Assembly: GCF_014646815.1 (NCBI RefSeq)
Contig: NZ_BMNZ01000003.1
Location: forward strand, 372,001 to 436,000
Origin: Terrabacter tumescens
Lineage (GTDB): Bacteria; Actinomycetota; Actinomycetes; Actinomycetales; Dermatophilaceae
Reading direction: 5' to 3'
Length of the DNA: 64,000 bases
The notes below the pieces were generated by a model. It had not been told where the DNA came from. It searched no databases and saw only the letters and a list, made by a program, of their open reading frames with translations. This document shows, one piece after another, positions 1-64,000 of this stretch; the first letter of the stretch is position 1; the number at the start of each line of letters is the position of its first letter. The position numbers and the translations under genes are program-made.

Positions 1-1617
<1,617 letters not shown>

Positions 1618-1631
1618 ACGAGAGGACACCA

Positions 1632-2147
1632 ATGAGTGAGAACGTCACTGCAGCAAAGGGGTTCGACGACCTGCTCGAGGCCAACCGCGACTACGCCGAC
1701 CGCTTCGACATGGCCGGCTTCGACGGCATCGCGCAGGCCGGCGTTGCCATCGTCACGTGCATGGACTCCCGCATCGACCCCCTCGGCCTCGTCGGCCTCA
1801 AGCCGGGCGACGCCAAGATCTTCCGCAACCCCGGCGGCCGCGTCGGCAGCGACGCCCTGGAGGCGCTCGTCCTCGCCACCCACCTGCTGAACGTGGACCG
1901 CATCCTCGTCGTGCCCCACACCCGCTGCGCCATGGCGTCCAACTCCGAGGCCGAGCTGCGCGAGCGCGTCGGTGCCAGCGCCGGCAAGGACGCGTCGTGG
2001 ATCACGTTCCACGCCATCGCCGACCAGGAGCGCGCACTGCGTGAGGACCTCGCGAGGGTGCGCACGCACCCGCTCATCGCGGAGGGCGTCGAGGTCGCCG
2101 GCTTCATCTACGACGTCGACACGGGCCTGCTGCGCCGGGTCGACTGA
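1632..2147 (+). CDS. Beta-class carbonic anhydrase (Rv1284-like)
   Basis: Cytosolic zinc enzyme for reversible CO2 hydration, 171 aa. The zinc and catalytic signature of the beta class is visible: CMDSR (Cys and the Asp/Arg dyad) near residue 42, NPGGRV, and HTRC (His and Cys ligands) near residue 96. Its short length and CMDSR-HTRC spacing resemble mycobacterial Rv1284-type enzymes. The ATG at 1632 was chosen because a GAGAGGA ribosome site lies six bases upstream; an in-frame ATG at 1614 overlaps the fumarase stop and is an alternative. Adjacent and co-oriented with fumarase. Supply of bicarbonate to central metabolism is inferred from position only. Confidence 0.9.
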   Translation: MSENVTAAKGFDDLLEANRDYADRFDMAGFDGIAQAGVAIVTCMDSRIDPLGLVGLKPGDAKIFRNPGGRVGSDALEALVLATHLLNVDRILVVPHTRCAMASNSEAELRERVGASAGKDASWITFHAIADQERALREDLARVRTHPLIAEGVEVAGFIYDVDTGLLRRVD

Positions 2148-2165
2148 CCCACCCCGCTTCCACCG

Positions 2166-2233
2166 CCGAACGCCGCGTTCGGTGCCGAACTCACTGTTGC
2201 GACAGCGCGTTCGGCACCGAACGCGGCGTTCGG
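2166..2233. terminator. Bidirectional terminator-like inverted repeat with 25-bp perfect arms
   Basis: Arms 2166-2190 and 2209-2233 are exact reverse complements, with an 18-nt loop. Each arm is itself built from two smaller palindromes around CGCCGCG and GGTGCC. It lies between the convergent carbonic anhydrase and LtrA genes, so termination in both directions is the natural reading. There is no T-tract. Confidence 0.7.
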
Positions 2234-2237
2234 TCTG

Positions 2238-3419
2238 TCAGGCGGGGAGGGGCGCGACGTCGCGCGTCGTCCAGACGTGGTGCGCGACCGCGGCCGAGAG
2301 CACGAAGCCGATGGTCAGCACCGTCAGGCCCACGGGCAGCGCCAGCGCCGCGACCCCGAGCAGGACCAGGCCGACGGCGACACCCACCCTGGTCTCGGCC
2401 GCCGCCGCCCCCGCCATCGCGTGCATGGCGGTCAGGCACCACACGTAGACCGCCACGGCGCCGGCGAGCGCCAGCCCGATGACGCGAGCCGTCGCGTGCG
2501 CCTCGCCCTGGACCTGGTCGACGGCGGCGGCGAGCCCTGCTCCGGTGGCGGCCACCGAGGCGAAGACGAGGTAGTGCCCGTAGCCGGTGAGGAAGGTGCT
2601 CGCGATCTCGCCCTCGAAGAGGGGTGCGTGGTCGCGCTTGAAGTAGAGCCACCACATCGAGAAGACGATGAGCAGTCCGCCGACCACGAGGGCGAGCAGC
2701 CCCGGTTCGGCGCCCCGGACCAGGGCGCCCTGGACCGCCTGCACCGAGGCGAGGATGACCTCCCCGAGCACGATGATGGTCAGCAGCGCGTAGCGCTCGG
2801 CGATGTGGTGCGGGTGGAACGGGGTGATCCCGTGCCGTTCGGCCACGACCGGCACGAGCAGCTCGAGCACGACGAGAGCGAAGAACGACGCGCGGAGCCC
2901 CGTCTCGCCCTCGAGCAGCAGCCGCGCGATCCAGAGCACCTGCACGACCGAGATGCCGGCCGCGTAGGTCAGGGCGGTGCGCCGGCCCTCCGGATGACTG
3001 CCCGCAGCCCGCAGCCACATGGCCACCATCGCGAACCGCATGACCGCGTAGCCGGCCACGACGAGCCCGGACTGGCCGCTGGTGAACAGGTCCGGGATGC
3101 CGGCGGCGAGCATGAGCGATCCGGCCATGATGGTGAAGGTGAGCAGCCGGTAGGCCACGTCGTCGCAGTCGTAGGACGAGGCGAACCACGTGTAGTTCAT
3201 CCAGGCCCACCAGATCGCGAAGAAGACCATGACGAAGCCCACGAGGTCGCCCAGGTGCCCTTCGGCCAGGCCGTGGTGCCACTGGGCGGCGGCGCTGGCG
3301 ATGGCGACGACGAAGACGAGGTCGAAGAACAGCTCGAGCGGTGTCGCCACCCGGTGCTGCTCGTGCGGGTCGCGGGGCTGCATCCGGCGCGTCAGGGGCA
3401 CGACGTTGACGTGGCTCAC
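2238..3419 (-). CDS. Low temperature requirement protein A (LtrA) family membrane protein
   Basis: 393 aa, GTG start. The N-terminal signature TPLELFFDLVFVVAI is typical of the LtrA family, followed by about ten hydrophobic segments and internal HIAERYALLTIIVLGE, the second conserved block of the family. LtrA was named from a Listeria cold-growth mutant; its biochemical function is unknown. Convergent with the carbonic anhydrase gene and separated from it by a strong inverted repeat; glmM lies 75 bp upstream on the same strand but probably has its own terminator or read-through. Membrane location is clear; role is not. Confidence 0.85.
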   Translation of the reverse strand: MSHVNVVPLTRRMQPRDPHEQHRVATPLELFFDLVFVVAIASAAAQWHHGLAEGHLGDLVGFVMVFFAIWWAWMNYTWFASSYDCDDVAYRLLTFTIMAGSLMLAAGIPDLFTSGQSGLVVAGYAVMRFAMVAMWLRAAGSHPEGRRTALTYAAGISVVQVLWIARLLLEGETGLRASFFALVVLELLVPVVAERHGITPFHPHHIAERYALLTIIVLGEVILASVQAVQGALVRGAEPGLLALVVGGLLIVFSMWWLYFKRDHAPLFEGEIASTFLTGYGHYLVFASVAATGAGLAAAVDQVQGEAHATARVIGLALAGAVAVYVWCLTAMHAMAGAAAAETRVGVAVGLVLLGVAALALPVGLTVLTIGFVLSAAVAHHVWTTRDVAPLPA

Positions 3420-3494
3420 GCCACGAGTCTGCCAGCAGCCCCGAGGGGCGGCTCCCCGCCGACGGGTCGGGACGGGCCGGTCAGGACGGCCGGG

Positions 3495-4841
3495 TCAGAG
3501 CGAGAGCTCGGCCTTGACGACGCCGACGAGGCGGTCGGCCACGGCGGCGGCCTGCTCGCGGTCGGCGGCCTCGACCATGACGCGCACGACAGGCTCGGTG
3601 CCGGACTTGCGCAGGAGCACCCGGCCGGTCTCGCCGAGCTCGCCCTCGGCCGCGCGCACGGCGTCGGCGACGGCCGCGTTGGCGTCGAGCGCCGACTTGT
3701 CGACGTCCTTGACGTTGACGAGCACCTGCGGGAAGTGGGTCATGATGCCGGCGAGGTCGGCGAGGGTGCGCCCGGTGGCCGCGACCCGCGAGGCCAGCAT
3801 GAGCCCGGTGAGCGTGCCGTCGCCGGTCGTGCCGTGGTCGAGCATGACGACGTGGCCGGACTGCTCACCGCCGAGCGAGAAGCCACCGTGCTTCATGCCC
3901 TCGAGGACGTAACGGTCGCCGACGGCGGTCTGGAGCACCGTGATGCCGGCGCCACCCAGGGCCTGGATCATGCCGAGGTTGGACATCACGGTGGCAACCA
4001 GGGTGTCGCCGCGCAGCACGCCCTGCTCCTTCATGGCGAGCGCGAGGATCGCCATGATCTGGTCACCGTCGACCTCGTTGCCGGCGGCGTCGACGGCGAG
4101 GCACCGGTCGGCGTCGCCGTCGAGGGCGATGCCGAAGTCGGCTCCGGCCGCCACGACGGCCTCCTCGAGGTGCTCGGTGTGCGTCGAGCCGTAGCCGTCG
4201 TTGATGTTGAGGCCGTCGGGAGCGCCGCCGATGACGGTGACCTGGGCTCCCGCCTCGCGGAAGGCACGGGGGGCGACCTCGGAGGCGGCCCCGTGGGCGG
4301 CGTCGATGACCACGTGAAGGCCCTCGAGCCGGTGCGGGAGCGTGGCCAGCAGGTGGGCGACGTAACGGTCGGCCCCGTCGGCGAGCTGCGTGATGCGGCC
4401 GACGTCTCCCCCGGTGGGTCGCTGCCAGTGGTCACGCAGGCGCGCCTCGATGCGGTCCTCGAGCTCGTCGGCCAGCTTGTGGCCGCCGCGGGCGAAGAAC
4501 TTGATGCCGTTGTCGGGCATGGGGTTGTGCGACGCCGAGAGCATGGCACCGAGATCGGCGTCCTGCTCGGCCACGAGGTAGGCGATGGCAGGGGTGGGCA
4601 GCACCCCGGCGTCGCGCACGTCGACACCGGCCGACGCGAGGCCCGCCACGGTCGCCGCAGCGAGGAACTCCCCCGAGGCCCGTGGGTCGCGACCGACGAC
4701 CGCCACGGGGCGGTGGCCGTTGAAGGCGCCCACCTCCGCGAGGACGTGGGCCGCAGCCACGGAGAGGTCGAGCGCGAGCTCGGCGGTGATGTCCTTGTTC
4801 GCCACACCACGGACGCCGTCCGTGCCGAAGAGTCGAGCCAC
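3495..4841 (-). CDS. glmM: Phosphoglucosamine mutase
   Basis: Converts glucosamine-6-phosphate to glucosamine-1-phosphate, feeding UDP-GlcNAc and peptidoglycan synthesis. 448 aa, the usual family length. Key elements: start [11 protein letters not shown], phosphoserine loop SASHNP (catalytic Ser about residue 104), metal loop LDGDADR, sugar-binding GGEQSGH, and C-terminal phosphate-binding RKSGTEP. The GTG at 4841 gives the canonical N-terminus; a GGAAGG site sits upstream. The open frame extends further upstream, but that part has no family similarity. Single gene, divergent from the secreted protein gene across a 260-bp spacer. Confidence 0.96.
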
Positions 4842-4985
4842 GCGTGTTTCTGCCTTCCGGAGGGGTGCGACCGACGGTGCCTGGCCACAGATGTGCTCGC
4901 ACGACGATACCGCCCCCACGGCGAACGGCCATTCGGCCGCACCGCAGCGGACAGAGGCCACAGAACGGGAGAAACCGCAACTCGG

Positions 4986-5007
4986 AACTGGCAGGCAACT
5001 GGCAGGC
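4986..5007. repeat. Two perfect tandem copies of an 11-bp sequence
   Basis: AACTGGCAGGC occurs at 4986-4996 and again at 4997-5007, in the spacer between divergent glmM and the secreted protein gene, about 95 bp before the latter's ATG. One helical turn spacing would suit a regulator site; this is conjecture. The rest of the 260-bp spacer shows no clear promoter on the plus strand. Confidence 0.5.
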
Positions 5008-5101
5008 GGCACCCACCCACTTCCCAGTCGCCCGCCACCACGATGTGCCCATCCCGGCACCCGACCCAGGGAGCAGCCGGACCCGCCCAGAGAGGAACCC
5101 C

Positions 5102-6271
5102 ATGAGCACCCGACGTTCACGGCGGATGGCCACCGCCACCGCCATGGCCGCCACGCTCCTGACCGTGGCCACGGCGTTCGCCGCCTCGGCCGCTGCCCCG
5201 GTTGCGTCTGCACCGTCCGCCTCCGCCGCGAGCGACGGCGGCGTCACCAACCCGTACTCGCCGGCCTATGGTCACCCCTACCGCCACGGCGCCGTGCCGA
5301 CGCGGGAGCTCAACACCCAGATGCACCGGTGGGAGGCCCAGACCAAGGGCGCCAAGCCCACGGCGTCCAAGACGCTCTCCTACGGCGGTGGCATCGACGG
5401 CATCGGCGTGACGAGCGGTGGCGCCGAGAAGGTCTACCTCGTCTTCTACGGCAGTCAGTGGGGCACGCAGGGCACCGACTCCGGGGGCAACCTCACCTTC
5501 ACCGGCGACCCCAAGTCCGGGGCACCCGTCGTGCAGAAGCTCTTCAAGGGCCTCGGCACCGGCGGCGAGGCCTGGTCCGGCGTCATGACGCAGTACTGCG
5601 ACGGCTCGCTCGTCCCCAAGGGCGCGACCTCGTGCCCGGCCGGCGCCGCGCACGTGCAGTACCCGACCAACGGCGCGCTCGCCGGCGTCTGGTACGACCC
5701 GTCCGTCGCGTCGCCGACCAACGCGACGGCCAAGCAGCTCGGTGACGAGGCCGTCCGCGCCGCAGCGCACTTCGGCAACACGAGCGCCGCGAGCAACCGG
5801 GACACGCAGTACGTCGTGCTGTCTCCCACCGGCATGCACCCTGACGGCTTCAACACCGCAAGCGGCACCTTCTGCGCCTGGCACGACTACAACGGCGACC
5901 CCTACGTCGGCTCGACGAGCGCCTACGGCGACATCGCCTTCACCAACATGCCCTACGTCATGGACATGGGCACGAGCTGCGGGCAGAACTTCGTCAACGC
6001 CGGGTCGGCGGGCACCGACGACGGCTACTCGATGGTCGAGGGCCACGAGTACGCCGAGACGATCACCGACCAGAACCCGGCTGGCGGCTGGACCAACACG
6101 ACCTCGCGCACCTACTCGGGCCAGGAGAACGCCGACGAGTGCGCCTGGATCTCCCCCGGCAGCGCGGGTGGCGCGGGCAACGTCTCTACCGGCGCCGGCA
6201 GCTTCGCGATGCAGGCCACGTGGTCCAACGACACCAACCGCTGCGACCTCAGCCACGCCACGGTGAGCTGA
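5102..6271 (+). CDS. Secreted protein with HEYAE motif, possibly a metallopeptidase-like protein
   Basis: 389 aa. The ATG at 5102 follows AGAGAGGAACCCC. Residues 1 to about 45 form a signal peptide: twin-basic start (RRSRR), Ala-rich hydrophobic core and an ASA/SAAS cleavage zone, so export is expected. The mature part contains [11 protein letters not shown], paired cysteines, and near the C-terminus [12 protein letters not shown] followed by [11 protein letters not shown] His-Glu-x-x-Glu helix followed by a downstream Glu/Asp and Cys resembles zinc-metallopeptidase-type sites and the HE(F/L)AE motif of phosphate-induced/EXORDIUM-like proteins. Proteolytic activity is not demonstrated by sequence alone. 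Monocistronic, closed by a strong terminator. Confidence 0.65.
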
Positions 6272-6312
6272 CCCACCCGACCTGGGCACACGGCATACGC
6301 CGTCCGGGAACG

Positions 6313-6347
6313 ACGAAGGCCCCCGAGCAGTGCTCGGGGGCCTTCGT
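6313..6347. terminator. Bidirectional intrinsic terminator between convergent genes
   Basis: Perfect GC-rich hairpin: left arm ACGAAGGCCCCCGAGC, right arm GCTCGGGGGCCTTCGT, 3-nt loop. It serves the secreted protein gene and rpsI. A CGGCATAC 8-mer (6291-6298) precedes it. Confidence 0.85.
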
Positions 6348-6369
6348 GCACACCAGCTGGGCAGCCAGG

Positions 6370-6876
6370 TCAGCGCTTGCTGTACTGGGGAGCCTTGCGG
6401 GCCTTCTTGAGACCGGCCTTCTTGCGCTCCGGGACGCGCGGGTCGCGCGTGAGGAAGCCGGCCTTCTTGAGGGCGGGACGGTTCAGCTCCTCGTCCACAC
6501 CGTTGAGCGAGCGGGCGACGCCGAGGCGCACCGCGCCGGCCTGGCCGGAGGGGCCACCGCCGTGCACGCGGACGAGCACGTCGTAGGAGCCGTCGAGCTC
6601 GAGGAGCGTCAGCGGCTCCTTGACGATCTGCTGGTGGACCTTGTTGGGGAAGTAGGCGTCGAGCGTGCGGCCGTTGATCTTCCACTCGCCGGTGCCGGGG
6701 ACGATGCGCACGCGGGCGATGGCCTGCTTGCGACGACCGGTCGCAGCGCCGGGGGTCGAGACCTGGCGCGCACGCTTCGGCTCGCCGAGGGCGGAGTCGG
6801 ACGAGGACTCGCTGGTGTACTCGGTCAGCTCGGGCTCGTCGGTGTCGAGGACTTCCTCGTTCACGATGTCAGTCAC
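6370..6876 (-). CDS. rpsI: Small ribosomal subunit protein S9
   Basis: Structural protein of the 30S head whose C-terminal tail reaches the P-site tRNA. 168 aa with the expected [21 protein letters not shown] and terminal QYSKR motifs. The first 40 or so residues form an acidic Ser/Glu-rich extension that is common in actinobacterial S9. Second gene of the L13-S9 operon, 35 bp after rplM. Confidence 0.97.
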
Positions 6877-6911
6877 GTGTCTTGTCGCTTTCTACGCAGC
6901 AGCCGGGGGGC

Positions 6912-7355
6912 TTACTGCGCAACCTGGGTGATCTCGAAGGGGACGGGCTGCTGGGCCGAGTGCGGGTGCTCGGCACCGCGGTAGACCTTGAGCTTGGAGA
7001 GCTGCTGGCGGGCCAGCGAGTTCTTCGGCAGCATGCCGCGGATGGCCTTCTCGACGGCCTTCTCGGGGCTCTTGGCGAGCAGCTCGGTGTAGGAGGTCGA
7101 GCGCAGACCGCCCGGGAAGCCCGAGTGGCGGTAGGCCTTCTTCTGCTCGAGCTTGGCACCGGTGAGGGCGACCTTCTCGGCGTTGATGATGATGACGAAG
7201 TCACCGGTGTCGACGTGCGGCGCGAACTGCGGCTTGTGCTTGCCCCGGAGCAGGACAGCGGCCTGGCTCGCGAGACGGCCGAGCACGACGTCGGTCGCGT
7301 CGATGACGTGCCACGTGCGAGTGACCTCGCCGGGCTTCGGGGTGTACGTACGCAA
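6912..7355 (-). CDS. rplM: Large ribosomal subunit protein L13
   Basis: 50S assembly protein; 147 aa. The start is a TTG at 7355, giving [18 protein letters not shown], the standard actinobacterial N-terminus; an AAGGCAGA ribosome site precedes it. Later motifs: [25 protein letters not shown], and RGMLPKN. First gene of the rplM-rpsI operon with a leader of about 130 nt behind a recognisable promoter. Confidence 0.96.
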
Positions 7356-7494
7356 TGGAGTCTGCCTTCGCTCAATGAAAAATGGTGGAGCAGTGAATGC
7401 CGCTGGGCTCGGTCCGCGTCGCCCGCCTCCGTGAGGAGGGGCCCCGTGAGGGGCTCGATGGGTTCGCCTGACGGCCCGGTGCACAACTTCACCA

Positions 7495-7523
7495 ATGTTA
7501 CGGGCTCGGGCTGCTGCACCCAA
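7495..7523 (-). promoter_or_regulatory. Sigma-A type promoter of rplM-rpsI
   Basis: On the minus strand, TTGGGT (7518-7523) and TAACAT (7495-7500) are separated by 17 bp. The predicted transcript start, near 7488, leaves a leader of about 130 nt before the TTG start of rplM. Confidence 0.55.
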
Positions 7524-7595
7524 ATCACGTCACCCGGACCAGAAAAGCGGTCCTGACCTGCGGTGATGCGCCGCCCATCCTGTCATGCAAAGTTC

Positions 7596-7632
7596 TTGTG
7601 CAAACAAACTGTGCACAGGTATTGTGCACATT
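7596..7632 (+). promoter_or_regulatory. Promoter with three TGTGCA-type repeats; probable autoregulatory operator
   Basis: TTGTGCAA (7596-7603), TGTGCACA (7610-7617) and TGTGCACA (7623-7630) are spaced 14 and 13 bp apart. A -35 (TTGTGC, 7596) and -10 (TATTGT, 7620-7625) fit with an 18-bp spacer, placing transcription start at or next to the ATG at 7633. The regulator encoded just downstream is the likely ligand of these palindromes. Confidence 0.6.
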
Positions 7633-8283
7633 ATGGCTGCACAGGACGCCCAGAACCCCACCACTCCGGCCCCGGCGAGCGCCACCGCCGACGCCGAGAA
7701 CGTCTGGCTCACCCCCCAGAGCCTGCGCGTGCTGGCCCACCCGCTGCGCTCGCGCCTGCTCGGGGCCCTGCGGCGGCACGGGCCCTCGACGGCGACCGAC
7801 CTCGCCACCCTCCTCGGCACCAACTCCGGGGCCACGAGCTACCACCTGCGCAAGCTCGAGTCGGTGGGGCTCGTCCACGACACCGAGGAGGGCGAGGGCA
7901 AGCGCCGGCTCTGGAGCGCGAGCTCGGAGTACCACTCGTGGCACCCCAGCGACTTCGAGGGTGACGAGGACTCCGAGACGGCCCTCAACTGGCTGACCCG
8001 CGACTACGCCCGGCACTTCAGCGAGCAGTACGACCGGTGGCTCGACGTGTCGACGACGTGGCCGACCGCCTGGCAGGACGCGTGCGGCTCGAGCGACGCC
8101 TCGGTCCTCGTCACCGCCGAGTCGCTCGAGGCGATGCGCGAGGAGATGTGGGACCTCATCGAGCGCTACCGCCGGGTCGGGCAGGGCAACCCCCAGGCTC
8201 GCCGCATCGCGGTCTACGCCTTCGCCTACCCGCTCGACCTCGACCGCCCGCCGGCCGACACCTCGAGGGACTCGTCGCGATGA
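7633..8283 (+). CDS. Winged-helix (ArsR-like) transcriptional regulator
   Basis: 216 aa. Residues about 25-110 carry a helix-turn-helix of the ArsR/HTH_20 type: LRVLAHPLRSRLLGALRRHG, then ATDLATLLGTNSGATSYHLRKLESVGLV and EGKRRLWS. The remaining C-terminal half is a probable effector or dimerisation domain with no metal-binding cysteine pair, so metal sensing is unlikely. The ATG at 7633 was preferred over the ATG at 7585 because the latter lies upstream of the predicted promoter. The stop overlaps the exporter's ATG (ATGA), so regulator and MFS protein are coupled; it probably represses this pair. Confidence 0.85.
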   Translation: MAAQDAQNPTTPAPASATADAENVWLTPQSLRVLAHPLRSRLLGALRRHGPSTATDLATLLGTNSGATSYHLRKLESVGLVHDTEEGEGKRRLWSASSEYHSWHPSDFEGDEDSETALNWLTRDYARHFSEQYDRWLDVSTTWPTAWQDACGSSDASVLVTAESLEAMREEMWDLIERYRRVGQGNPQARRIAVYAFAYPLDLDRPPADTSRDSSR

Positions 8284-9599
8284 GCGCGCGGACGTCATCG
8301 GCCGTGCTGTCGCCCGTGGCGGCTCGGCGCGTGTTCCTGGCGCTCACCTTCACCCGGTGGTTCCCGGTCGGGCTCGTGGTCGGGCTGCTCACCCTGTGGC
8401 AGCTCGAGCGCGGCCTGTCCGTCGCCCAGGCGATGACGATCTCGTCGGCCGCCGGGCTCACGATCTTCGTCCTCGAGCTGCCGACGAGCGGTTTCGCCGA
8501 CGCGTTCGGTCGCCGGCCGGTCTTCGTCGTCTCGGCCGTCGTCAACGTGCTGGGCAGCGCCGTGCTGTTGCTGGCGCACTCGTTCTGGGCCTTCCTCGCG
8601 TCGGCCGTGCTCATGGGGATCTTCCGCGCGCTCGACTCCGGCCCGCTCGAGGCGTGGTTCGTCGACACCGTCCACACGAGCGCACCGGGCGCCGACGTGG
8701 ACGGCGCCCTGGCCGCCCAGGGGACCGTGCTCGGCGGCGGCATCGCCGCCGGCGCCCTCGTCTCCGGTGGTCTCGTCTGGTGGCACCCCTTCACCGGCGC
8801 CTCCGCCCTCGCGCTGCCGGTCGCCGTCTTCGTGGCCCTCAACGCCGTGCACCTCGTCGCCGTCCTCGTGCTGCTGCGCGAGCCGCGCTCCGCCGAGCAC
8901 CTGGACACCTCTGGCGCCCGGCGGGCGCTGGCCTCTGCCAAGGAGTCCCCCACCGTCGTCCGAGAAGGCCTCGGCATGCTGCGGGCGAACCCCGTGCTGC
9001 GCGGCATCGTCACCGTCGAGCTCTTCTGGTCGGTCGCGATGATCGTCTTCGAGACGTTCCAGCCGGTCCGCCTCGCCGAGCTCGTCGGCGGTGAGGAGCG
9101 CGCCGGCGCCATCATGGGCCCGGTCGCAGCAGCGGGCTGGGCGGTCTTCGCCGTCGGCGCCGCCCTCGGCGGCTGGGCGAGCCGGCGCATCGGCGTGGCC
9201 CGGACCGCGATCCTCGCGCGCATCCTCAACGGCCTCGGCGCCGTCGTCATGGGCCTCGTGGCTGGGCCGGCCGCCCTCATCGCCGCCTACGGCGTGACCT
9301 ACCTGCTGCACGGCTCGGCCGGCCCCATGCACTCGGCCCTGCTGCACCGCGAGGCGCAGGCCCGCAACCGCGCCACCGTGCTGTCGATGAACTCGATGGT
9401 GGCGTCCGTCGCGTTCGGGATCGCCGCTCCCCTGCTGGGACTGCTCGCCGAGCACACCTCGACCCAGCTGGCGATGGTGTCGGCCGGCGCCTTCAGCATC
9501 GTCGGCGCGTGGTTCTACCGGGCCGCCCGGCGCGCCGAGGTGCAGCGCGACGCCGCGGCCTCGGCCCCGCTGGGTGAGCGCCCCGTCCCCGTCGAGTGA
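8280..9599 (+). CDS. MFS transporter (drug-efflux type)
   Basis: 439 aa integral membrane protein with about 12 hydrophobic segments. Shows the MFS loop 2-3 signature region (GFADAFGRRPVF) after segment 2, and a second-half repeat starting near LGMLRANPVLRGIV. Translationally coupled to the upstream HTH regulator by an ATGA overlap, an arrangement typical of regulated exporters of toxic compounds. Substrate cannot be told. Its TGA stop lies inside the left arm of the following inverted repeat. Confidence 0.85.
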   Translation: MSARTSSAVLSPVAARRVFLALTFTRWFPVGLVVGLLTLWQLERGLSVAQAMTISSAAGLTIFVLELPTSGFADAFGRRPVFVVSAVVNVLGSAVLLLAHSFWAFLASAVLMGIFRALDSGPLEAWFVDTVHTSAPGADVDGALAAQGTVLGGGIAAGALVSGGLVWWHPFTGASALALPVAVFVALNAVHLVAVLVLLREPRSAEHLDTSGARRALASAKESPTVVREGLGMLRANPVLRGIVTVELFWSVAMIVFETFQPVRLAELVGGEERAGAIMGPVAAAGWAVFAVGAALGGWASRRIGVARTAILARILNGLGAVVMGLVAGPAALIAAYGVTYLLHGSAGPMHSALLHREAQARNRATVLSMNSMVASVAFGIAAPLLGLLAEHTSTQLAMVSAGAFSIVGAWFYRAARRAEVQRDAAASAPLGERPVPVE

Positions 9600-9639
9600 G
9601 CGCCCCGTCCGCGGTGCGTGGCGCGGAGCGCTCACTCGA
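9592..9639. terminator. Inverted repeat between convergent genes
   Basis: Arms 9592-9603 (TCGAGTGAGCGC) and 9628-9639 (GCGCTCACTCGA) are perfectly complementary with a 24-nt loop. The left arm includes the MFS stop codon. Serves as a likely bidirectional terminator for the MFS and aldo/keto reductase genes. Confidence 0.6.
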
Positions 9640-9700
9640 GTGGCCGCATCACCCCACCTTCCCCACGCCCGTGGTGCGCAGCGCTCGCTCGAGCGGGTGG

Positions 9701-10642
9701 TCAGCCCTCGGGAGTGGTGATCTCGTCGAGGGCGGCGAGGTCGGAGATGCTGGGCTGCCACAGGCCCGCCTGCACGTTGTCGAGCACCTGCTCGGGCTTG
9801 GTCGCGCCGGCGATGACCGAGGCCACGGCCGGCTGGGCCGCGAGCCCGCCGATGGCGACGTCGATGAGGCGCAGACCCCGCTCCGCGGCATACCCCTCGA
9901 GTCGTTCGATCGTGTCCCAGTCCGCCGTGTCGAGGCGGTCGGCCATCGAGGCGAGACGGGTGCCCTGGGGCGCCTCCTCGCCCCGGCGGTACTTGCCCGT
10001 CAGCAGACCCGACGCGAGGGGGAAGAACGGCAGCAGGCCGACGCCCACGTGCTCACAGGCGGGAACGAGCTCGTCCTCGACGTCGCGCTCGAGGAGGGAG
10101 TACTCGTTCTGCGCCGAGACGAAGCGCTCGGTGCCGGCGGCGCGAGCGGTCCAGTCGGCGTCGACGACCTGCCAGCCGGTGAGGTTGCTGCTGCCGATGT
10201 AGCGCACCTTGCCCTCGCGGACGAGCTCGTCGAGCGCAGCGAGGGTCTCGCCGATCGGCGTGTGCGGGTCGGGCCGGTGCAGCTGGTAGAGGTCGATCCA
10301 GTCGGTGCCGAGGCGACGCAGGCTCGCCTCGACCGCGGTCCGCACGTAGCGCCGCGAGCCCCGCACGCCCCAGTCGGGCCCGTTGACCCCCTGCATGTCC
10401 ATGCCGAACTTCGTTGCCACCACGACCTGCTCGCGCCGGTTGCCGAGGGCTGCACCGAGCAGCTCCTCGCTCGCACCGAGGCCGTAGATGTCGGCCGTGT
10501 CGAAGAGCGTCACGCCCGCGTCGATGGCGGCGTTCACGACCGCGGTCGTGCCCTCCTGGTCCAGGCGTCGCCCGAAGTTGTTGCAGCCGAGGCCGACCGT
10601 CGAGACGGTCAGACCGCTGTCGCCGAGCTGTCGGTAGGTCAT
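9701..10642 (-). CDS. Aldo/keto reductase
   Basis: 313 aa NADPH-dependent oxidoreductase fold. Catalytic tetrad positions are visible: Asp and Tyr in FDTADIYG, Lys in VATKFG, His in LYQLHRPD. The cofactor-binding C-terminal region includes ASVIAGATKPEQV. Closest in look to the YajO/TAS-like subgroup. ATG at 10642 (MTYRQLGDSGL) matches the family N-terminus. Monocistronic; physiological substrate unknown. A CGGCATAC 8-mer lies 34 bp upstream of the start, at or near the expected -10 position. Confidence 0.9.
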   Translation of the reverse strand: MTYRQLGDSGLTVSTVGLGCNNFGRRLDQEGTTAVVNAAIDAGVTLFDTADIYGLGASEELLGAALGNRREQVVVATKFGMDMQGVNGPDWGVRGSRRYVRTAVEASLRRLGTDWIDLYQLHRPDPHTPIGETLAALDELVREGKVRYIGSSNLTGWQVVDADWTARAAGTERFVSAQNEYSLLERDVEDELVPACEHVGVGLLPFFPLASGLLTGKYRRGEEAPQGTRLASMADRLDTADWDTIERLEGYAAERGLRLIDVAIGGLAAQPAVASVIAGATKPEQVLDNVQAGLWQPSISDLAALDEITTPEG

Positions 10643-10727
10643 GTCGTTCGTCGCACGTGTCGTCACCCGACCAACGTATGCCGCGTGGCGGGCTCGCGAC
10701 AGGTCGGCCCGGTGGGCGTCGGGGACG

Positions 10728-11132
10728 TCAGCAGGCGGGGCCGCAGCCCTGCGGCGTGGTGAGCCGGCGGACCAGGGCGAAACCTGCGAGCACGAGGGCC
10801 AACGAGGCCGTGCCACCGTCTCGGGCCGACGTCAGCGCGACGCCCGCGCCTGCGACGGTGGCCGCCACGTCGACCACCGCGCACGACCCACGGAGCCGCG
10901 CGAGCAGACCCTCCCCGGATGACGGGACGAAGCTCGATGTGGCTGCAGCAGCGGCGGCCAGGGCTGCGAGCACGAGGAAGGACCACAGCGGCGCCGTCGT
11001 GAACGCCCACCCCTGCGTCACGGTGGCCAGCAGCACGAGGGCAGCGAGCAGGACACCGAAGGCCACCCGGCGGCGCACGGGCCAGCGCTCCGCCGTGGTC
11101 GTCGGCGTGGTTGCCGCGCTTCGTGTCGCCAT
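10728..11132 (-). CDS. Small membrane protein with Cys-containing C-terminus, under a CsoR-like operator
   Basis: 134 aa with about three to four hydrophobic segments (residues 25-45, 52-66, 85-104, 112-125) and a tail TTPQGCGPAC carrying two cysteines. The family is not recognised with certainty; YgaP/DUF2892-like or DoxX-like small membrane proteins are comparable. ATG at 11132 was chosen because a -10-like TATACC and the palindromic operator sit directly over it; upstream in-frame sequence has no coding look. The operator suggests control by a CsoR-family sensor (copper or persulfide), which would fit exposed cysteines. Function is inference. Confidence 0.6.
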   Translation of the reverse strand: MATRSAATTPTTTAERWPVRRRVAFGVLLAALVLLATVTQGWAFTTAPLWSFLVLAALAAAAAATSSFVPSSGEGLLARLRGSCAVVDVAATVAGAGVALTSARDGGTASLALVLAGFALVRRLTTPQGCGPAC

Positions 11133-11146
11133 ACCCCTAAGGGTAT
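11131..11146. promoter_or_regulatory. CsoR-family-like operator overlapping start codon and -10
   Basis: The palindrome ATACCC-CTAA-GGGTAT overlaps the ATG of the small membrane protein (minus strand) and its -10-like TATACC. CsoR, RicR and CstR operators share this TACCC(N)GGGTA form. No csoR gene is present in the window. Confidence 0.6.
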
Positions 11147-11149
11147 AGC

Positions 11150-11190
11150 AGACGCCCTCGGAGCCGGGAGTCCGGGCGCCGAGGGCGTCT
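11150..11190. terminator. Terminator hairpin after the pullulanase remnant
   Basis: Perfect 12-bp arms AGACGCCCTCGG (11150-11161) and CCGAGGGCGTCT (11179-11190) with a 17-nt loop, between the pullulanase remnant and the small membrane protein gene. Confidence 0.7.
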
Positions 11191-11211
11191 GTCTGGTCGA
11201 GCTGCCGGTCC

Positions 11212-12184
11212 TCAGTTCGGCTGGACGAAGACCGCGACGGTGCGGGCCGGCACCGAGAACGAGCTGCTGCCCGCGTCCCAGGCCGCCTGCTTGACGACGC
11301 TGTCGGCGCCCTTGGCCTGCACTGGGCTGAGCGCGACCGCACCGGTCAGACCGGGCACCTTCTGCGTCACTGCGTCGGGCGTCGCGTTGAAGACGACGAC
11401 GGCGCCGCGCAGAGCCGGGTCGACGTCGGCCCCCTTCGTGTCGTCGATCCGCATGACGATGACGCCCTGCTTGGCATCGGCCGTGCCGGAGACCGGGAAG
11501 GTCACCTTGGCGTTGATGGCAGCGGCATTGCCGAGACGGAACAGCTTGGTGCTGAAGCGAAGTCGCAGCAGGTCCTGGGCCATCGCGTCGGCGCTGCGCA
11601 CGTCGGCAGCGGTCGGCTTGAGGGCCGGGTTGGCGGAGCAGCGGCTTCATGAACGGCCACTTGGCGGAGTTCTGCTCCTGCGGCGGCAGGCCGTGGCCGA
11701 AGCCGTTGTCGGCACCGGTCCAGTCGAGCCGGTTGAACCAGTCGCCGCTGTCGTAGGAGTCACGGTTGAGCGACTTGCTGCGGAGCAGGTCGGCGCCGGC
11801 GTGCCAGAACGACGGCGTCTGCGCGAGCGCGGTCGTCGCGAGCGACAGGGTGTTCATCCGCACCCGGTCCTGCATCGACGTCGCCACCGGCAGCTTGTAC
11901 GTCAGCGAGTCGAAGAGCGTCTCGTTGTCGTGCGCGTCGACGTAGCTGACGACCTCGTCGGGCTGGTCGGCGTAGCCCGCGCCCTCCACCACGACGCAGT
12001 TGGCCGACGCCTCGGGCGCCACGTCGTAGGCCTCGCAGAACGCCGCCGTGTCGGCGAGCGACGCGTCGATGGCCGCCACCCGCACGCCCGGCACGTGCTC
12101 GAGGGCCGCCGCCACGGGCGGCGCGAGCAGGTCGGGTCGGTCGATGGCGGCCACCCACGTCAGGTTTCCTTCGGCACTGGGCAT
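11212..12184 (-). pseudogene. YbaK/EbsC-pullulanase chimeric gene remnant with frameshift
   Basis: From the ATG at 12184 the first 69 or so residues (LTWVAAIDRPDLLAPPVAAA, ADTAAFCEAYDVAPEASANC) are the N-terminal half of a YbaK/EbsC aminoacyl-tRNA deacylase-type protein. Without a stop the frame then becomes the C-terminal part of a secreted GH13 pullulanase (VSYVDAHDNETLFDSLTYKL, SLNRDSYDSGDWFNRLDW). Around 11635-11636 an extra base (CTGCTC-C-GCCAAC) breaks the frame; the pullulanase C-terminal domain (LRLRFSTKLFRLG to VFVQPN) continues in another frame to the stop at 11212. Most of both parent genes is missing. Neighbouring alpha-amylase suggests that a pullulanase once stood here. The frameshift might be a sequencing error; the chimera would remain. 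Confidence 0.8.
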
Positions 12185-12281
12185 GGCCCGAGCGTATGCC
12201 GCCCGCCCCGCCCCGCGCCCACGGGTCCGTGGCCGCCGGGCCCGCCTCACGGCATACGGCCTCGGCGGCCGCGACTGCGGC

Positions 12282-14120
12282 TCAGGGGCGCCAGGTGTCG
12301 TTGAGCGTCAGCGTCCCCGACGCCGGCACCGTGACCGTGCGGTTGGCCCCCGACTCCCACGTGACCGTGCCGGGGGAGTCCTTGCGGAGGTACTTGTACT
12401 GCACGACGGTCCCGGGCGTGAGGGCGACCGTGCGGCGCCAGACCGGGTAGGTCGCCGGGTCGAGCTTGAGAGCGGATGCCGGCGCCCACGCGCCGAGGGC
12501 CGCGTTGTCGCCCGCGACGTAGATGTCCTGGCCGACGGACGTCGTGGCGTTGACGCCGAAGCTCACCGAGGCCGTGGCCGGGACCGCCGAGGTGACGGCG
12601 CCGACGTGCAGGGCGATCGTCTCGTTGGCGCCGACCGTCGCGGTGAACGTCCCCGACGAGCCGACGGTGTACGTCGCGGCCGAGCAGGTGCCCGAGCTGA
12701 CGGTGCCGTGGGTGACGTCGCAGTACGTGCCGGCGGGCAGCGAGGTCTGGAAGGTCGAGGTCACGGGGCCCGACTCGTGGTTGACGACGACGTAGCCCTT
12801 GGCGCCGCGGCCGAAGGCGATGGCGTTGTTGCCGTTGCTCCACCAGTTCGTCACGGCCGTGCCGGCGACGGTGTTGCGGAAGCCCACCATGCCGGCGATC
12901 TGGCCCCACGCGTGCTGGCACTTCCAGCCGTCGGAGTAGCAGGCGTTGACCGCGCCGCCGAGGGGCGGCCCGGCGTCGGCGTCGGTCCACTCGTAGCCGG
13001 AGAAGACGTTGGGGGCGCCGTAGGGCCAGGCCAGCATGAAGACGTTGGCGAGCGCGTAGGTCGCGCCCGCCTTGTAGTTCAGGGTCGAGCCGTTGCGCTC
13101 GGTGTCCCAGTTGTCGACGAACGTGCGGGCGTTGCCGCTCGCCAGGTAGCCCCACGAGGCGCCCCAGTTGCTGAGGTAGCTGAGCTTCTCGCTCGTGAAG
13201 ACGCGCTTGAGGTCGTATGCCGCGCGGAACTCGTCGACGTCGCCCGACCCCGTGTACTCGGTGGGCTGCACGGCCTCGCCGGCGCCGTAGATCACCTCGT
13301 GGACCCAGAAGATGTTCGGGTTGGTCAGCTTGGCCTTGATCGCCGCGAGGTCGGTGACGGCGACGTGCTTGGCCGCGTCGATGCGGAAGCCGTCGACACC
13401 GAGCCCGATGAGGGTGTTGAGGTAGCCGGCGATCGCGCCGCGCACGTAGTCGCTGCCGGTGTCGAGGTCGGCGAGGCCGACGAGCTCGCAGGTCTGGACG
13501 TTGGTGCGGTCGGCGTAGTTGCTGATGTTCTGCCGGCAGGTGTGGAAGTCGCGGTCGGAGTAGACGCTGGGGTAGGCGTACTTCGTGTAGCTGCTGCCGG
13601 CGGTGCCCGTGCCGGAGCCGGCGCTCATGTGGTTGACGACGATGTCGGAGACGACCTTGACCCCGGCGTTGTGGCAGGCCGTCACCATGTTCTTGAAGGC
13701 GGTCTGGTCGCCGAGCCGGCCACCGATCTTGTAGCTGACGGGCTGGTAGGACGTCCACCACTGGGAGCCCTGGATGTGCTCGGCCGCGGGCGAGACCTCG
13801 ACGAAGCCGTAGCCCTTGGGTCCGAGGACGTCGGTGCACTCGCGGGCGACGGCGTCGTAGCGCCACTCGAAGAGCGTCGCCGTGACGTCCTTGCTGCCGG
13901 GCGGGGTCGCGGCGGCCTGCTGAACGACGGCTCCGGGACCGCTCGTGGGGCCGGCGACGGACCACCCGACGGCGGCGACGGCGGCCAGGGCCCCCACGAC
14001 GAGACGGGCGCGGTGCCGCGTCCGTCTCCGGGCCGGTGCTTCGACAGGCGGGACGGGCGGGGCGATCGGATCGGTCGGGGCCGGCGGAGCAGGTGGGACA
14101 GACGATCTGGGCAGGCGCAT
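12282..14120 (-). CDS. Secreted alpha-amylase, GH13 with C-terminal CBM20 starch-binding domain
   Basis: 612 aa enzyme hydrolysing alpha-1,4 bonds of starch outside the cell. A Pro-rich start precedes a basic stretch and a hydrophobic segment (residues about 38-57) acting as signal or anchor. Catalytic domain residues about 78-420: region [11 protein letters not shown] (nucleophile Asp248), region [12 protein letters not shown] (acid/base Glu275), region IV FVDNWD (Asp339; Trp replaces the usual His, as in the actinobacterial GH13_32 group). A beta-sandwich follows, then a CBM20-like domain (about 510-612) with [17 protein letters not shown] and [10 protein letters not shown]. Upstream palindrome GCAAG-AA-CTTGC suggests LacI/MalR-type control. 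The neighbouring pullulanase is broken. Confidence 0.94.
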
Positions 14121-14194
14121 GCGGCATCTCCTCGTTGAGACGGTGCGGAAGGGTGCGACGGCATGGCCGTCACCTCATGGAAGTTCCTGCGATC

Positions 14195-14217
14195 GACTGC
14201 AAGAACTTGCGGCAGTC
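14195..14217. promoter_or_regulatory. Palindromic operator upstream of alpha-amylase
   Basis: Nested inverted repeats: GACTGC (14195-14200) with GCAGTC (14212-14217), enclosing GCAAG-AA-CTTGC (14199-14210). About 75 bp upstream of the amylase start. CTTGCAG/CTGCAAG-type sites control amylase genes through MalR/Reg1-like LacI repressors in streptomycetes; a similar role is inferred. Confidence 0.5.
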
Positions 14218-14259
14218 AACCGCCGCCCGGCACTCCCCGCAACCTGAAACCGCGCCCGC

Positions 14260-15309
14260 TCAGTGGGAGAGCTCGGCGACGACCGTCGCCGCCGGCACCG
14301 CCCGCGCCGACTGCCACCCGGTGCCTGCCCAGAGCGCGAGCAGGTCGGGCCGCTCGGCCCGGGCCGACGCCCGGCGCAGCGGCACGGTCAGGTGGTGCAC
14401 CTCGGGGTAGGCGGCGGGGGCGTGCCCGTCGTGGCGGCGCAGGAACTCGGTCTCGAGGCCGCGTGCGAGCCGGCCCGAGTAGGCCCGGGTCACGGCGGTG
14501 CGCTCGTAGGCGGGGTCGGCGAGCGCCCGCCGGTAGGCCAGGCCGGTCCCGGCCTCCGGTGTCAGCAGCAGGGCGGTCCCGACCTGCACGGCGTCGGCGC
14601 CGACGGCCCTGACCTGCGCGGCCCGCTCAGCGGTCGAGATGCCGCCCGCGGCCACGAGCGGCACGTCCGTCTGCGACCGGACGGCCACGACGAGGTCGAT
14701 GAGGTCACCACCCGAGGGCTGCTTGACCGGGTCGAGCGTGCCGCGGTGCCCGCCGCCGTCGGGCCCCTGGAGGCAGAGCCCGTCGACGCCCGCCGCCAGC
14801 GCGGCAGCCGCCTCGTCGACGTCGGTGACCGTGGCGACCGTCTCGATCCCGGCCCGCCGCAGCTCGCCGAGCACGGCCTGGCTCGGGAGCCCGAACGTGA
14901 AGGACACCAACGGGATTCGCTCCCGGACGACGAGGTCGAGCTTGCGCTCCCAGTCGTCATCGTCCCCCGGGCGCGCCTCCCCCGGCTCGACGCCCAGCTC
15001 CTGGGCGTCCCCCAGCAGCGACTCCCGGTAGGCCGCGACGGCGTCCGCGCGGGCCGCGCCGGTCAGCTCCCCCGACCCCACGGCATACGCATTCGCCTGC
15101 GCGGGCACGAAGAGGTTGACCCCGAACGGGCGGGACGACGCGTCCCACACCTCGGCGATCGCCGCCGCGAGCTGCGGCGCGGTGAGGTAGCCACCGGCCA
15201 GCAGGCCGAGGCCACCGCCCTCACCGACCGCGGCGACGAGCTCGGGTGTCGTGGGCCCCCCGGCCATCGGGGCGCCCACGACGCCGGTCTCGAGCGATCG
15301 CAGCAGCAT
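14260..15309 (-). CDS. Nitronate monooxygenase (2-nitropropane dioxygenase family)
   Basis: 349 aa FMN-dependent TIM-barrel enzyme that oxidises toxic nitronates such as propionate-3-nitronate. Motifs: VGAPMAGGPTTPEL at the N-terminus, LCLQGPDGGGHRG (phosphate/flavin-binding loop with the catalytic His), VPLVAAGGISTAE, and GADAVQVGTALLLT. Length and motif order are those of actinobacterial class I-like enzymes. Stands alone, 60 bp downstream of the ABC-F gene. Detoxification role comes from family knowledge. Confidence 0.9.
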   Translation of the reverse strand: MLLRSLETGVVGAPMAGGPTTPELVAAVGEGGGLGLLAGGYLTAPQLAAAIAEVWDASSRPFGVNLFVPAQANAYAVGSGELTGAARADAVAAYRESLLGDAQELGVEPGEARPGDDDDWERKLDLVVRERIPLVSFTFGLPSQAVLGELRRAGIETVATVTDVDEAAAALAAGVDGLCLQGPDGGGHRGTLDPVKQPSGGDLIDLVVAVRSQTDVPLVAAGGISTAERAAQVRAVGADAVQVGTALLLTPEAGTGLAYRRALADPAYERTAVTRAYSGRLARGLETEFLRRHDGHAPAAYPEVHHLTVPLRRASARAERPDLLALWAGTGWQSARAVPAATVVAELSH

Positions 15310-15370
15310 GTCCGAGACGCTACTCCGCTCCCCCTCCCCGGCACAGGTGCCGGGCGACGGGTGGGGAAGG

Positions 15371-17062
15371 TCACCGCGGCCGGACGACCCGCCCCTCGTC
15401 CCACACCGGCTCGGTCGACTCGTAGACCCGGCCGTCGGCGCCGAAGACGAGGAAGCGGTCGAAGCCCCGCGCGAACCACCGGTCGTGCGTCACGGCGACG
15501 ACGGTCCCGTCGAAGGCGTCCAGCCCCTCGCCGAGGGCCTCGGCCGACTGCAGGTCGAGGTTGTCGGTCGGCTCGTCGAGCAGCAGCATCGTGGCCCCCG
15601 ACAGCTCGAGGAGCAGGATCTGGAAGCGCGCCTGCTGCCCGCCCGAGAGCGACTCGAACGTCTGCTCCCCCGACCGCGCCAGCTCGTAGCGGTCGAGCGC
15701 CCGGGCGGCCTGCTCGCGCGGACGGCCCTCCCGGTGCTCATCGCCGCGGTGCAGGATCTCGAGCAGCGTGCGCCCCATGAGCGACGGGTGCTCGTGGGTC
15801 TGGGCGAACCACCCCGGGCGCACGCGCGAGCCGAGGCGCACGACGCCCGAGTGCTCGACGGGGACCGGGCGCACGTCACCGACCGGCTGGTGCTCGCGCT
15901 CGGGGTCGGTGCCGCCGCACGCGAGCAGCCGCAGGAAGTGCGACTTGCCCGAGCCGTTGCTGCCGAGGATCGCGACCCGCTCGCCGTACCAGACCTCGAG
16001 GTCGAAGGGCTTCATCAGGCCGGTCAGCTCGAGGCCGGTCGCCACGATGGCGCGCTTGGCCGTGCGGCCACCGGTGAGGCGCATCTTGACCGACTGCGTC
16101 ATCGGCGTCTCCTCGGGCGGCCCGGCCTGCTCGAACTTCGCGAGGCGCGTCTGAGCGGCCTGGTACCGCGAGGCCATGCCGTCGTTGTACTTGGCCTTGA
16201 CCTTGAGCGTCTGGACGAGGGTCTTGAGCTTGACGTGCTCCTCGTCCCAGCGGCGGCGCAGCTCCTCGAGGCGGTCGTTGCGGTCCGAGCGGGCCTGCGC
16301 GTACGTCGAGAAGCGCCCCGGGTGCACCCAGAGCGTCGCGCCGGCGGCACCCGGCTCGAGGGTCGCGACGCGGGTGGCGACGCGGTCGAGCAGCTCGCGG
16401 TCGTGGCTGATGAACAGCACCGTCTTGGGCGAGGCGACGAGCGCATCCTCGAGCCAGCGCTTGGTCGGCACGTCGAGGTAGTTGTCCGGCTCGTCGAGCA
16501 GGAGCACCTCCTCGGGGCCGCGGAGCAGCGCCTCGAGGACGAGCCGCTTCTGCTCACCGCCGGAGAGCGTCGAGACCGTGCGCCACTGCGCCTGGTCGTA
16601 GGGGATGCCGAGGGCGGCGACCGTGCACTGGTCCCAGAGCGTCTCCTGCTCGTAGCCCCCGGCCTCGCCCCACTCGACGAGGGCGTGGGCGTAGGCCATC
16701 TGGTCGTCCTCGGAGTCGCGCTCCATCATGAGCAGCTCGGTGCGGTCGACCTCCTCGGCGGCCGTGCGGATGCGGTCGGGAGCCACCGAGACGAGCAGGT
16801 CGCGCACCGTCGTGTCGTCGCGCACCTTCCCGATGAACTGGCGCATGACGCCGAGGCCGCCGGAACGGGTCACCGCGCCCTCGTGCGCCGCGATGTCGCC
16901 GGCGATGATGCGCGTCAGCGTCGTCTTGCCGGTGCCGTTGGGCCCGATGAGGGCGACCTTGGCGCCCTCCCCCACCCGCACCGAGACGTCGTTGAGCAGC
17001 GGCCTGCCGTCCGGCAGGCTGAAGGAGATGGAGTTGACGTCGACGTGTCCCACGAGGGTCAA
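15371..17062 (-). CDS. ABC-F family ATPase
   Basis: 563 aa soluble protein with two ATP-binding cassettes and no membrane segment, the ABC-F plan. Domain 1: Walker A GPNGTGKTT (about 40-48), signature LSGGEQKR, Walker B VLLLDEPDNYLD. A charged linker of about 80 residues rich in Arg/Lys follows. Domain 2: Walker A GSNGSGKSH, signature LSGGQQARF, Walker B MLLLDEPTDNLD. ABC-F proteins act on the ribosome E-site, as translation factors or antibiotic-protection proteins; which one cannot be told. Start is TTG at 17062 or GTG at 17053; a GTATGCCG 8-mer lies just upstream. Confidence 0.9.
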   Translation of the reverse strand: MTLVGHVDVNSISFSLPDGRPLLNDVSVRVGEGAKVALIGPNGTGKTTLTRIIAGDIAAHEGAVTRSGGLGVMRQFIGKVRDDTTVRDLLVSVAPDRIRTAAEEVDRTELLMMERDSEDDQMAYAHALVEWGEAGGYEQETLWDQCTVAALGIPYDQAQWRTVSTLSGGEQKRLVLEALLRGPEEVLLLDEPDNYLDVPTKRWLEDALVASPKTVLFISHDRELLDRVATRVATLEPGAAGATLWVHPGRFSTYAQARSDRNDRLEELRRRWDEEHVKLKTLVQTLKVKAKYNDGMASRYQAAQTRLAKFEQAGPPEETPMTQSVKMRLTGGRTAKRAIVATGLELTGLMKPFDLEVWYGERVAILGSNGSGKSHFLRLLACGGTDPEREHQPVGDVRPVPVEHSGVVRLGSRVRPGWFAQTHEHPSLMGRTLLEILHRGDEHREGRPREQAARALDRYELARSGEQTFESLSGGQQARFQILLLELSGATMLLLDEPTDNLDLQSAEALGEGLDAFDGTVVAVTHDRWFARGFDRFLVFGADGRVYESTEPVWDEGRVVRPR

Positions 17063-17114
17063 GCCTGTCGTATGCCGGGTGGCCGCGTCACGCGGTTAAG
17101 CGGCCGTACGGGGC

Positions 17115-17753
17115 TCACCCCCACGACCACGAGTCGAGGACGGCGCGGTAGACGCCGAGCGCCTCGGGGTGCGTCGGGTCGTAGGTCAGGCGGATGGCGT
17201 AGACCTTCTCGGTGTAGGCGACGACGTAGTAGACGTCGCGCACCTGCTCGGACTGGTCGACGACGAGGCCCATGGCGTGGTAGCCGGCGATGTCGCGCTC
17301 GGGGGCGGCCAGGGGCGTCCGGCCCTTGGCCGCGAACCCCGCCCGCAGGCCCTCGACGACCTCGGCCAGCGAGTGCGAACCGACCTTGATCGGCTGCTCC
17401 ACCGCGATGAAGGCCCGGACCCCGTCGTCGTCGGGCTGCAGCAGGGTGTCGGGGCGGGGCTGGAGGTCACGTTCGGCCCGGCTCCAGCCGACCGGCTCGA
17501 GGTAGCTGTAGTCGACGCCCCGGACGCGGTCCTCGCTCATGGCCACCGGGGCGGTCTGCGCCGGCAGCTGGGCGATGCGGTGGCCGGCGCTGTCGGTCGT
17601 CGGCGCGGCCGACGTCGGCAGGTGCACGACACCGGTGTCGCTCGGAGCGGCCGGCGTCGTGGCGGGGTCGTCCGAGCAGCCGGCCAGACCCGCGGCCACC
17701 ACCAGGGCGAGTGCCGGCAGCAGCGCCGCCGGCGTCCTCGGACGCCCGATCAT
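17115..17753 (-). CDS. Predicted lipoprotein, unknown function (first of a related pair)
   Basis: 212 aa. Signal peptide with lipobox LAGC (Cys about residue 25), then a Thr/Pro/Ala-rich linker and a globular domain of about 150 residues. The domain (VGWSRAERDLQP, AFIAVEQPIKVG, GYHAMGLVVDQSEQVRDVYY, ending LDSWSWG) resembles PsbP/LpqN-like lipoproteins that measure a gene-specific time course of peptides, but no named family is certain. It lies 4 bp after the next lipoprotein gene, has the same length and a similar C-terminal Trp motif, so the two are probably an ancient tandem duplication in one operon. Confidence 0.65.
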   Translation of the reverse strand: MIGRPRTPAALLPALALVVAAGLAGCSDDPATTPAAPSDTGVVHLPTSAAPTTDSAGHRIAQLPAQTAPVAMSEDRVRGVDYSYLEPVGWSRAERDLQPRPDTLLQPDDDGVRAFIAVEQPIKVGSHSLAEVVEGLRAGFAAKGRTPLAAPERDIAGYHAMGLVVDQSEQVRDVYYVVAYTEKVYAIRLTYDPTHPEALGVYRAVLDSWSWG

Positions 17754-17757
17754 GCGA

Positions 17758-18396
17758 CTACGTCCACGCCCACGTCGAGAGGAGCTCGTCGAACTCGGCC
17801 ATGGCGTGCGTCGCGTCGGCCTGCGAGGAGCTCAGGGTGAGCAGGTAGATCCGGCCCCCGCGCTGGACGCCGTAGGAGCGGGCGAGGACCTTGATGCCCC
17901 GCTGCTCGAAGGCCGTGGTGAAGCCGACGGCGGTGGCGCCGGCGACGGTCTTGTCCGGGGCTGCGGAGACGGTGCGGCCCGCGGCAGCGAGCTGCTTCCT
18001 GCCCTTGGCCAGCTCGTCGTCGAGCACCGACTGGTCGCCGTCCGCGGCCGTCACGACGAGGTTGTTGGCGAAGTCGCCGACCTTCTTCGACGACAGCAGC
18101 ACGAGGTCGATGTCAGCGACGCCCTTGGCCTTATCGGTCGCCTCGGTCCACCCCTCCGGCGGCACGACGGTGAAGGCGCCGGATCGGCTCCGGACCTCGT
18201 CACCCTCGGCCGTCGGCGTGGTCGGCGTCGCGGACGACCCGGACGACCCGGACGAACCGGCCGGGGTGGTCGAGGCGCTCGACGAGGCGGCCGACGCCGG
18301 CGGCGTCGAGGCGGTGGTGTCCTTGGAGCAGCCCGTCAGCACGAGCGTGCACGTCAGGACGCCGACCGAGAGGACGCGGGTCGGGCGGGCCTTCAT
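17758..18396 (-). CDS. Predicted lipoprotein, unknown function (second of a related pair)
   Basis: 212 aa from the ATG at 18396. Lipobox LTGC (Cys about residue 23), then a low-complexity Ser/Thr/Pro/Gly linker (residues about 27-65), then a folded domain starting RSGAFTVVPPEGWTEATD and ending LLSTWAWT. The overall plan (PEGW near the start, Trp-rich end) is that of LpqN/PsbP-like actinobacterial lipoproteins. First gene of a two-gene operon with the downstream paralogue. A phased 11-bp repeat array lies about 57-111 bp upstream. Confidence 0.7.
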   Translation of the reverse strand: MKARPTRVLSVGVLTCTLVLTGCSKDTTASTPPASAASSSASTTPAGSSGSSGSSATPTTPTAEGDEVRSRSGAFTVVPPEGWTEATDKAKGVADIDLVLLSSKKVGDFANNLVVTAADGDQSVLDDELAKGRKQLAAAGRTVSAAPDKTVAGATAVGFTTAFEQRGIKVLARSYGVQRGGRIYLLTLSSSQADATHAMAEFDELLSTWAWT

Positions 18397-18452
18397 GCGG
18401 ACGATCCAACCACAGCGGGTGCAGGCACGCCGGTCGGGTCTCGGGCCCGAGA

Positions 18453-18507
18453 CATCCCCTAGCCATCTCCGAGGCATCCCCCAGTCATCTCCGGGGTATC
18501 CCCGGAC
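18453..18507. repeat. Five tandem 11-bp units between truA and a lipoprotein gene
   Basis: Units at 18453, 18464, 18475, 18486 and 18497 all follow (C/T)ATC(C/T)CC.(A/G)..; they alternate CATCCCC-type and CATCTCC-type, a 22-bp super-period. The end of the array contains the perfect hairpin TCCGGGG-TAT-CCCCGGA (18490-18506), which could terminate truA. Position upstream of the lipoprotein start also fits a phased binding array. Confidence 0.65.
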
Positions 18508-18515
18508 ATCGAGGG

Positions 18516-19418
18516 TCAGGCCGGAGGGCGCCGGGCCCTCGTGACGACGGCGCGTGCGGCGAGGTCCGCGTCGGCCGGGTAGACGACCTCCTCGAGGCTG
18601 AGGCCGTGCGGCGGCATGACGTGGATGCCGGCCCCGCGCTCGGCCCGTTCCTGCAGCGCCCGCGGCCAGTCGGCCGCCCGGCGCCCCTCCCCGACGGGGA
18701 CGACCGCACCGACGAGCGAGCGCACCATGGAGTGGCAGAACGCGTCGGCCCGCACCGTGGCGGCCAGCACGCCGTCCGGCAGCCGGACCCACGAGAAGTC
18801 GAGCAGGGTCCGCACGGTCGTCGCGCCCTCGCGCTGGCGGCAGAAGGCGGCGAAGTCCCGCAGGCCGACGAGCGAGCCGGCTGCCTCGTCCATCGCCTCG
18901 ACGTCGAGAGGGCGGCGCCACCACACGGTGTCGTGCCGGCGCAGCGGGTCGTGGACGGCATCGGCGTCGGCGATCCGGTAGAGGTAGCGACGCTCCGTCG
19001 CGGAGAACCGCGCGTCGAAGCCCGGCGGCGCCGGCTCGGCCCGGCGCACGACGACGTCGTGGGCCAGCACACCCCCGAGACGGCTGACGAGCGCGGCGCC
19101 CGGCGCGCGGTCCGACCGACCGGGCAGGGCGGCCCACGCCTCGGGGTCGAGGTCGACGTGCGCGACCTGGCCGCGCGCGTGCACGCCGGCGTCGGTGCGC
19201 CCCGCCACGGTCACCCGGACGGGGTCGGCGCTGCGCAGCACCGTGGTCAGGGCCGCCGAGAGCTCACCCTGGACGGTGCGCAGCGACGGCTGCGCGGCCC
19301 AGCCGGAGAAGGCCGTGCCGTCGTAGGCGAGGTCGAGGCGCACGCGCAGCGCCGGCTCACCGGTCTCGTGCGCCACGCCGGTCTCGGGCCGCTCGCCCGT
19401 CTCGCTGGTTCCGTCCAC
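18516..19418 (-). CDS. truA: tRNA pseudouridine(38-40) synthase
   Basis: Makes pseudouridine at positions 38-40 of the tRNA anticodon arm. 300 aa. Catalytic Asp sits in AGRTDAGVHA (about residue 75); other family motifs are LAYDGTAFSGWAAQP near the start, RRYLYRI, and FCHSMVRSLVGAV. The GTG at 19418 is preferred; the first 20 or so residues (Gly/Glu/Thr-rich) are a non-conserved leader. Its place after rplQ is the standard order at the end of the alpha operon. Confidence 0.94.
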   Translation of the reverse strand: MDGTSETGERPETGVAHETGEPALRVRLDLAYDGTAFSGWAAQPSLRTVQGELSAALTTVLRSADPVRVTVAGRTDAGVHARGQVAHVDLDPEAWAALPGRSDRAPGAALVSRLGGVLAHDVVVRRAEPAPPGFDARFSATERRYLYRIADADAVHDPLRRHDTVWWRRPLDVEAMDEAAGSLVGLRDFAAFCRQREGATTVRTLLDFSWVRLPDGVLAATVRADAFCHSMVRSLVGAVVPVGEGRRAADWPRALQERAERGAGIHVMPPHGLSLEEVVYPADADLAARAVVTRARRPPA

Positions 19419-19451
19419 GGCGACCGAGCCTAACGGCGGCCCGGGCCGGGG

Positions 19452-19497
19452 CGAAAAGCGAGGTGGCCACCCCCGTCGTGCGGGGATGGCCACCTCG
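19452..19497 (-). terminator. Intrinsic terminator after rplQ
   Basis: On the minus strand a long stem (CGAGGTGGCCA, 19459-19469, with TGGCCACCTCG, 19487-19497, extended by CCCC/GGGG) is followed by CTTTTC. This is the clearest rho-independent terminator of the window and ends the alpha operon, so truA may need its own promoter. Confidence 0.85.
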
Positions 19498-19521
19498 GAT
19501 GGTGCTGTGTTCGTGCAGGGC

Positions 19522-20217
19522 TCAGGAGCCGGAGCCGGCCTTCGTGAAGCCGGCGGCCTCGGCGTCCTCGGCCGACTTGAACCAGAACTCGGCGACCGTC
19601 TGGTCGTACCACTGGCCGTCGGGCTCGTGGTACTTGCCGGAGTCGGCGTTGCCCTTGACGGTGTAGCCGTCCTCGGGCGACGAGCCGTCCTCGTTCGCGG
19701 CGACAGCGCCCTCGGGCACCTCGGTGGCCTCGGTGGCCTCGGTCGCGTCAGCGTCCTCGGCAGCCTTGGTCTCGGCAGCGGCGGCCTTGGCCTCCTCCTG
19801 CTTGGCGGCACGGCGGGTCGCGCCCTCGGCCTCCTTGACCGTCGCCTTCTTGGCCGACAGCGGCTCGCGGACGAGCTCGATGACGACCATGGGGGCGTTG
19901 TCACCCTTGCGGGCGCCGATCTTCGTGATGCGGGTGTAGCCACCCTCGCGAGCCGCCATGTCGGGGGCGATCTCGGCGAAGAGGCGGTGGACGACACCCT
20001 TGTCACGCACGACCGTGAGGACGCGGCGGCGGGCGTGCAGGTCGCCGCGCTTGGCGAACGTGATGAGACGCTCGGCGAGCGGACGCAGGCGCTTGGCCTT
20101 GGCCTCGGTCGTCGTGATCTTGTCGTGCTCGAAGAGCGACGTCGCGAGGTTGGCCAGGATCAGCCGCTCGTGGGCGGGGCCGCCACCGACGCGGGGACCC
20201 TTGGTGGGGGTGGGCAT
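19522..20217 (-). CDS. rplQ: Large ribosomal subunit protein L17 with long C-terminal extension
   Basis: Residues 1 to about 118 are canonical L17 ([49 protein letters not shown]). The total of 231 aa is about twice the usual length. The extension starts with an Ala/Lys/Glu-rich helix and acidic linker (about 120-185) and ends in a compact domain: [15 protein letters not shown], then [12 protein letters not shown] and [13 protein letters not shown]. This last unit matches the shape of small domains that in nucleases and Ada-type proteins read G.(K/S)...YH.P....Y..T..E..F...E.A...G(Y/F), minus the cysteines. Last gene of the alpha operon. Confidence 0.95.
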
Positions 20218-20289
20218 TTCGTTTCTCCTAGAAGTCCGACCAGGCCGTTCTCGAGCATGACGCCGAGGGCTCGGTCAAGAAGCGGTTGG

Positions 20290-21321
20290 TCAGAGACGCT
20301 CGTCCTCGACGAACGACTGGTCGTCGTCGTCGCTGTAGTCATCGTCGCCGTAGCCGTCGACCAGGGCCGACGGGTCGAACCCGGGCGGGCTGTCCTTGAG
20401 GGCCAGACCCATGCCGACCAGCTTGGCCTTGACCTCGTCGATCGACTTCGCACCGAAGTTGCGGATGTCGAGCAGGTCGGCCTCGCTGCGACCCACGAGC
20501 TCACCCACGGTGTGGATGCCCTCGCGCTTGAGGCAGTTGTAGGAACGAACGGTGAGGTCCAGGTCCTCGATCGGCAGGGCGAGGTCCGCGGCGAGCGCGG
20601 CGTCCGTCGGCGACGGGCCCATGTCGATGCCCTCGGCCTCGACGTTGAGCTCACGGGCCAGGCCGAAGAGCTCGACCAGCGTCTTGCCGGCCGAGGCCAT
20701 GGCGTCGCGCGGGGTCATTGAGTTCTTCGTCTCGACGTCGACGATGAGCTTGTCGAAGTCGGTGCGCTGCTCGACACGGGTCGCCTCGACCTTGTAGGTC
20801 ACGGTGAGCACCGGGCTGTAGATCGAGTCGACCGGGATGCGGCCGATCTCCTGGTCACCGGACTTGTTCTGCTGCGCCGAGACGTAGCCACGGCCACGCT
20901 CCACGGTCAGCTCCATCTCGAGCTTGCCCTTGTCGTTCAGCGTCGCGATGTGCAGGTCGGGGTTGTGCACCTCGACACCAGCCGGAGGCGTGATGTCGGC
21001 GGCGGTGACCGCACCCGGGCCCTGCTTGCGCAGGTACATGACGACCGGCTCGTCGTGCTCCGAGGAGACGACGAGGCCCTTGATGTTGAGGATCATCTCG
21101 GTGACGTCCTCCTTCACGCCCGGCACGGTCGTGAACTCGTGGAGCACGCCGTCGATGCGGATGGAGGTGACCGCCGCGCCCGGGATGCTCGAGAGCAGGG
21201 TGCGACGGAGGGAGTTGCCGAGCGTGTAGCCGAAGCCGGGCTCGAGCGGCTCGATGGTGAAGCGGCTGCGGTTCTCGACCACGACCTCTTCGGAGAGCAC
21301 GGGACGCTGTGCGATGAGCAC
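20290..21321 (-). CDS. rpoA: DNA-directed RNA polymerase subunit alpha
   Basis: 343 aa, GTG start at 21321 ([13 protein letters not shown], typical for actinobacteria). N-terminal domain with [20 protein letters not shown] for dimerisation and beta/beta' contact; alpha-CTD (about 250-315) with [16 protein letters not shown] and [16 protein letters not shown], the HhH-like DNA-contact element; a short acidic Asp/Ser tail follows. Lies between rpsD and rplQ. Confidence 0.98.
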
Positions 21322-21431
21322 TGTTCAGTTCCTTCCCACGGGCGACCGCCATATGACGCCTCGTGAAACTGCCCGGTCGTGATCCGGGCGGGCCGGCTCG
21401 GCTCTGTCTGCGAGCCGACCCCAAGGGCAAG

Positions 21432-21478
21432 GGATCCCGTATGCCGTGAAGCGGGCTTCACGGCATACGACGGGATCC
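21432..21478. repeat. Interrupted inverted repeat containing a GTATGCCG/CGGCATAC pair
   Basis: GTATGCCGTGAAGC (21439-21452) pairs with GCTTCACGGCATAC (21455-21468); flanking GGATCCCG (21432-21439) pairs with CGGGATCC (21471-21478) across a 2-base bulge. Located in the 245-bp rpsD-rpoA spacer; could be a terminator, attenuator or processing site. Confidence 0.7.
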
Positions 21479-21496
21479 GATCCCCGAGAAGGCCAA

Positions 21497-21562
21497 CCCA
21501 GCCGGGCGGGCCTTTCGGGGGCACTCGGGGGCGCAGGCCGCCAGCGGCCGTGAGCCCCCGAG
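21497..21562. repeat. Dispersed hairpin element, copy A
   Basis: Conserved left part (CCCAGCC..GCGGGC.TTTCGGGGGC) followed by a hairpin: outer stem CTCGGGGGC (21524-21532) with GCCCCCGAG (21554-21562), inner stem GGCCGC with GCGGCC, loops GCA and GTGA. It ends 4 bp from the rpsD stop, so it is the 3' end of the rpsM-K-D segment. Copies B, C and D lie at 35799, 49983 and 62724. Confidence 0.7.
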
Positions 21563-21566
21563 GGCA

Positions 21567-22175
21567 TCAGTTCTTCGAGTAGAGCTCGACGATCAGCTGC
21601 TCGGTGAGCTGCGAGTCGATCTGCGCGCGCACCGGGAGCTGGTGGATGAGGATCTGCAGCGAGCCCTCGACGACCTGCATCCAGGCCGGCACGGGACGCT
21701 CGCCGAACGTCTGGCGGGCCAGCTCGATCGGGAAGCTCTCGGCGGACTGCTTGCGGACCGTGATGATGTCGTACTGCTCGACGCGGTAGCTCGGGACGTC
21801 GACGCGCACGCCGTTGACCTCGAAGTGACCGTGCGTCACGAGCTGACGGGCGTGGCGGCGCGTGCGGGCCAGGCCCGCGCGGTAGACCACGTTGTCGAGA
21901 CGCGTCTCGAGGATCTGGAGGAGGTTCTCACCGGTCTTGCCGGGGCGCTTCGCCGCTTCCTTGTAGTAGCGGACGAACTGCTTCTCCATGACGCCGTAGG
22001 TGAAGCGGGCACGCTGCTTCTCCTGGAGCTGGGTCAGGTACTCCTTCTCCTGGATCCGGCGACGGCCGTGCTGGCCGGGCGGGAACGGGCGGAGCTCGAA
22101 GTTCTTGTCGCCGCCGACGAGGTCCATCTTCAGGCGGCGGGACTTCTTGGTGATCGGGCCGGTGTAACGAGCCAT
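21567..22175 (-). CDS. rpsD: Small ribosomal subunit protein S4, zinc-free type
   Basis: 202 aa. Primary 16S-binding protein that nucleates 30S assembly. N-terminus ARYTGPITKKSRRL lacks the four-Cys zinc site, the C-minus form found in many high-GC Gram-positives. FELRPFPPGQHG and the S4 RNA-binding fold RLDNVVYRAGLARTRRHARQ with VTHGHFEVNG are intact. Transcribed with rpsK and rpsM. Confidence 0.98.
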   Translation of the reverse strand: MARYTGPITKKSRRLKMDLVGGDKNFELRPFPPGQHGRRRIQEKEYLTQLQEKQRARFTYGVMEKQFVRYYKEAAKRPGKTGENLLQILETRLDNVVYRAGLARTRRHARQLVTHGHFEVNGVRVDVPSYRVEQYDIITVRKQSAESFPIELARQTFGERPVPAWMQVVEGSLQILIHQLPVRAQIDSQLTEQLIVELYSKN

Positions 22176-22207
22176 GTCTCTAGTTCTCTCTCTCGCTCAG
22201 TGCCGGA

Positions 22208-22603
22208 TCAGACGCGACGGCGCTTGGGCGGGCGGACACCGTTGTGCGGCGTGGGCGTGACGTCGCTGATCGCGCCGACCTCCAGGCCGGTGGCGGTGAG
22301 CGAACGGATCGCCGTCTCGCGGCCCGAGCCCGGGCCCTTGACGAAGACGTCGACCTTGCGCATGCCGTGCTCCATGGCGCGGCGGGCAGCAGCCTCGGCA
22401 GCCATCTGGGCGGCGAACGGCGTGGACTTGCGCGAGCCCTTGAAGCCGACCTGGCCGGCGGAGGCCCAGGCGATCACGGCGCCGGTGGGGTCCGTGATCG
22501 AGATGATCGTGTTGTTGAACGTGCTCTTGATGTGAGCGTGCCCGTGGGCGACGTTCTTCTTCTCCTTGCGACGAACCTTCGTCACGCGAGCCTTGGGAGG
22601 CAT
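22208..22603 (-). CDS. rpsK: Small ribosomal subunit protein S11
   Basis: 131 aa platform protein of the 30[30 protein letters not shown] and [15 protein letters not shown] are family-diagnostic. Located 32 bp before rpsD and 57 bp after rpsM in the direction of transcription. Confidence 0.98.
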
Positions 22604-22660
22604 TTTTCTCCTACGTCAGAACTGAATGTCGGTGAGACGCGATCGCGGAAGCGATCAGCG

Positions 22661-23035
22661 TCAGCGGGCCTTCTTCTTGCCGGCCACGGTGCGCTTCGGA
22701 CCCTTGCGGGTGCGCGCGTTGGTCTTGGTGCGCTGACCGCGCACGGGCAGACCACGACGGTGACGCAGACCTTCGTAGGAACCGATCTCGACCTTGCGGC
22801 GGATGTCGGCCTGCACCTCACGGCGAAGGTCACCCTCGAGGCGGTAGTTGCCCTCGAGGAAGTCACGAAGCGCAACGAGCTCGGTCTCACCGAGGTCCTT
22901 GACGCGGGTGTTGGGATCGACGCCGGTGGCAACCAGCGCCTGCTTGGAACGGGTGCGACCGACACCGAAGATGTAGGTCAGTGCGACCTCGACGCGCTTC
23001 TCGCGCGGAAGGTCGACTCCAACAAGACGAGCCAT
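22661..23035 (-). CDS. rpsM: Small ribosomal subunit protein S13
   Basis: 124 aa; contacts tRNA and S19 in the 30S head. ATG at 23035 gives [15 protein letters not shown]. Later [31 protein letters not shown] and a Lys/Arg tail. The open frame extends upstream, but the ATG with canonical N-terminus decides the start. A CCCCGGC/GCCGGGG hairpin (23129-23148) lies in the 224-bp spacer towards rpmJ. Confidence 0.98.
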
Positions 23036-23259
23036 GTTGGGTGTCTCCTGATTTCTGTTTCGCGGAGGTCTGGAGCAGGTCACCGATCCGGGGTCAAGGC
23101 CCGCCACTCAGAAGGACGGGCCACCGGTCCCCGGCCTCCGTGCCGGGGGTGACGTCCTGCGCCGACACGACGGTCGGTCATCAGGGGCCGGGTGCTGCTT
23201 TCATTCACTTGTCTTGCGTGCTGTCGAAAGTCTGTCGACGGCGAGGGTGGTGGCTCTGC

Positions 23260-23373
23260 TCAGCCCTGGCGCTGCTTGTGGCGCAGGTTCTCGCAGATCA
23301 CCATGACCCGACCGTTGCGGCGGATCACCTTGCACTTGTCGCAGATCTTCTTGACGCTCGGCTGAACCTTCAT
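23260..23373 (-). CDS. rpmJ: Large ribosomal subunit protein L36
   Basis: 37 aa, translated from ATG 23373: [14 protein letters not shown], then [14 protein letters not shown] and RHKQRQG. Zinc ligands Cys11, Cys14, Cys27 and His32 are all present, so this is the zinc-binding (C-plus) form. Lies between infA and rpsM, the usual place. Confidence 0.97.
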
Positions 23374-23527
23374 CTGCCTGCTGTCTTCAGATCGCGCACC
23401 CGTCACCGCGAGCCCCGGAGGGCACGTGAGGACCAGGTGCTTGGTTGTGTAATCGGGAGTTGGTGCCTCGCACTCGTCCCGGCCTGACCTCCCGCTCGCG
23501 CGGGCTGGTCACGGCCGACCCTGGTGC

Positions 23528-23749
23528 TCAGCGGTAGCGGAAGACGATCCGACCGCGGGTCAGGTCATAGGGAGAGAGCTCCACCACCACACGGTCCTCA
23601 GGGAGGATCCGGATGTAGTGCTGTCGCATCTTTCCCGAGATGTGTGCGAGCACCTTGTGACCGTTGGAGAGCTCCACCCGGAACATCGCGTTCGGGAGAG
23701 CCTCGACGATCGTGCCCTCGATCTCGATGACACCGTCCTTCTTGGCCAT
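23528..23749 (-). CDS. infA: Translation initiation factor IF-1
   Basis: 73 aa S1-like OB-fold protein that binds the A site of the 30S during initiation. Motifs [34 protein letters not shown] and [11 protein letters not shown]. First gene of the alpha-operon group here; map, its usual upstream neighbour, is separated from it by a 4.5-kb accessory islet, so it must be driven from the 189-bp spacer upstream. Confidence 0.98.
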
Positions 23750-23938
23750 ATCCTCCGTCTATCTGTAGCTGGCCGACTCGGACTGAGCCGGCCTTGGGGC
23801 GTGCCTTGGTGCCGTGCTCCAAGTCATTCTCGGGGCACAGGCGCGATGCAGGCGTCGAGGCACACGACACCCAACGCACAAGAGTACGCCAGATGGCACC
23901 GTTCCTGAAATCGACGGGGGCCGGGCCGCCCGCCCCAC

Positions 23939-24283
23939 TCAGGCCTCGAGCTCGGCGCGACGCAGCCGGACGACCTGCTCGACGACCGGCTCGGGGAGCG
24001 GCTGGTCGACGGTGAAGCGGATGGTGCCCTTGCTCAGCGAGAAGCCACCGAGGTCGGGCGCGACGGCCTCGACGACGGCCGGGCTGAACGGGAAGAGCGA
24101 GAGGTGCCGCGCCGACGCGGTGATCCCGACGAGCGGCCGACCGTCCAGGCGCAGCGCAGGCATGCCGTAGCTCGTGCCCTCCTCCGCCTCGGGTGCGACC
24201 CGCCGCGCGACGTCCACGACGCGTTGCAGGGCCTCGCGCTGGTCGGGAGCGAGGCCGTCGAGGTAGTCACTGATGGTCCCCAC
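23939..24283 (-). CDS. DUF1801-family protein
   Basis: 114 aa, GTG start at 24283. TISDYLDGLAPDQREALQRV near the start, EEGTSYGMPALRLDGRPLVG, HLSLFPFSPAVVEA and KGTIRFTVDQPLPEPVVEQV match the YdhG/DUF1801 fold (iron-chaperone/frataxin-like topology, function unproven). Convergent-like neighbour of infA at its 3' side and divergent from the HIT-like gene. Part of the islet between map and infA. Confidence 0.8.
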   Translation of the reverse strand: MGTISDYLDGLAPDQREALQRVVDVARRVAPEAEEGTSYGMPALRLDGRPLVGITASARHLSLFPFSPAVVEAVAPDLGGFSLSKGTIRFTVDQPLPEPVVEQVVRLRRAELEA

Positions 24284-24379
24284 CCACCCACGGTCCCACG
24301 ACCACCGCGCCCCCGAGCCGGTTCGGGGCGTATGCCATGTGCCCGGGTGAGCGGCCGCGCACCGCGGCATACTGGCCGG

Positions 24380-25123
24380 ATGACCGAGCCCGGCACCGAC
24401 GCCCCTGCTTCGACCACGTCCGCGACGCCGCGGGAGCCTGCGGCCACGGCCCCCGACGACCACACCGACGTCGTCACCGCGCCGCCGGCCGAGGCCGAGA
24501 GCGTCGAGGCGTACTACGCGCGGATCGAGGCGGCGGCCGGCGAGGACGGCCGGCTGCCCGTGGCCGTCGAGGAGATGCCGGGCTGGGACATCTACCCGTA
24601 CGAGATCGAGGGCCTGCGCCTCAAGCCCGTGCAGCCCCCGGTCGACGAGGAGCCGGCTCGGCGCGGTGAGCAGGCTGCCGACTGCTGGTGTGCCGGCGGC
24701 GTCCCCGATCCCGACGACCGGCTCGTCTGGTCCAACGCCCGCTGGCGGCTGACGCTCACCGTCGACACCGGCCTGCCCGTGATGCTCGTGCTCACGCCGC
24801 TGGCGCACCACGACCTGCCCTCCCTGCCGGGAGACCTGGCCGCCGAGATGGGCCAGCTCGTCGTCGCGGTGTCCGATGCCGTCGAGCACGTGCCCAGCGT
24901 CGGGCGGGCCCAGCTCGCGAAGTACGGCGACGGCGGGGCGCACCTGCACCTGTTCTTCCTCGGCCGTCCCGCGCGCCTGCTCCAGTTCCGCGGGTCGCCG
25001 CTCATCGACTGGGAGGAGAACCTCCCCCGCGTGCCCCTGGACGTGCTGCAGTCGAACGCCCGGGTGGTGGCCGAGCGCATGGTCGTCCACGTCGGCGGGA
25101 CGCCAGGCACCCTCGGCCGATAG
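24380..25123 (+). CDS. HIT-like protein with atypical histidine motif
   Basis: 247 aa. Residues 1-55 are Ala/Thr/Pro-rich and probably disordered. The folded part includes YPYEIEGLRLKP, a Cys-x-Cys (DCWCAGG), WRLTLTVDTGLPVMLVLTPLAHHDL and, near residue 195, GGAHLHLFFLGRP. HLHLF resembles the H.H.(H) of histidine-triad hydrolases, with the third His absent. Nucleotide hydrolysis is therefore uncertain. A CATACT -10-like hexamer at 24368-24373 would start transcription at the ATG, suggesting a leaderless mRNA. Confidence 0.65.
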   Translation: MTEPGTDAPASTTSATPREPAATAPDDHTDVVTAPPAEAESVEAYYARIEAAAGEDGRLPVAVEEMPGWDIYPYEIEGLRLKPVQPPVDEEPARRGEQAADCWCAGGVPDPDDRLVWSNARWRLTLTVDTGLPVMLVLTPLAHHDLPSLPGDLAAEMGQLVVAVSDAVEHVPSVGRAQLAKYGDGGAHLHLFFLGRPARLLQFRGSPLIDWEENLPRVPLDVLQSNARVVAERMVVHVGGTPGTLGR

Positions 25124-25149
25124 GCCGGACCTCGGCCGATAGGCCGGAC
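25112..25149. repeat. Perfect 19-bp tandem duplication across a stop codon
   Basis: The same 19-mer (starting CTCGGCCGATAGG) occurs at 25112-25130 and 25131-25149; the first copy contains the last codons and TAG stop of the HIT-like gene. Looks like a recent slippage duplication in the narrow space between two convergent genes. Confidence 0.8.
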
Positions 25150-25150
25150 C

Positions 25151-26698
25151 TCAGCCCGACCGAGCGGGGCGGGCGGGCTGGTGGCCGGGCCGCTCGAAGA
25201 AGAGGACCGCGACGACGCCGACGACGAGCACCGCGGCCGGCAGCATCATCGACTCGGACATCGCCGAGGCGAAGCCGTCGGCCACCCGGGCCGGCATGGC
25301 GGCACCCGAGGACTGCAGGCCGCCGAGGTCCCGCGGGATGCCGGGCAGGTCGGCCGTCAGGCGGGCCTGGATGACCGCGGCGATGGCCGCGCTGCCGAGG
25401 ACCGCGCCGACCTGGCGGGTCGTGTTGTAGACGCCCGAGCCGGCCCCTGCCGACGACAGCGGCAGGTTGCGGGTGGCCGTCGCCCCGAGCGGCCCCCACA
25501 TGAAGGCGTTGCCGACGCCCATGAGCGCCATCGGCAGCAGGAGCACCCACGTCTGCGTCTCGGGGTGCATGACGAGGGCGAGCCACAGCAGCGCCGCCGC
25601 CGTCAGGCCGATGCCCACCGCGGTGATGCCGCGCGGGGGCACGCGGTCGGACATCCGACCCGCCACGGGCGCCAGGCCGCCGGAGATGACCGCCATCGGG
25701 GCGAGCAGCAGCGCCGCCGACGTCGGCGAGAGCCCGCGGACGGCCTGGGCGTAGAGCATGAAGGGGAAGGCCATCGCGGTGATGGAGAAGCCGATCGTCG
25801 TGATCGCGATGTTGGCCAGCGAGAAGTTGCGGTCGCCGAAGAGCCCCAGCGGCAGCAGCGGCTCTCGAGTGTTGCGGGCCTGCCACCAGACGAAGGCGCC
25901 GAGCACGAGCAGGCCTGCGGCGATGAGCAGCGGCACCGAGATGATCCCGGTGATGGTGCCCCAGTCGTAGGTCTCGCCCTCCTGGACGCCGAAGACGAGC
26001 AGGAACATGCCGACCGCCGACAGGGCGACGCCCAGCCAGTCGAAGCGGTGGCTGTGCGTCTCGAGCCGCGGCACGAGGCGGGCCGCGAGCACGAAGGCGA
26101 CGACGCCCACGGGGACGTTGATGAAGAAGATCCACTCCCAGCCGGGACCGTCGACGAGCAGGCCACCGACGACAGGGCCCACGAGGATCGCGACCCCCGC
26201 GGTCGCGCCCCAGAGCGCCATCGCCTGGCCGCGCGAGGCCGCCGGGAACGTGCGCGTGATGACAGCCATCGTCTGCGGCGTCAGCAGCGACGCGCCGAGG
26301 CCCTGCACGACACGGGCGACGATGAGCCCGGTGATGGTGCCGGTCAGTCCGCACCAGAGCGAGGCGGCGGTGAAGACGGTCAGCCCGACGAGGTAGAGGT
26401 TCTTCGGGCCGTAGCGGTCACCGAGCCGTCCGGTGATGAGCAGCGGGGTGGCGTAGGCGAGCAGGTAGGCGCTCGTGACCCAGATGACGCTGTTGACGTC
26501 GGTGCGCAGCCCTCGCAGGATCGCGGGCGTCGCGACCGACACGATGGTCGAGTCGACGAGGATCATGAAGAAGCCGATGACCATGGCCCACAGGGCCGGC
26601 CACGGGTTGTGCCCGTCCGGCACACCGCCCGGGACGCGCTCCGGGGCGGTCACCTCGCCGCTACCGGTCACGGGGGTGGTGCTCTTCTCGCCGGCCAT
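25151..26698 (-). CDS. MFS multidrug exporter, DHA2 (14-segment) type
   Basis: 515 aa with about 14 hydrophobic segments. Signature of the DHA2 group: FMILVDSTIVSVATPAI (segment 1), GRLGDRYGPKN (loop 2-3), RVVQGLGASLLTP (segment 4) and GPVVGGLL (motif C, antiporter). ATG at 26698 has GGAAGGGGG upstream. Proton-driven efflux of drugs or solvents is the family role; substrate unknown. Second gene of the accessory islet, same strand as the serine hydrolase, convergent with the HIT-like gene. Confidence 0.9.
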   Translation of the reverse strand: MAGEKSTTPVTGSGEVTAPERVPGGVPDGHNPWPALWAMVIGFFMILVDSTIVSVATPAILRGLRTDVNSVIWVTSAYLLAYATPLLITGRLGDRYGPKNLYLVGLTVFTAASLWCGLTGTITGLIVARVVQGLGASLLTPQTMAVITRTFPAASRGQAMALWGATAGVAILVGPVVGGLLVDGPGWEWIFFINVPVGVVAFVLAARLVPRLETHSHRFDWLGVALSAVGMFLLVFGVQEGETYDWGTITGIISVPLLIAAGLLVLGAFVWWQARNTREPLLPLGLFGDRNFSLANIAITTIGFSITAMAFPFMLYAQAVRGLSPTSAALLLAPMAVISGGLAPVAGRMSDRVPPRGITAVGIGLTAAALLWLALVMHPETQTWVLLLPMALMGVGNAFMWGPLGATATRNLPLSSAGAGSGVYNTTRQVGAVLGSAAIAAVIQARLTADLPGIPRDLGGLQSSGAAMPARVADGFASAMSESMMLPAAVLVVGVVAVLFFERPGHQPARPARSG

Positions 26699-26839
26699 GG
26701 TGGCCCCCTTCCGCCGCGTCGTGCAGCACCCTCGATTGTCCACCCGGGCACCGACAGCCGTCAGGAGCCGGCCGCACGCTTCGTCGGCAGCCCACGCCCG
26801 TCGGAGGGACGCGAAGGTCAGCGCCGCACGGCGCCGGCG

Positions 26840-28291
26840 TCAGGCGTACGACCAGCGCGTCGCGAGCCACAGCGGGTCGTAGCCGGTGAGCGGCACCATG
26901 CGCCACGTCAGGTCGGCGTCCGAGCTGCGCAGCCGGGCCTCGATGCGGAAGCGGTGCGGCGACTCGATGGCGATGACCTCGGCCCGGAACGTGTCCTCGT
27001 CGACCCAGCCCCCGCTCGCGACGACCGGCAGCGTGGCTCCCCCGGCGACGATCTCGCCCTCGCTCCACAGGCCCCGACCGACCGGCACCCGCAGCCACTC
27101 GCCGCGGCGGTTCAGCCCCAGCACGAAGTCGGCTCCGTCCCGCGTCACGGAGACCGCCGTGTAGTCGGCGGCCAGGTCGGAGGCGCTCGCACGGGAGAAC
27201 TCGGCGTGGTCCGGTCCCAGCGCGTCGCCCGACATCGCGGGGATCTCGAGGCCGGCGAGCCGCTCGGCGAGCGCGCGGTCGGCGGCCTCCGACTCCCCCG
27301 ACCCCGCCGGGCCGCCCCGGCCGATGGCCGGCACGAGGTGCTCCCACAGCAGGTCGAGGGTCGACTGCATGCGGGACTGCTCGGCCGTGATGGCGACGAC
27401 CGTGTCGTGCTCCGGCAGCACGACGAGGAACTGGCCGTAGGCGCCGTCACCGCGGTAGCCCACGCGCTGCATCCAGAAAGAGTAGCCGTAGCCGCGGCGC
27501 CAGTCGTCGTCGGCGCCCGGGTCCTCGTTGAGCGGGCCGAAGGCGCGCGTGGCCTCCTCGACCCAGGCCTCGGAGAGCAGCTGCCGCCCCTGCCACCGCC
27601 CGCGGTCGAGGTAGAGCTGGGCGATGGAGGCGATGGCCTCCGTGGTCAGGTGCGAGCCGGTGAAGCCGAGCTCGCGGCCCGCGGGGTCGCGGTCCCACGG
27701 GATGTCGGGAAGCCCCAGGGGTGCCAGCAGCCGCGGGCGCAGCATCTCGGCGACGCCGACCCCGGCGACGCGGCCCACGATGACGGACAGCAGGTAGGTC
27801 GCGACCTGGTTGTAGGCGAAGACCGTGCCGGGCGTCCGGGTGGGAGTCGTCGCGAAGACCCGCGGCACCCAGTCGCGGGTGTCGCCGAAGTCGCTGCCGC
27901 TCATCCGGTCGAAGACCTGCGGCCACGCGTCCTGCTCGTGGCCGACCGTCATCGAGAGGCAGTGCCGCACCCGCACGTCGTCCCAGCCGGGCGCGACGGC
28001 GCTCCGGTCGAGCTCCGGGAAGTGGTCGAGCACGCGGTCGTCGAGCGACAGGCGCCCCTCCTGCACGAGGAAGCCGACGGCGGTGGCCGTCACCGTCTTG
28101 GAGAGGGAGTACGCGAGGTGGACGCGGCTCGCGGCATACGGCCTCCACCAGCCCTCCGCCACGACGTGGCCGTGGCGCACGACCATGAGGCTGTGCAGGC
28201 CGAGACGGTCGCGTTCCGCGGCGTCGACGAGGGCGAGGAGGCCGGTGGCGTCGACGCCCTGCGCCGACAGGGTGCTGCGGGGAAGGCTCAC
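26840..28291 (-). CDS. Serine hydrolase, class C beta-lactamase/DD-peptidase family
   Basis: 483 aa, no evident signal peptide, so probably cytosolic. Catalytic SxxK is SLSK (about residue 63) in HLAYSLSKTVTATA; the Tyr of YxN is in VFAYNQVATYLLS. C-terminal third (from about 330) is a separate beta-rich domain. Family members are esterases, peptidases or beta-lactamases; lack of a secretion signal argues against classical antibiotic resistance. Lies 69 bp downstream of map. Confidence 0.85.
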   Translation of the reverse strand: MSLPRSTLSAQGVDATGLLALVDAAERDRLGLHSLMVVRHGHVVAEGWWRPYAASRVHLAYSLSKTVTATAVGFLVQEGRLSLDDRVLDHFPELDRSAVAPGWDDVRVRHCLSMTVGHEQDAWPQVFDRMSGSDFGDTRDWVPRVFATTPTRTPGTVFAYNQVATYLLSVIVGRVAGVGVAEMLRPRLLAPLGLPDIPWDRDPAGRELGFTGSHLTTEAIASIAQLYLDRGRWQGRQLLSEAWVEEATRAFGPLNEDPGADDDWRRGYGYSFWMQRVGYRGDGAYGQFLVVLPEHDTVVAITAEQSRMQSTLDLLWEHLVPAIGRGGPAGSGESEAADRALAERLAGLEIPAMSGDALGPDHAEFSRASASDLAADYTAVSVTRDGADFVLGLNRRGEWLRVPVGRGLWSEGEIVAGGATLPVVASGGWVDEDTFRAEVIAIESPHRFRIEARLRSSDADLTWRMVPLTGYDPLWLATRWSYA

Positions 28292-28360
28292 GAGCGCGAG
28301 GCTACGCTGCCGCGCCCCCGCGGTGGGCCTGCGGGTGGGGCGTCGCGTGAGGAGGTTGCG

Positions 28361-29215
28361 TCAGGCGGTCGCGTCGAGGGGGGCGTAGGCCGCCCCGACG
28401 GCCTCGAGGGCAGCCTTGCCTCCGTCGACGGCCGTGAGGATCCACAGGCCGTCCTGGCGCACGGCGACCGAGTGCTCCCAGTGCGCGGCGCGCGTGCCGT
28501 CGAGGGTCACGACGGTCCAGTCATCGGCGAGCACCTTGGTGTCGATCCCACCGAGTGTGATCATCGGCTCGATGGCGCCGGTGAAGCCGTCGACGAGCTT
28601 GGGGCCCGTCTCGCGCACGGCGTAGTTCGGGATCTGCGGGTCCATGTGCATCTCGGTGCCGATGCCGTGACCGACGTACTCGTCGATGACGCCGTAGACG
28701 CGGCCGTCGCGCTCGGCGGCCTCGTGGATGCTGGCCTCGACCGCGTCGCCGACGGCGTAGAGGCGGCCGCCGACCTGCATGGCAGCGATGCCGGCGTAGA
28801 GGCTCGCCTCGGTCGCGTCGATGAGGGCGAGGTCCTCGGGCCGGCCGGCCTCGCGGCCGCCGACGACGGCCGTGAAGGCCGCGTCGCCGTTCCAGCCCTC
28901 GACCTCGGCGCCGCAGTCGACGGAGACGATGTCGCCGGCCTCCAGCACGCGCGGGCCCGGGATGCCGTGGACGACCTCGTCGTTGACGCTCGTGCAGAGC
29001 GTGTGGCTGTAGCCCGGAACGAGCTGGAAGTTCGGGATGCCGCCGTTGCTGCGGATGTGCTCCTCGGCGAGGCGGTCGAGCTCGAGCGTCGTCATGCCCG
29101 GTCGCAGCTCCGCGGCCAGCAGCTCGAGGGTGCGCCCGACGAGCAGCCCCGCCTCACGCATGAGGAGGAGCTGCTCGTCGGTGCGGCCCTGGAGCCGGTT
29201 CCGGCGTCCGAACAT
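28361..29215 (-). CDS. map: Methionine aminopeptidase, type I
   Basis: Removes the initiator Met from nascent proteins. 284 aa. Metal ligands Asp100 (SVDCGA), Asp111 (NGDAAF), His183 (YVGHGIG), Glu216 (AIEPM) and Glu247 (HWEHS); substrate His83 (VVHGIPG). Follows adk in the secY-adk-map order that ends the spc operon. Confidence 0.96.
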   Translation of the reverse strand: MFGRRNRLQGRTDEQLLLMREAGLLVGRTLELLAAELRPGMTTLELDRLAEEHIRSNGGIPNFQLVPGYSHTLCTSVNDEVVHGIPGPRVLEAGDIVSVDCGAEVEGWNGDAAFTAVVGGREAGRPEDLALIDATEASLYAGIAAMQVGGRLYAVGDAVEASIHEAAERDGRVYGVIDEYVGHGIGTEMHMDPQIPNYAVRETGPKLVDGFTGAIEPMITLGGIDTKVLADDWTVVTLDGTRAAHWEHSVAVRQDGLWILTAVDGGKAALEAVGAAYAPLDATA

Positions 29216-29257
29216 GAATGGTCCTTCTGGGTGGCTGCGGTGTGGCGCAGTCGGGGC

Positions 29258-29827
29258 TCAGCCGTGCTGCGGCAGGGCCGCGATGACACGGTCGGTGACC
29301 TCGTCGACGGCGCCCATGCCGTCGACCTTGACGAGGAGCCCGACGTGCTCGTAGTGCTGCGCGAGCGGCGCGGTCTCCTTGCGGTAGATCGCCTGGCGCT
29401 CGCGGATGACATCCTCCGTGTCGTCGGCGCGCCCCTCGGTCTCGGCGCGCTTGAGGAGGCGCTGGACGATGGCGTCCTCGTCGACCTCGAGCTCGAGCAC
29501 GGCGTCGAGCGCGTGCCCGTGGCGCTGGAGCATCGCGTCGAGGGCGTCCACCTGGCCCGCGGTGCGCGGGTAGCCGTCGAGCAGGAAGCCGTCGGTCGCG
29601 TCGTCCCAGGACAGGCGGTCCTCGACGATCTCGTTGGTGATGTCGTCGGAGACGTAGCCGCCCGACTTGATGATCTCGTCGACCTTGACGCCCAGCGGGG
29701 TCTGGTCCTTGATGTTGGCGCGGAAGATGTCGCCGGTCGAGATGGCCGGGATGCCGAGGCGCTCGGCGATCCGGGCCGCCTGCGTGCCCTTACCGGCGCC
29801 GGGCGGGCCGAGGATGATCAGTCGCAT
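29258..29827 (-). CDS. adk: Adenylate kinase
   Basis: Balances AMP, ADP and ATP. 189 aa, the short form: P-loop GPPGAGKGTQ (7-16), NMP-binding AISTGDIFRANI, LDGYPRT, and no zinc LID (reduced lid typical of actinobacteria). Its ATG overlaps the secY stop by one base, so the two are translationally coupled. Confidence 0.97.
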   Translation of the reverse strand: MRLIILGPPGAGKGTQAARIAERLGIPAISTGDIFRANIKDQTPLGVKVDEIIKSGGYVSDDITNEIVEDRLSWDDATDGFLLDGYPRTAGQVDALDAMLQRHGHALDAVLELEVDEDAIVQRLLKRAETEGRADDTEDVIRERQAIYRKETAPLAQHYEHVGLLVKVDGMGAVDEVTDRVIAALPQHG

Positions 29828-31149
29828 TAACGGAGGAACCCTTCGTAGTGACGCTGCTGCAGCTGCGCCTCGATCTGCTTCACGGTCTCGAGGCCCACAC
29901 CGACGACGATGAGGATCGAGGTGCCACCGAACGGGAAGTTCTGGTTGGCACCGACGAGGACGAGGGCCACGAGCGGGATGAGCGAGACGATGGCGAGGTA
30001 GATGGCACCCGGCACGGTGATTCGGGTCAGGACGTAGTTGAGGTACTCGGCCGTGGGTCGCCCGGCCCGGATACCCGGGATGAAGCCGCCGTACTTCTTC
30101 ATGTTCTCCGCGACCTCGGTCGGGTTGAACGTGATGGACACGTAGAAGAACGTGAAGAAGAGGATGAGGGCGACGTAGGTGGCCATGTAGATCGGGTGGT
30201 CACCCTTGACGAGGTTGTCCTGCACCCACTGCACCCAGCCGGGGTTGTTGCCGTCGGCGCGCGTGTTGAACTGCGCGACGAGGCCCGGGAGGGCGAGCAG
30301 GGAGCTGGCGAAGATGACGGGGATGACGCCGGCCATGTTGACCTTGAGCGGGATGTAGGTCGACGTGCCGCCGTACATGCGGCGTCCGACCATGCGCTTG
30401 GCGTACTGCACCGGGATGCGGCGCTGGGACTGCTCGACGAAGACGACCGCGGCGATGACGAAGATGCCGAGGAGCAGGATGCCCAGGAACGTGCCCCAGC
30501 CCTTGTTCTCCTTGATGCCCCACAGCGAGGCCGGGAAGCCGGCGGCGATGGAGGTGAAGATCATCAGGGACATGCCGTTGCCGACGCCCTTGTCGGTGAT
30601 GAGCTCACCGAACCACATGATCAGGCCGGTGCCGGCCGTCATCGTCAGGACCATGATGAGGATCGTGACCATCGACTGGTCGGTCATGATCGTGTCGCAC
30701 TGGCCGCCGAAGAGGCTGGAGGGGTTGCGAGCGAAGGTGACGAGCGTCGCCGACTGGAGGATCGCGAGGCCGATCGTCAGGTAGCGGGTGTACTGCGTCA
30801 GCTTGCTCTGACCCGACTGGCCCTCCTCCTTGAGCGCCTCGAAGCGCGGGATGACGACGGTCAGCAGCTGGATGATGATGCTCGCCGTGATGTACGGCAT
30901 GATCCCGAGCGCGAAGACCGACAGCTGCAGCAGCGCGCCGCCGCTGAAGAGGTTGGCCAGGTTGAGGAACCCGCTCTGGTCGCCGGACTGGCCCTTGCTG
31001 GCCTGCAGACAGTTCTGCACGAGGCTGTAGCTGATGCCGGGCGTCGGGACGTGCGAACCGAGACGGAACAGCACGATGATGCCGAGCGTGAAGAGCAGCT
31101 TCTTGCGCAGGTCCGGGGTACGGAACGCGCGTGCGAAAGCGGCGAGCAC
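29827..31149 (-). CDS. secY: Protein translocase subunit SecY
   Basis: 440 aa channel subunit of the Sec translocon with ten membrane segments. Start LAAFARAFRTPDLRKKLLFT; plug and pore region after segment 1; FGELITDKGVGNG and the conserved cytosolic loop QAQRRIP-like QSQRRIPVQYAKR. GTG at 31149 chosen over an upstream ATG because AGGAGGA lies six bases before it. Separated from rplO by 190 bp holding a strong inverted repeat, so secY-adk-map may be a separate or attenuated unit. Confidence 0.97.
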   Translation of the reverse strand: MLAAFARAFRTPDLRKKLLFTLGIIVLFRLGSHVPTPGISYSLVQNCLQASKGQSGDQSGFLNLANLFSGGALLQLSVFALGIMPYITASIIIQLLTVVIPRFEALKEEGQSGQSKLTQYTRYLTIGLAILQSATLVTFARNPSSLFGGQCDTIMTDQSMVTILIMVLTMTAGTGLIMWFGELITDKGVGNGMSLMIFTSIAAGFPASLWGIKENKGWGTFLGILLLGIFVIAAVVFVEQSQRRIPVQYAKRMVGRRMYGGTSTYIPLKVNMAGVIPVIFASSLLALPGLVAQFNTRADGNNPGWVQWVQDNLVKGDHPIYMATYVALILFFTFFYVSITFNPTEVAENMKKYGGFIPGIRAGRPTAEYLNYVLTRITVPGAIYLAIVSLIPLVALVLVGANQNFPFGGTSILIVVGVGLETVKQIEAQLQQRHYEGFLR

Positions 31150-31220
31150 TGGGTCCTCCTGGGGGGCCGCACGGTGGCGCGGCATAAGTCATGCAATCCG
31201 TGGAAGGTTAACGCAAAGGC

Positions 31221-31291
31221 GCAGCGCCCCGGGCCCCCACCGCGGTGGCCGACGTCACGTCGGCTCGCGGGTCGGGCGCCCGGGGCGCTGC
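31221..31291. terminator. Inverted repeat between rplO and secY
   Basis: Perfect 14-bp arms GCAGCGCCCCGGGC (31221-31234) and GCCCGGGGCGCTGC (31278-31291). The 43-nt loop contains a second hairpin CCGACGT-C-ACGTCGG. A partial or regulated terminator inside the spc operon is likely. Confidence 0.65.
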
Positions 31292-31340
31292 TCACACGAG
31301 GTGTGTGGTGGTCACTCGAGGTCTGCTCGACGAAGGTCGA

Positions 31341-31817
31341 TCAGCCTGCGAGGGCCGTGACCGTGCCGCCGGCGGCCTCGATCTTCTCCTTGGCGGAGGC
31401 CGAGAACTTGTGCGCCTCGACCTCGACCTTGACGGAGATCTCACCCGTGCCGAGCACCTTCACCGGGAAGCCGTCACGGACGGCACCCTTGGCGACGAGG
31501 TCGGCGACGGACACCTGACCACCCTCCGGGAAGAGCAGCTGCAGGCGGTCCAGGTTCACGACCTGGTACTCCGTGCGGAACGGGTTCTTGAATCCGCGGA
31601 GCTTCGGGAGGCGCATGTGCATCGGCATCGAGCCGCCCTCGAAACGCTCCGGGACCTGGTAACGGGCCTTCGTGCCCTTGGTACCACGACCGGCGGTCTT
31701 GCCCTTGGAGCCCTCACCACGACCGACACGGGTCTTGGCGGTCTTGGCTCCGGGGGCCGGACGCAGGTGGTGGACCTTGAGGGCGGACTCGCCCGACTTC
31801 TTGGCGTTCTCAGCCAT
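31341..31817 (-). CDS. rplO: Large ribosomal subunit protein L15
   Basis: 158 aa; binds 23S rRNA late in 50S assembly. Gly-rich N-terminus [20 protein letters not shown] and [15 protein letters not shown] are diagnostic. Two bp after rpmD. Confidence 0.97.
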
Positions 31818-31819
31818 GG

Positions 31820-32002
31820 TCAGTCAACCTCCTCGACGGACACGAGGTGCGTGACCGTCTTGACCATCCCGCGGATCTCGGGACGGTCCTCCTTGACGAC
31901 GACGTCGCCAATGCGCTTCAGACCGAGGCTGCGCAGCGTGTCACGCTGGTTCTGCTTGCCACCGATCTCGGAACGGGTCTGGGTCACCTTGAGACGAGCC
32001 AT
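31820..32002 (-). CDS. rpmD: Large ribosomal subunit protein L30
   Basis: 60 aa. ATG at 32002: [15 protein letters not shown], then [15 protein letters not shown] and HLVSVEEVD. The start overlaps the rpsE stop (ATGA). Confidence 0.96.
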
Positions 32003-32658
32003 CACGCACCAGCCTTCGCAGCCTGGGCCTCGGCGAGGCCGGCGGCACGGGCCTTGAGCATGGCCGCCGGAGCGACCTCCTCGAGGGTCTTGCCACGACG
32101 GGCAGCGACCGACTCGGGGCGCTCGAGCTCGCGCAGGGCCTGGGCCGTGGCGTGCACGATGTTGATGGCGTTGTCGGAGCCCAGCGACTTGCTGAGGACG
32201 TCGTGGATGCCGGCGCACTCGAGCACCGCACGCACCGGGCCACCGGCGATGACACCGGTACCGGGGGCGGCGGGGCGGAGCATGACGACACCAGCAGCCG
32301 CCTCACCCTGGACGGGGTGCGGGATGGTGCCCTGGATGCGCGGGACCTTGAAGAAGTTCTTCTTGGCCTCCTCGACACCCTTGGCGATGGCCGCGGGAAC
32401 TTCCTTGGCCTTGCCGTAGCCGACACCCACCGTGCCGTCACCGTCACCGACGACGACGAGGGCGGTGAAGCTGAAGCGACGACCACCCTTGACGACCTTG
32501 GCGACACGGTTGATGGTCACGACGCGCTCGACGTACTGGTTCTTGTCGTCACGGCTGTCGCGGTTGTCGCGGCCGCCGCGGTTGTCACGGCGGTCTCCGC
32601 GCTCGGTGCGCTCGCCGCCACCGGCGGGGCCGGTGCCTCGACGCTGCTGTCCGGGCAT
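32002..32658 (-). CDS. rpsE: Small ribosomal subunit protein S5
   Basis: 218 aa, needed for translational accuracy. The first 45 residues are an Arg/Gly/Asp-rich extension (repeats of RDNR and GGRDN), beyond the core length; then [40 protein letters not shown]. Residues of the spectinomycin loop (KVVKGGRR) look wild type. Confidence 0.97.
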
Positions 32659-32698
32659 CAGATGTTCCTCATCTCAACAATTGCGTTCACGAAGTTGC

Positions 32699-33073
32699 TC
32701 ACAGGGACAGACCGCCTTCGCGGGCGCCCTCGGCGATCGCCGCGACACGGCCGTGGTACTTGTTGCCACCACGGTCGAACACGACGGCCTCGATACCGGC
32801 GTCCTTGGCACGGGCGGCCACGAGCTCGCCGACCTTCTTGGCCTTGGCCGTCTTGTCGCCGTCGAAGGCACGCAGGTCGGCCTCCATCGTCGAGGCCGAG
32901 GCCACGGTCTTGCCGACGGTGTCGTCGACGACCTGGACGAACAGGTGACGGGTGGAGCGCGACACGACGAGGCGGGGACGGACCGCGGTGCCGGCGATCT
33001 TCTTGCGACCGCGCACCTGGCGACGGATGCGGGCGGCAGCCTTGGACTTGCCGCGCTTGATGATCATTGCCAT
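32699..33073 (-). CDS. rplR: Large ribosomal subunit protein L18
   Basis: 124 aa 5S rRNA-binding protein. [33 protein letters not shown] and [12 protein letters not shown] are diagnostic. Three bp after rplF. Confidence 0.97.
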
Positions 33074-33076
33074 GGC

Positions 33077-33613
33077 TTACTTACCGGCCTTTCCAACCTT
33101 GCGACGGATCTGCTCGCCCGCGTAGCGAACGCCCTTGCCCTTGTACGGGTCGGGCTTGCGCAGCTTGCGGATGTTCGCCGCGACCTCGCCGACGAGCTGC
33201 TTGTCGATGCCCTGCACCGAGAAGCGGGTCGGGTTCTCGACGGCGAAGCTGATGCCGGCGGGAGCCTGGATGAGGATCGGGTGCGAGTATCCGAGCGAGA
33301 ACTCGAGGTCCGAGCCCTTCGCCGCGACACGGTAACCCGTGCCGTGGATCTCCATCTTCTTCTCGTAGCCCTCGGTGACACCGAGGACCATGTTGTTGAT
33401 GAGCGAGCGGGTCAGGCCGTGGCGCGAGCGCGAGTCGCGCTCGTCGTCGGGGCGCTTGACCTCGAGGTTGCCCTCGCCCAGCTCGACCGTGATCGGCTGA
33501 ACGACGGTCAGGGAGAGCTCACCCTTGGGGCCCTTGACGAAGACGTCCTGGCCCTCGACCTTGACGTCCACACCCGAGGGGATGGAGACCGGGAGTCGTC
33601 CGATTCGCGACAT
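33077..33613 (-). CDS. rplF: Large ribosomal subunit protein L6
   Basis: 178 aa with two repeated domains, near the sarcin-ricin loop. [16 protein letters not shown] at the start, [20 protein letters not shown] and [18 protein letters not shown] at the end. Confidence 0.97.
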
Positions 33614-33625
33614 GTCAGTGTCTCC

Positions 33626-34024
33626 TTACCAGACGTAGGCGAGGACTTCCCCACCCACGCCCTTCTCGTGTGCCTGGCGGTCGGTCAGCAGACCGTTCGA
33701 CGTCGACAGGATCGCGACGCCGAGGCCACCGAGAACCTTGGGCAGGTTCGTCGACTTGGCGTAGACGCGCAGACCGGGCTTGCTCACGCGACGCACACCG
33801 GCGATGGAGCGCTCGCGGTTCGGGCCGTACTTGAGGTCGATGGTCAGCGTCTGGCCGACCTCCGCCTCCTCGATCTTCCACGAGGCGATGTAGCCCTCGG
33901 ACTGGAGGATCTCGGCGATGTTCTTCTTCAGCTTCGAGTACGGCATGGAGACGACGTCGTGGTGCGCCGAGTTGGCGTTCCGGACGCGGGTCAGCATGTC
34001 CGCAATCGGGTCAGTCATGGTCAT
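33626..34024 (-). CDS. rpsH: Small ribosomal subunit protein S8
   Basis: 132 aa; binds central domain of 16S rRNA and, in E. coli, represses the spc operon. [17 protein letters not shown] and [20 protein letters not shown] are diagnostic. A second ATG two codons downstream is an equal candidate start. Confidence 0.97.
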
Positions 34025-34157
34025 GTGGGCTCTCCGCCCTTCCTCACCGGGGTTTCGACCGGGGCTATCTGCCCGGCGACGGCTGGGCCGTCGTGTGGCC
34101 GACCTACGGTGTCAGAGGTGTGTTGGTCTGGGATGTGCTCTGGGCTCGGGAGCCGAA

Positions 34158-34343
34158 TTACCAGGAGCTCTTGGTCACGCCCGGCAGCTCGCCCGCGTGC
34201 GCCATCTCGCGAAGGCAGATGCGGCAGAGGCCGAACTTGCGGTACACCGAGTGCGGACGGCCGCACTTCTGGCAACGGGTGTACGCGCGGACCTTGAACT
34301 TCGGCTTCCGGTTCGCCTTGTTAACGAGCGCGGTCTTGGCCAT
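34158..34343 (-). CDS. rpsZ: Small ribosomal subunit protein S14, type Z
   Basis: 61 aa, zinc form. ATG 34343: [20 protein letters not shown]; Cys24/Cys27 (CQKC) and Cys40/Cys43 (CRIC) hold zinc. Gap of 133 bp to rpsH carries no recognisable gene. Confidence 0.97.
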
Positions 34344-34344
34344 G

Positions 34345-34905
34345 TCAGTTCTCCTTGAAGGGGAAGCCGAGCTGCTTGAGCAGCGCGCGACCCTCGTCAT
34401 CGTTGGTCGCCGTGGTGACCACGGTGATGTCCATGCCCCGCACGCGGTCGATCCGGTCCTGGTCGATCTCGTGGAACATCGACTGCTCGGTCAGGCCGAA
34501 CGTGTAGTTGCCGTTGCCGTCGAACTGCTTCGGCGACAGACCACGGAAGTCGCGGATGCGCGGGAGGGCGATCGTCACGAGACGGTCGAGGAACTCCCAC
34601 ATGCGGTCGCCGCGAAGCGTCGTGTGGGCGCCGATCGGCATGCCCTCACGCAACTTGAACTGGGCGATGGACTTGCGCGCCTTGGTCACGACCGGCTTCT
34701 GGCCCGTGATGGCGGTGAGGTCGCGGACGGCACCCTCGATGAGCTTGCTGTCCTTGGCCGCGTCGCCGACACCCATGTTGACGACGACCTTGACGACGCC
34801 GGGAACCTGCATGACGTTCGCGTAGCCGAACTGCTCGAGCATCGAGCTCTTGATCTCGTCCTGGTAGCGCTGCTGGAGGCGCGGCTTGGTGCTGGTCTCA
34901 GTCAT
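34345..34905 (-). CDS. rplE: Large ribosomal subunit protein L5
   Basis: 186 aa; binds 5S rRNA and P-site t[54 protein letters not shown] and MDITVVTTA are diagnostic. One bp before rpsZ. Confidence 0.98.
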
Positions 34906-34907
34906 TC

Positions 34908-35291
34908 TCAGAGGTCCTTGTCCGACTTGACCGCGACACGGACGCGCGATGCCTTCTGGCGGCCGTTCCGCTCGACGGTCTCGACACGCGTCTTCACACG
35001 GGTCGGCTTCTTCGACTCGGGGTCGACGATCGCGACGTTGCTCACGTGGATCGCAGCCTCGGTGTGCGTCAGGCCACCGGTGCGCGTGCCACGGGCGGTC
35101 GCGCCGGCCTTGACGTGCTTGGTGACGCGGTTGATGCCCTCGACCAGCACACGCTGGGTCTCCGGGTAGACCGCGATGACCTTGCCCTGCTTGCCCCGGT
35201 CGCCGCCGTTCTTCTGGCTGCGGCCGGAGATGACCTGGACGAGGTCACCCTTCTTGATCTTCATCTTGCTGGTGGTCTTCGCCATGTTCAC
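34908..35291 (-). CDS. rplX: Large ribosomal subunit protein L24
   Basis: KOW-type assembly initiator. [19 protein letters not shown] and [20 protein letters not shown] are diagnostic. GTG at 35291 overlaps the rplN stop (GTGA) behind GGAGG; ATG at 35285 (MAKTTSKMK) is the alternative start. Confidence 0.96.
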
Positions 35292-35656
35292 AGCACCTCC
35301 GGCGCGAGCGAGATGATCTTCATGAACTTCTTCTCGCGAAGCTCACGGCCCACCGGGCCGAAGATACGGGTACCACGGGGGTCACCGTCGGCCTTGAGGA
35401 TCACGGCCGCGTTCTCGTCGAACTTGATGTACGAACCGTCGGCGCGGCGACGCTCCTTGACGGTGCGGACGATGACGGCCTTGACGACGTCACCCTTCTT
35501 CACGTTGCCGCCCGGGATCGCGTCCTTGACGGTGGCGACGATGGTGTCGCCGATGCCGGCGTACCGACGGCCCGAGCCACCGAGAACACGGATGCACAGG
35601 ATTTCCTTGGCACCGGTGTTGTCGGCGACGCGAAGCCGCGACTCCTGCTGAATCAC
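35288..35656 (-). CDS. rplN: Large ribosomal subunit protein L14
   Basis: 122 aa. [40 protein letters not shown] and [20 protein letters not shown] are diagnostic. First gene after a 198-bp spacer that breaks the otherwise tight S10-spc run. Confidence 0.98.
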
Positions 35657-35765
35657 TGTCTAACTCCTGTCGTCGTGCTGGTTCTCACGAGGAAGCCGCG
35701 CGCCGCGCGCCTTCCTCGTGAGCCTTGCCGAACTGAATGGAACTGTGGTCTTGGTGCGGGCCGGA

Positions 35766-35787
35766 CGGCATACGAGCACGTATGCCG
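35766..35787. repeat. CGGCATACG-AGCA-CGTATGCCG palindrome in rpsQ-rplN spacer
   Basis: Perfect 9-bp arms (35766-35774 and 35779-35787) with a 4-base loop; the recurrent 8-mer of this window in inverted pair form. Directly followed by dispersed element copy B. Confidence 0.75.
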
Positions 35788-35798
35788 CCACCCCACTC

Positions 35799-35848
35799 CC
35801 CCAGCCACGCGGGCGTTTCGGGGGCACTCGGGGGCGGGGCCCCCAGAG
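35799..35848. repeat. Dispersed hairpin element, copy B
   Basis: Same left part as copy A (CCCAGCCACGCGGGC then GTTTCGGGGGC), then hairpin CTCGGGGGC (35827-35835), loop GGG, GCCCCC-A-GAG (35839-35848). It lies 6 bp downstream of the rpsQ stop on the minus strand. Confidence 0.7.
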
Positions 35849-35854
35849 GGTTGC

Positions 35855-36145
35855 TTACTTGGCCTTCTCGAGGATCTCGACGATGCGCCAGCGCTTCGTC
35901 GCCGACAGCGGACGCGTCTCCATGATGAGGACGCGGTCGCCGACGTTGGCGGCGTTCTGCTCGTCGTGCGCCTTGACCTTGCTGGTGCGGCGGATGACCT
36001 TGCTGTAGAGCGCGTGCTTGACGCGGTCCTCGACCTCGACGACGACGGTCTTGTCCATCTTGTCGCTCACCACGTAACCCTGGCGGGTCTTGCGGTAGTT
36101 GCGGTCACCGGCCTGGTCGCTCACGACCTTCTCCTGCTCGCTCAT
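35855..36145 (-). CDS. rpsQ: Small ribosomal subunit protein S17
   Basis: 96 aa primary 16S-binding protein. [57 protein letters not shown]. Overlaps rpmC by 4 bp (ATGA). Short acidic N-terminal extension. Confidence 0.98.
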
Positions 36146-36519
36146 GCGTCAGCCTCCTGCGCCTTGTCAGCCTTCTTGGCCTTCTTCTCGGCCTTGTCAG
36201 CCTTCTCGGGCTTGTCAGCCTTCTTGTCGGCCTTGGCCGACTTCTTCTCGGCCTTCTCGACCTTCTCGGCCTTCTCCGGCGCCTTGGGGGCGGCGGGGGC
36301 CGAGCCGATGCCGAGCTCGCGCTCACGCATCTCGGTGTAGATCCGCGCGATGTCCTTCTTGACGGCGCGCAGACGGCCGTGGTTGTCCAGCTGGCCGGTG
36401 GCCGACTGGAAACGCAGGTTGAACAGCTCTTCCTTGGCCTTCTTCAGCTCGTCCGCCAGCTTGGTGTCGTCCAGACCACGCAGCTGCTCGGGAGCCAGGT
36501 CCTTGGTTCCGACTGCCAT
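36142..36519 (-). CDS. rpmC: Large ribosomal subunit protein L29 with Lys/Ala-rich tail
   Basis: Core residues 1-75 ([34 protein letters not shown]) are normal L29 near the exit tunnel. The remaining 50 residues are a repeat of KAEK/KADK units, extending the protein to 125 aa against the usual 65-80. Low-complexity tail may contact rRNA or arise by slippage of a 12-bp unit. Shares one base with rplP stop. Confidence 0.96.
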
Positions 36520-36938
36520 CAGATGTCACCACCCTCACGCTGAACGAAGCGGCACTTCATGGGGAGCTTGTGCATCGCGAGACGCATGGCCTCACGCGCC
36601 ACCGGCTCTGCCACGCCCGAGATCTCGAACATGACGCGGCCCGGCTTGACGTTGGCGATCCACCACTCCGGCGAACCCTTACCGGAACCCATGCGGGTCT
36701 CGGCGGGCTTCTTGGTGAGCGGACGGTCGGGGTAGATGTTGATCCACACCTTGCCGCCACGCTTCATGTAGCGGGTCATCGCGATACGAGCGGACTCGAT
36801 CTGGCGGTTGGTCACGTAGGCCGGCTCGAGAGCCTGGATGCCGAAGTCACCGAAGGCGATCGTGGTGCCACCCTTGGCCGCGCCGTGGCGGTTCGGGTGG
36901 TGCTGCTTGCGGTGCTTGACTCGACGGGGAATCAACAT
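36519..36938 (-). CDS. rplP: Large ribosomal subunit protein L16
   Basis: 139 aa at the A-site tRNA and peptidyl-transferase entrance. [54 protein letters not shown]. Two bp after rpsC. Confidence 0.98.
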
Positions 36939-36940
36939 GG

Positions 36941-37765
36941 TCAGGCCTGCTCATTCTCGGTGCTGGCCGCGGCGGGGGCCTCGGCAGCAGCGGTCTCGTT
37001 CACTGCCGGGGCAGCGGCGGTCTCGTTGCGGTCACCACGACGGGCGCGGTTCGGACGGTCACCGCCGTCACGACGCGGACCACGCGACGGGCGCGGAGCG
37101 GCGGCCTGCTGGGCAGCGAGCTCCTTGGCCGTCATGTCGCCCTTGTAGATCCACACCTTGACGCCGATGCGGCCGAACGTGGTGCGGGCCTCGTAGAAGC
37201 CGTAGTCGATCTGCGCACGCAGCGTGTGCAGCGGGACGCGACCCTCGCGGTAGAACTCGGTGCGGCTCATCTCGGCGCCGTTGAGACGTCCGGAGACCTG
37301 CACGCGGATGCCCTTGGCGCCGGCGCGCTGGGCGGACTGCATGCCCTTGCGCATGGCGCGGCGGAACGCCACGCGGGCCGAGAGCTGCTCGGCGATGCCC
37401 TGGGCGACCAGCTGCGACACGATCTCGGGGTTCTTGACCTCGAGGATGTTGAGCTGGACCTGCTTGCCCGTGAGCTTCTCGAGCTCGCCGCGGATGCGGT
37501 CGGCCTCGGCGCCACGGCGACCGATGACGATGCCGGGGCGGGCGGTGTGGATGTCGACGCGGACGCGGTCACGGGTGCGCTCGATCTCGACCGAGGCGAT
37601 ACCCGCGCGCTCCATGCCCTTCTCCATCAGGCGACGGATGGCGACATCTTCCTTGACGTAGTCGCGGTAGCGCTGACCCGACTTCGTCGAGTCGGCGAAC
37701 CAGCGGCTCTTGTGGTCCGTCGTGATGCCGAGACGGAAGCCATGGGGGTTGACCTTCTGACCCAT
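36941..37765 (-). CDS. rpsC: Small ribosomal subunit protein S3
   Basis: 274 aa; forms the mRNA entry channel. [20 protein letters not shown] at the start, type II KH domain with [33 protein letters not shown]. The last 55 residues are an Arg-rich then Ala/Glu-rich actinobacterial tail. Confidence 0.98.
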
Positions 37766-38160
37766 CAGCGGGCTCCCTTCGTGTTCTCCGGCTGCGCGAC
37801 GACCACGGTGATGTGGCTCGTGCGCTTGTTGATGCGTCCGGCGCGGCCCTGGGCACGCGGGCGGAAACGCTTCATCGTCGGGCCCTCGTCCACGAACGCG
37901 GCCGTGATGACGAGGTTGCGCTCGTCGAAGGCGACCGACTCACGGTCGGCCTTGACGCGGGCGTTGGCGATGGCGCTCTCGAGGACCTTCTTGACCGGGT
38001 CGGAGGCCGACTGCGGAGCGAAGGTGAGCACCGTGACGGCGTCGGTGGCGGCCTTGCCGCGGATCAGGTCCACGACACGGCGAGCCTTCTGCGGGCTGAC
38101 ACGGACGTGCCGCGCCGAAGCCTTGGCTTCCATGACTTCTTCCTTGGATTCGGTGGCCAT
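37765..38160 (-). CDS. rplV: Large ribosomal subunit protein L22
   Basis: 131 aa; its hairpin lines the nascent peptide tunnel. [57 protein letters not shown]. Overlaps both neighbours by one base. Confidence 0.98.
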
Positions 38161-38441
38161 CAGCGACGACGACCCTTCTTGTCGTCCTTCACGTGACCCT
38201 TGAACGTGCGGGTCGGTGCGAACTCGCCGAGCTTGTGGCCGACCATCGACTCGGTGACGAACACTGGGACGTGCTTGCGGCCGTCGTGGACGGCGAAGGT
38301 GTGGCTCAGCATGTCCGGGCTGATGACCGAACGGCGCGACCAGGTCTTGATGACGTTCTTCGTGCCCGCTTCGTTCTGGGCGTCCACCTTCTTCTGAAGG
38401 TGGTCGTCGATGAAGGGGCCCTTCTTCAGGCTACGAGGCAT
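38160..38441 (-). CDS. rpsS: Small ribosomal subunit protein S19
   Basis: 93 aa. [59 protein letters not shown]. Follows rplB by 15 bp. Confidence 0.98.
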
Positions 38442-38456
38442 TCCAAAGGCTCCTTA

Positions 38457-39293
38457 TCAGCGCTTCTTGCCAGTACGACGGCGACGAACGATGAGCTTGT
38501 CGCTTTCCTTGTGTCCCTTGCGGGTGCGGCCCTCGGCCTGACCCCAGGGGCTGACGGGGTGACGTCCACCGGACGTCTTGCCCTCACCACCACCGTGCGG
38601 GTGGTCGACCGGGTTCATGGCGACACCACGGACGGTCGGGCGCTTGCCCTTCCAGCGCATGCGGCCGGCCTTGCCCCAGTTGATGTTGCTCTGCTCGGCG
38701 TTGCCCACCTCGCCGACGGTCGCGCGGCAGCGCGCGTCGACGTTGCGGATCTCGCCGGACGGCATACGCAGCTGGGCGTAGGGGCCGTCCTTGGCGACGA
38801 GCTGCACGCGAGCACCCGCGGAACGGGCGATCTTGGCGCCGCCACCGGGCTTGAGCTCGATCGCGTGGACCACCGTACCCACGGGGATGTTGCGCAGCGG
38901 GAGGCTGTTGCCCGGCTTGATGTCGGCCGCGGGGCCGTTCTCGATCGGGTCGCCCTGCTTGAGCTTGTTCGGCGCGAGGATGTAGCGCTTCTCGCCGTCG
39001 GAGTACTGCACGAGCGCGATGCGCGCGGTGCGGTTGGGGTCGTACTCGATGTGAGCGACCTTGGCCGGCACGCCGTCCTTGTCATGGCGACGGAAGTCGA
39101 TGACGCGGTAGGCGCGCTTGTGACCGCCACCGATGTGACGCGTCGTGATGCGGCCGGCGTTGTTGCGGCCACCGGTCTTCGTCAGCGGGCGAACCAGCGA
39201 CTTCTCAGGAGTGGTTCGCGTGATCTCGACGAAGTCGGCGACCGACGAGCCACGACGGCCCGGTGTGGTCGGCTTGTACTTGCGGATACCCAT
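38457..39293 (-). CDS. rplB: Large ribosomal subunit protein L2
   Basis: 278 aa 23S-binding protein close to the peptidyl-transferase centre. [55 protein letters not shown] (with the conserved His). Holds the only CGGCATAC 8-mer found inside a ribosomal gene here (38760-38767). Confidence 0.98.
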
Positions 39294-39319
39294 GTTCGTT
39301 AAGTCTCTCTTCGTCTATC

Positions 39320-39619
39320 TCAGGCGCCCGCACCGAAGATGTCGATCGAGCCCTCGCGGAGGGAGACGATCGCACGCTTGGTGTCCTTGCGCTTGCCGAG
39401 GCCGAATCGGGTGCGACGGGTCTTGCCCTGGCGGTTCAGGGTGTGGACCTTGTCGACCTTGACGTCGAAGATCGCCTCGATGGCGATCTTGATCTCCGTC
39501 TTGTTCGCACGGGGGTCGACGATGAAGGTGTACTTGCCCTCGTCGAGCAGACCGTAGGACTTCTCGGAGACGACCGGCGCGATCAGGATGTCGCGGGGGT
39601 CCTTGGTGTGGATGCTCAC
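39320..39619 (-). CDS. rplW: Large ribosomal subunit protein L23
   Basis: 99 aa; docking site for trigger factor and SRP at the tunnel exit. [56 protein letters not shown]. Four-base overlap with rplD. Confidence 0.98.
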
Positions 39620-40251
39620 TTGGTGGCCTCCTTGTCGGCCTTGTCGGCCTTCACGGGACCGGCGACGAACGCGTCGAGGGCGGCCTGGGTGAAGACGATG
39701 TCATCGGCGCACAGGACGTCGTAGGTGTTGAGCTGGTCGGCGACCAGCACGTGGACGTTCTGCAGGTTGCGGACCGACTTCATCGCGATGTCGTCGCCAC
39801 GCTCGAGCACGACGAGCAGGTTGGGACGCTCGGTCAGGCCGGCCAGCAGGGCGGCGGCGTCCTTCGCCGAGGGCAGCTCGCCCGAGACGATGGAGTCGAC
39901 GACGTGGATGCGGTCGAAGCGGGCCCGGTCGGAGAGGGCACCGCGCAGGGCGGCGGCCTTCATCTTCTTGGGGGTGCGCTGCGAGTAGTCACGCGGCTGC
40001 GGGCCGTGGACGACGCCACCGCCGGCGAACTGCGGCGCACGGGTCGAGCCCTGACGGGCGCGGCCGGTGCCCTTCTGGCGGTACGGCTTGCGCCCACCGC
40101 CGCGGACCTCGCCGCGGGTCTTCGTCGAGTGCGTGCCCTGACGAGCAGCCGCGAGCTGGGCCACCACGACCTGGTGGATCAGCGGGACGTTGGTCTGGAC
40201 GTCGAAGATCTCGGCGGGGAGGTTCTGCGTCTTGGTTGCCATGTCGTTCAT
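39616..40251 (-). CDS. rplD: Large ribosomal subunit protein L4
   Basis: 211 aa with the tunnel-reaching loop: [43 protein letters not shown] at 40251 overlaps the rplC stop (ATGA); ATG at 40242 (MATKTQN) is an alternative. C-terminus has a [11 protein letters not shown] tail like that of L29. Confidence 0.97.
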
Positions 40252-40901
40252 GCACCCTTCGCAGCCGTGCGGATCAGGACGATGCCACCGCGGGGGCCGG
40301 GAACGGCACCCTTGATGAGCAGCAGGCCCTTCTCGGCGTCAACGGCGTGGATCTGGAGGTTCTGGGTCGTCTGGCGAACGCCACCCATGCGACCAGCCAT
40401 GCGCATGCCCTTGAAGACACGGCCCGGGGTCGAGCAGCCGCCGATGGAGCCCGGCTTGCGGTGGTTGCGGTGGGCACCGTGCGAGGAGCTGACACCGTGG
40501 AAGCCGTGACGCTTCATGACACCGGCGAAGCCCTTGCCCTTGGTCGTGCCCGTGGCGTCGACCCGCTGGCCGGCCTCGAAGGACTCGGCCGTGATCTCCT
40601 GGCCGAGCTCGTAGGCGGCGGCGTCGGCCGTGCGCAGCTCGACGAGGTGACGGCGCGGCGTGACGCCGGCCTTCTCGAAGTGGCCGCTCATGGGCTTGTT
40701 CACCTTGCGCGGGTCGATCGCACCGAAGGCGATCTGGACCGCGGAGTAGCCGTCGGTCTCGTCGGCACGCACCTGCGTCACGACGCAGGGGCCGGCCTTG
40801 ACCACGGTCACGGGGACGAGCTTGTTGTCTGCGTCCCACACCTGGGTCATGCCGAGCTTCTCGCCGAGCACGCCCTTGACGTTCTTCTGAGCAACAGTCA
40901 T
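40248..40901 (-). CDS. rplC: Large ribosomal subunit protein L3
   Basis: 217 aa; assembly initiator reaching the peptidyl-transferase centre. [58 protein letters not shown]. Eleven bp after rpsJ. Confidence 0.98.
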
Positions 40902-40912
40902 CTGGGGCCGCC

Positions 40913-41221
40913 TCAGAGCTTGATCTCGATGTTGACGTCCGCCGGCAGGTCGAGACGCATCAGCGAGTCGACGGCCTTGGGCGTCGGGTCGATGATGTCG
41001 ATGAGGCGCTTGTGCGTGCGCATCTCGAAGTGCTCGCGGCTGTCCTTGTACTTGTGCGGCGACCGGATGACGACGAAGACGTTCTTCTCCGTCGGCAGCG
41101 GGACGGGGCCCACCACGGTCGCGCCGGCGCGCGTCACTGTGTCAACGATCTTCCGGGCCGAGTTGTCGATGACCTCGTGGTCGTACGACTTCAGCCGGAT
41201 GCGGATCTTCTGTCCCGCCAT
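40913..41221 (-). CDS. rpsJ: Small ribosomal subunit protein S10 (NusE)
   Basis: 102 aa; 30S protein and antitermination factor. ATG 41221: [60 protein letters not shown]. First gene of the S10 operon, behind a leader of about 250 nt. Confidence 0.98.
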
Positions 41222-41269
41222 CTGATGAACGTCTCTCTCTCGCTTCTGACTGCCGGTTCCCTTGGCATC

Positions 41270-41293
41270 CGACCCCCGAGGTCGGGCGTGTCG
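41270..41293 (-). promoter_or_regulatory. 24-bp leader element shared with the str operon
   Basis: Plus-strand CGACCCCCGA-G-GTCGGGCGTGTCG matches 50957-50980 at 23 of 24 bases. In the transcript it folds as CCCGAC/GTCGGG-type hairpin and lies 49-72 nt upstream of the rpsJ start codon. May be a protein-binding or attenuator hairpin common to both operons. Confidence 0.6.
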
Positions 41294-41475
41294 CGCCCGC
41301 TTCGCGGTGAAAGGTGCGCACCTGAGTGCCACTTTCGTGTGGATTGCCCGGCCGAACCGGGTAACTTGCGCTTCCCTCGGGCCTCCGAGAGGAGTCCGGG
41401 CGAGTCCCCGTCAGGAGGCTCTCAAGGGGCGGCGCCACCGACATGGGTCAGCGACGCGCGTCAAGCAACCTGAAC

Positions 41476-41505
41476 AGTGTGCCAGAGCGCGCACCGCACT
41501 ATCAA
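41476..41505 (-). promoter_or_regulatory. Candidate promoter of the S10 operon
   Basis: On the minus strand TTGATA (41500-41505) and CACACT (41476-41481), spacer 18 bp. The preceding CGATTTG is shared with the str promoter (CGATTTGGTC), which supports it; the -10 is weak. Confidence 0.4.
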
Positions 41506-41576
41506 ATCGAGCCGACGGCCCGCTGCAGGTGTGCGCAGGTGGCGCGTCGCGTCCCGCCGGGCGATCCGGCCCGGCC

Positions 41577-41975
41577 TCATGCCGCAGGTCGGGCGCAGGC
41601 CGCGGTGCCGCCGGGGAGCTGGTGACGGTGGGCGGCGACCCAGCTGTAGGCGTGCGCCGCCACCCAGGAGACGCCGGGCGCCATGAGCAGGTGCCCGAAC
41701 GGTCGCCATCCCGGGGCACCGTGCGTCGCGGCCGTCGCGATGGCCCGATGACCCGCGCGGATCGAGCCGTCGGCGGTGATGAACTGCGCCGCCTCGTCGC
41801 ACTGCTGCTCCGTCAGGCCCACGGCCGCGAGGTCGATCTCCTGCCAGGCACGCACGTCGTAGCGGCCGCGCCGGTCGACCCATCGCTTGACGAACTCGAC
41901 GCTGCGCGTGCAGAAGGCGCAGTCGGCGTCGTAGACGAGGGTCGGCCGCTGGGGCACGAAGAGCGTGGTCTCCAC
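41577..41975 (-). CDS. DCC-family thiol-disulfide oxidoreductase-like protein (DUF393)
   Basis: 132 aa from GTG 41975. DADCAFCTRSVEFVKRWVDR holds the DxxCxxC motif of the DCC family, a thioredoxin-like redox site. C-terminal GWRPFGHLLMAPGVSWVAAH is the second conserved block. Partner proteins unknown. Downstream neighbour is the S10 leader; it shares the strand with the M18 gene. A GTATGCCG 8-mer lies about 50 bp upstream. Confidence 0.85.
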   Translation of the reverse strand: METTLFVPQRPTLVYDADCAFCTRSVEFVKRWVDRRGRYDVRAWQEIDLAAVGLTEQQCDEAAQFITADGSIRAGHRAIATAATHGAPGWRPFGHLLMAPGVSWVAAHAYSWVAAHRHQLPGGTAACARPAA

Positions 41976-42077
41976 GTCTTTATCCTCGCACCCGAGCGGC
42001 GCGCAGGCCGGGTCACCCCTGGCGTATGCCGTCACTCCCCCGTTGCGGTCGACCTCGGTCGCCGGGCGGCGGGGTCG

Positions 42078-43382
42078 TCAGGCCGGCGCGAGGAAGGCAC
42101 TGAGGGCGCGGGCGTACATGGCGGGGTCCTCGGCGCCCATCAGCTCGCGCGTGCTGTGCATGGAGAGTGCCGCCGCTCCGAAGTCGACCGTGGTCGCACC
42201 GGTCAGCGACGACGTCACGGGTCCGACCGTGGAGCCGCACGGCAGGTCGCTGCGGGTGACGAACGTCTGCATCGGCACCCCGGCCTGCTCGCAGGCCGTC
42301 CGGAACGCCGCTGCGCCGATCGAGTCGGTCGCGTAGCGCAGGTTGGTGTTGACCTTGAGGACCGGGCCGCCGTTGACGCGGATCTGGTGCATCGGCTCGT
42401 GCCGTTCGGCGTAGTTCGGGTGGGTCGCGTGGCCCATGTCGCCCGAGGCGATGACGGTCGCGGCGAGGGCGCGCCAGTAGTCGTCGCGGGTGCCCCCACC
42501 GGCGATGACGATGCGCTCGAGGACCGAGGGCAGCAGCGTCGAGGTGGCGCCCCGCTCGGAGGTGCTGCCGATCTCCTCGTGGTCGAACAGCACGAGTACC
42601 GGGACGTGCGCGGGCTCGGTGGCCACGGCGTCGAGCAGGGCCCGCACGCCGGCATACGAGGTCGCGAGGTTGTCGAGGCGAGGAGCCGCGATGAGCTCGC
42701 GGGCGCGCCCGAGTCGCGTCGAGGGCTGGATCGGGTGGGTCATGACGTCCCACGAGAGGACGTCTTCGCGGTCGACGCCGACCTGCTCGGCGAGGTAGCC
42801 GACGAAGTCGCCCGGCTCGTCCCCCACGCCCCACAGCGGCTCCATGTGCGCCTGCTTGTTGAGGCTGAGGGCCTCGTTCTGCGTGCGGTCGAGGTGGATG
42901 GCCAGCTGCGCGACCCTCAGCAGGGCGTCACGTCCGTGGAAGGTGCGCGACTCGACGCCCTCGCGTCCCCGCACGGCCACCCTGCCGGCGAGGCCGAGGT
43001 CGCGGTCGAGCCACGAGCTGAGGATGAGGCCGCCGTAGGGCTCGATGCCGAGCAGCTGCCAGCCGGCGCGGCTGTGGTCGGGGTTGGGCTTGACGCGCAG
43101 GTTGGGGCTGTCGGTGTGGGCACCGACGACGCGGAAGCCCGCGCCGGGCCCGGCGCCCGAGCCGTGCGCGCCCGTCGTGTCCCAGGCGATGAGCGAGCCG
43201 CCGCGCACGAGGTAGTGGCGGCCGGGGGTGGTCGGCCACGGTGCGCGCTCGTCGACCTCGGTGAAGCCCTCGGCGGTGAGCCGCAGCGCGGCCTGCTCGC
43301 ACGCGTGGAACGGGGTGGGGCTCGCGTCGACGTAGTCGATGAGGCCCTGGGCTTCGGTGTCGGTGTCGAAGGAGTGCGCCAT
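42078..43382 (-). CDS. M18-family aminopeptidase
   Basis: 434 aa cytosolic dinuclear-zinc aminopeptidase preferring acidic N-termini in characterised relatives (aspartyl aminopeptidase; apeB-like in bacteria). Ligand regions: VVGAHTDSPNLRVKP (His, Asp), LFDHEEIGS (Glu-Glu), SGDMGHATHPNY (Asp), and AALSMHSTREL (His). ATG at 43382 (MAHSFDTDTEA) decides the start; the frame open further upstream is antisense to the next gene. Divergent from the DUF2785 gene by 60 bp. Confidence 0.93.
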   Translation of the reverse strand: MAHSFDTDTEAQGLIDYVDASPTPFHACEQAALRLTAEGFTEVDERAPWPTTPGRHYLVRGGSLIAWDTTGAHGSGAGPGAGFRVVGAHTDSPNLRVKPNPDHSRAGWQLLGIEPYGGLILSSWLDRDLGLAGRVAVRGREGVESRTFHGRDALLRVAQLAIHLDRTQNEALSLNKQAHMEPLWGVGDEPGDFVGYLAEQVGVDREDVLSWDVMTHPIQPSTRLGRARELIAAPRLDNLATSYAGVRALLDAVATEPAHVPVLVLFDHEEIGSTSERGATSTLLPSVLERIVIAGGGTRDDYWRALAATVIASGDMGHATHPNYAERHEPMHQIRVNGGPVLKVNTNLRYATDSIGAAAFRTACEQAGVPMQTFVTRSDLPCGSTVGPVTSSLTGATTVDFGAAALSMHSTRELMGAEDPAMYARALSAFLAPA

Positions 43383-43442
43383 GGCGACCGACCCTATCCG
43401 CCCGCCGGAAGGCCCGACCGGGCGGATGGCAGGATCGCCCGC

Positions 43443-44192
43443 ATGTCCGACGCCACGCTCCGCTCCCTCGTCGACGACCTCGCCTCCCCGGACCCCGCCG
43501 TCCGCGACGAGGGGGCGTATGCCGCCCTGGCGCGACGGGTGCGTGAGGGTGCCGTCTCCGCGGACGACCGGTCGTGGCTGGCCGGGGCGATGCTCGAGCG
43601 GCTCGGTCACGAGCGCGTGGAGGCCCGCGCCTTCGCACCGCTCGTCCTCGCCTCCCTCGTCGCCGCCGGGGACTTCGACGACGCCTGGGTGCCCGCGGTG
43701 TCACGGTGGTACGTCGGCGAGGAGGACCTGCGCGGCCACGACCCCGAGCTGGGTTGGGTTCACGCCGTCGCTCACGGGGCCGACTTCTTCGGCGAGTGCG
43801 GGGCTGCCGGCGTCGGGGACCCGGCCGTGCTGCTCGACGCCCTTGCCCGGCGGCTCGTCGCACCGACCACGTTCGTGTGGAGAGACCAGGAGGACGACCG
43901 CCTCGCCTGCGCCGTCGCGCTCGTGCTGTCGCGCGACGACGTCGACGGGTCGGTGGCCGTCGGATGGCTCGAGCGCGTGCGCTCGATGTTCGCCGCGGGT
44001 GCGCCCGGTGCGGTGCCGGCCGAGGCGAGCAACACGATGCGGACGCTGCGCTCGCTGCACGTCGCCCTGGGTGAGGACGTGCTGCGCGGAGGCGAGCCGG
44101 TCGTGGTGCCGCACGCAGGCCTCGTCCGTCGGGAGCTCGCCCACCTCCTCGCCGAGGTGACGCCGTGGTTCTGGCGACCGCGCTCGGGCTGA
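43443..44192 (+). CDS. DUF2785-family protein
   Basis: 249 aa, ATG 43443. Helical, HEAT-like repeats with no catalytic motif. LVDDLASPDPAVRDEGAYAA at the start, GWVHAVAHGADFF in the middle (conserved in DUF2785) and LRSLHVALGED near the end. Function unknown. Followed directly by a hairpin and the promoter of the WXG-like gene. A GTATGCCG 8-mer lies in its coding sequence at 43517, using the rare TAT codon. Confidence 0.75.
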   Translation: MSDATLRSLVDDLASPDPAVRDEGAYAALARRVREGAVSADDRSWLAGAMLERLGHERVEARAFAPLVLASLVAAGDFDDAWVPAVSRWYVGEEDLRGHDPELGWVHAVAHGADFFGECGAAGVGDPAVLLDALARRLVAPTTFVWRDQEDDRLACAVALVLSRDDVDGSVAVGWLERVRSMFAAGAPGAVPAEASNTMRTLRSLHVALGEDVLRGGEPVVVPHAGLVRRELAHLLAEVTPWFWRPRSG

Positions 44193-44197
44193 GCCAC

Positions 44198-44211
44198 GGG
44201 GAGTGCTCCCC
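44198..44211. terminator. Short hairpin after the DUF2785 gene
   Basis: GGGGAG-TG-CTCCCC directly follows the stop codon, then ATT. Short but perfect. Confidence 0.45.
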
Positions 44212-44212
44212 A

Positions 44213-44242
44213 TTGGCCGGACCACCCGAGTCTGCCTAGGGT
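44213..44242 (+). promoter_or_regulatory. Candidate promoter for the WXG-like gene
   Basis: TTGGCC (44213-44218) and TAGGGT (44237-44242) with an 18-bp spacer; predicted start near 44249, 50 nt before the GTG at 44299. Confidence 0.45.
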
Positions 44243-44298
44243 CGGGGTGCGGCCACCCTCGGCCGCCACGGACGTCGACAGCTCGGGGAGGGCCAGCC

Positions 44299-45447
44299 GT
44301 GGTCGTGTACAGGAAGGGCGCCGATCCGGAAGCCCTGGAGCGCAGTGCCGGTCAGCTCGACCGCTTCGCCGGCGAGTGCCGGGCCGCGCGCAGCGCCGTC
44401 GACCACGCCGTCGGTGAGCTCGGAACTGCTTGGGGCGGAAGGGACTTCGACTCCTTCCGTGGGGACTGGCGCTCATCGGCGCCCAGCATCGACGCACTCG
44501 AGCGTGCCCTGCACGGTCTCGGCGCCAAGCTGCGTGACAACGCCGCGAAGCAGCGCGGCACCAGCGGGAACGACGGCGGCACAGGGGGATCCGGCGGGGC
44601 CGGTGGTGCAGGCCCGTTCGGCGCAGGGGTGCCGATGTCCTTCGGCCCCATCCCTTCTCCGTCCCCGGGACCCGCGCCGACCCCGACGACTCCCCCGCCG
44701 CCGGCGACGACGGGCACCGGTGGTCCCGTCGACGGCTACGACTTCGGCGAGCCGAAGAAACCGGACATCGAGTGGGACGAGGGCTTCGAGTACGACTCCA
44801 AGGACTCGAACTGGCAGGACCACATCGCCAAGCTCGAGTGGATGGCCAAGCTCGAGGGCGGCCGCATCGTCAAGTCCGACCTCGACGACGCGACGGCGAT
44901 GTACGCCCACTACTGGGACAACAACGGCGAGCCGATCCGCTTCGACTACGAGGAGGGCTACAAGGAGGACGCGTCGATCGCGGCCAACGTCAACTCCGAG
45001 GTCGCCCGCACCGCCGCCGCCGTCGACGAGATGGTGCGGGGCGGCAACTCGCACTTCAGCATGACCGGCGACGCGCACGCGGCGACGGCCTACCCCGAGA
45101 CCGAGAACTGGCAGAAGACGATCGGCGGCTACCAGCAGTGGAGCAGCGCCGACGTCACCGTGGAGAACGGCCAGGTCTCCATGCAGGTCACCGTGCATGC
45201 CGAGGACTACTACAACTTCAACCCCGGCCAGGCCGACATCGCGAGCGGCGCCGGCGACAACGAGAACGGCCGGTTCACCGAGATCGGCTGGGCCAAGCCC
45301 TTCCCGTCGAGCGGCGACGTGACGCGTACGATCACGTGGCCGGTCGGCTCACCGCCGCCGAGCATCGACGTGGGTCCGGGCGATGTCGAGCGCACCCCCG
45401 GTCCGGGTCGTGAGGACCGAGCCGACGAACGAGGAAGCAGCCGATGA
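44299..45447 (+). CDS. WXG100-like protein with C-terminal extracellular-type domain; possible type VII substrate
   Basis: 382 aa from GTG 44299, preceded by GGGGAGG. Residues about 10-95 are two amphipathic helices separated by TAWGGRDFDSFRGDW, the W-x-G hairpin of WXG100/LXG proteins. A Gly/Pro/Ser linker (about 98-150) follows. The C-terminal domain (about 155-350) has EGYKEDASIAANVNSEVA, SHFSMTGDAHAATAYPE, EDYYNFNPGQADIASG and ENGRFTEIGWAKPF, a pattern seen in uncharacterised actinobacterial secreted proteins. No ESX genes lie in the window. Overlaps the next gene by ATGA. Effector role is a hypothesis. Confidence 0.65.
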   Translation: MVVYRKGADPEALERSAGQLDRFAGECRAARSAVDHAVGELGTAWGGRDFDSFRGDWRSSAPSIDALERALHGLGAKLRDNAAKQRGTSGNDGGTGGSGGAGGAGPFGAGVPMSFGPIPSPSPGPAPTPTTPPPPATTGTGGPVDGYDFGEPKKPDIEWDEGFEYDSKDSNWQDHIAKLEWMAKLEGGRIVKSDLDDATAMYAHYWDNNGEPIRFDYEEGYKEDASIAANVNSEVARTAAAVDEMVRGGNSHFSMTGDAHAATAYPETENWQKTIGGYQQWSSADVTVENGQVSMQVTVHAEDYYNFNPGQADIASGAGDNENGRFTEIGWAKPFPSSGDVTRTITWPVGSPPPSIDVGPGDVERTPGPGREDRADERGSSR

Positions 45448-45935
45448 GGACCCGAGCCGCCATGGCCGCCAGTGCAGCCCTGCTGACCCTCGCCGCCACT
45501 GCCGCATGCAGCACCGACCCGACGCCCCCCACCGACCGCACGAGGAGCACCGTGAGCAGCGCGACCAAGACCGGCACCGGCGACGTGCGCACCGACCTCG
45601 ACCCCCTGATCAAGCGGTTCGACGCCCTGGGCCGGCCCGTCTCGGCCACGTGGATGTCGGGCACGCTCGGCGGCGACGCCCCGGGACCGTCGACGTACTG
45701 GATCGACGCCGTCGTGAAGGTGACCCCCGAGACGGCCGCGACCCTGCGCGCCACCTCGCCCGAGCCCACCACCGAGACCCCGGCCGTCGAGGACGGCGTG
45801 CGCTCGGCGCTGCCCTCCGGTCAGCTGCTCCGCTCGACGGCGCTCGACGCGCTCTTCGCGCAGGGCTCCTTCCGTGCCAAGGCCTACCTCGCCGCCGACT
45901 CCGACACCGTCGTGCTCGTCGCCCTCGGCCAGTAG
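45444..45935 (+). CDS. Predicted lipoprotein coupled to the WXG-like gene
   Basis: 163 aa. Signal peptide with lipobox TAAC (Cys about residue 22), short Thr/Ser linker, then a small domain: LDPLIKRFDALGRPVSATWM, YWIDAVVKVTPETAATLR and SGQLLRSTALDALFAQ. No family recognised. Start ATG overlaps the stop of the WXG-like gene, so the two proteins are made together; as a surface lipoprotein it could be a partner or immunity factor, which is untested. Confidence 0.6.
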   Translation: MRTRAAMAASAALLTLAATAACSTDPTPPTDRTRSTVSSATKTGTGDVRTDLDPLIKRFDALGRPVSATWMSGTLGGDAPGPSTYWIDAVVKVTPETAATLRATSPEPTTETPAVEDGVRSALPSGQLLRSTALDALFAQGSFRAKAYLAADSDTVVLVALGQ

Positions 45936-45959
45936 TCGCTCCAGGCACCACGGGCCACC

Positions 45960-46229
45960 TCAGGCGGTGGCCAGGCTCCCCAACACGCCCCGCAGCACGC
46001 GCTCGGCCTCCCGCTGGCGCGGGCCTGCCACGAACAGCAGCACGACCCGCCCACTCCGTTGCACCCGCGCCTCGACCGCGACGAACCCGCCGTCCGCGTC
46101 CTCGAAGCCGATGACCTTCGCCGGCCCGAACCGTGACGACCAGCGCCGGATCTCGATGTCCCCCTTGGCCTCCTTCACCAGGGCGTGCCTGACCTCGGAT
46201 CGAAGGAGCCGTGCTTCGCCGACGACGCC
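45960..46229 (-). pseudogene. Possible gene remnant (C-terminal fragment of a small domain)
   Basis: About 90 codons with coding-like composition: EAKGDIEIRRWSSRFGPAKV, GGFVAVEARVQRSGRVVLLF, ending RGVLGSLATA. No convincing start with ribosome site; a GTG at 46178 would give 72 aa. The upstream part of the frame looks non-coding. The shape recalls the end of the LpqN/PsbP-like lipoproteins at 17-18 kb. It may be a decayed lipoprotein or a short intact gene. Confidence 0.35.
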
Positions 46230-46410
46230 ACCGGCATACGAGCCGGAGGAGCGGGGCGGGTGACGTGGGGAGCGGCATCGGAGGCGGCCACCCGGCATAC
46301 GAAAGGACTCGTGCGGCTGGAACCGGCCGCCGACGCTCTCGCCGCTCCCCGCGTCGCACGTCCCGTGACGACCTCGGATGACAGCGGGCGTCTTCGTGGA
46401 GGTGTGCGGA

Positions 46411-46442
46411 AGGGCCCGCCCCGCCGAAGCGGAACGGGCCCT
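46411..46442. terminator. Terminator after tuf
   Basis: AGGGCCCG (46411-46418) pairs with CGGGCCCT (46435-46442); inner CCGC and GCGG close a CGAA tetraloop. Located 35 bp beyond the tuf stop on the minus strand. Confidence 0.75.
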
Positions 46443-46476
46443 ACCGATGAAGCAGTGCTGCAGGTGCAGCGTCAGA

Positions 46477-47673
46477 TCACTTGATGATCTTCGTGACGCG
46501 ACCGGCGCCGACCGTGCGGCCACCCTCACGGATGGCGAACTTGAGGCCGTCCTCCATGGCGATGGGCTGGATGAGCTCGACCGTCATGTCGGTGTTGTCG
46601 CCGGGCATGACCATCTCGGTGCCCTCGGGCAGGTGCACGACACCCGTCACGTCCGTCGTACGGAAGTAGAACTGCGGACGGTAGTTGTCGTAGAACGGCG
46701 TGTGACGGCCGCCCTCGTCCTTCGAGAGGATGTAGACCTGAGCCTCGAAGTCCGTGTGCGGGGTGATCGAGCCCGGCTTGCAGATGACCTGCCCGCGCTC
46801 GACGTCCTCGCGCTTGGTGCCACGAAGGAGCAGACCGACGTTCTCACCGGCGCGACCCTCGTCGAGCAGCTTGCGGAACATCTCGACGCCCGTGACGGTC
46901 GTCTTGGCCGGCGGACCGGTGTGGATGCCGACGATCTCGATCTCCTCGTTGACCTTGAGGATGCCGCGCTCGATACGACCGGTGACGACGGTGCCACGAC
47001 CGGTGATCGTGAAGACGTCCTCGACGGGCATGAGGAACGGCTTGTCGACGTCGCGCTCGGGCTCCGGGATGGAGTTGTCGACGGCGTCCATGAGGTCGAG
47101 GACCGACTGGCCCCACTTCTCGTCGCCCTCGAGCGCCTTGAGCGCCGAGACCTGCACGACGGGAAGGTCGTCGCCCGGGAACTCGTACTGCGACAGGAGC
47201 TCACGGACCTCCATCTCGACGAGCTCGAGGATCTCCTCGTCGTCGACCATGTCGGCCTTGTTGAGCGCCACGACGATGTAGGGAACGCCGACCTGGCGGG
47301 CCAGGAGGACGTGCTCCTTCGTCTGCGGCATGGGGCCGTCGGTGGCGGCGACCACGAGGATCGCGCCGTCCATCTGAGCCGCACCCGTGATCATGTTCTT
47401 CACGTAGTCAGCGTGGCCCGGGCAGTCGACGTGGGCGTAGTGACGACCCTCCGTCTGGTACTCGATGTGCGCGATCGAGATCGTGATACCGCGCTGGCGC
47501 TCCTCGGGAGCCTTGTCGATGTCCTCGAACGCGAACTGGGGGTTCAGGTCGGGGTACTTGTCGTGCAGAACCTTGGAAATCGCAGCCGTCAGCGTCGTCT
47601 TGCCGTGGTCGATGTGACCGATGGTGCCGATGTTGACGTGCGGCTTGGTCCGCTCGAACTTTGCCTTCGCCAC
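46477..47673 (-). CDS. tuf: Elongation factor Tu
   Basis: 398 aa GTPase delivering aminoacyl-tRNA. G1 [10 protein letters not shown]2 RGITIS, G3 DCPGHADY, G4 NKADM, G5 SALKAL. Effector residues for kirromycin/elfamycin binding look ordinary. Last gene of the str operon, 103 bp after fusA with a strong GAGGAGGA ribosome site. Ends the str transcription unit at the following hairpin. Confidence 0.99.
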
Positions 47674-47776
47674 TGTGGTCCTCCTCAGGACTTTCTTGTG
47701 TTACGCCGTACGACCAGGGCAGGACGTGGCGCGATGGGGTGGTTTCCGATGGAAGAGACTACGGGATGTCCCGCAG

Positions 47777-49894
47777 TCACTCCCCGCGGGTCTTCTTGAT
47801 GATCTCCTCGGCAACGGCCTTGGGGACCTCTGCGTAGGAGTCGAACTCCATGGAGAAGCTCGCGCGACCCTGCGTCTTGGAACGCAGGTCGCCGACGTAG
47901 CCGAACATCTCGGACAGCGGGACGAGGCCCTTGACGACCTTGGCGCCGCTGATGTCCTCCATGCCCTGGATCTGGCCACGGCGGGAGTTGATGTCACCGA
48001 TGACGTCGCCCATGTAGTCCTCGGGCGTACGCACCTCGACGGCCATCATCGGCTCGAGCAGGACCGGGTCCGCCTTCTTGATGGCCTCCTTGAGGACCAT
48101 CGAGCCGGCGATCTTGAACGCCATCTCCGAGGAGTCGACGTCGTGGTAGGCACCGTCGTTGAGCGTCGCCTTGATGCCCACGAGCGGGTAGCCGGCGAGC
48201 ACGCCGTACTGCATCGCGTCCTGGATACCGGCGTCGACCGACGGGATGTACTCACGCGGCACGCGACCACCGGTGACGGCGTTGACGAACTCGTACATCG
48301 AGCCGTCCTCGGTCTCACCCAGCGGCTCGAAGCTGACCTGGACCTTGGCGAACTGGCCAGAGCCACCGGTCTGCTTCTTGTGCGTGTAGTCGTACTTGAG
48401 GACGGGACGACGGATCGTCTCGCGGTAGGCCACCTGCGGCTTGCCGACGTTGGCCTCGACCTTGAACTCGCGCTTCATGCGGTCGACCAGGATGTCGAGG
48501 TGCAGCTCACCCATGCCGGCGATGATCGTCTGGCCGGTGTCCTCGTCGTGGTGGACCTGGAAGGTCGGGTCCTCGGCCGAGAGCTTCTGGATGGCCGTGC
48601 CGAGCTTCTCCTGGTCACCCTTGGTCTTGGGCTCGATGGCGACCTGGATGACCGGGTCCGGGAAGGTCATCGACTCGAGCACGATCTGCTCGTTGATGTC
48701 CGACAGGGTGTCACCGGTCGTCGTGTCCTTGAGGCCGATGGCCGCGTAGATGTGGCCGGCCATGGCCTCCTCGACGGGGTTCTCCTTGTTGGCGTGCATC
48801 TGGAAGAGCTTCCCGATGCGCTCCTTGCGGCCCTTGGTCGAGTTGATGACGCTTGTGCCCGAGCTGATGTGGCCCGAGTAGACGCGGATGAAGGTCAGCG
48901 TGCCGAAGAACGGGTGCGTGGCGACCTTGAAGGCGAGGGCCGAGAACGGCTCGTCCTTGCTGGGCGCACGCGTCAGCTCGACGGTCTCGTCGCCGGGCTT
49001 GTGGCCGATCATCGGGGGCACGTCGAGCGGCGACGGGAGGTAGTCCACGACGGCGTCGAGCATCGGCTGGACGCCGCGATTCTTGAACGCGGAGCCGCAG
49101 AAGACCGGGTAGAGCTCGGAGTTGACCGTGAGCTTGCGGATGCCGCCCTTGATCTCCTCCGGGGTGAGCTCCTCGCCACCGAGGTACTTCTCCATCAGCT
49201 CGTCGTCGGACTCGGCGACGCGCTCGACGAGTGCCATGCGGTACTCCTCGGCCTTGGCCTGGAGGTCCGCCGGGATCTCGGCGATCTCGTACTTGGCACC
49301 CATGGTCACGTCGCCCTTGGCGTCGCCGGGCCACACGAGGGCACGCATGTAGACGAGGTCGATGACACCGAGGAAGTCGTTCTCGGCACCGATCGGGAGC
49401 TGCATGACGAGCGGCTCCGCACCGAGGCGGTCCTTGATCGTCTGCACGGTGAAGTAGAAGTCCGCGCCGAGCTTGTCCATCTTGTTGACGAAGCAGATGC
49501 GGGGCACGTCGTACTTGTCGGCCTGGCGCCACACCGTCTCGGACTGGGGCTCGACACCCTCCTTGCCGTCGAACACCGCGACGGCACCGTCGAGGACGCG
49601 CAGCGAGCGCTCCACCTCGACCGTGAAGTCGACGTGCCCGGGGGTGTCGATGATGTTGACCTGGGTGCCTTCCCAGAAGGAGGTCACGGCGGCAGACGTG
49701 ATCGTGATGCCGCGCTCCTTCTCCTGCTCCATCCAGTCGGTCGTCGACGCACCGTCGTGGGTCTCACCGATCTTGTGGTTGACACCGGTGTAGAAGAGGA
49801 TGCGCTCCGTCACCGTGGTCTTGCCAGCGTCGATGTGCGCCATGATGCCGATGTTGCGGACCTTCTTGAGGTCCGTCAGGACGTCGAGTGCCAC
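47777..49894 (-). CDS. fusA: Elongation factor G
   Basis: 705 aa translocase GTPase. GTG start at 49894. Motifs [10 protein letters not shown] (G1), RGITI (G2), DTPGHVDF (G3), NKMDK (G4); domain IV with [13 protein letters not shown]. Separated from rpsG by 148 bp carrying dispersed element copy C. Confidence 0.98.
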
Positions 49895-49982
49895 GTCAGG
49901 TTTCTCGTCTCATTCGTCGTGGGGTGAAATCTAGGGGCGCCGGGGCGGGGCTCGGGGCTCGGCCGCCTGCCGACGCGTTCCG

Positions 49983-50036
49983 ACCCAGCCGCGCGGGCTG
50001 TTCGGGGGGCGCACGGGGGGCGGAGCCCCCCGTGCG
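49983..50036. repeat. Dispersed hairpin element, copy C
   Basis: Left part CCCAGCCGCGCGGGC, TTCGGGGGGC, then hairpin GCACGGGGGGC (50011-50021), loop GGA, GCCCCCCGTGC (50025-50035). It sits 7 bp downstream of the rpsG stop and could act as a terminator or processing hairpin between rpsG and fusA. Confidence 0.7.
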
Positions 50037-50042
50037 TCTGGG

Positions 50043-50513
50043 TCACCAGCGGTAGTGCGCGAAGGCCTTGTTGGACTCGGCCATCTTGTGCGTGTCCTCG
50101 CGGCGCTTGACAGCGGCACCGAGGCCGTTGCTCGCGTCGAGGATCTCGTTCATGAGGCGCTCGGTCATCGTCTTCTCGCGACGCTGCCGCGAGTAGCCGA
50201 CGAGCCAGCGCAGGGCGAGCGTGGTCGAGCGGTTGGGCTTGACCTCGATCGGCACCTGGTAGGTCGCGCCACCGACGCGACGGCTCTTGACCTCCATGGC
50301 CGGCTTGACGTTGTCGAGCGCACGCTTGAGCGTGGCGACGGGGTCGGTGCCGGTCTTCTGGCGGCAGCCCTCGAGGGCGCCGTAGACGATCGTCTCGGCG
50401 ATCGACTTCTTGCCGTCCAGGAGGATCTTGTTGACGAGCTGCGTGACGAGCGGGCTGGAGTAGACCGGGTCGACGACGAGCGGGCGCTTCGGAGCGGGTC
50501 CCTTACGAGGCAT
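50043..50513 (-). CDS. rpsG: Small ribosomal subunit protein S7
   Basis: 156 aa 30S head protein. [59 protein letters not shown]. Start shares one base with the rpsL stop. Confidence 0.98.
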
Positions 50514-50887
50514 CAGCTCTTCTCCTTCTTCGCGCCGTAACGGCTACGAGCCTGCTTGCGGTTCTTGACACCCTGGGTGTCGAGCGTGCCGCGGACGATC
50601 TTGTAACGCACACCCGGGAGGTCCTTCACACGACCACCGCGGACGAGCACGATCGAGTGCTCCTGCAGGTTGTGGCCGACGCCGGGGATGTAGGCCGTGA
50701 CCTCGATGCCGGAGCTGAGGCGCACACGGGCGACCTTGCGCAGGGCAGAGTTCGGCTTCTTGGGGGTGGTGGTGTACACGCGGGTGCACACACCGCGGCG
50801 CTGGGGCGAGCCCTTGAGCGCCGGGGTCTTGGCCTTGCTGGCCTTGTCCTGGCGGCCCTTGCGGACCAGCTGGTTGATGGTAGGCAA
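50513..50887 (-). CDS. rpsL: Small ribosomal subunit protein S12
   Basis: 124 aa accuracy-centre protein. [39 protein letters not shown] and [20 protein letters not shown]. Lysines at the streptomycin-resistance positions (TPKKPNS, VRYK) are wild type. First gene of the str operon. Confidence 0.98.
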
Positions 50888-50956
50888 CCTGGTTACTCCA
50901 TAACGTTGCTCGTTGTCAGGCGTCCGGGAGGACGCCTCCTTGGCTGTTCGGCTCTT

Positions 50957-50980
50957 CGACCCCCGACGTCGGGCGTGTCG
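50957..50980 (-). promoter_or_regulatory. 24-bp leader element shared with the S10 operon
   Basis: CGACCCCCGA-C-GTCGGGCGTGTCG, differing from the copy at 41270-41293 at one base. It lies 70-93 nt upstream of the rpsL start codon and contains the perfect palindrome CCCGACGTCGGG. Confidence 0.6.
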
Positions 50981-51164
50981 GAACCGGTTCTTCCCCCTGC
51001 ACTCCCCCTCCGTCCCGGCTGCCGGAAGGCGGTCGGAAGGAAGGATTGCCCGGCGGAAGGTGTGCTCTGGACCGCAGTGATGTCACGTCCGCGAGGAGCG
51101 GGCGGACAGGGCACCGAGGCCGTCATCGCGCATGCCTGAGTGCGTGCCTCAGACACAGTGTTCA

Positions 51165-51193
51165 AGCGTACCGGGGCGCGGCACGCCGACCAA
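51165..51193 (-). promoter_or_regulatory. Sigma-A type promoter of the str operon
   Basis: On the minus strand TTGGTC (51188-51193) and TACGCT (51165-51170) with a 17-bp spacer. Predicted start near 51158. Confidence 0.65.
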
Positions 51194-51303
51194 ATCGGTG
51201 TGACCGGCCCTGACGGCTCCGATGCGGTATGCCGTGTGGCGGGCTCACGCAGCCGGCTCCCCCGGGCGACTCGCGCGGCCCACCACCTCGGTGACGGGCT
51301 GGG

Positions 51304-51921
51304 TCAGCCCAGGCGCCAGTCGCCGGCGTACATGTGCAGCACGGGCACGCCGAGGGCCTCACGGGCGCGCGAGGCCCAGTCGGTGTGGAAGGTGTCCTCG
51401 ACCGCGTGCGGCTCGGTCACGACGACGACCTCCTGGGCCCCGAGCCGGGCGACCTCCTCGACGAGCGTCGGCATGGGGTCGTCGCCCGTGATCTCTCCCG
51501 TGGCCACGACGGAGTGGCTCTCGAACTCGGCGAGGGTCCGGGACAGGGCCGTGTCGGCGTCCTCGTGCGCCTCGACCCGGTCGACGGGGCGCAGCGACTC
51601 GAGGGCCTCGCGCATCTCGAAGAGGCTGAGGTGGTTGAGGAAGGAGCTGAGCAGGTTGCGGTCGGTGTCGGCCGGCACGAGCACGCGGTAGGTGGGCGAC
51701 GCCTCCTCGTGCAGCGCGATGATCTTGTCGACGTCGACCGGCTTGAGCGCCTCCTCCGTCAGCACGATGATCGCGGGCGTCGGGCCGCTGTCGGCCGACT
51801 CTCCCCCGTCGGCCGCAGCAGGCGCCACCGGCGCGGCGGACTCATCAGCGGCGGTGGGGGCGGGGGCGGCGAGCTCGTCGGGCTCTGGCGCGTTCGGCAC
51901 GGCGGCCGTGGGCTCGGTCAT
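51304..51921 (-). CDS. Conserved actinobacterial protein between rpoC and rpsL, function unknown
   Basis: 205 aa. Residues 1-48 are Ala/Pro/Glu-rich and disordered. The folded part alternates beta strands and helices: PAIIVLTEEALKPVDVDKII, YRVLVPADTDRNLL, LARLGAQEVVVVTEPHAVED, LGVPVLHMYAGDW, a Rossmann/universal-stress-like pattern without a clear nucleotide loop. Sits between the rpoBC and str units, a conserved place in related genomes as far as I know, which hints at a housekeeping tie to transcription or translation. No function is claimed. Confidence 0.75.
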   Translation of the reverse strand: MTEPTAAVPNAPEPDELAAPAPTAADESAAPVAPAAADGGESADSGPTPAIIVLTEEALKPVDVDKIIALHEEASPTYRVLVPADTDRNLLSSFLNHLSLFEMREALESLRPVDRVEAHEDADTALSRTLAEFESHSVVATGEITGDDPMPTLVEEVARLGAQEVVVVTEPHAVEDTFHTDWASRAREALGVPVLHMYAGDWRLG

Positions 51922-51998
51922 GCGACCACCCTACCGAGGCGCACAGAGGTCCTGGCACGCCCTCGAGCGTCCCGAGGCGCCGGGGACGTGCAGGAACG

Positions 51999-52038
51999 CC
52001 GCTGGGCCGGCTCCCCTGTCGGGAAGCCGGCCCAGCGG
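51999..52038. terminator. Terminator after rpoC
   Basis: CCGCTGGGCCGGCT (51999-52012) pairs with AGCCGGCCCAGCGG (52025-52038); its right arm runs into a CGGCATAC 8-mer (52036-52043). Confidence 0.75.
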
Positions 52039-52098
52039 CATACGTCATGCACGAGAGGTGGTCACCGGCCGCCGCTCACGCGGCGGCCGATGGACCGC

Positions 52099-55995
<3,897 letters not shown>

Positions 55996-56055
55996 GTGGT
56001 TCCTTCTCTCGTAACTCTTGTTAAGTCTTTGGTCTGAGTGGGATTCGTTGACGAG

Positions 56056-56095
56056 GGTGCGTATGCCGCTGAGCGGGCCCAGCGGCATACGCACC
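56056..56095. repeat. Perfect 16-bp inverted repeat between rpoB and rpoC
   Basis: GGTGCGTATGCCGCTG (56056-56071) and its exact complement (56080-56095), 8-nt loop, containing a GTATGCCG/CGGCATAC pair. A partial terminator or RNase processing site between rpoB and rpoC is plausible. Confidence 0.75.
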
Positions 56096-56116
56096 GCTTG
56101 TCGTTAGGGGGCCTTC

Positions 56117-59100
56117 TCAGACCTCTTCGACGCTGGACGGCTCACGCCGGCTCAGGTCGATGCCGAGCTCCTCCGCCGCGCGGAAGACCTCCTCGTCGGA
56201 CTCCTTCATCTCGATCGTCGTGCCGTCGCTGCTCAGGACCTCGACGTTGAGACACAGCGACTGCATCTCCTTGAGGAGGACCTTGAACGACTCCGGGATG
56301 CCCGAGTCGGGGATGTTCTCGCCCTTGACGATGGCCTCGTAGACCTTCACGCGGCCGGGAACGTCGTCCGACTTGATCGTCAGCAGCTCCTGGAGCGTGT
56401 AGGCGGCGCCGTACGCCTCGAGGGCCCAGACCTCCATCTCACCGAAGCGCTGGCCACCGAACTGGGCCTTACCGCCGAGCGGCTGCTGGGTGATCATCGA
56501 GTACGGACCCGTCGAACGAGCGTGGATCTTGTCGTCGACGAGGTGGTGGAGCTTGAGGATGTACATGTAGCCGACGGCGACGGGCTCCGGGAACGGCTCG
56601 CCGGAGCGGCCGTCGAAGAGGCGCGTCTTGCCCGAGGCGTCGATGAGGCGGACCCCGTCGCGCGTCTTGAGCGTCGAGTCGAGCAGACCCGTGACGACGT
56701 CCTCGGAGGCACCGTCGAAGACCGGCGTCGCCACGCGCGTGCCCGCAGGGGCCTCGTGCGCGTCGGGCGCGATCTCCTTGGCCCACTCCGGGCTGCCCTC
56801 GATCTTCCAGCCGCGCGAGGCGGCCCAGCCGAGGTGCAGCTCGAGGATCTGGCCGAGGTTCATCCGTCGCGGCACACCGTGCGGGTTGAGCACGACGTCG
56901 ACCGGCGTGCCGTCCTCGAGGAAGGGCATGTCCTCGACCGGGAGGATCTTGGAGATGACTCCCTTGTTGCCGTGGCGGCCGGCGAGCTTGTCACCGTCGG
57001 TGATCTTGCGCTTGTTGGCCACGTAGACGCGGACGAGCTGGTTGACGCCGGGCGGCAGGTCGTCGCCGAGGTCGGCACGGAACTCCTTGACGCCGATGAC
57101 CGTGCCGGTCTCGCCGTGGGGCACCTTGAGGCTCGTGTCGCGGACCTCGCGGGCCTTCTCACCGAAGATGGCGCGCAGCAGGCGCTCCTCCGGCGTCAGC
57201 TCGGTCTCTCCCTTGGGCGTGACCTTGCCGACGAGCAGGTCGCCGTCGCGGACCTCGGCACCGACGCGGATGATGCCGCGCTCGTCGAGGTCGGCCAGGA
57301 CCTCCTCGGAGACGTTCGGGATGTCCCGCGTGATCTCCTCGGGGCCGAGCTTGGTGTCACGGGCGTCGACCTCGTGCTCCTCGATGTGGATCGAGGAGAG
57401 GACGTCGTCCTGGACCAGGCGCTGGCTGAGGATGATGGCGTCCTCGTAGTTGTGACCCTCCCACGACATGAACGCGACGAGCAGGTTGCGCCCGAGCGCC
57501 ATCTCGCCACCCTCGGTGGCGGGACCGTCGGCGATGACGCCGCCGGCCTCGAGACGGTCACCCTCGTTGACGACGACCACCTGGTTGTAGCTCGTGCCCT
57601 GGTTGGAGCGCGCGAACTTGGCGATGCGGTACGTCTGGTAGGTGCCGTCGTCGTTGGCGACGGTGACGAGGTCGGCCGAGACCTCCTGGACGACACCGGC
57701 CTTCTCGGCACGGACGACGTCGCCCGAGTCGAGGGCGGCGCGGAACTCCATGCCGGTGCCGACGATCGGCGCCTCGCTCTTGACGAGCGGGACGGCCTGA
57801 CGCTGCATGTTGGCGCCCATGAGGGCACGGTTGGCGTCGTCGTGCTCGAGGAACGGGATCATCGCGGTCGCGGCCGAGACCATCTGGCGCGGCGAGACGT
57901 CCATGTAGTCGACCTCGTCGCCGGGGACGAGCTCGACCTCTCCACCCTTGGTGCGCACGAGCACGCGGTCCTCGGTGAAGTTGTTCTGCTTGTCGAGCGG
58001 CGCGTTGGCCTGGGCGACGACGTAGCGGTCCTCCTCGTCGGCGGACAGGTAGTCGACGTCGTCGGTCACGTGGCCGCCGGTCACCTTGCGGTACGGCGTC
58101 TCGATGAAGCCGAACGCGTTGATGCGACCGTAGGACGCGAGCGAGCCGATGAGGCCGATGTTCGGGCCTTCCGGGGTCTCGATCGGGCACATGCGGCCGT
58201 AGTGCGACGGGTGGACGTCACGGACCTCCATCTGGGCACGGTCACGGGAGATACCACCCGGGCCGAGCGCGGACAGACGACGCTTGTGCGTCAGACCCGC
58301 GAGCGGGTTGTTCTGGTCCATGAACTGCGAGAGCTGCGACGTGCCGAAGAACTCCTTGATCGAGGCCACCACGGGGCGGATGTTGATCAGGGTCTGCGGG
58401 GTGATCGCCTCGACGTCCTGCGTGGTCATGCGCTCGCGGACGACGCGCTCCATGCGGGACAGGCCGGTGCGGACCTGGTTCTGGATGAGCTCGCCGACGG
58501 AGCGGAGGCGACGGTTGCCGAAGTGGTCGATGTCGTCGACCTCGACGCGGACGTCGATCTCCTCGTCGTTCTTCGTGCCCTTCATCGAGTCCTGGCCGTC
58601 GTGCAGCGTGACGATGAACTTGATCGTCTTGACGATGTCGTCGATCGACAGGGTCGAGTCGTTGATCGAGGCGTCGAGACCGAGCTTCTTGTTCACCTTG
58701 TAGCGGCCGACCTTGGCGAGGTCGTAGCGCTTGCCGTTGAAGTAGAGGTTGTCGAGCAGGGTCTGCGCGGCCTCCTTGGTCGGCGGCTCCCCCGGGCGCA
58801 GCTTGCGGTAGATGTCGAGCAGCGCGTCGTCCTGGCCCTGGGTGTGGTCCTTCTCCAGGGTGAGGCGCATCGACTCGAACTCGCCGAACTCCTCGAGGAT
58901 CTGGGCCTCGGTCCAGCCGAGGGCCTTGAGGAGCACCGTGACCGACTGCTTGCGCTTGCGGTCGACGCGGACGCCGACCATGTCGCGCTTGTCGATCTCG
59001 AACTCGAGCCAGGCGCCGCGGCTCGGGATGATCTTGGCCGTGTAGATGTCCTTGTCGGACGTCTTGTCGGGCGTGCGCTCGAAGTAGACGCCCGGGCTGC

Positions 59101-59599
59101 GGACGAGCTGCGAGACGACGACACGCTCGGTGCCGTTGATGATGAAGGTGCCGCGCTCGGTCATGAGCGGGAAGTCACCCATGAAGACCGTCTGGCTCTT
59201 GATCTCACCCGTCTGGGCGTTCATGAACTCGGCGGTGACGAAGAGGGGTGCGTCGTACGTCTGGTCGCGCTCCTTGCACGACTCGATCGTCTTGCGGGTC
59301 TCCTCGAAGCGGTGGTCGCGGAACGACAGCGACATGGAGCCGCTGAAGTCCTCGATCGGGGAGATCTCCTCGAAGATCTCCTCGAGCCCGGACCGGTCCG
59401 GGACGTCGGTGCGTCCCTCGGCCTTGGCCGCGGCGACGCGAGCCTGCCAGCGCTCGTTGCCGAGCAGCCAGTCGAAGCTCTCCGTCTGAAGCGCCAGGAG
59501 GTCGGGGACCTCGAGTGGTTCGCGAATCTTCGCGAAGGACAGACGCCCCGAAGGGGTCTGTGCGGTGGACATGTTCGTCGCAGTACGCGAGGCAGCCAA
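56117..59599 (-). CDS. rpoB: DNA-directed RNA polymerase subunit beta
   Basis: 1160 aa. TTG at 59599 chosen: GGAAGGA lies seven bases upstream and it yields [13 protein letters not shown], the usual actinobacterial start; GTG at 59614 is possible. Rifampicin region [31 protein letters not shown] has the wild-type Asp, His and Ser at the common resistance positions. Further hallmarks: [59 protein letters not shown]. Promoter at 59752-59780. Confidence 0.99.
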
Positions 59600-60099
59600 G
59601 GAGGGTCCTTCCACGGGCCTTTTTCGAATCTTCAGATCCGCGTTGCCGCATGGCTCCGCTCGCGGGTCCCGAGGTCAGACCGGATGCCGCGTGGCATGGT
59701 GAGTGGCCTGACCGAGGTCGCGAGAGGTGGGCATGGGCAGCGCAAAGGCCTAGCCTACCCACAAAGGGCAGGAGTGTCCAGCCGGGTCAAGGAGCGGAGG
59801 TCCCCGTCCGAGGTCCCGTCCGGTCTCGAAACGAGACGGACGCCCTCGACTGACCTGCCACGCCCCCTGGACCGGGAGCTCGCGATGCGAACGCGACGAA
59901 TATGGACCCCCGCGGGGCCGACGTCAAGACCCGGGCCTCTTCAGGCGCGTCGCGACACGCCGCCGGGACGCTCCCGCAACCCCGCTGACCTGCGCCGATG
60001 TTGTCGCGGCGCGCGCGGACCCGGGGTCGCTGGAAGGGCCGCGCCCTAGCATGGGCACACACGAGAGATCTGTCGACGTCTCCTGCCGAGAGGGAAGCC
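59600..60099. other. 500-bp divergent regulatory region between rpoB and the DUF4282 gene
   Basis: No gene supported. Carries the rpoB promoter and about 145 nt of leader; on the plus strand a TAGCAT (60047-60052) could be the -10 of the DUF4282 gene, but no good -35 is seen. Confidence 0.6.
59752..59780 (-). promoter_or_regulatory. Sigma-A type promoter of rpoBC
   Basis: On the minus strand TGGACA (59775-59780) and TAGGCT (59752-59757) with a 17-bp spacer; a further TTGACC lies just upstream. Confidence 0.6.
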
Positions 60100-60627
60100 A
60101 TGTCCGATCAGAACCCGCCCGAGCAACCGTCCTTCAACCGGCCGGCCGGTGGGGACCCCACCACGCCGATCCCGAGCAGCTCGGGCGTCCCCCAGAGCGT
60201 CCCGCCCCCCAGCAGCCCCCCGCCCTCCCCCGCGCCGGGCGCCGGCAGCACGCCGCCCCCTCCTCCGCCGCCGGTGGCACCGGTCGGCGCGCCCTCGGGC
60301 GGACCGAGCGGCATGTCGAGCATCCCCGACCCCGCCAAGGAGGGCGCGGGCTTCTTCACCGCGCTGTTCGACTTCAGCTTCACCAACTTCGTCACGCCGA
60401 TCCTCGTGCGCTTCGTCTACCTGCTGGCGACGGTGGCGCTCGTGGCGACCTGGCTGATCTTCGTCTTCGCCGGCTTCGCCAACAGCGCCGGGGCCGGCTT
60501 CGCGGCGCTGATCCTCGGGCCGATCTTCGTCATCATCTACCTCGCGGTCATCCGCATGACCCTCGAGTTCTACCTCTCGGTCGTGCGCATGAGCGAGGAC
60601 ATCCACAAGCGGCTCCCGCAGGCCTGA
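60100..60627 (+). CDS. DUF4282-type membrane protein with Pro-rich N-terminus
   Basis: 175 aa, ATG 60100 after AGAGGGAAGCC. Residues 1-75 are a Pro/Ser/Gly-rich cytosolic or surface arm, including a run of seven prolines. Then FFTALFDFSFTNFVTPILV, a hydrophobic helix (about 105-127) and a second helix (about 133-155), ending EFYLSVVRMSEDIHKRL; this matches DUF4282. Function unknown. Confidence 0.8.
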   Translation: MSDQNPPEQPSFNRPAGGDPTTPIPSSSGVPQSVPPPSSPPPSPAPGAGSTPPPPPPPVAPVGAPSGGPSGMSSIPDPAKEGAGFFTALFDFSFTNFVTPILVRFVYLLATVALVATWLIFVFAGFANSAGAGFAALILGPIFVIIYLAVIRMTLEFYLSVVRMSEDIHKRLPQA

Positions 60628-60636
60628 CCTCCACCT

Positions 60637-60712
60637 GGTCGAGTGCTCACTTCCGGACAGTCACGGACAAGACGGTCTTCGCCGCGGAACGTCCGGAAGT
60701 GAGCACTCGACC
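60637..60712. terminator. Inverted repeat with 22-bp perfect arms between convergent genes
   Basis: Arms 60637-60658 and 60691-60712 are exact reverse complements (GGTCGAGTGCTCACTT...), 32-nt loop. It fills the gap between the DUF4282 stop and the agmatine deiminase stop. Confidence 0.7.
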
Positions 60713-61747
60713 TCAGAGGGACGGCTGCTGCTGGGTGATGCAGTGGATGCCACCGCCGCGGTCGAAGAGCGGACGCGCGTCGACCCCGACGACCCGGCGT
60801 CCGGGGTAGGCCTCGGCCAGGACGGCGAGGGAGGCCTCGTCCTGCTCGTCACCGAACGTGCAGGCGATGACCCCGTCGTTGACGACGAGGTGGTTGATGT
60901 AGGACCAGTCGACCGGGCCCTCGTCGTCGACGAGGGTCCGCGGCGCCGGCACGCCCACGACCTCGAACCGCTCGCCCCGCGCGTCCCTGGCGTCCTCGAG
61001 CACCTCGCGCAGCGCCTTCGAGACCGCGTGGTCGGGGTGCGAGGGGTCCTGCTGCTCGTGGAGCAGCACGACGCCGGGGCTCGGGATCGTGGCGACGATG
61101 TCGACGTGGCCGCGGGTGCCGAACTCGTCGTAGTCACGGGTGAGGCCGCGCGGCAGCCAGATGCACGTCGTGGCGCCGATGGTGCGGGCGAGCTCCGCCT
61201 CGACGTCGGCCCTGGTCAGGCCGGGGTTGCGTCCCGGGTCGAGCTGCACCGTCTCGGTGAGCAGCACGGTGCCGAGCCCGTCGACGTGGAGGCCGCCACC
61301 CTCGTTGACGAGGGACGAGCCCACGACCTCGGCGCCGCTCAGGCCTCCGACGAAGGCGCCGATGCGCGCGTCGTGCTCCCAGCTGGCCCAGGCCTGGGCG
61401 CCCCAGCCGGTGAAGACCCAGTCGACCGCGCCCAGCCGCGCACCGTCGGCGGAGCGCACGAACGTCGGGCCGATGTCGCGCATCCAGGCGTCGTCGAGGG
61501 CCGCCGGGACGAGCTCGACGTCCGGGTGCAGCAGCGCCTCGGCGACCGCGAGGTCGCCCGGCACGACGACCATGCGCACCGGCTCGAACTCGGCGACGGC
61601 GTTGGCGACAGCGGCCCAGGTGCGGCGAGCCGTCTCGACCTCGTCGGGGGTCTCGCCCAGCGTGTAGCCCTGGCTCGGCCACGCCATCCACGTGCAGTCG
61701 TGTTGCGCCGTCTCGGACGGCATGACCCAGGCGGGGGCGCCGGTCAC
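60713..61747 (-). CDS. aguA: Agmatine deiminase (peptidylarginine-deiminase-like)
   Basis: Hydrolyses agmatine to N-carbamoylputrescine and ammonia. 344 aa. PSETAQHDCTWMAWPSQ, DDAWMRDIGPTFV (substrate Asp), SLVNEGGGLHVDG, TRGHVDIVATI (catalytic His) and catalytic Cys in GGGIHCITQQQP. GTG 61747 overlaps the stop of the amidase gene (GTGA), so the pair is coupled. Porphyromonas-type PAD homologues are ruled out by length and context. Confidence 0.93.
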   Translation of the reverse strand: MTGAPAWVMPSETAQHDCTWMAWPSQGYTLGETPDEVETARRTWAAVANAVAEFEPVRMVVVPGDLAVAEALLHPDVELVPAALDDAWMRDIGPTFVRSADGARLGAVDWVFTGWGAQAWASWEHDARIGAFVGGLSGAEVVGSSLVNEGGGLHVDGLGTVLLTETVQLDPGRNPGLTRADVEAELARTIGATTCIWLPRGLTRDYDEFGTRGHVDIVATIPSPGVVLLHEQQDPSHPDHAVSKALREVLEDARDARGERFEVVGVPAPRTLVDDEGPVDWSYINHLVVNDGVIACTFGDEQDEASLAVLAEAYPGRRVVGVDARPLFDRGGGIHCITQQQPSL

Positions 61748-62706
61748 TGCTCCGCCTCGCGACGGTGCTCGTCGCGCACGGGTGCGGTCAGGGCGGCATA
61801 CGAGTCGGGACGGCGCGTCTCGAGGAAGGGGAAGAGCTCGAGCCAGTCGCGGCGCTGCGCGAGGTCGAGGTCGGCGACGAGGACGGCGGCCTCGTCGCGG
61901 GGGGCCTGGACGAGGACGCGACCGTAGGGGTCGGAGATGAAGGAGCTGCCGTAGAAGGTGATCAGGCCCTCGGTGCCGAAGCGGTTGGGCACGACCATGA
62001 ACAGACCGTTGGCGATGCCGTTGCCGACGATCACCTGCTGCCACAGCGGCTGGGTGTCGAAGTCGGGGTGGTCCGGCTCCGAGCCGATGGCCGTGGGGTA
62101 GCACAGCACCTCGGCGCCGCCGAGGGAGTAGAGCCGCGCGACCTCGGGGAACCACTCGTCCCAGCAGGTCGGCAGACCGAGCCGCAGCGAGGGGTCCTCG
62201 AGGGCCACCACGGGGTACGCGTCGTCGGCCGGACCGGGACGGAAGTACTTGTCCTCGTAGTAGCCGGCCGTGACCGGGATGTGGGTCTTGCGGGTGCGGG
62301 CCACGACCTCGCCGGACGGCGCCACGACGACGGCGGTGTTGAAGCCGAGGCCGTCGCCCTGCTCAGCACGCTCGTAGAGCGAGGCGTGCACGTGGACCCC
62401 GAAGTCGCGGGCGGCGGCGCGCGCGAAGGTGACCGTCGGGCCGGACTCGAGGTCCTCCGCCGTCGCCGACGGGGTGCCCTCGGGGAGGGTGTCGGCCGGG
62501 TAGCGCGAGAGCGTCAGCTCGGGCAGGAACACGATCGCGGCCCCCGCCTCGGCCGCGGTGCGGATGCCGTCCCGGAGCGTCTCGACGAGCTCAGCGGGGT
62601 CGTCGACCCATTCGTGCTGGACGAGCGCGACGCGCACGGGTGGCGCCTGCGGCTGGTCGACGCGTGCGAGGGACTCTGGGACGCCATTGGCCTGGATGAG
62701 CTTCAC
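61744..62706 (-). CDS. aguB: N-carbamoylputrescine amidase (nitrilase superfamily)
   Basis: Converts N-carbamoylputrescine to putrescine, CO2 and ammonia, completing agmatine use. 320 aa, GTG 62706. Nitrilase triad: Glu in FLPELTLSRY, Lys in TRKTHIPV, Cys in GLPTCWDEWFPE. GYYEDKYFRPG and GSEPDHPDFDT are typical of AguB. The first 25 residues are extra. Upstream leader holds dispersed element copy D. Confidence 0.92.
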   Translation of the reverse strand: MKLIQANGVPESLARVDQPQAPPVRVALVQHEWVDDPAELVETLRDGIRTAAEAGAAIVFLPELTLSRYPADTLPEGTPSATAEDLESGPTVTFARAAARDFGVHVHASLYERAEQGDGLGFNTAVVVAPSGEVVARTRKTHIPVTAGYYEDKYFRPGPADDAYPVVALEDPSLRLGLPTCWDEWFPEVARLYSLGGAEVLCYPTAIGSEPDHPDFDTQPLWQQVIVGNGIANGLFMVVPNRFGTEGLITFYGSSFISDPYGRVLVQAPRDEAAVLVADLDLAQRRDWLELFPFLETRRPDSYAALTAPVRDEHRREAEQ

Positions 62707-62723
62707 AGCGTGCAGTATGCACC

Positions 62724-62790
62724 CACGGGAGCTCACGGCCCTGGCGGGCCTGCGCCCCCGTGAACCCCCGAAAACCACCCGGGGCCGCGG
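62724..62790. repeat. Dispersed hairpin element, copy D (reverse orientation)
   Basis: On the minus strand: TTTTCGGGGGTTCACGGGGG then hairpin with outer stem CACGGGGGC/GCTCCCGTG (62754-62762 with 62724-62732), inner stem GGCCC/GGGCC, and loops GCA and GTGA identical to copy A. Stem bases differ from A in a pairing-preserving way (CTC/GAG to CAC/GTG). Confidence 0.7.
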
Positions 62791-62839
62791 CTCCGTGGAC
62801 CGTGGAACCGCGGCCGACCGAGGGTGGGTCTGGGCCGAC

Positions 62840-63607
62840 TCAGTAGGCGGAGAGCTCGCTGACGAGCCAGCGGTCGCCGACCTTGCGCATGGTCGCGATC
62901 ACCCGGTTCTGGTCGATGGCCGGGGCCTGCTGGGCCTTCGTCGTCGTGGCCTGGTTGACGAACGCCATGACCCGCACCGTGGTCCCCTCGCCGCCGTCGC
63001 CGGTGGCGTCCATGACGCCGGCGTCGTAGACCTTCGCCTGGACGGTTGCGTCGTTCTTGACGGCCATGGGCTTGATGTCCGTGGCCGCGACCTTGGTGAA
63101 CTGGTCCCGGAAGGGGGAGGTCAGCTGCGGGGTCACCTCATCGACGTGCTTGTCGAAGGACGCACCGCTGTAGCTGAGAAGGCTCTCGAGCGTCGTCCGC
63201 GCCGAGCCGACGGCCGCGGTGCGGTCACCGTCGCCCACGTTCGGGCGCAGGGCGTAGACGAGGGAGCCGACGAGCGCCGCGAGCGCCAGGGTGGCCGCGA
63301 TGGCGGAGACCCACAGGCCCGCCGACGTGCGTGGCGCCTTCTCCTCCGACGTGGCTGACGGGGCTGACGGGGCTGACGGGGCTGACGGGGCTGACGTGCG
63401 GGCGCTGTCGTCGAGATCGCGGTCGACGGCGAGCGCGTCCACGACGGCCTCGTCGACGTCGTCACGCTCCCCCGCGGTCGGATGCTCGACGACCATGGTC
63501 GAGGAGGGCCCGCCCGTGGCGGGGGTGCGGCGACGGGCGCCTGCCACGCGCTTGTTGCGGCCCCCGGCCGGGGCGGCGGGGCGGCGGGGATCAGCTGACG
63601 AAGTCAA
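62840..63607 (-). CDS. Mce-associated membrane protein
   Basis: 255 aa, TTG start at 63607 overlapping the upstream gene by 17 bp. Cytosolic N-terminus with Arg/Pro and acidic stretches and SAP repeats; one transmembrane segment (about 96-118); an extracytoplasmic domain of the NTF2-like Mce-associated type (ARTTLESLLSYSGASFDKHV, DQFTKV, VGDRWLVSELSAY). Such proteins accompany Mce lipid importers; an mce operon is expected just right of the window. Confidence 0.85.
   Translation of the reverse strand: MTSSADPRRPAAPAGGRNKRVAGARRRTPATGGPSSTMVVEHPTAGERDDVDEAVVDALAVDRDLDDSARTSAPSAPSAPSAPSATSEEKAPRTSAGLWVSAIAATLALAALVGSLVYALRPNVGDGDRTAAVGSARTTLESLLSYSGASFDKHVDEVTPQLTSPFRDQFTKVAATDIKPMAVKNDATVQAKVYDAGVMDATGDGGEGTTVRVMAFVNQATTTKAQQAPAIDQNRVIATMRKVGDRWLVSELSAY
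63354..63396. repeat. Coding 9-bp tandem repeat, about 4.8 copies
   Basis: GCTGACGGG repeats at 63354, 63363, 63372, 63381 and partially 63390, encoding Ser-Ala-Pro triplets on the minus strand just before the membrane segment of the Mce-associated protein. Likely length-variable between strains. Confidence 0.85.
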
Positions 63608-64000
63608 GGGTGCTCACCTTCCAGGCGTCGCCGACCTTCACGAGGTCGAGCCGGAGCCGGTACGTCTTCTTCTCCGCCGTGGGGGTGGAGGCGTTGGAGG
63701 TCGGGGCCACGACCCCGACGATGACCTTGGCGGAGTCGTCGTCGCTCGAGACGAGCGAGGCCTCGGCGCGCTCGACCGTCGAGACGGTCTTGTTGGCGGT
63801 GACGACGGGCTTCAGCTGCGCCAGCGTCGAGGCGTACTCCTTCTGGAACGCGCCGGTGGACTCGGCGAGCACGCGCTTGGTGTCGGCGTCGAAGGTCGCG
63901 GCGTTCATCGTCACGAAGTTGACGGCGATCTGCTTGCCGGCGGCCAGGGCCGCGGCGCCGTTGTCGACCTCGCGCTGCTGCTGCCACGCCGTCCGGCCGA
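63591..64000 (-). CDS. Mce-associated membrane protein, 5' end outside the window
   Basis: The frame is open to the window edge, so only the last 135 or so residues are seen: ALAAGKQIAVNFVTMNAATF, VLAESTGAFQKEYAS, ASLVSSDDDSAKVIVGVVAP and WKVSTLDFVS. This is the extracytoplasmic NTF2-like domain of Mce-associated proteins (VarB/Mam type). Paralogous to the downstream gene, with which it overlaps by 17 bp. Confidence 0.8.
   Translation of the reverse strand, partial: GRTAWQQQREVDNGAAALAAGKQIAVNFVTMNAATFDADTKRVLAESTGAFQKEYASTLAQLKPVVTANKTVSTVERAEASLVSSDDDSAKVIVGVVAPTSNASTPTAEKKTYRLRLDLVKVGDAWKVSTLDFVS

Follow-up and report, generated by a model that had tools for sequence, protein, structure and literature searches.

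DNA uptake sequences have been reported only from the Neisseriaceae and Pasteurellaceae, according to excerpts of PMC12616744. The DUS of the Neisseriaceae occurs in 943 to 5918 copies per genome and forms dialects around a shared core, with one genome carrying two dialects and some members carrying none (PMC3630211, excerpt). Its inverted repeats act as terminators (PMC12616744, excerpt), and its distribution is atypical in integrated elements (PMC7371117, excerpt). The USS of the Pasteurellaceae is an abundant non-palindromic motif that also occurs in inverted repeats; it exists in two types and can be as long as 32 nt, including AT-rich stretches (PMC12616744, excerpt). Cyanobacterial HIP1 is a very frequent palindromic 8-mer, swapped for alternate motifs in some lineages and tied to methylases, and the excerpted text of PMC4390886 names no pilus or competence link for it. 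In the actinobacterium Micrococcus luteus, transformation requires genes of two tad loci, and the phrase "uptake sequence" is absent from the main text of that paper (PMC4322843, excerpt).

The window analysed here is a 64,000-nucleotide stretch of the Terrabacter tumescens genome. Among named relatives the nearest is Humibacillus (Intrasporangiaceae). Exact matching recovered 25 copies of the 8-mer CGGCATAC, each at the coordinate given in the original prediction, and 26 copies of the 7-mer, of which only that at 24330 does not extend to the 8-mer. The expectation of about two copies from independent bases held on recomputation (2.3), while the GC content assumed for it (72%) did not, that of the window being 69.8%. 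A third-order Markov model gave an expectation of ~1.0, and 100 dinucleotide shuffles of the window gave a mean of 0.97 and a maximum of 4. The motif extends beyond the window, with 1200 forward and 1158 reverse copies (2358) genome-wide, a copy number like that of the Neisseriaceae DUS, and the reversed-word control, with 88 and 111, lies about twelvefold lower. The counts also departed from the third-order Markov level in a 464-kb sample of the genome: 226 copies were found against 10.5 expected, and among words occurring at least six times there, CGGCATAC had the highest z-score of all 8-mers. Confinement to the window and a Markov-level count had both been named as evidence against the prediction.

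Over 400 kb, GTATGCCG was counted 201 times against 9.5 expected. Its one-base neighbours were at or under expectation in 16 of 24 cases, and the maximum excess was 3.3-fold; enriched neighbours included CTATGCCG (10 observed, 3.1 expected), GGATGCCG (79, 41.8) and GTACGCCG (30, 19.6). The flanks are weak, with A before the 8-mer in 46% and G after it in 66%, and the signal is essentially 8 nt long, unlike the USS, to which its sequence is unrelated. As in the USS, the motif is short, abundant and non-palindromic, CGGCATAC differing from its own reverse complement. Sites were divided between the strands without bias (99 plus, 102 minus), and 50-kb bins were at most as uneven as 13:7 and 10:15, in agreement with the predicted non-polar character. 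The sites are also spaced more evenly than at random: with pairs merged the CV is 0.81, a value that 7 of 5000 random placements attained. The 8-mer lacks the core CTG of the Neisseria DUS. Neither ATGCCGTCTGAA nor GCCGTCTGAA occurred in 464 kb, which held no 10-mer or 12-mer DUS. The enriched GTATGCCGTC has ATGCCGTC in common with AT-DUS; this was taken as coincidence and homology was rejected.

As shown in Table 1, some sites in the window form inverted pairs, an arrangement known from both DUS and USS. In the genome sample, pairs of the form GTATGCCG...CGGCATAC no more than 60 bp apart numbered 8 against 1.65 by chance, and the opposite arrangement was found twice. Six of the eight lie within 75 bp 3' of a predicted stop codon. 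Five of the 10 inverted pairs were folded, and all five gave strong hairpins. The mechanically called rpoC ORF (52099-56094, minus strand) covers the pair at 56061..56090; its start was judged too long.

Table 1. Sites of the 8-mer and folded inverted pairs in the window (window coordinates).
Feature	Position	Strand	Context	Remark
CGGCATAC site	6291..6298	+		exact match
CGGCATAC site	9886..9893	+	aldo/keto reductase gene (9701-10816, -)	
CGGCATAC site	10676..10683	-	aldo/keto reductase gene (9701-10816, -)	
CGGCATAC site	12194..12201	-	directly 3' of alpha-amylase gene	left half of GTATGCCG...CGGCATAC pair
CGGCATAC site	12250..12257	+		right half of pair begun at 12194
CGGCATAC site	13215..13222	-	alpha-amylase gene (12282-14120, -)	
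CGGCATAC site	15081..15088	+	nitronate monooxygenase-family gene (14260-15309, -)	
CGGCATAC site	17070..17077	-	intergenic, adjoins ABC-transporter gene (15371-17062, -)	
Inverted pair GTATGCCG N14 CGGCATAC	21439..21468		gap rpoA (20290-21321, -)/rpsD (21567-22175, -)	hairpin -25.4 kcal/mol, z -5.7
CGGCATAC site	24365..24372	+	no predicted gene	
CGGCATAC site	28132..28139	+	Pfam Beta-lactamase (PF00144) family gene (26840-28291, -)	
Inverted pair CGGCATAC N6 GTATGCCG	35766..35787		gap ribosomal L14 (35288-35656, -)/S17 (35855-36145, -)	hairpin -18.1 kcal/mol, z -4.4
CGGCATAC site	38760..38767	+	ribosomal protein L2 gene (38457-39293, -)	
CGGCATAC site	42024..42031	-	5' end of DCC1-like ORF (41577-42035, -)	
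CGGCATAC site	42650..42657	+	M18 aminopeptidase gene (42078-43610, -)	
CGGCATAC site	43517..43524	-	M18 aminopeptidase gene (42078-43610, -)	
CGGCATAC site	46232..46239	+		
CGGCATAC site	46293..46300	+		
CGGCATAC site	51227..51234	-	no predicted gene	
CGGCATAC site	52036..52043	+	no predicted gene	
Inverted pair GTATGCCG N14 CGGCATAC	56061..56090		26 bp 3' of rpoB stop (56117-59614, -), before rpoC	hairpin -34.4 kcal/mol, z -6.6
CGGCATAC site	61794..61801	+	carbon-nitrogen hydrolase gene (61744-62778, -)	

By thresholds fixed after the counts had been seen, 97 of 149 family genomes were motif-rich, carrying CGGCATAC or a close variant, and 46 were motif-poor. As in the Neisseriaceae, there are dialects with a core in common; at least four were found, GTATGCCG, GGATGCCG, GAATGCCG and GTACGNCG, sometimes within one genus. 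Genus g26 contains AC species and GTACGNCG species, and genus g45 contains mixed genomes and pure CC genomes; as among the Neisseriaceae, some members have no motif at all, for instance G125, which differs in this from its congeners in genus g36. Across the 149 genomes the CGGCATCC dialect reaches 2222 and 2258 copies on the two strands and the CGNCGTAC dialect 4406 and 4413; the CGGCATTC dialect has 1574 and 1561 in G012 (control 8 and 19). The GTACGNCG dialect overlaps common codon pairs in part, its intergenic share being no higher than the noncoding share in G048 (34/181) and higher in G069 (67/228). Some homologous sites show an in-place dialect swap between relatives, and the majority of sites are not common to relatives. 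Outside the family, 202 genomes representing 19 further families of the same order were counted, and CGGCATAC did not exceed 88 copies per strand in any of them. Samples of 40-100 kb each from G002, G008, G009, G010, G014, G041, G083 and G125 revealed no dominating motif by eye. A search for inverted pairs by exact 7-mers missed even the motif of G000, and its blanks are uninformative. The motif-poor genomes may in some cases carry overlooked dialects, or none.

ComEC and ComEA domains are present in G000, and ComEA adjoins ComEC in 45 of 46 genomes read. ComEC (145/149 family genomes) and TadE (144/149) were tried as discriminators of motif-rich genomes and rejected, since both are nearly universal and their presence is uninformative about the motif. 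A substantial Tad-1 tadA was missing in 3 of 97 motif-rich genomes versus 14 of 46 motif-poor ones, in counts that ignore phylogeny, and none of the six genera that lack the Tad-1 pilus ATPase carries the motif. The three motif-rich exceptions are G047, G092 and G087, the last 73% complete. Motif-poor genomes also have ComEC and Tad (tadA in 32/46), so the machinery is no predictor of the motif. A type IVa pilus was rejected as partner: its marker PilM_2 was found in only 5 of 149 family genomes and not in G000, a difference from Neisseria, whose DUS system has a type IVa pilus with the minor pilin ComP. A gene beside comEA, seemingly limited to motif-rich genomes (16 members), proved to be the acyltransferase gene plsY; it is merely a clade marker because it also occurs in G069.

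Insertions split tadA in 13 of the 131 genomes counted as tadA-bearing; the fragments are separated by 4-79 kb but share a contig. For three of these 13 split genes a recombinase was confirmed. Insertions also split comEC in 3 genomes, out of 19 selected for a second look. In three genomes the tadA inserts were read for the motif, and their 76 kb contain 8 copies where 44.6 would be expected, a depletion of about fivefold that recalls the atypical distribution of DUS in integrated elements. Since G000 itself has an interrupted tadA, its motif would be either a relic or reliant on excision.

Of the possibilities that the original prediction had listed, an uptake-like sequence is the best supported. 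We consider that CGGCATAC/GTATGCCG is probably a DNA uptake sequence, a self-mark on outside DNA in natural transformation. On the genomic evidence it likely represents a third, independent system of this kind, in Gram-positive bacteria of the phylum Actinomycetota and probably with a Tad pilus. This evidence comprises the copy number in the thousands, the strand symmetry, the even spacing, the higher density between genes, the hairpin pairs, the dialects around one core, the depletion in the tadA inserts of three genomes, the comEC and Tad genes (with comEA in the loci read) and the recurrent interruption of tadA and comEC; the need for tad loci in Micrococcus luteus transformation also speaks for it. 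We favour, with slightly more reserve, the full proposal of a third independent DUS-type system, the first in Gram-positives, in which a Tad (Flp) competence pilus reads the motif, a single actinobacterial family has at least four dialects, and mobile elements that enter tadA and comEC are in open conflict with the system. In this proposal motif-bearing DNA would be bound by a sequence-specific surface component, with the minor pilins of Tad-1 (Flp) as the likeliest candidates by analogy. The bound DNA would pass to ComEA/ComEC and recombine into the chromosome, and biased import over time would fill the genome with the motif by molecular drive. A shift in receptor specificity would be followed by the motif, giving dialects. 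Mobile elements entering tadA or comEC would stop transformation and thereby be safe from being recombined out. No relevant report of an actinobacterial uptake sequence or of the 8-mer itself was found in the open-access literature. The literature searched held no uptake or transformation experiment on any family member, and to our knowledge there is none.

A HIP1-like origin is unlikely. A DNA methyltransferase would modify the site, methylation-coupled repair or conversion would make and keep the copies, and a change of methylase would change the motif. HIP1 resembles the present motif in its frequency and its replacement in some lineages, and it tracks methylases (PMC4390886, excerpt); one-base dialects would suit a change of specificity. 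However, HIPs are palindromic and CGGCATAC is not, and such an origin predicts neither inverted hairpin pairs, nor absence from genera without Tad-1 tadA, nor the interruptions of tadA and comEC.

It is also improbable that a nucleoid protein, or one that organises the chromosome, binds the sites and that each is selected singly for this role. Such a role fits a genome-wide distribution on both strands and the even spacing, but thousands of sites would have to switch together at each dialect change within g26 or g45, and the congeners without a motif, the hairpin pairs and the Tad-1 association are left unexplained. Neither a nucleoid site nor a methylation target accounts jointly for dialects, Tad-1 association and hairpin pairs.

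A regulatory role, as a -10 box, an operator or a transcription terminator, is very unlikely. Hairpin-forming pairs close to gene ends speak for it, but predicted coding sequence, on either strand, accounts for 155 of the 226 sites in the 464-kb sample, and a total of ~2400 is too large for a single regulator. The three folded hairpins of the window each lie between same-strand neighbours in ribosomal-protein or RNA-polymerase clusters, which also argues against it. The -10 element suggested originally is disfavoured because of the coding location, and placement largely refutes the regulatory reading; use of the hairpin pairs as terminators would be secondary at best.

A composition or codon-usage artefact, to which the 87 of 155 in-gene sites encoding Tyr-Ala in one phase might point, is refuted by the counts, with practically no doubt left: site density is about twofold greater outside genes (0.83 versus 0.41 per kb), the reversed control is far lower, and the high-GC relatives G001, G045 and G069 (GC 71-75%) hold just 9-17 copies of CGGCATAC per strand. 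The predicted selection on DNA is supported, worded as selection or drive.

If the uptake-sequence reading is true, it would add a third case from another phylum, in which type IVa pili are mostly missing, and would show that self-marks of this sort have arisen more than once in evolution. With its dozens of genera and its switches of dialect, the family would make the receptor findable by co-variation. Natural transformation would be widespread among these soil actinobacteria, and attaching a species' own motif would be a hint for DNA delivery in the laboratory.

The original prediction placed 25 copies of the 8-mer GTATGCCG/CGGCATAC in the window, and all were found there, compared with a mean of 0.97 and a maximum of 4 in 100 dinucleotide shuffles. 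Its count of 26 7-mers was also correct, with a single one outside an 8-mer, while GC content was measured at 69.8% rather than the supposed 72%. The genome holding the window (G000; 4.71 Mb, 23 contigs) carries the word 1200 times on the forward and 1158 times on the reverse strand, or roughly once every 2 kb, against 88 and 111 copies of the word read backwards, which served as control. Over-representation persisted against a third-order Markov model (226 observed, 10.5 expected, in 464 kb of G000). Both orientations are indeed common: 99 and 102 sites lay on the two strands of 400 kb of G000, and the extreme strand ratios in 50-kb bins were 13:7 and 10:15. Two overlapping words, CTCCCCCG (102 vs 23.6 expected) and GGGGGAGT (36 vs 4.1), are also over-represented in G000 (loci L085-L104 and the window), and the former ranks high in several relatives.

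Coordinates of the features described
Feature	Location	Remark
7-mer outside an 8-mer	window 24330	
rpoB	window 56117-59614	
tadA of G000 with insert	L213:12597-18690	contig C6
tadA inserts with restriction- or defence-like genes	L238:6272-11212, L235-L237	
Intact Tad-1 tadA	L217:6622-7887	reference copy
tadA-like fragment in G000	G000:C1:835949-836074	41 residues, 76% identical to Tad-1 tadA
Loci with CGAAGGGG	L165, L194-L197	G037
Loci with GACGCGTC	L164, L190-L193	G028

The signal consists essentially of eight bases with weak flanks (46% A before and 66% G after in G000). Of the 24 words one base away from GTATGCCG, 16 occurred at or below expectation in 400 kb of G000 and the others exceeded it at most 3.3-fold, versus 21-fold for GTATGCCG itself; CTATGCCG was seen 10 times with 3.1 expected and GGATGCCG 79 times with 41.8 expected. 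Genes of G000 were predicted with a home-made finder using codon-position GC. Predicted coding sequence held 155 of 226 sites, at a density of 0.41 per kb vs 0.83 per kb in noncoding DNA, and genic sites were read as G-TAT-GCC-G (Tyr-Ala) in 87 of the 155 and as NCG-GCA-TAC in 31. Spacing was more regular than expected by chance (CV 0.81 after merging pairs, equally low in 7 of 5000 simulations; 5-kb bins, mean 2.51 and variance 1.35). Inverted pairs GTATGCCG...CGGCATAC within 60 bp numbered 8 vs 1.65 expected from a simple product, and 2 pairs had the opposite arrangement. Six of the 8 followed a predicted stop codon at a distance of no more than 75 bp. Five of 10 pairs were folded, and all five formed strong hairpins (z -4.4 to -11.2).

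RpoB encoded in the window shares 97% identity with its counterpart in Humibacillus xanthopallidus, placed by NCBI in Intrasporangiaceae, Micrococcales, and at most 82% with the remaining loci among the matches listed. Dermatophilaceae of GTDB is a wider group than Intrasporangiaceae of NCBI. Within its 23 kb, the corresponding Humibacillus locus carries 14 sites; each of the other 83 loci compared has at most one. Across the family (149 genomes, 53 genera) counts were bimodal: with thresholds chosen after the counts were known, 97 genomes (37 genera) were motif-rich, 6 weak and 46 without the motif. An order-wide sample of 218 genomes contained 16 from this family and 202 from 19 others; these 202 never exceeded 88 copies on either strand, and their counts often surpassed the reversed control, though mostly staying within a factor of about three of it.

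The motif-rich genomes fall into dialects: 80 use GTATGCCG/CGGCATAC (AC), 10 CGNCGTAC (GTAC), 5 GGATGCCG/CGGCATCC (CC) and 2 both AC and CC. Unbiased 8-mer ranking found the one-base variant GGATGCCG in two of 10 CGGCATAC-poor relatives. Forward copies of its complement CGGCATCC numbered 1850, 1960 and 1972 in G016, G064 and G026, 983 to 2222 in four genomes of genus g45, and at most 662 in all other family genomes; two g45 genomes, G044 and G079, also carry about 600 CGGCATAC per strand. CGNCGTAC reached 1684 to 4406 forward copies in G023, G024, G040, G048, G054, G069, G077, G081, G102 and G107, and at most 1344 elsewhere. CGGCATTC occurs 1574/1561 times in G012 (control 8/19), 363/367 times in G051 and at most 219 times per strand elsewhere. 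Samples of 20 kb point to GTATGNCG in G003, G004, G035 and G099, and to GTATGCCN in G047. In G028, a close relative without the motif, the palindrome GACGCGTC is about threefold enriched on both strands (106 vs 34.9).

Most sites are unshared between relatives, and homologous sites are occasionally swapped from one dialect to another. Three of nine GTATGCCG sites of G025 were alignable, all being GTACGCCG in G069. Two of 15 GGATGCCG sites of G016 were GTATGCCG in G039, one of them also in G000, and two were GGATGCCG in an AC relative as well. Some genera are mixed as well (g26, AC and GTAC; g3, GTAC and none; g36, AC and none), and on a loose reading of a ComEC tree of 46 genomes with 13 open forks, CC requires two changes. 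The main rival reading is a methylation-linked motif like HIP1 of cyanobacteria. The strongest argument for a drive tied to a single reader protein, over selection at individual sites, is the switching of dialects within genera. As far as tested, the motif has the sequence features of the DUS and USS uptake sequences given in the available parts of PMC12616744 and PMC3630211. We consider it probably a DNA uptake sequence, which would work like DUS/USS without being the same system as the Neisseria DUS.

ComEC was present in 145 and TadE in 144 of the 149 genomes; PilM_2, a marker of type IVa pili, was found in 5. ComEA adjoins ComEC in 45 of 46 genomes read, the exception (G118) being a 3.6-kb contig. 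Transformation of Micrococcus luteus depends on genes of two tad loci, according to the part of PMC4322843 available. Of the 149 genomes, 18 have no substantial copy of tadA, the ATPase gene of the Tad-1 pilus: 14 among the 46 motif-poor, 3 among the 97 motif-rich and 1 among the 6 weak ones (motif-poor vs motif-rich, Fisher 8e-6, kinship between genomes ignored). All six genera lacking it throughout are motif-poor. The converse fails, as 32 motif-poor genomes have tadA. Motif-rich G047 retains only a possible 29-residue remnant; perhaps the gene was lost recently with the motif still in place. G037, without Tad-1 tadA, has another abundant word, CGAAGGGG (97 vs 12.6), and many C/G runs.

In G000 itself, an insert of roughly 5.5 kb breaks tadA at its Walker A codons; the insert encodes a G2P-like replication protein and, at the junction, a serine recombinase. 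Among 131 genomes counted as having tadA, 13 (G000, G028, G007, G146, G130, G122, G120, G105, G111, G035, G135, G143 and G137) carry it in collinear pieces 3.9 to 78.6 kb apart on one contig, with some six different split points along the gene; in G035 the shorter piece matches weakly (47% identity). Partial copies cut off by a contig end or distributed over more than one contig (e.g. G017, G021, G095, G108) were excluded. A serine recombinase adjoined a tadA piece in all three inserts scanned at gene level (G000, G130, G143). When paralogous tad ATPases were checked at 43 places in 22 genomes, none was split by kilobases, and at two (G085, G108) the pieces were separated by fewer than 100 bp. 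The inserts of G000, G135 and G143 (76 kb read) contained 8 motifs vs 44.6 expected from genome density. That of G135 encodes a DNA methylase and a ResIII helicase, and that of G143 a helicase, QueC and PTPS-family and folE2-family genes, pointing to a possible 7-deazaguanine pathway.

Re-examination of comEC in 19 genomes, picked for odd ComEC search results or as comparison, revealed splits at a single place, query residues 182-191, with the parts 40 kb apart in G080, 89 kb in G117 and 28 kb in G049; in G095 they lie on separate contigs. Where elements interrupt competence genes of other bacteria, the available part of PMC4774983 interprets this as inhibited transformation. Tad-1 tadA is an insertion hot spot in this family, and in its own right the hot spot is evidence for conflict between elements and competence in actinobacteria.
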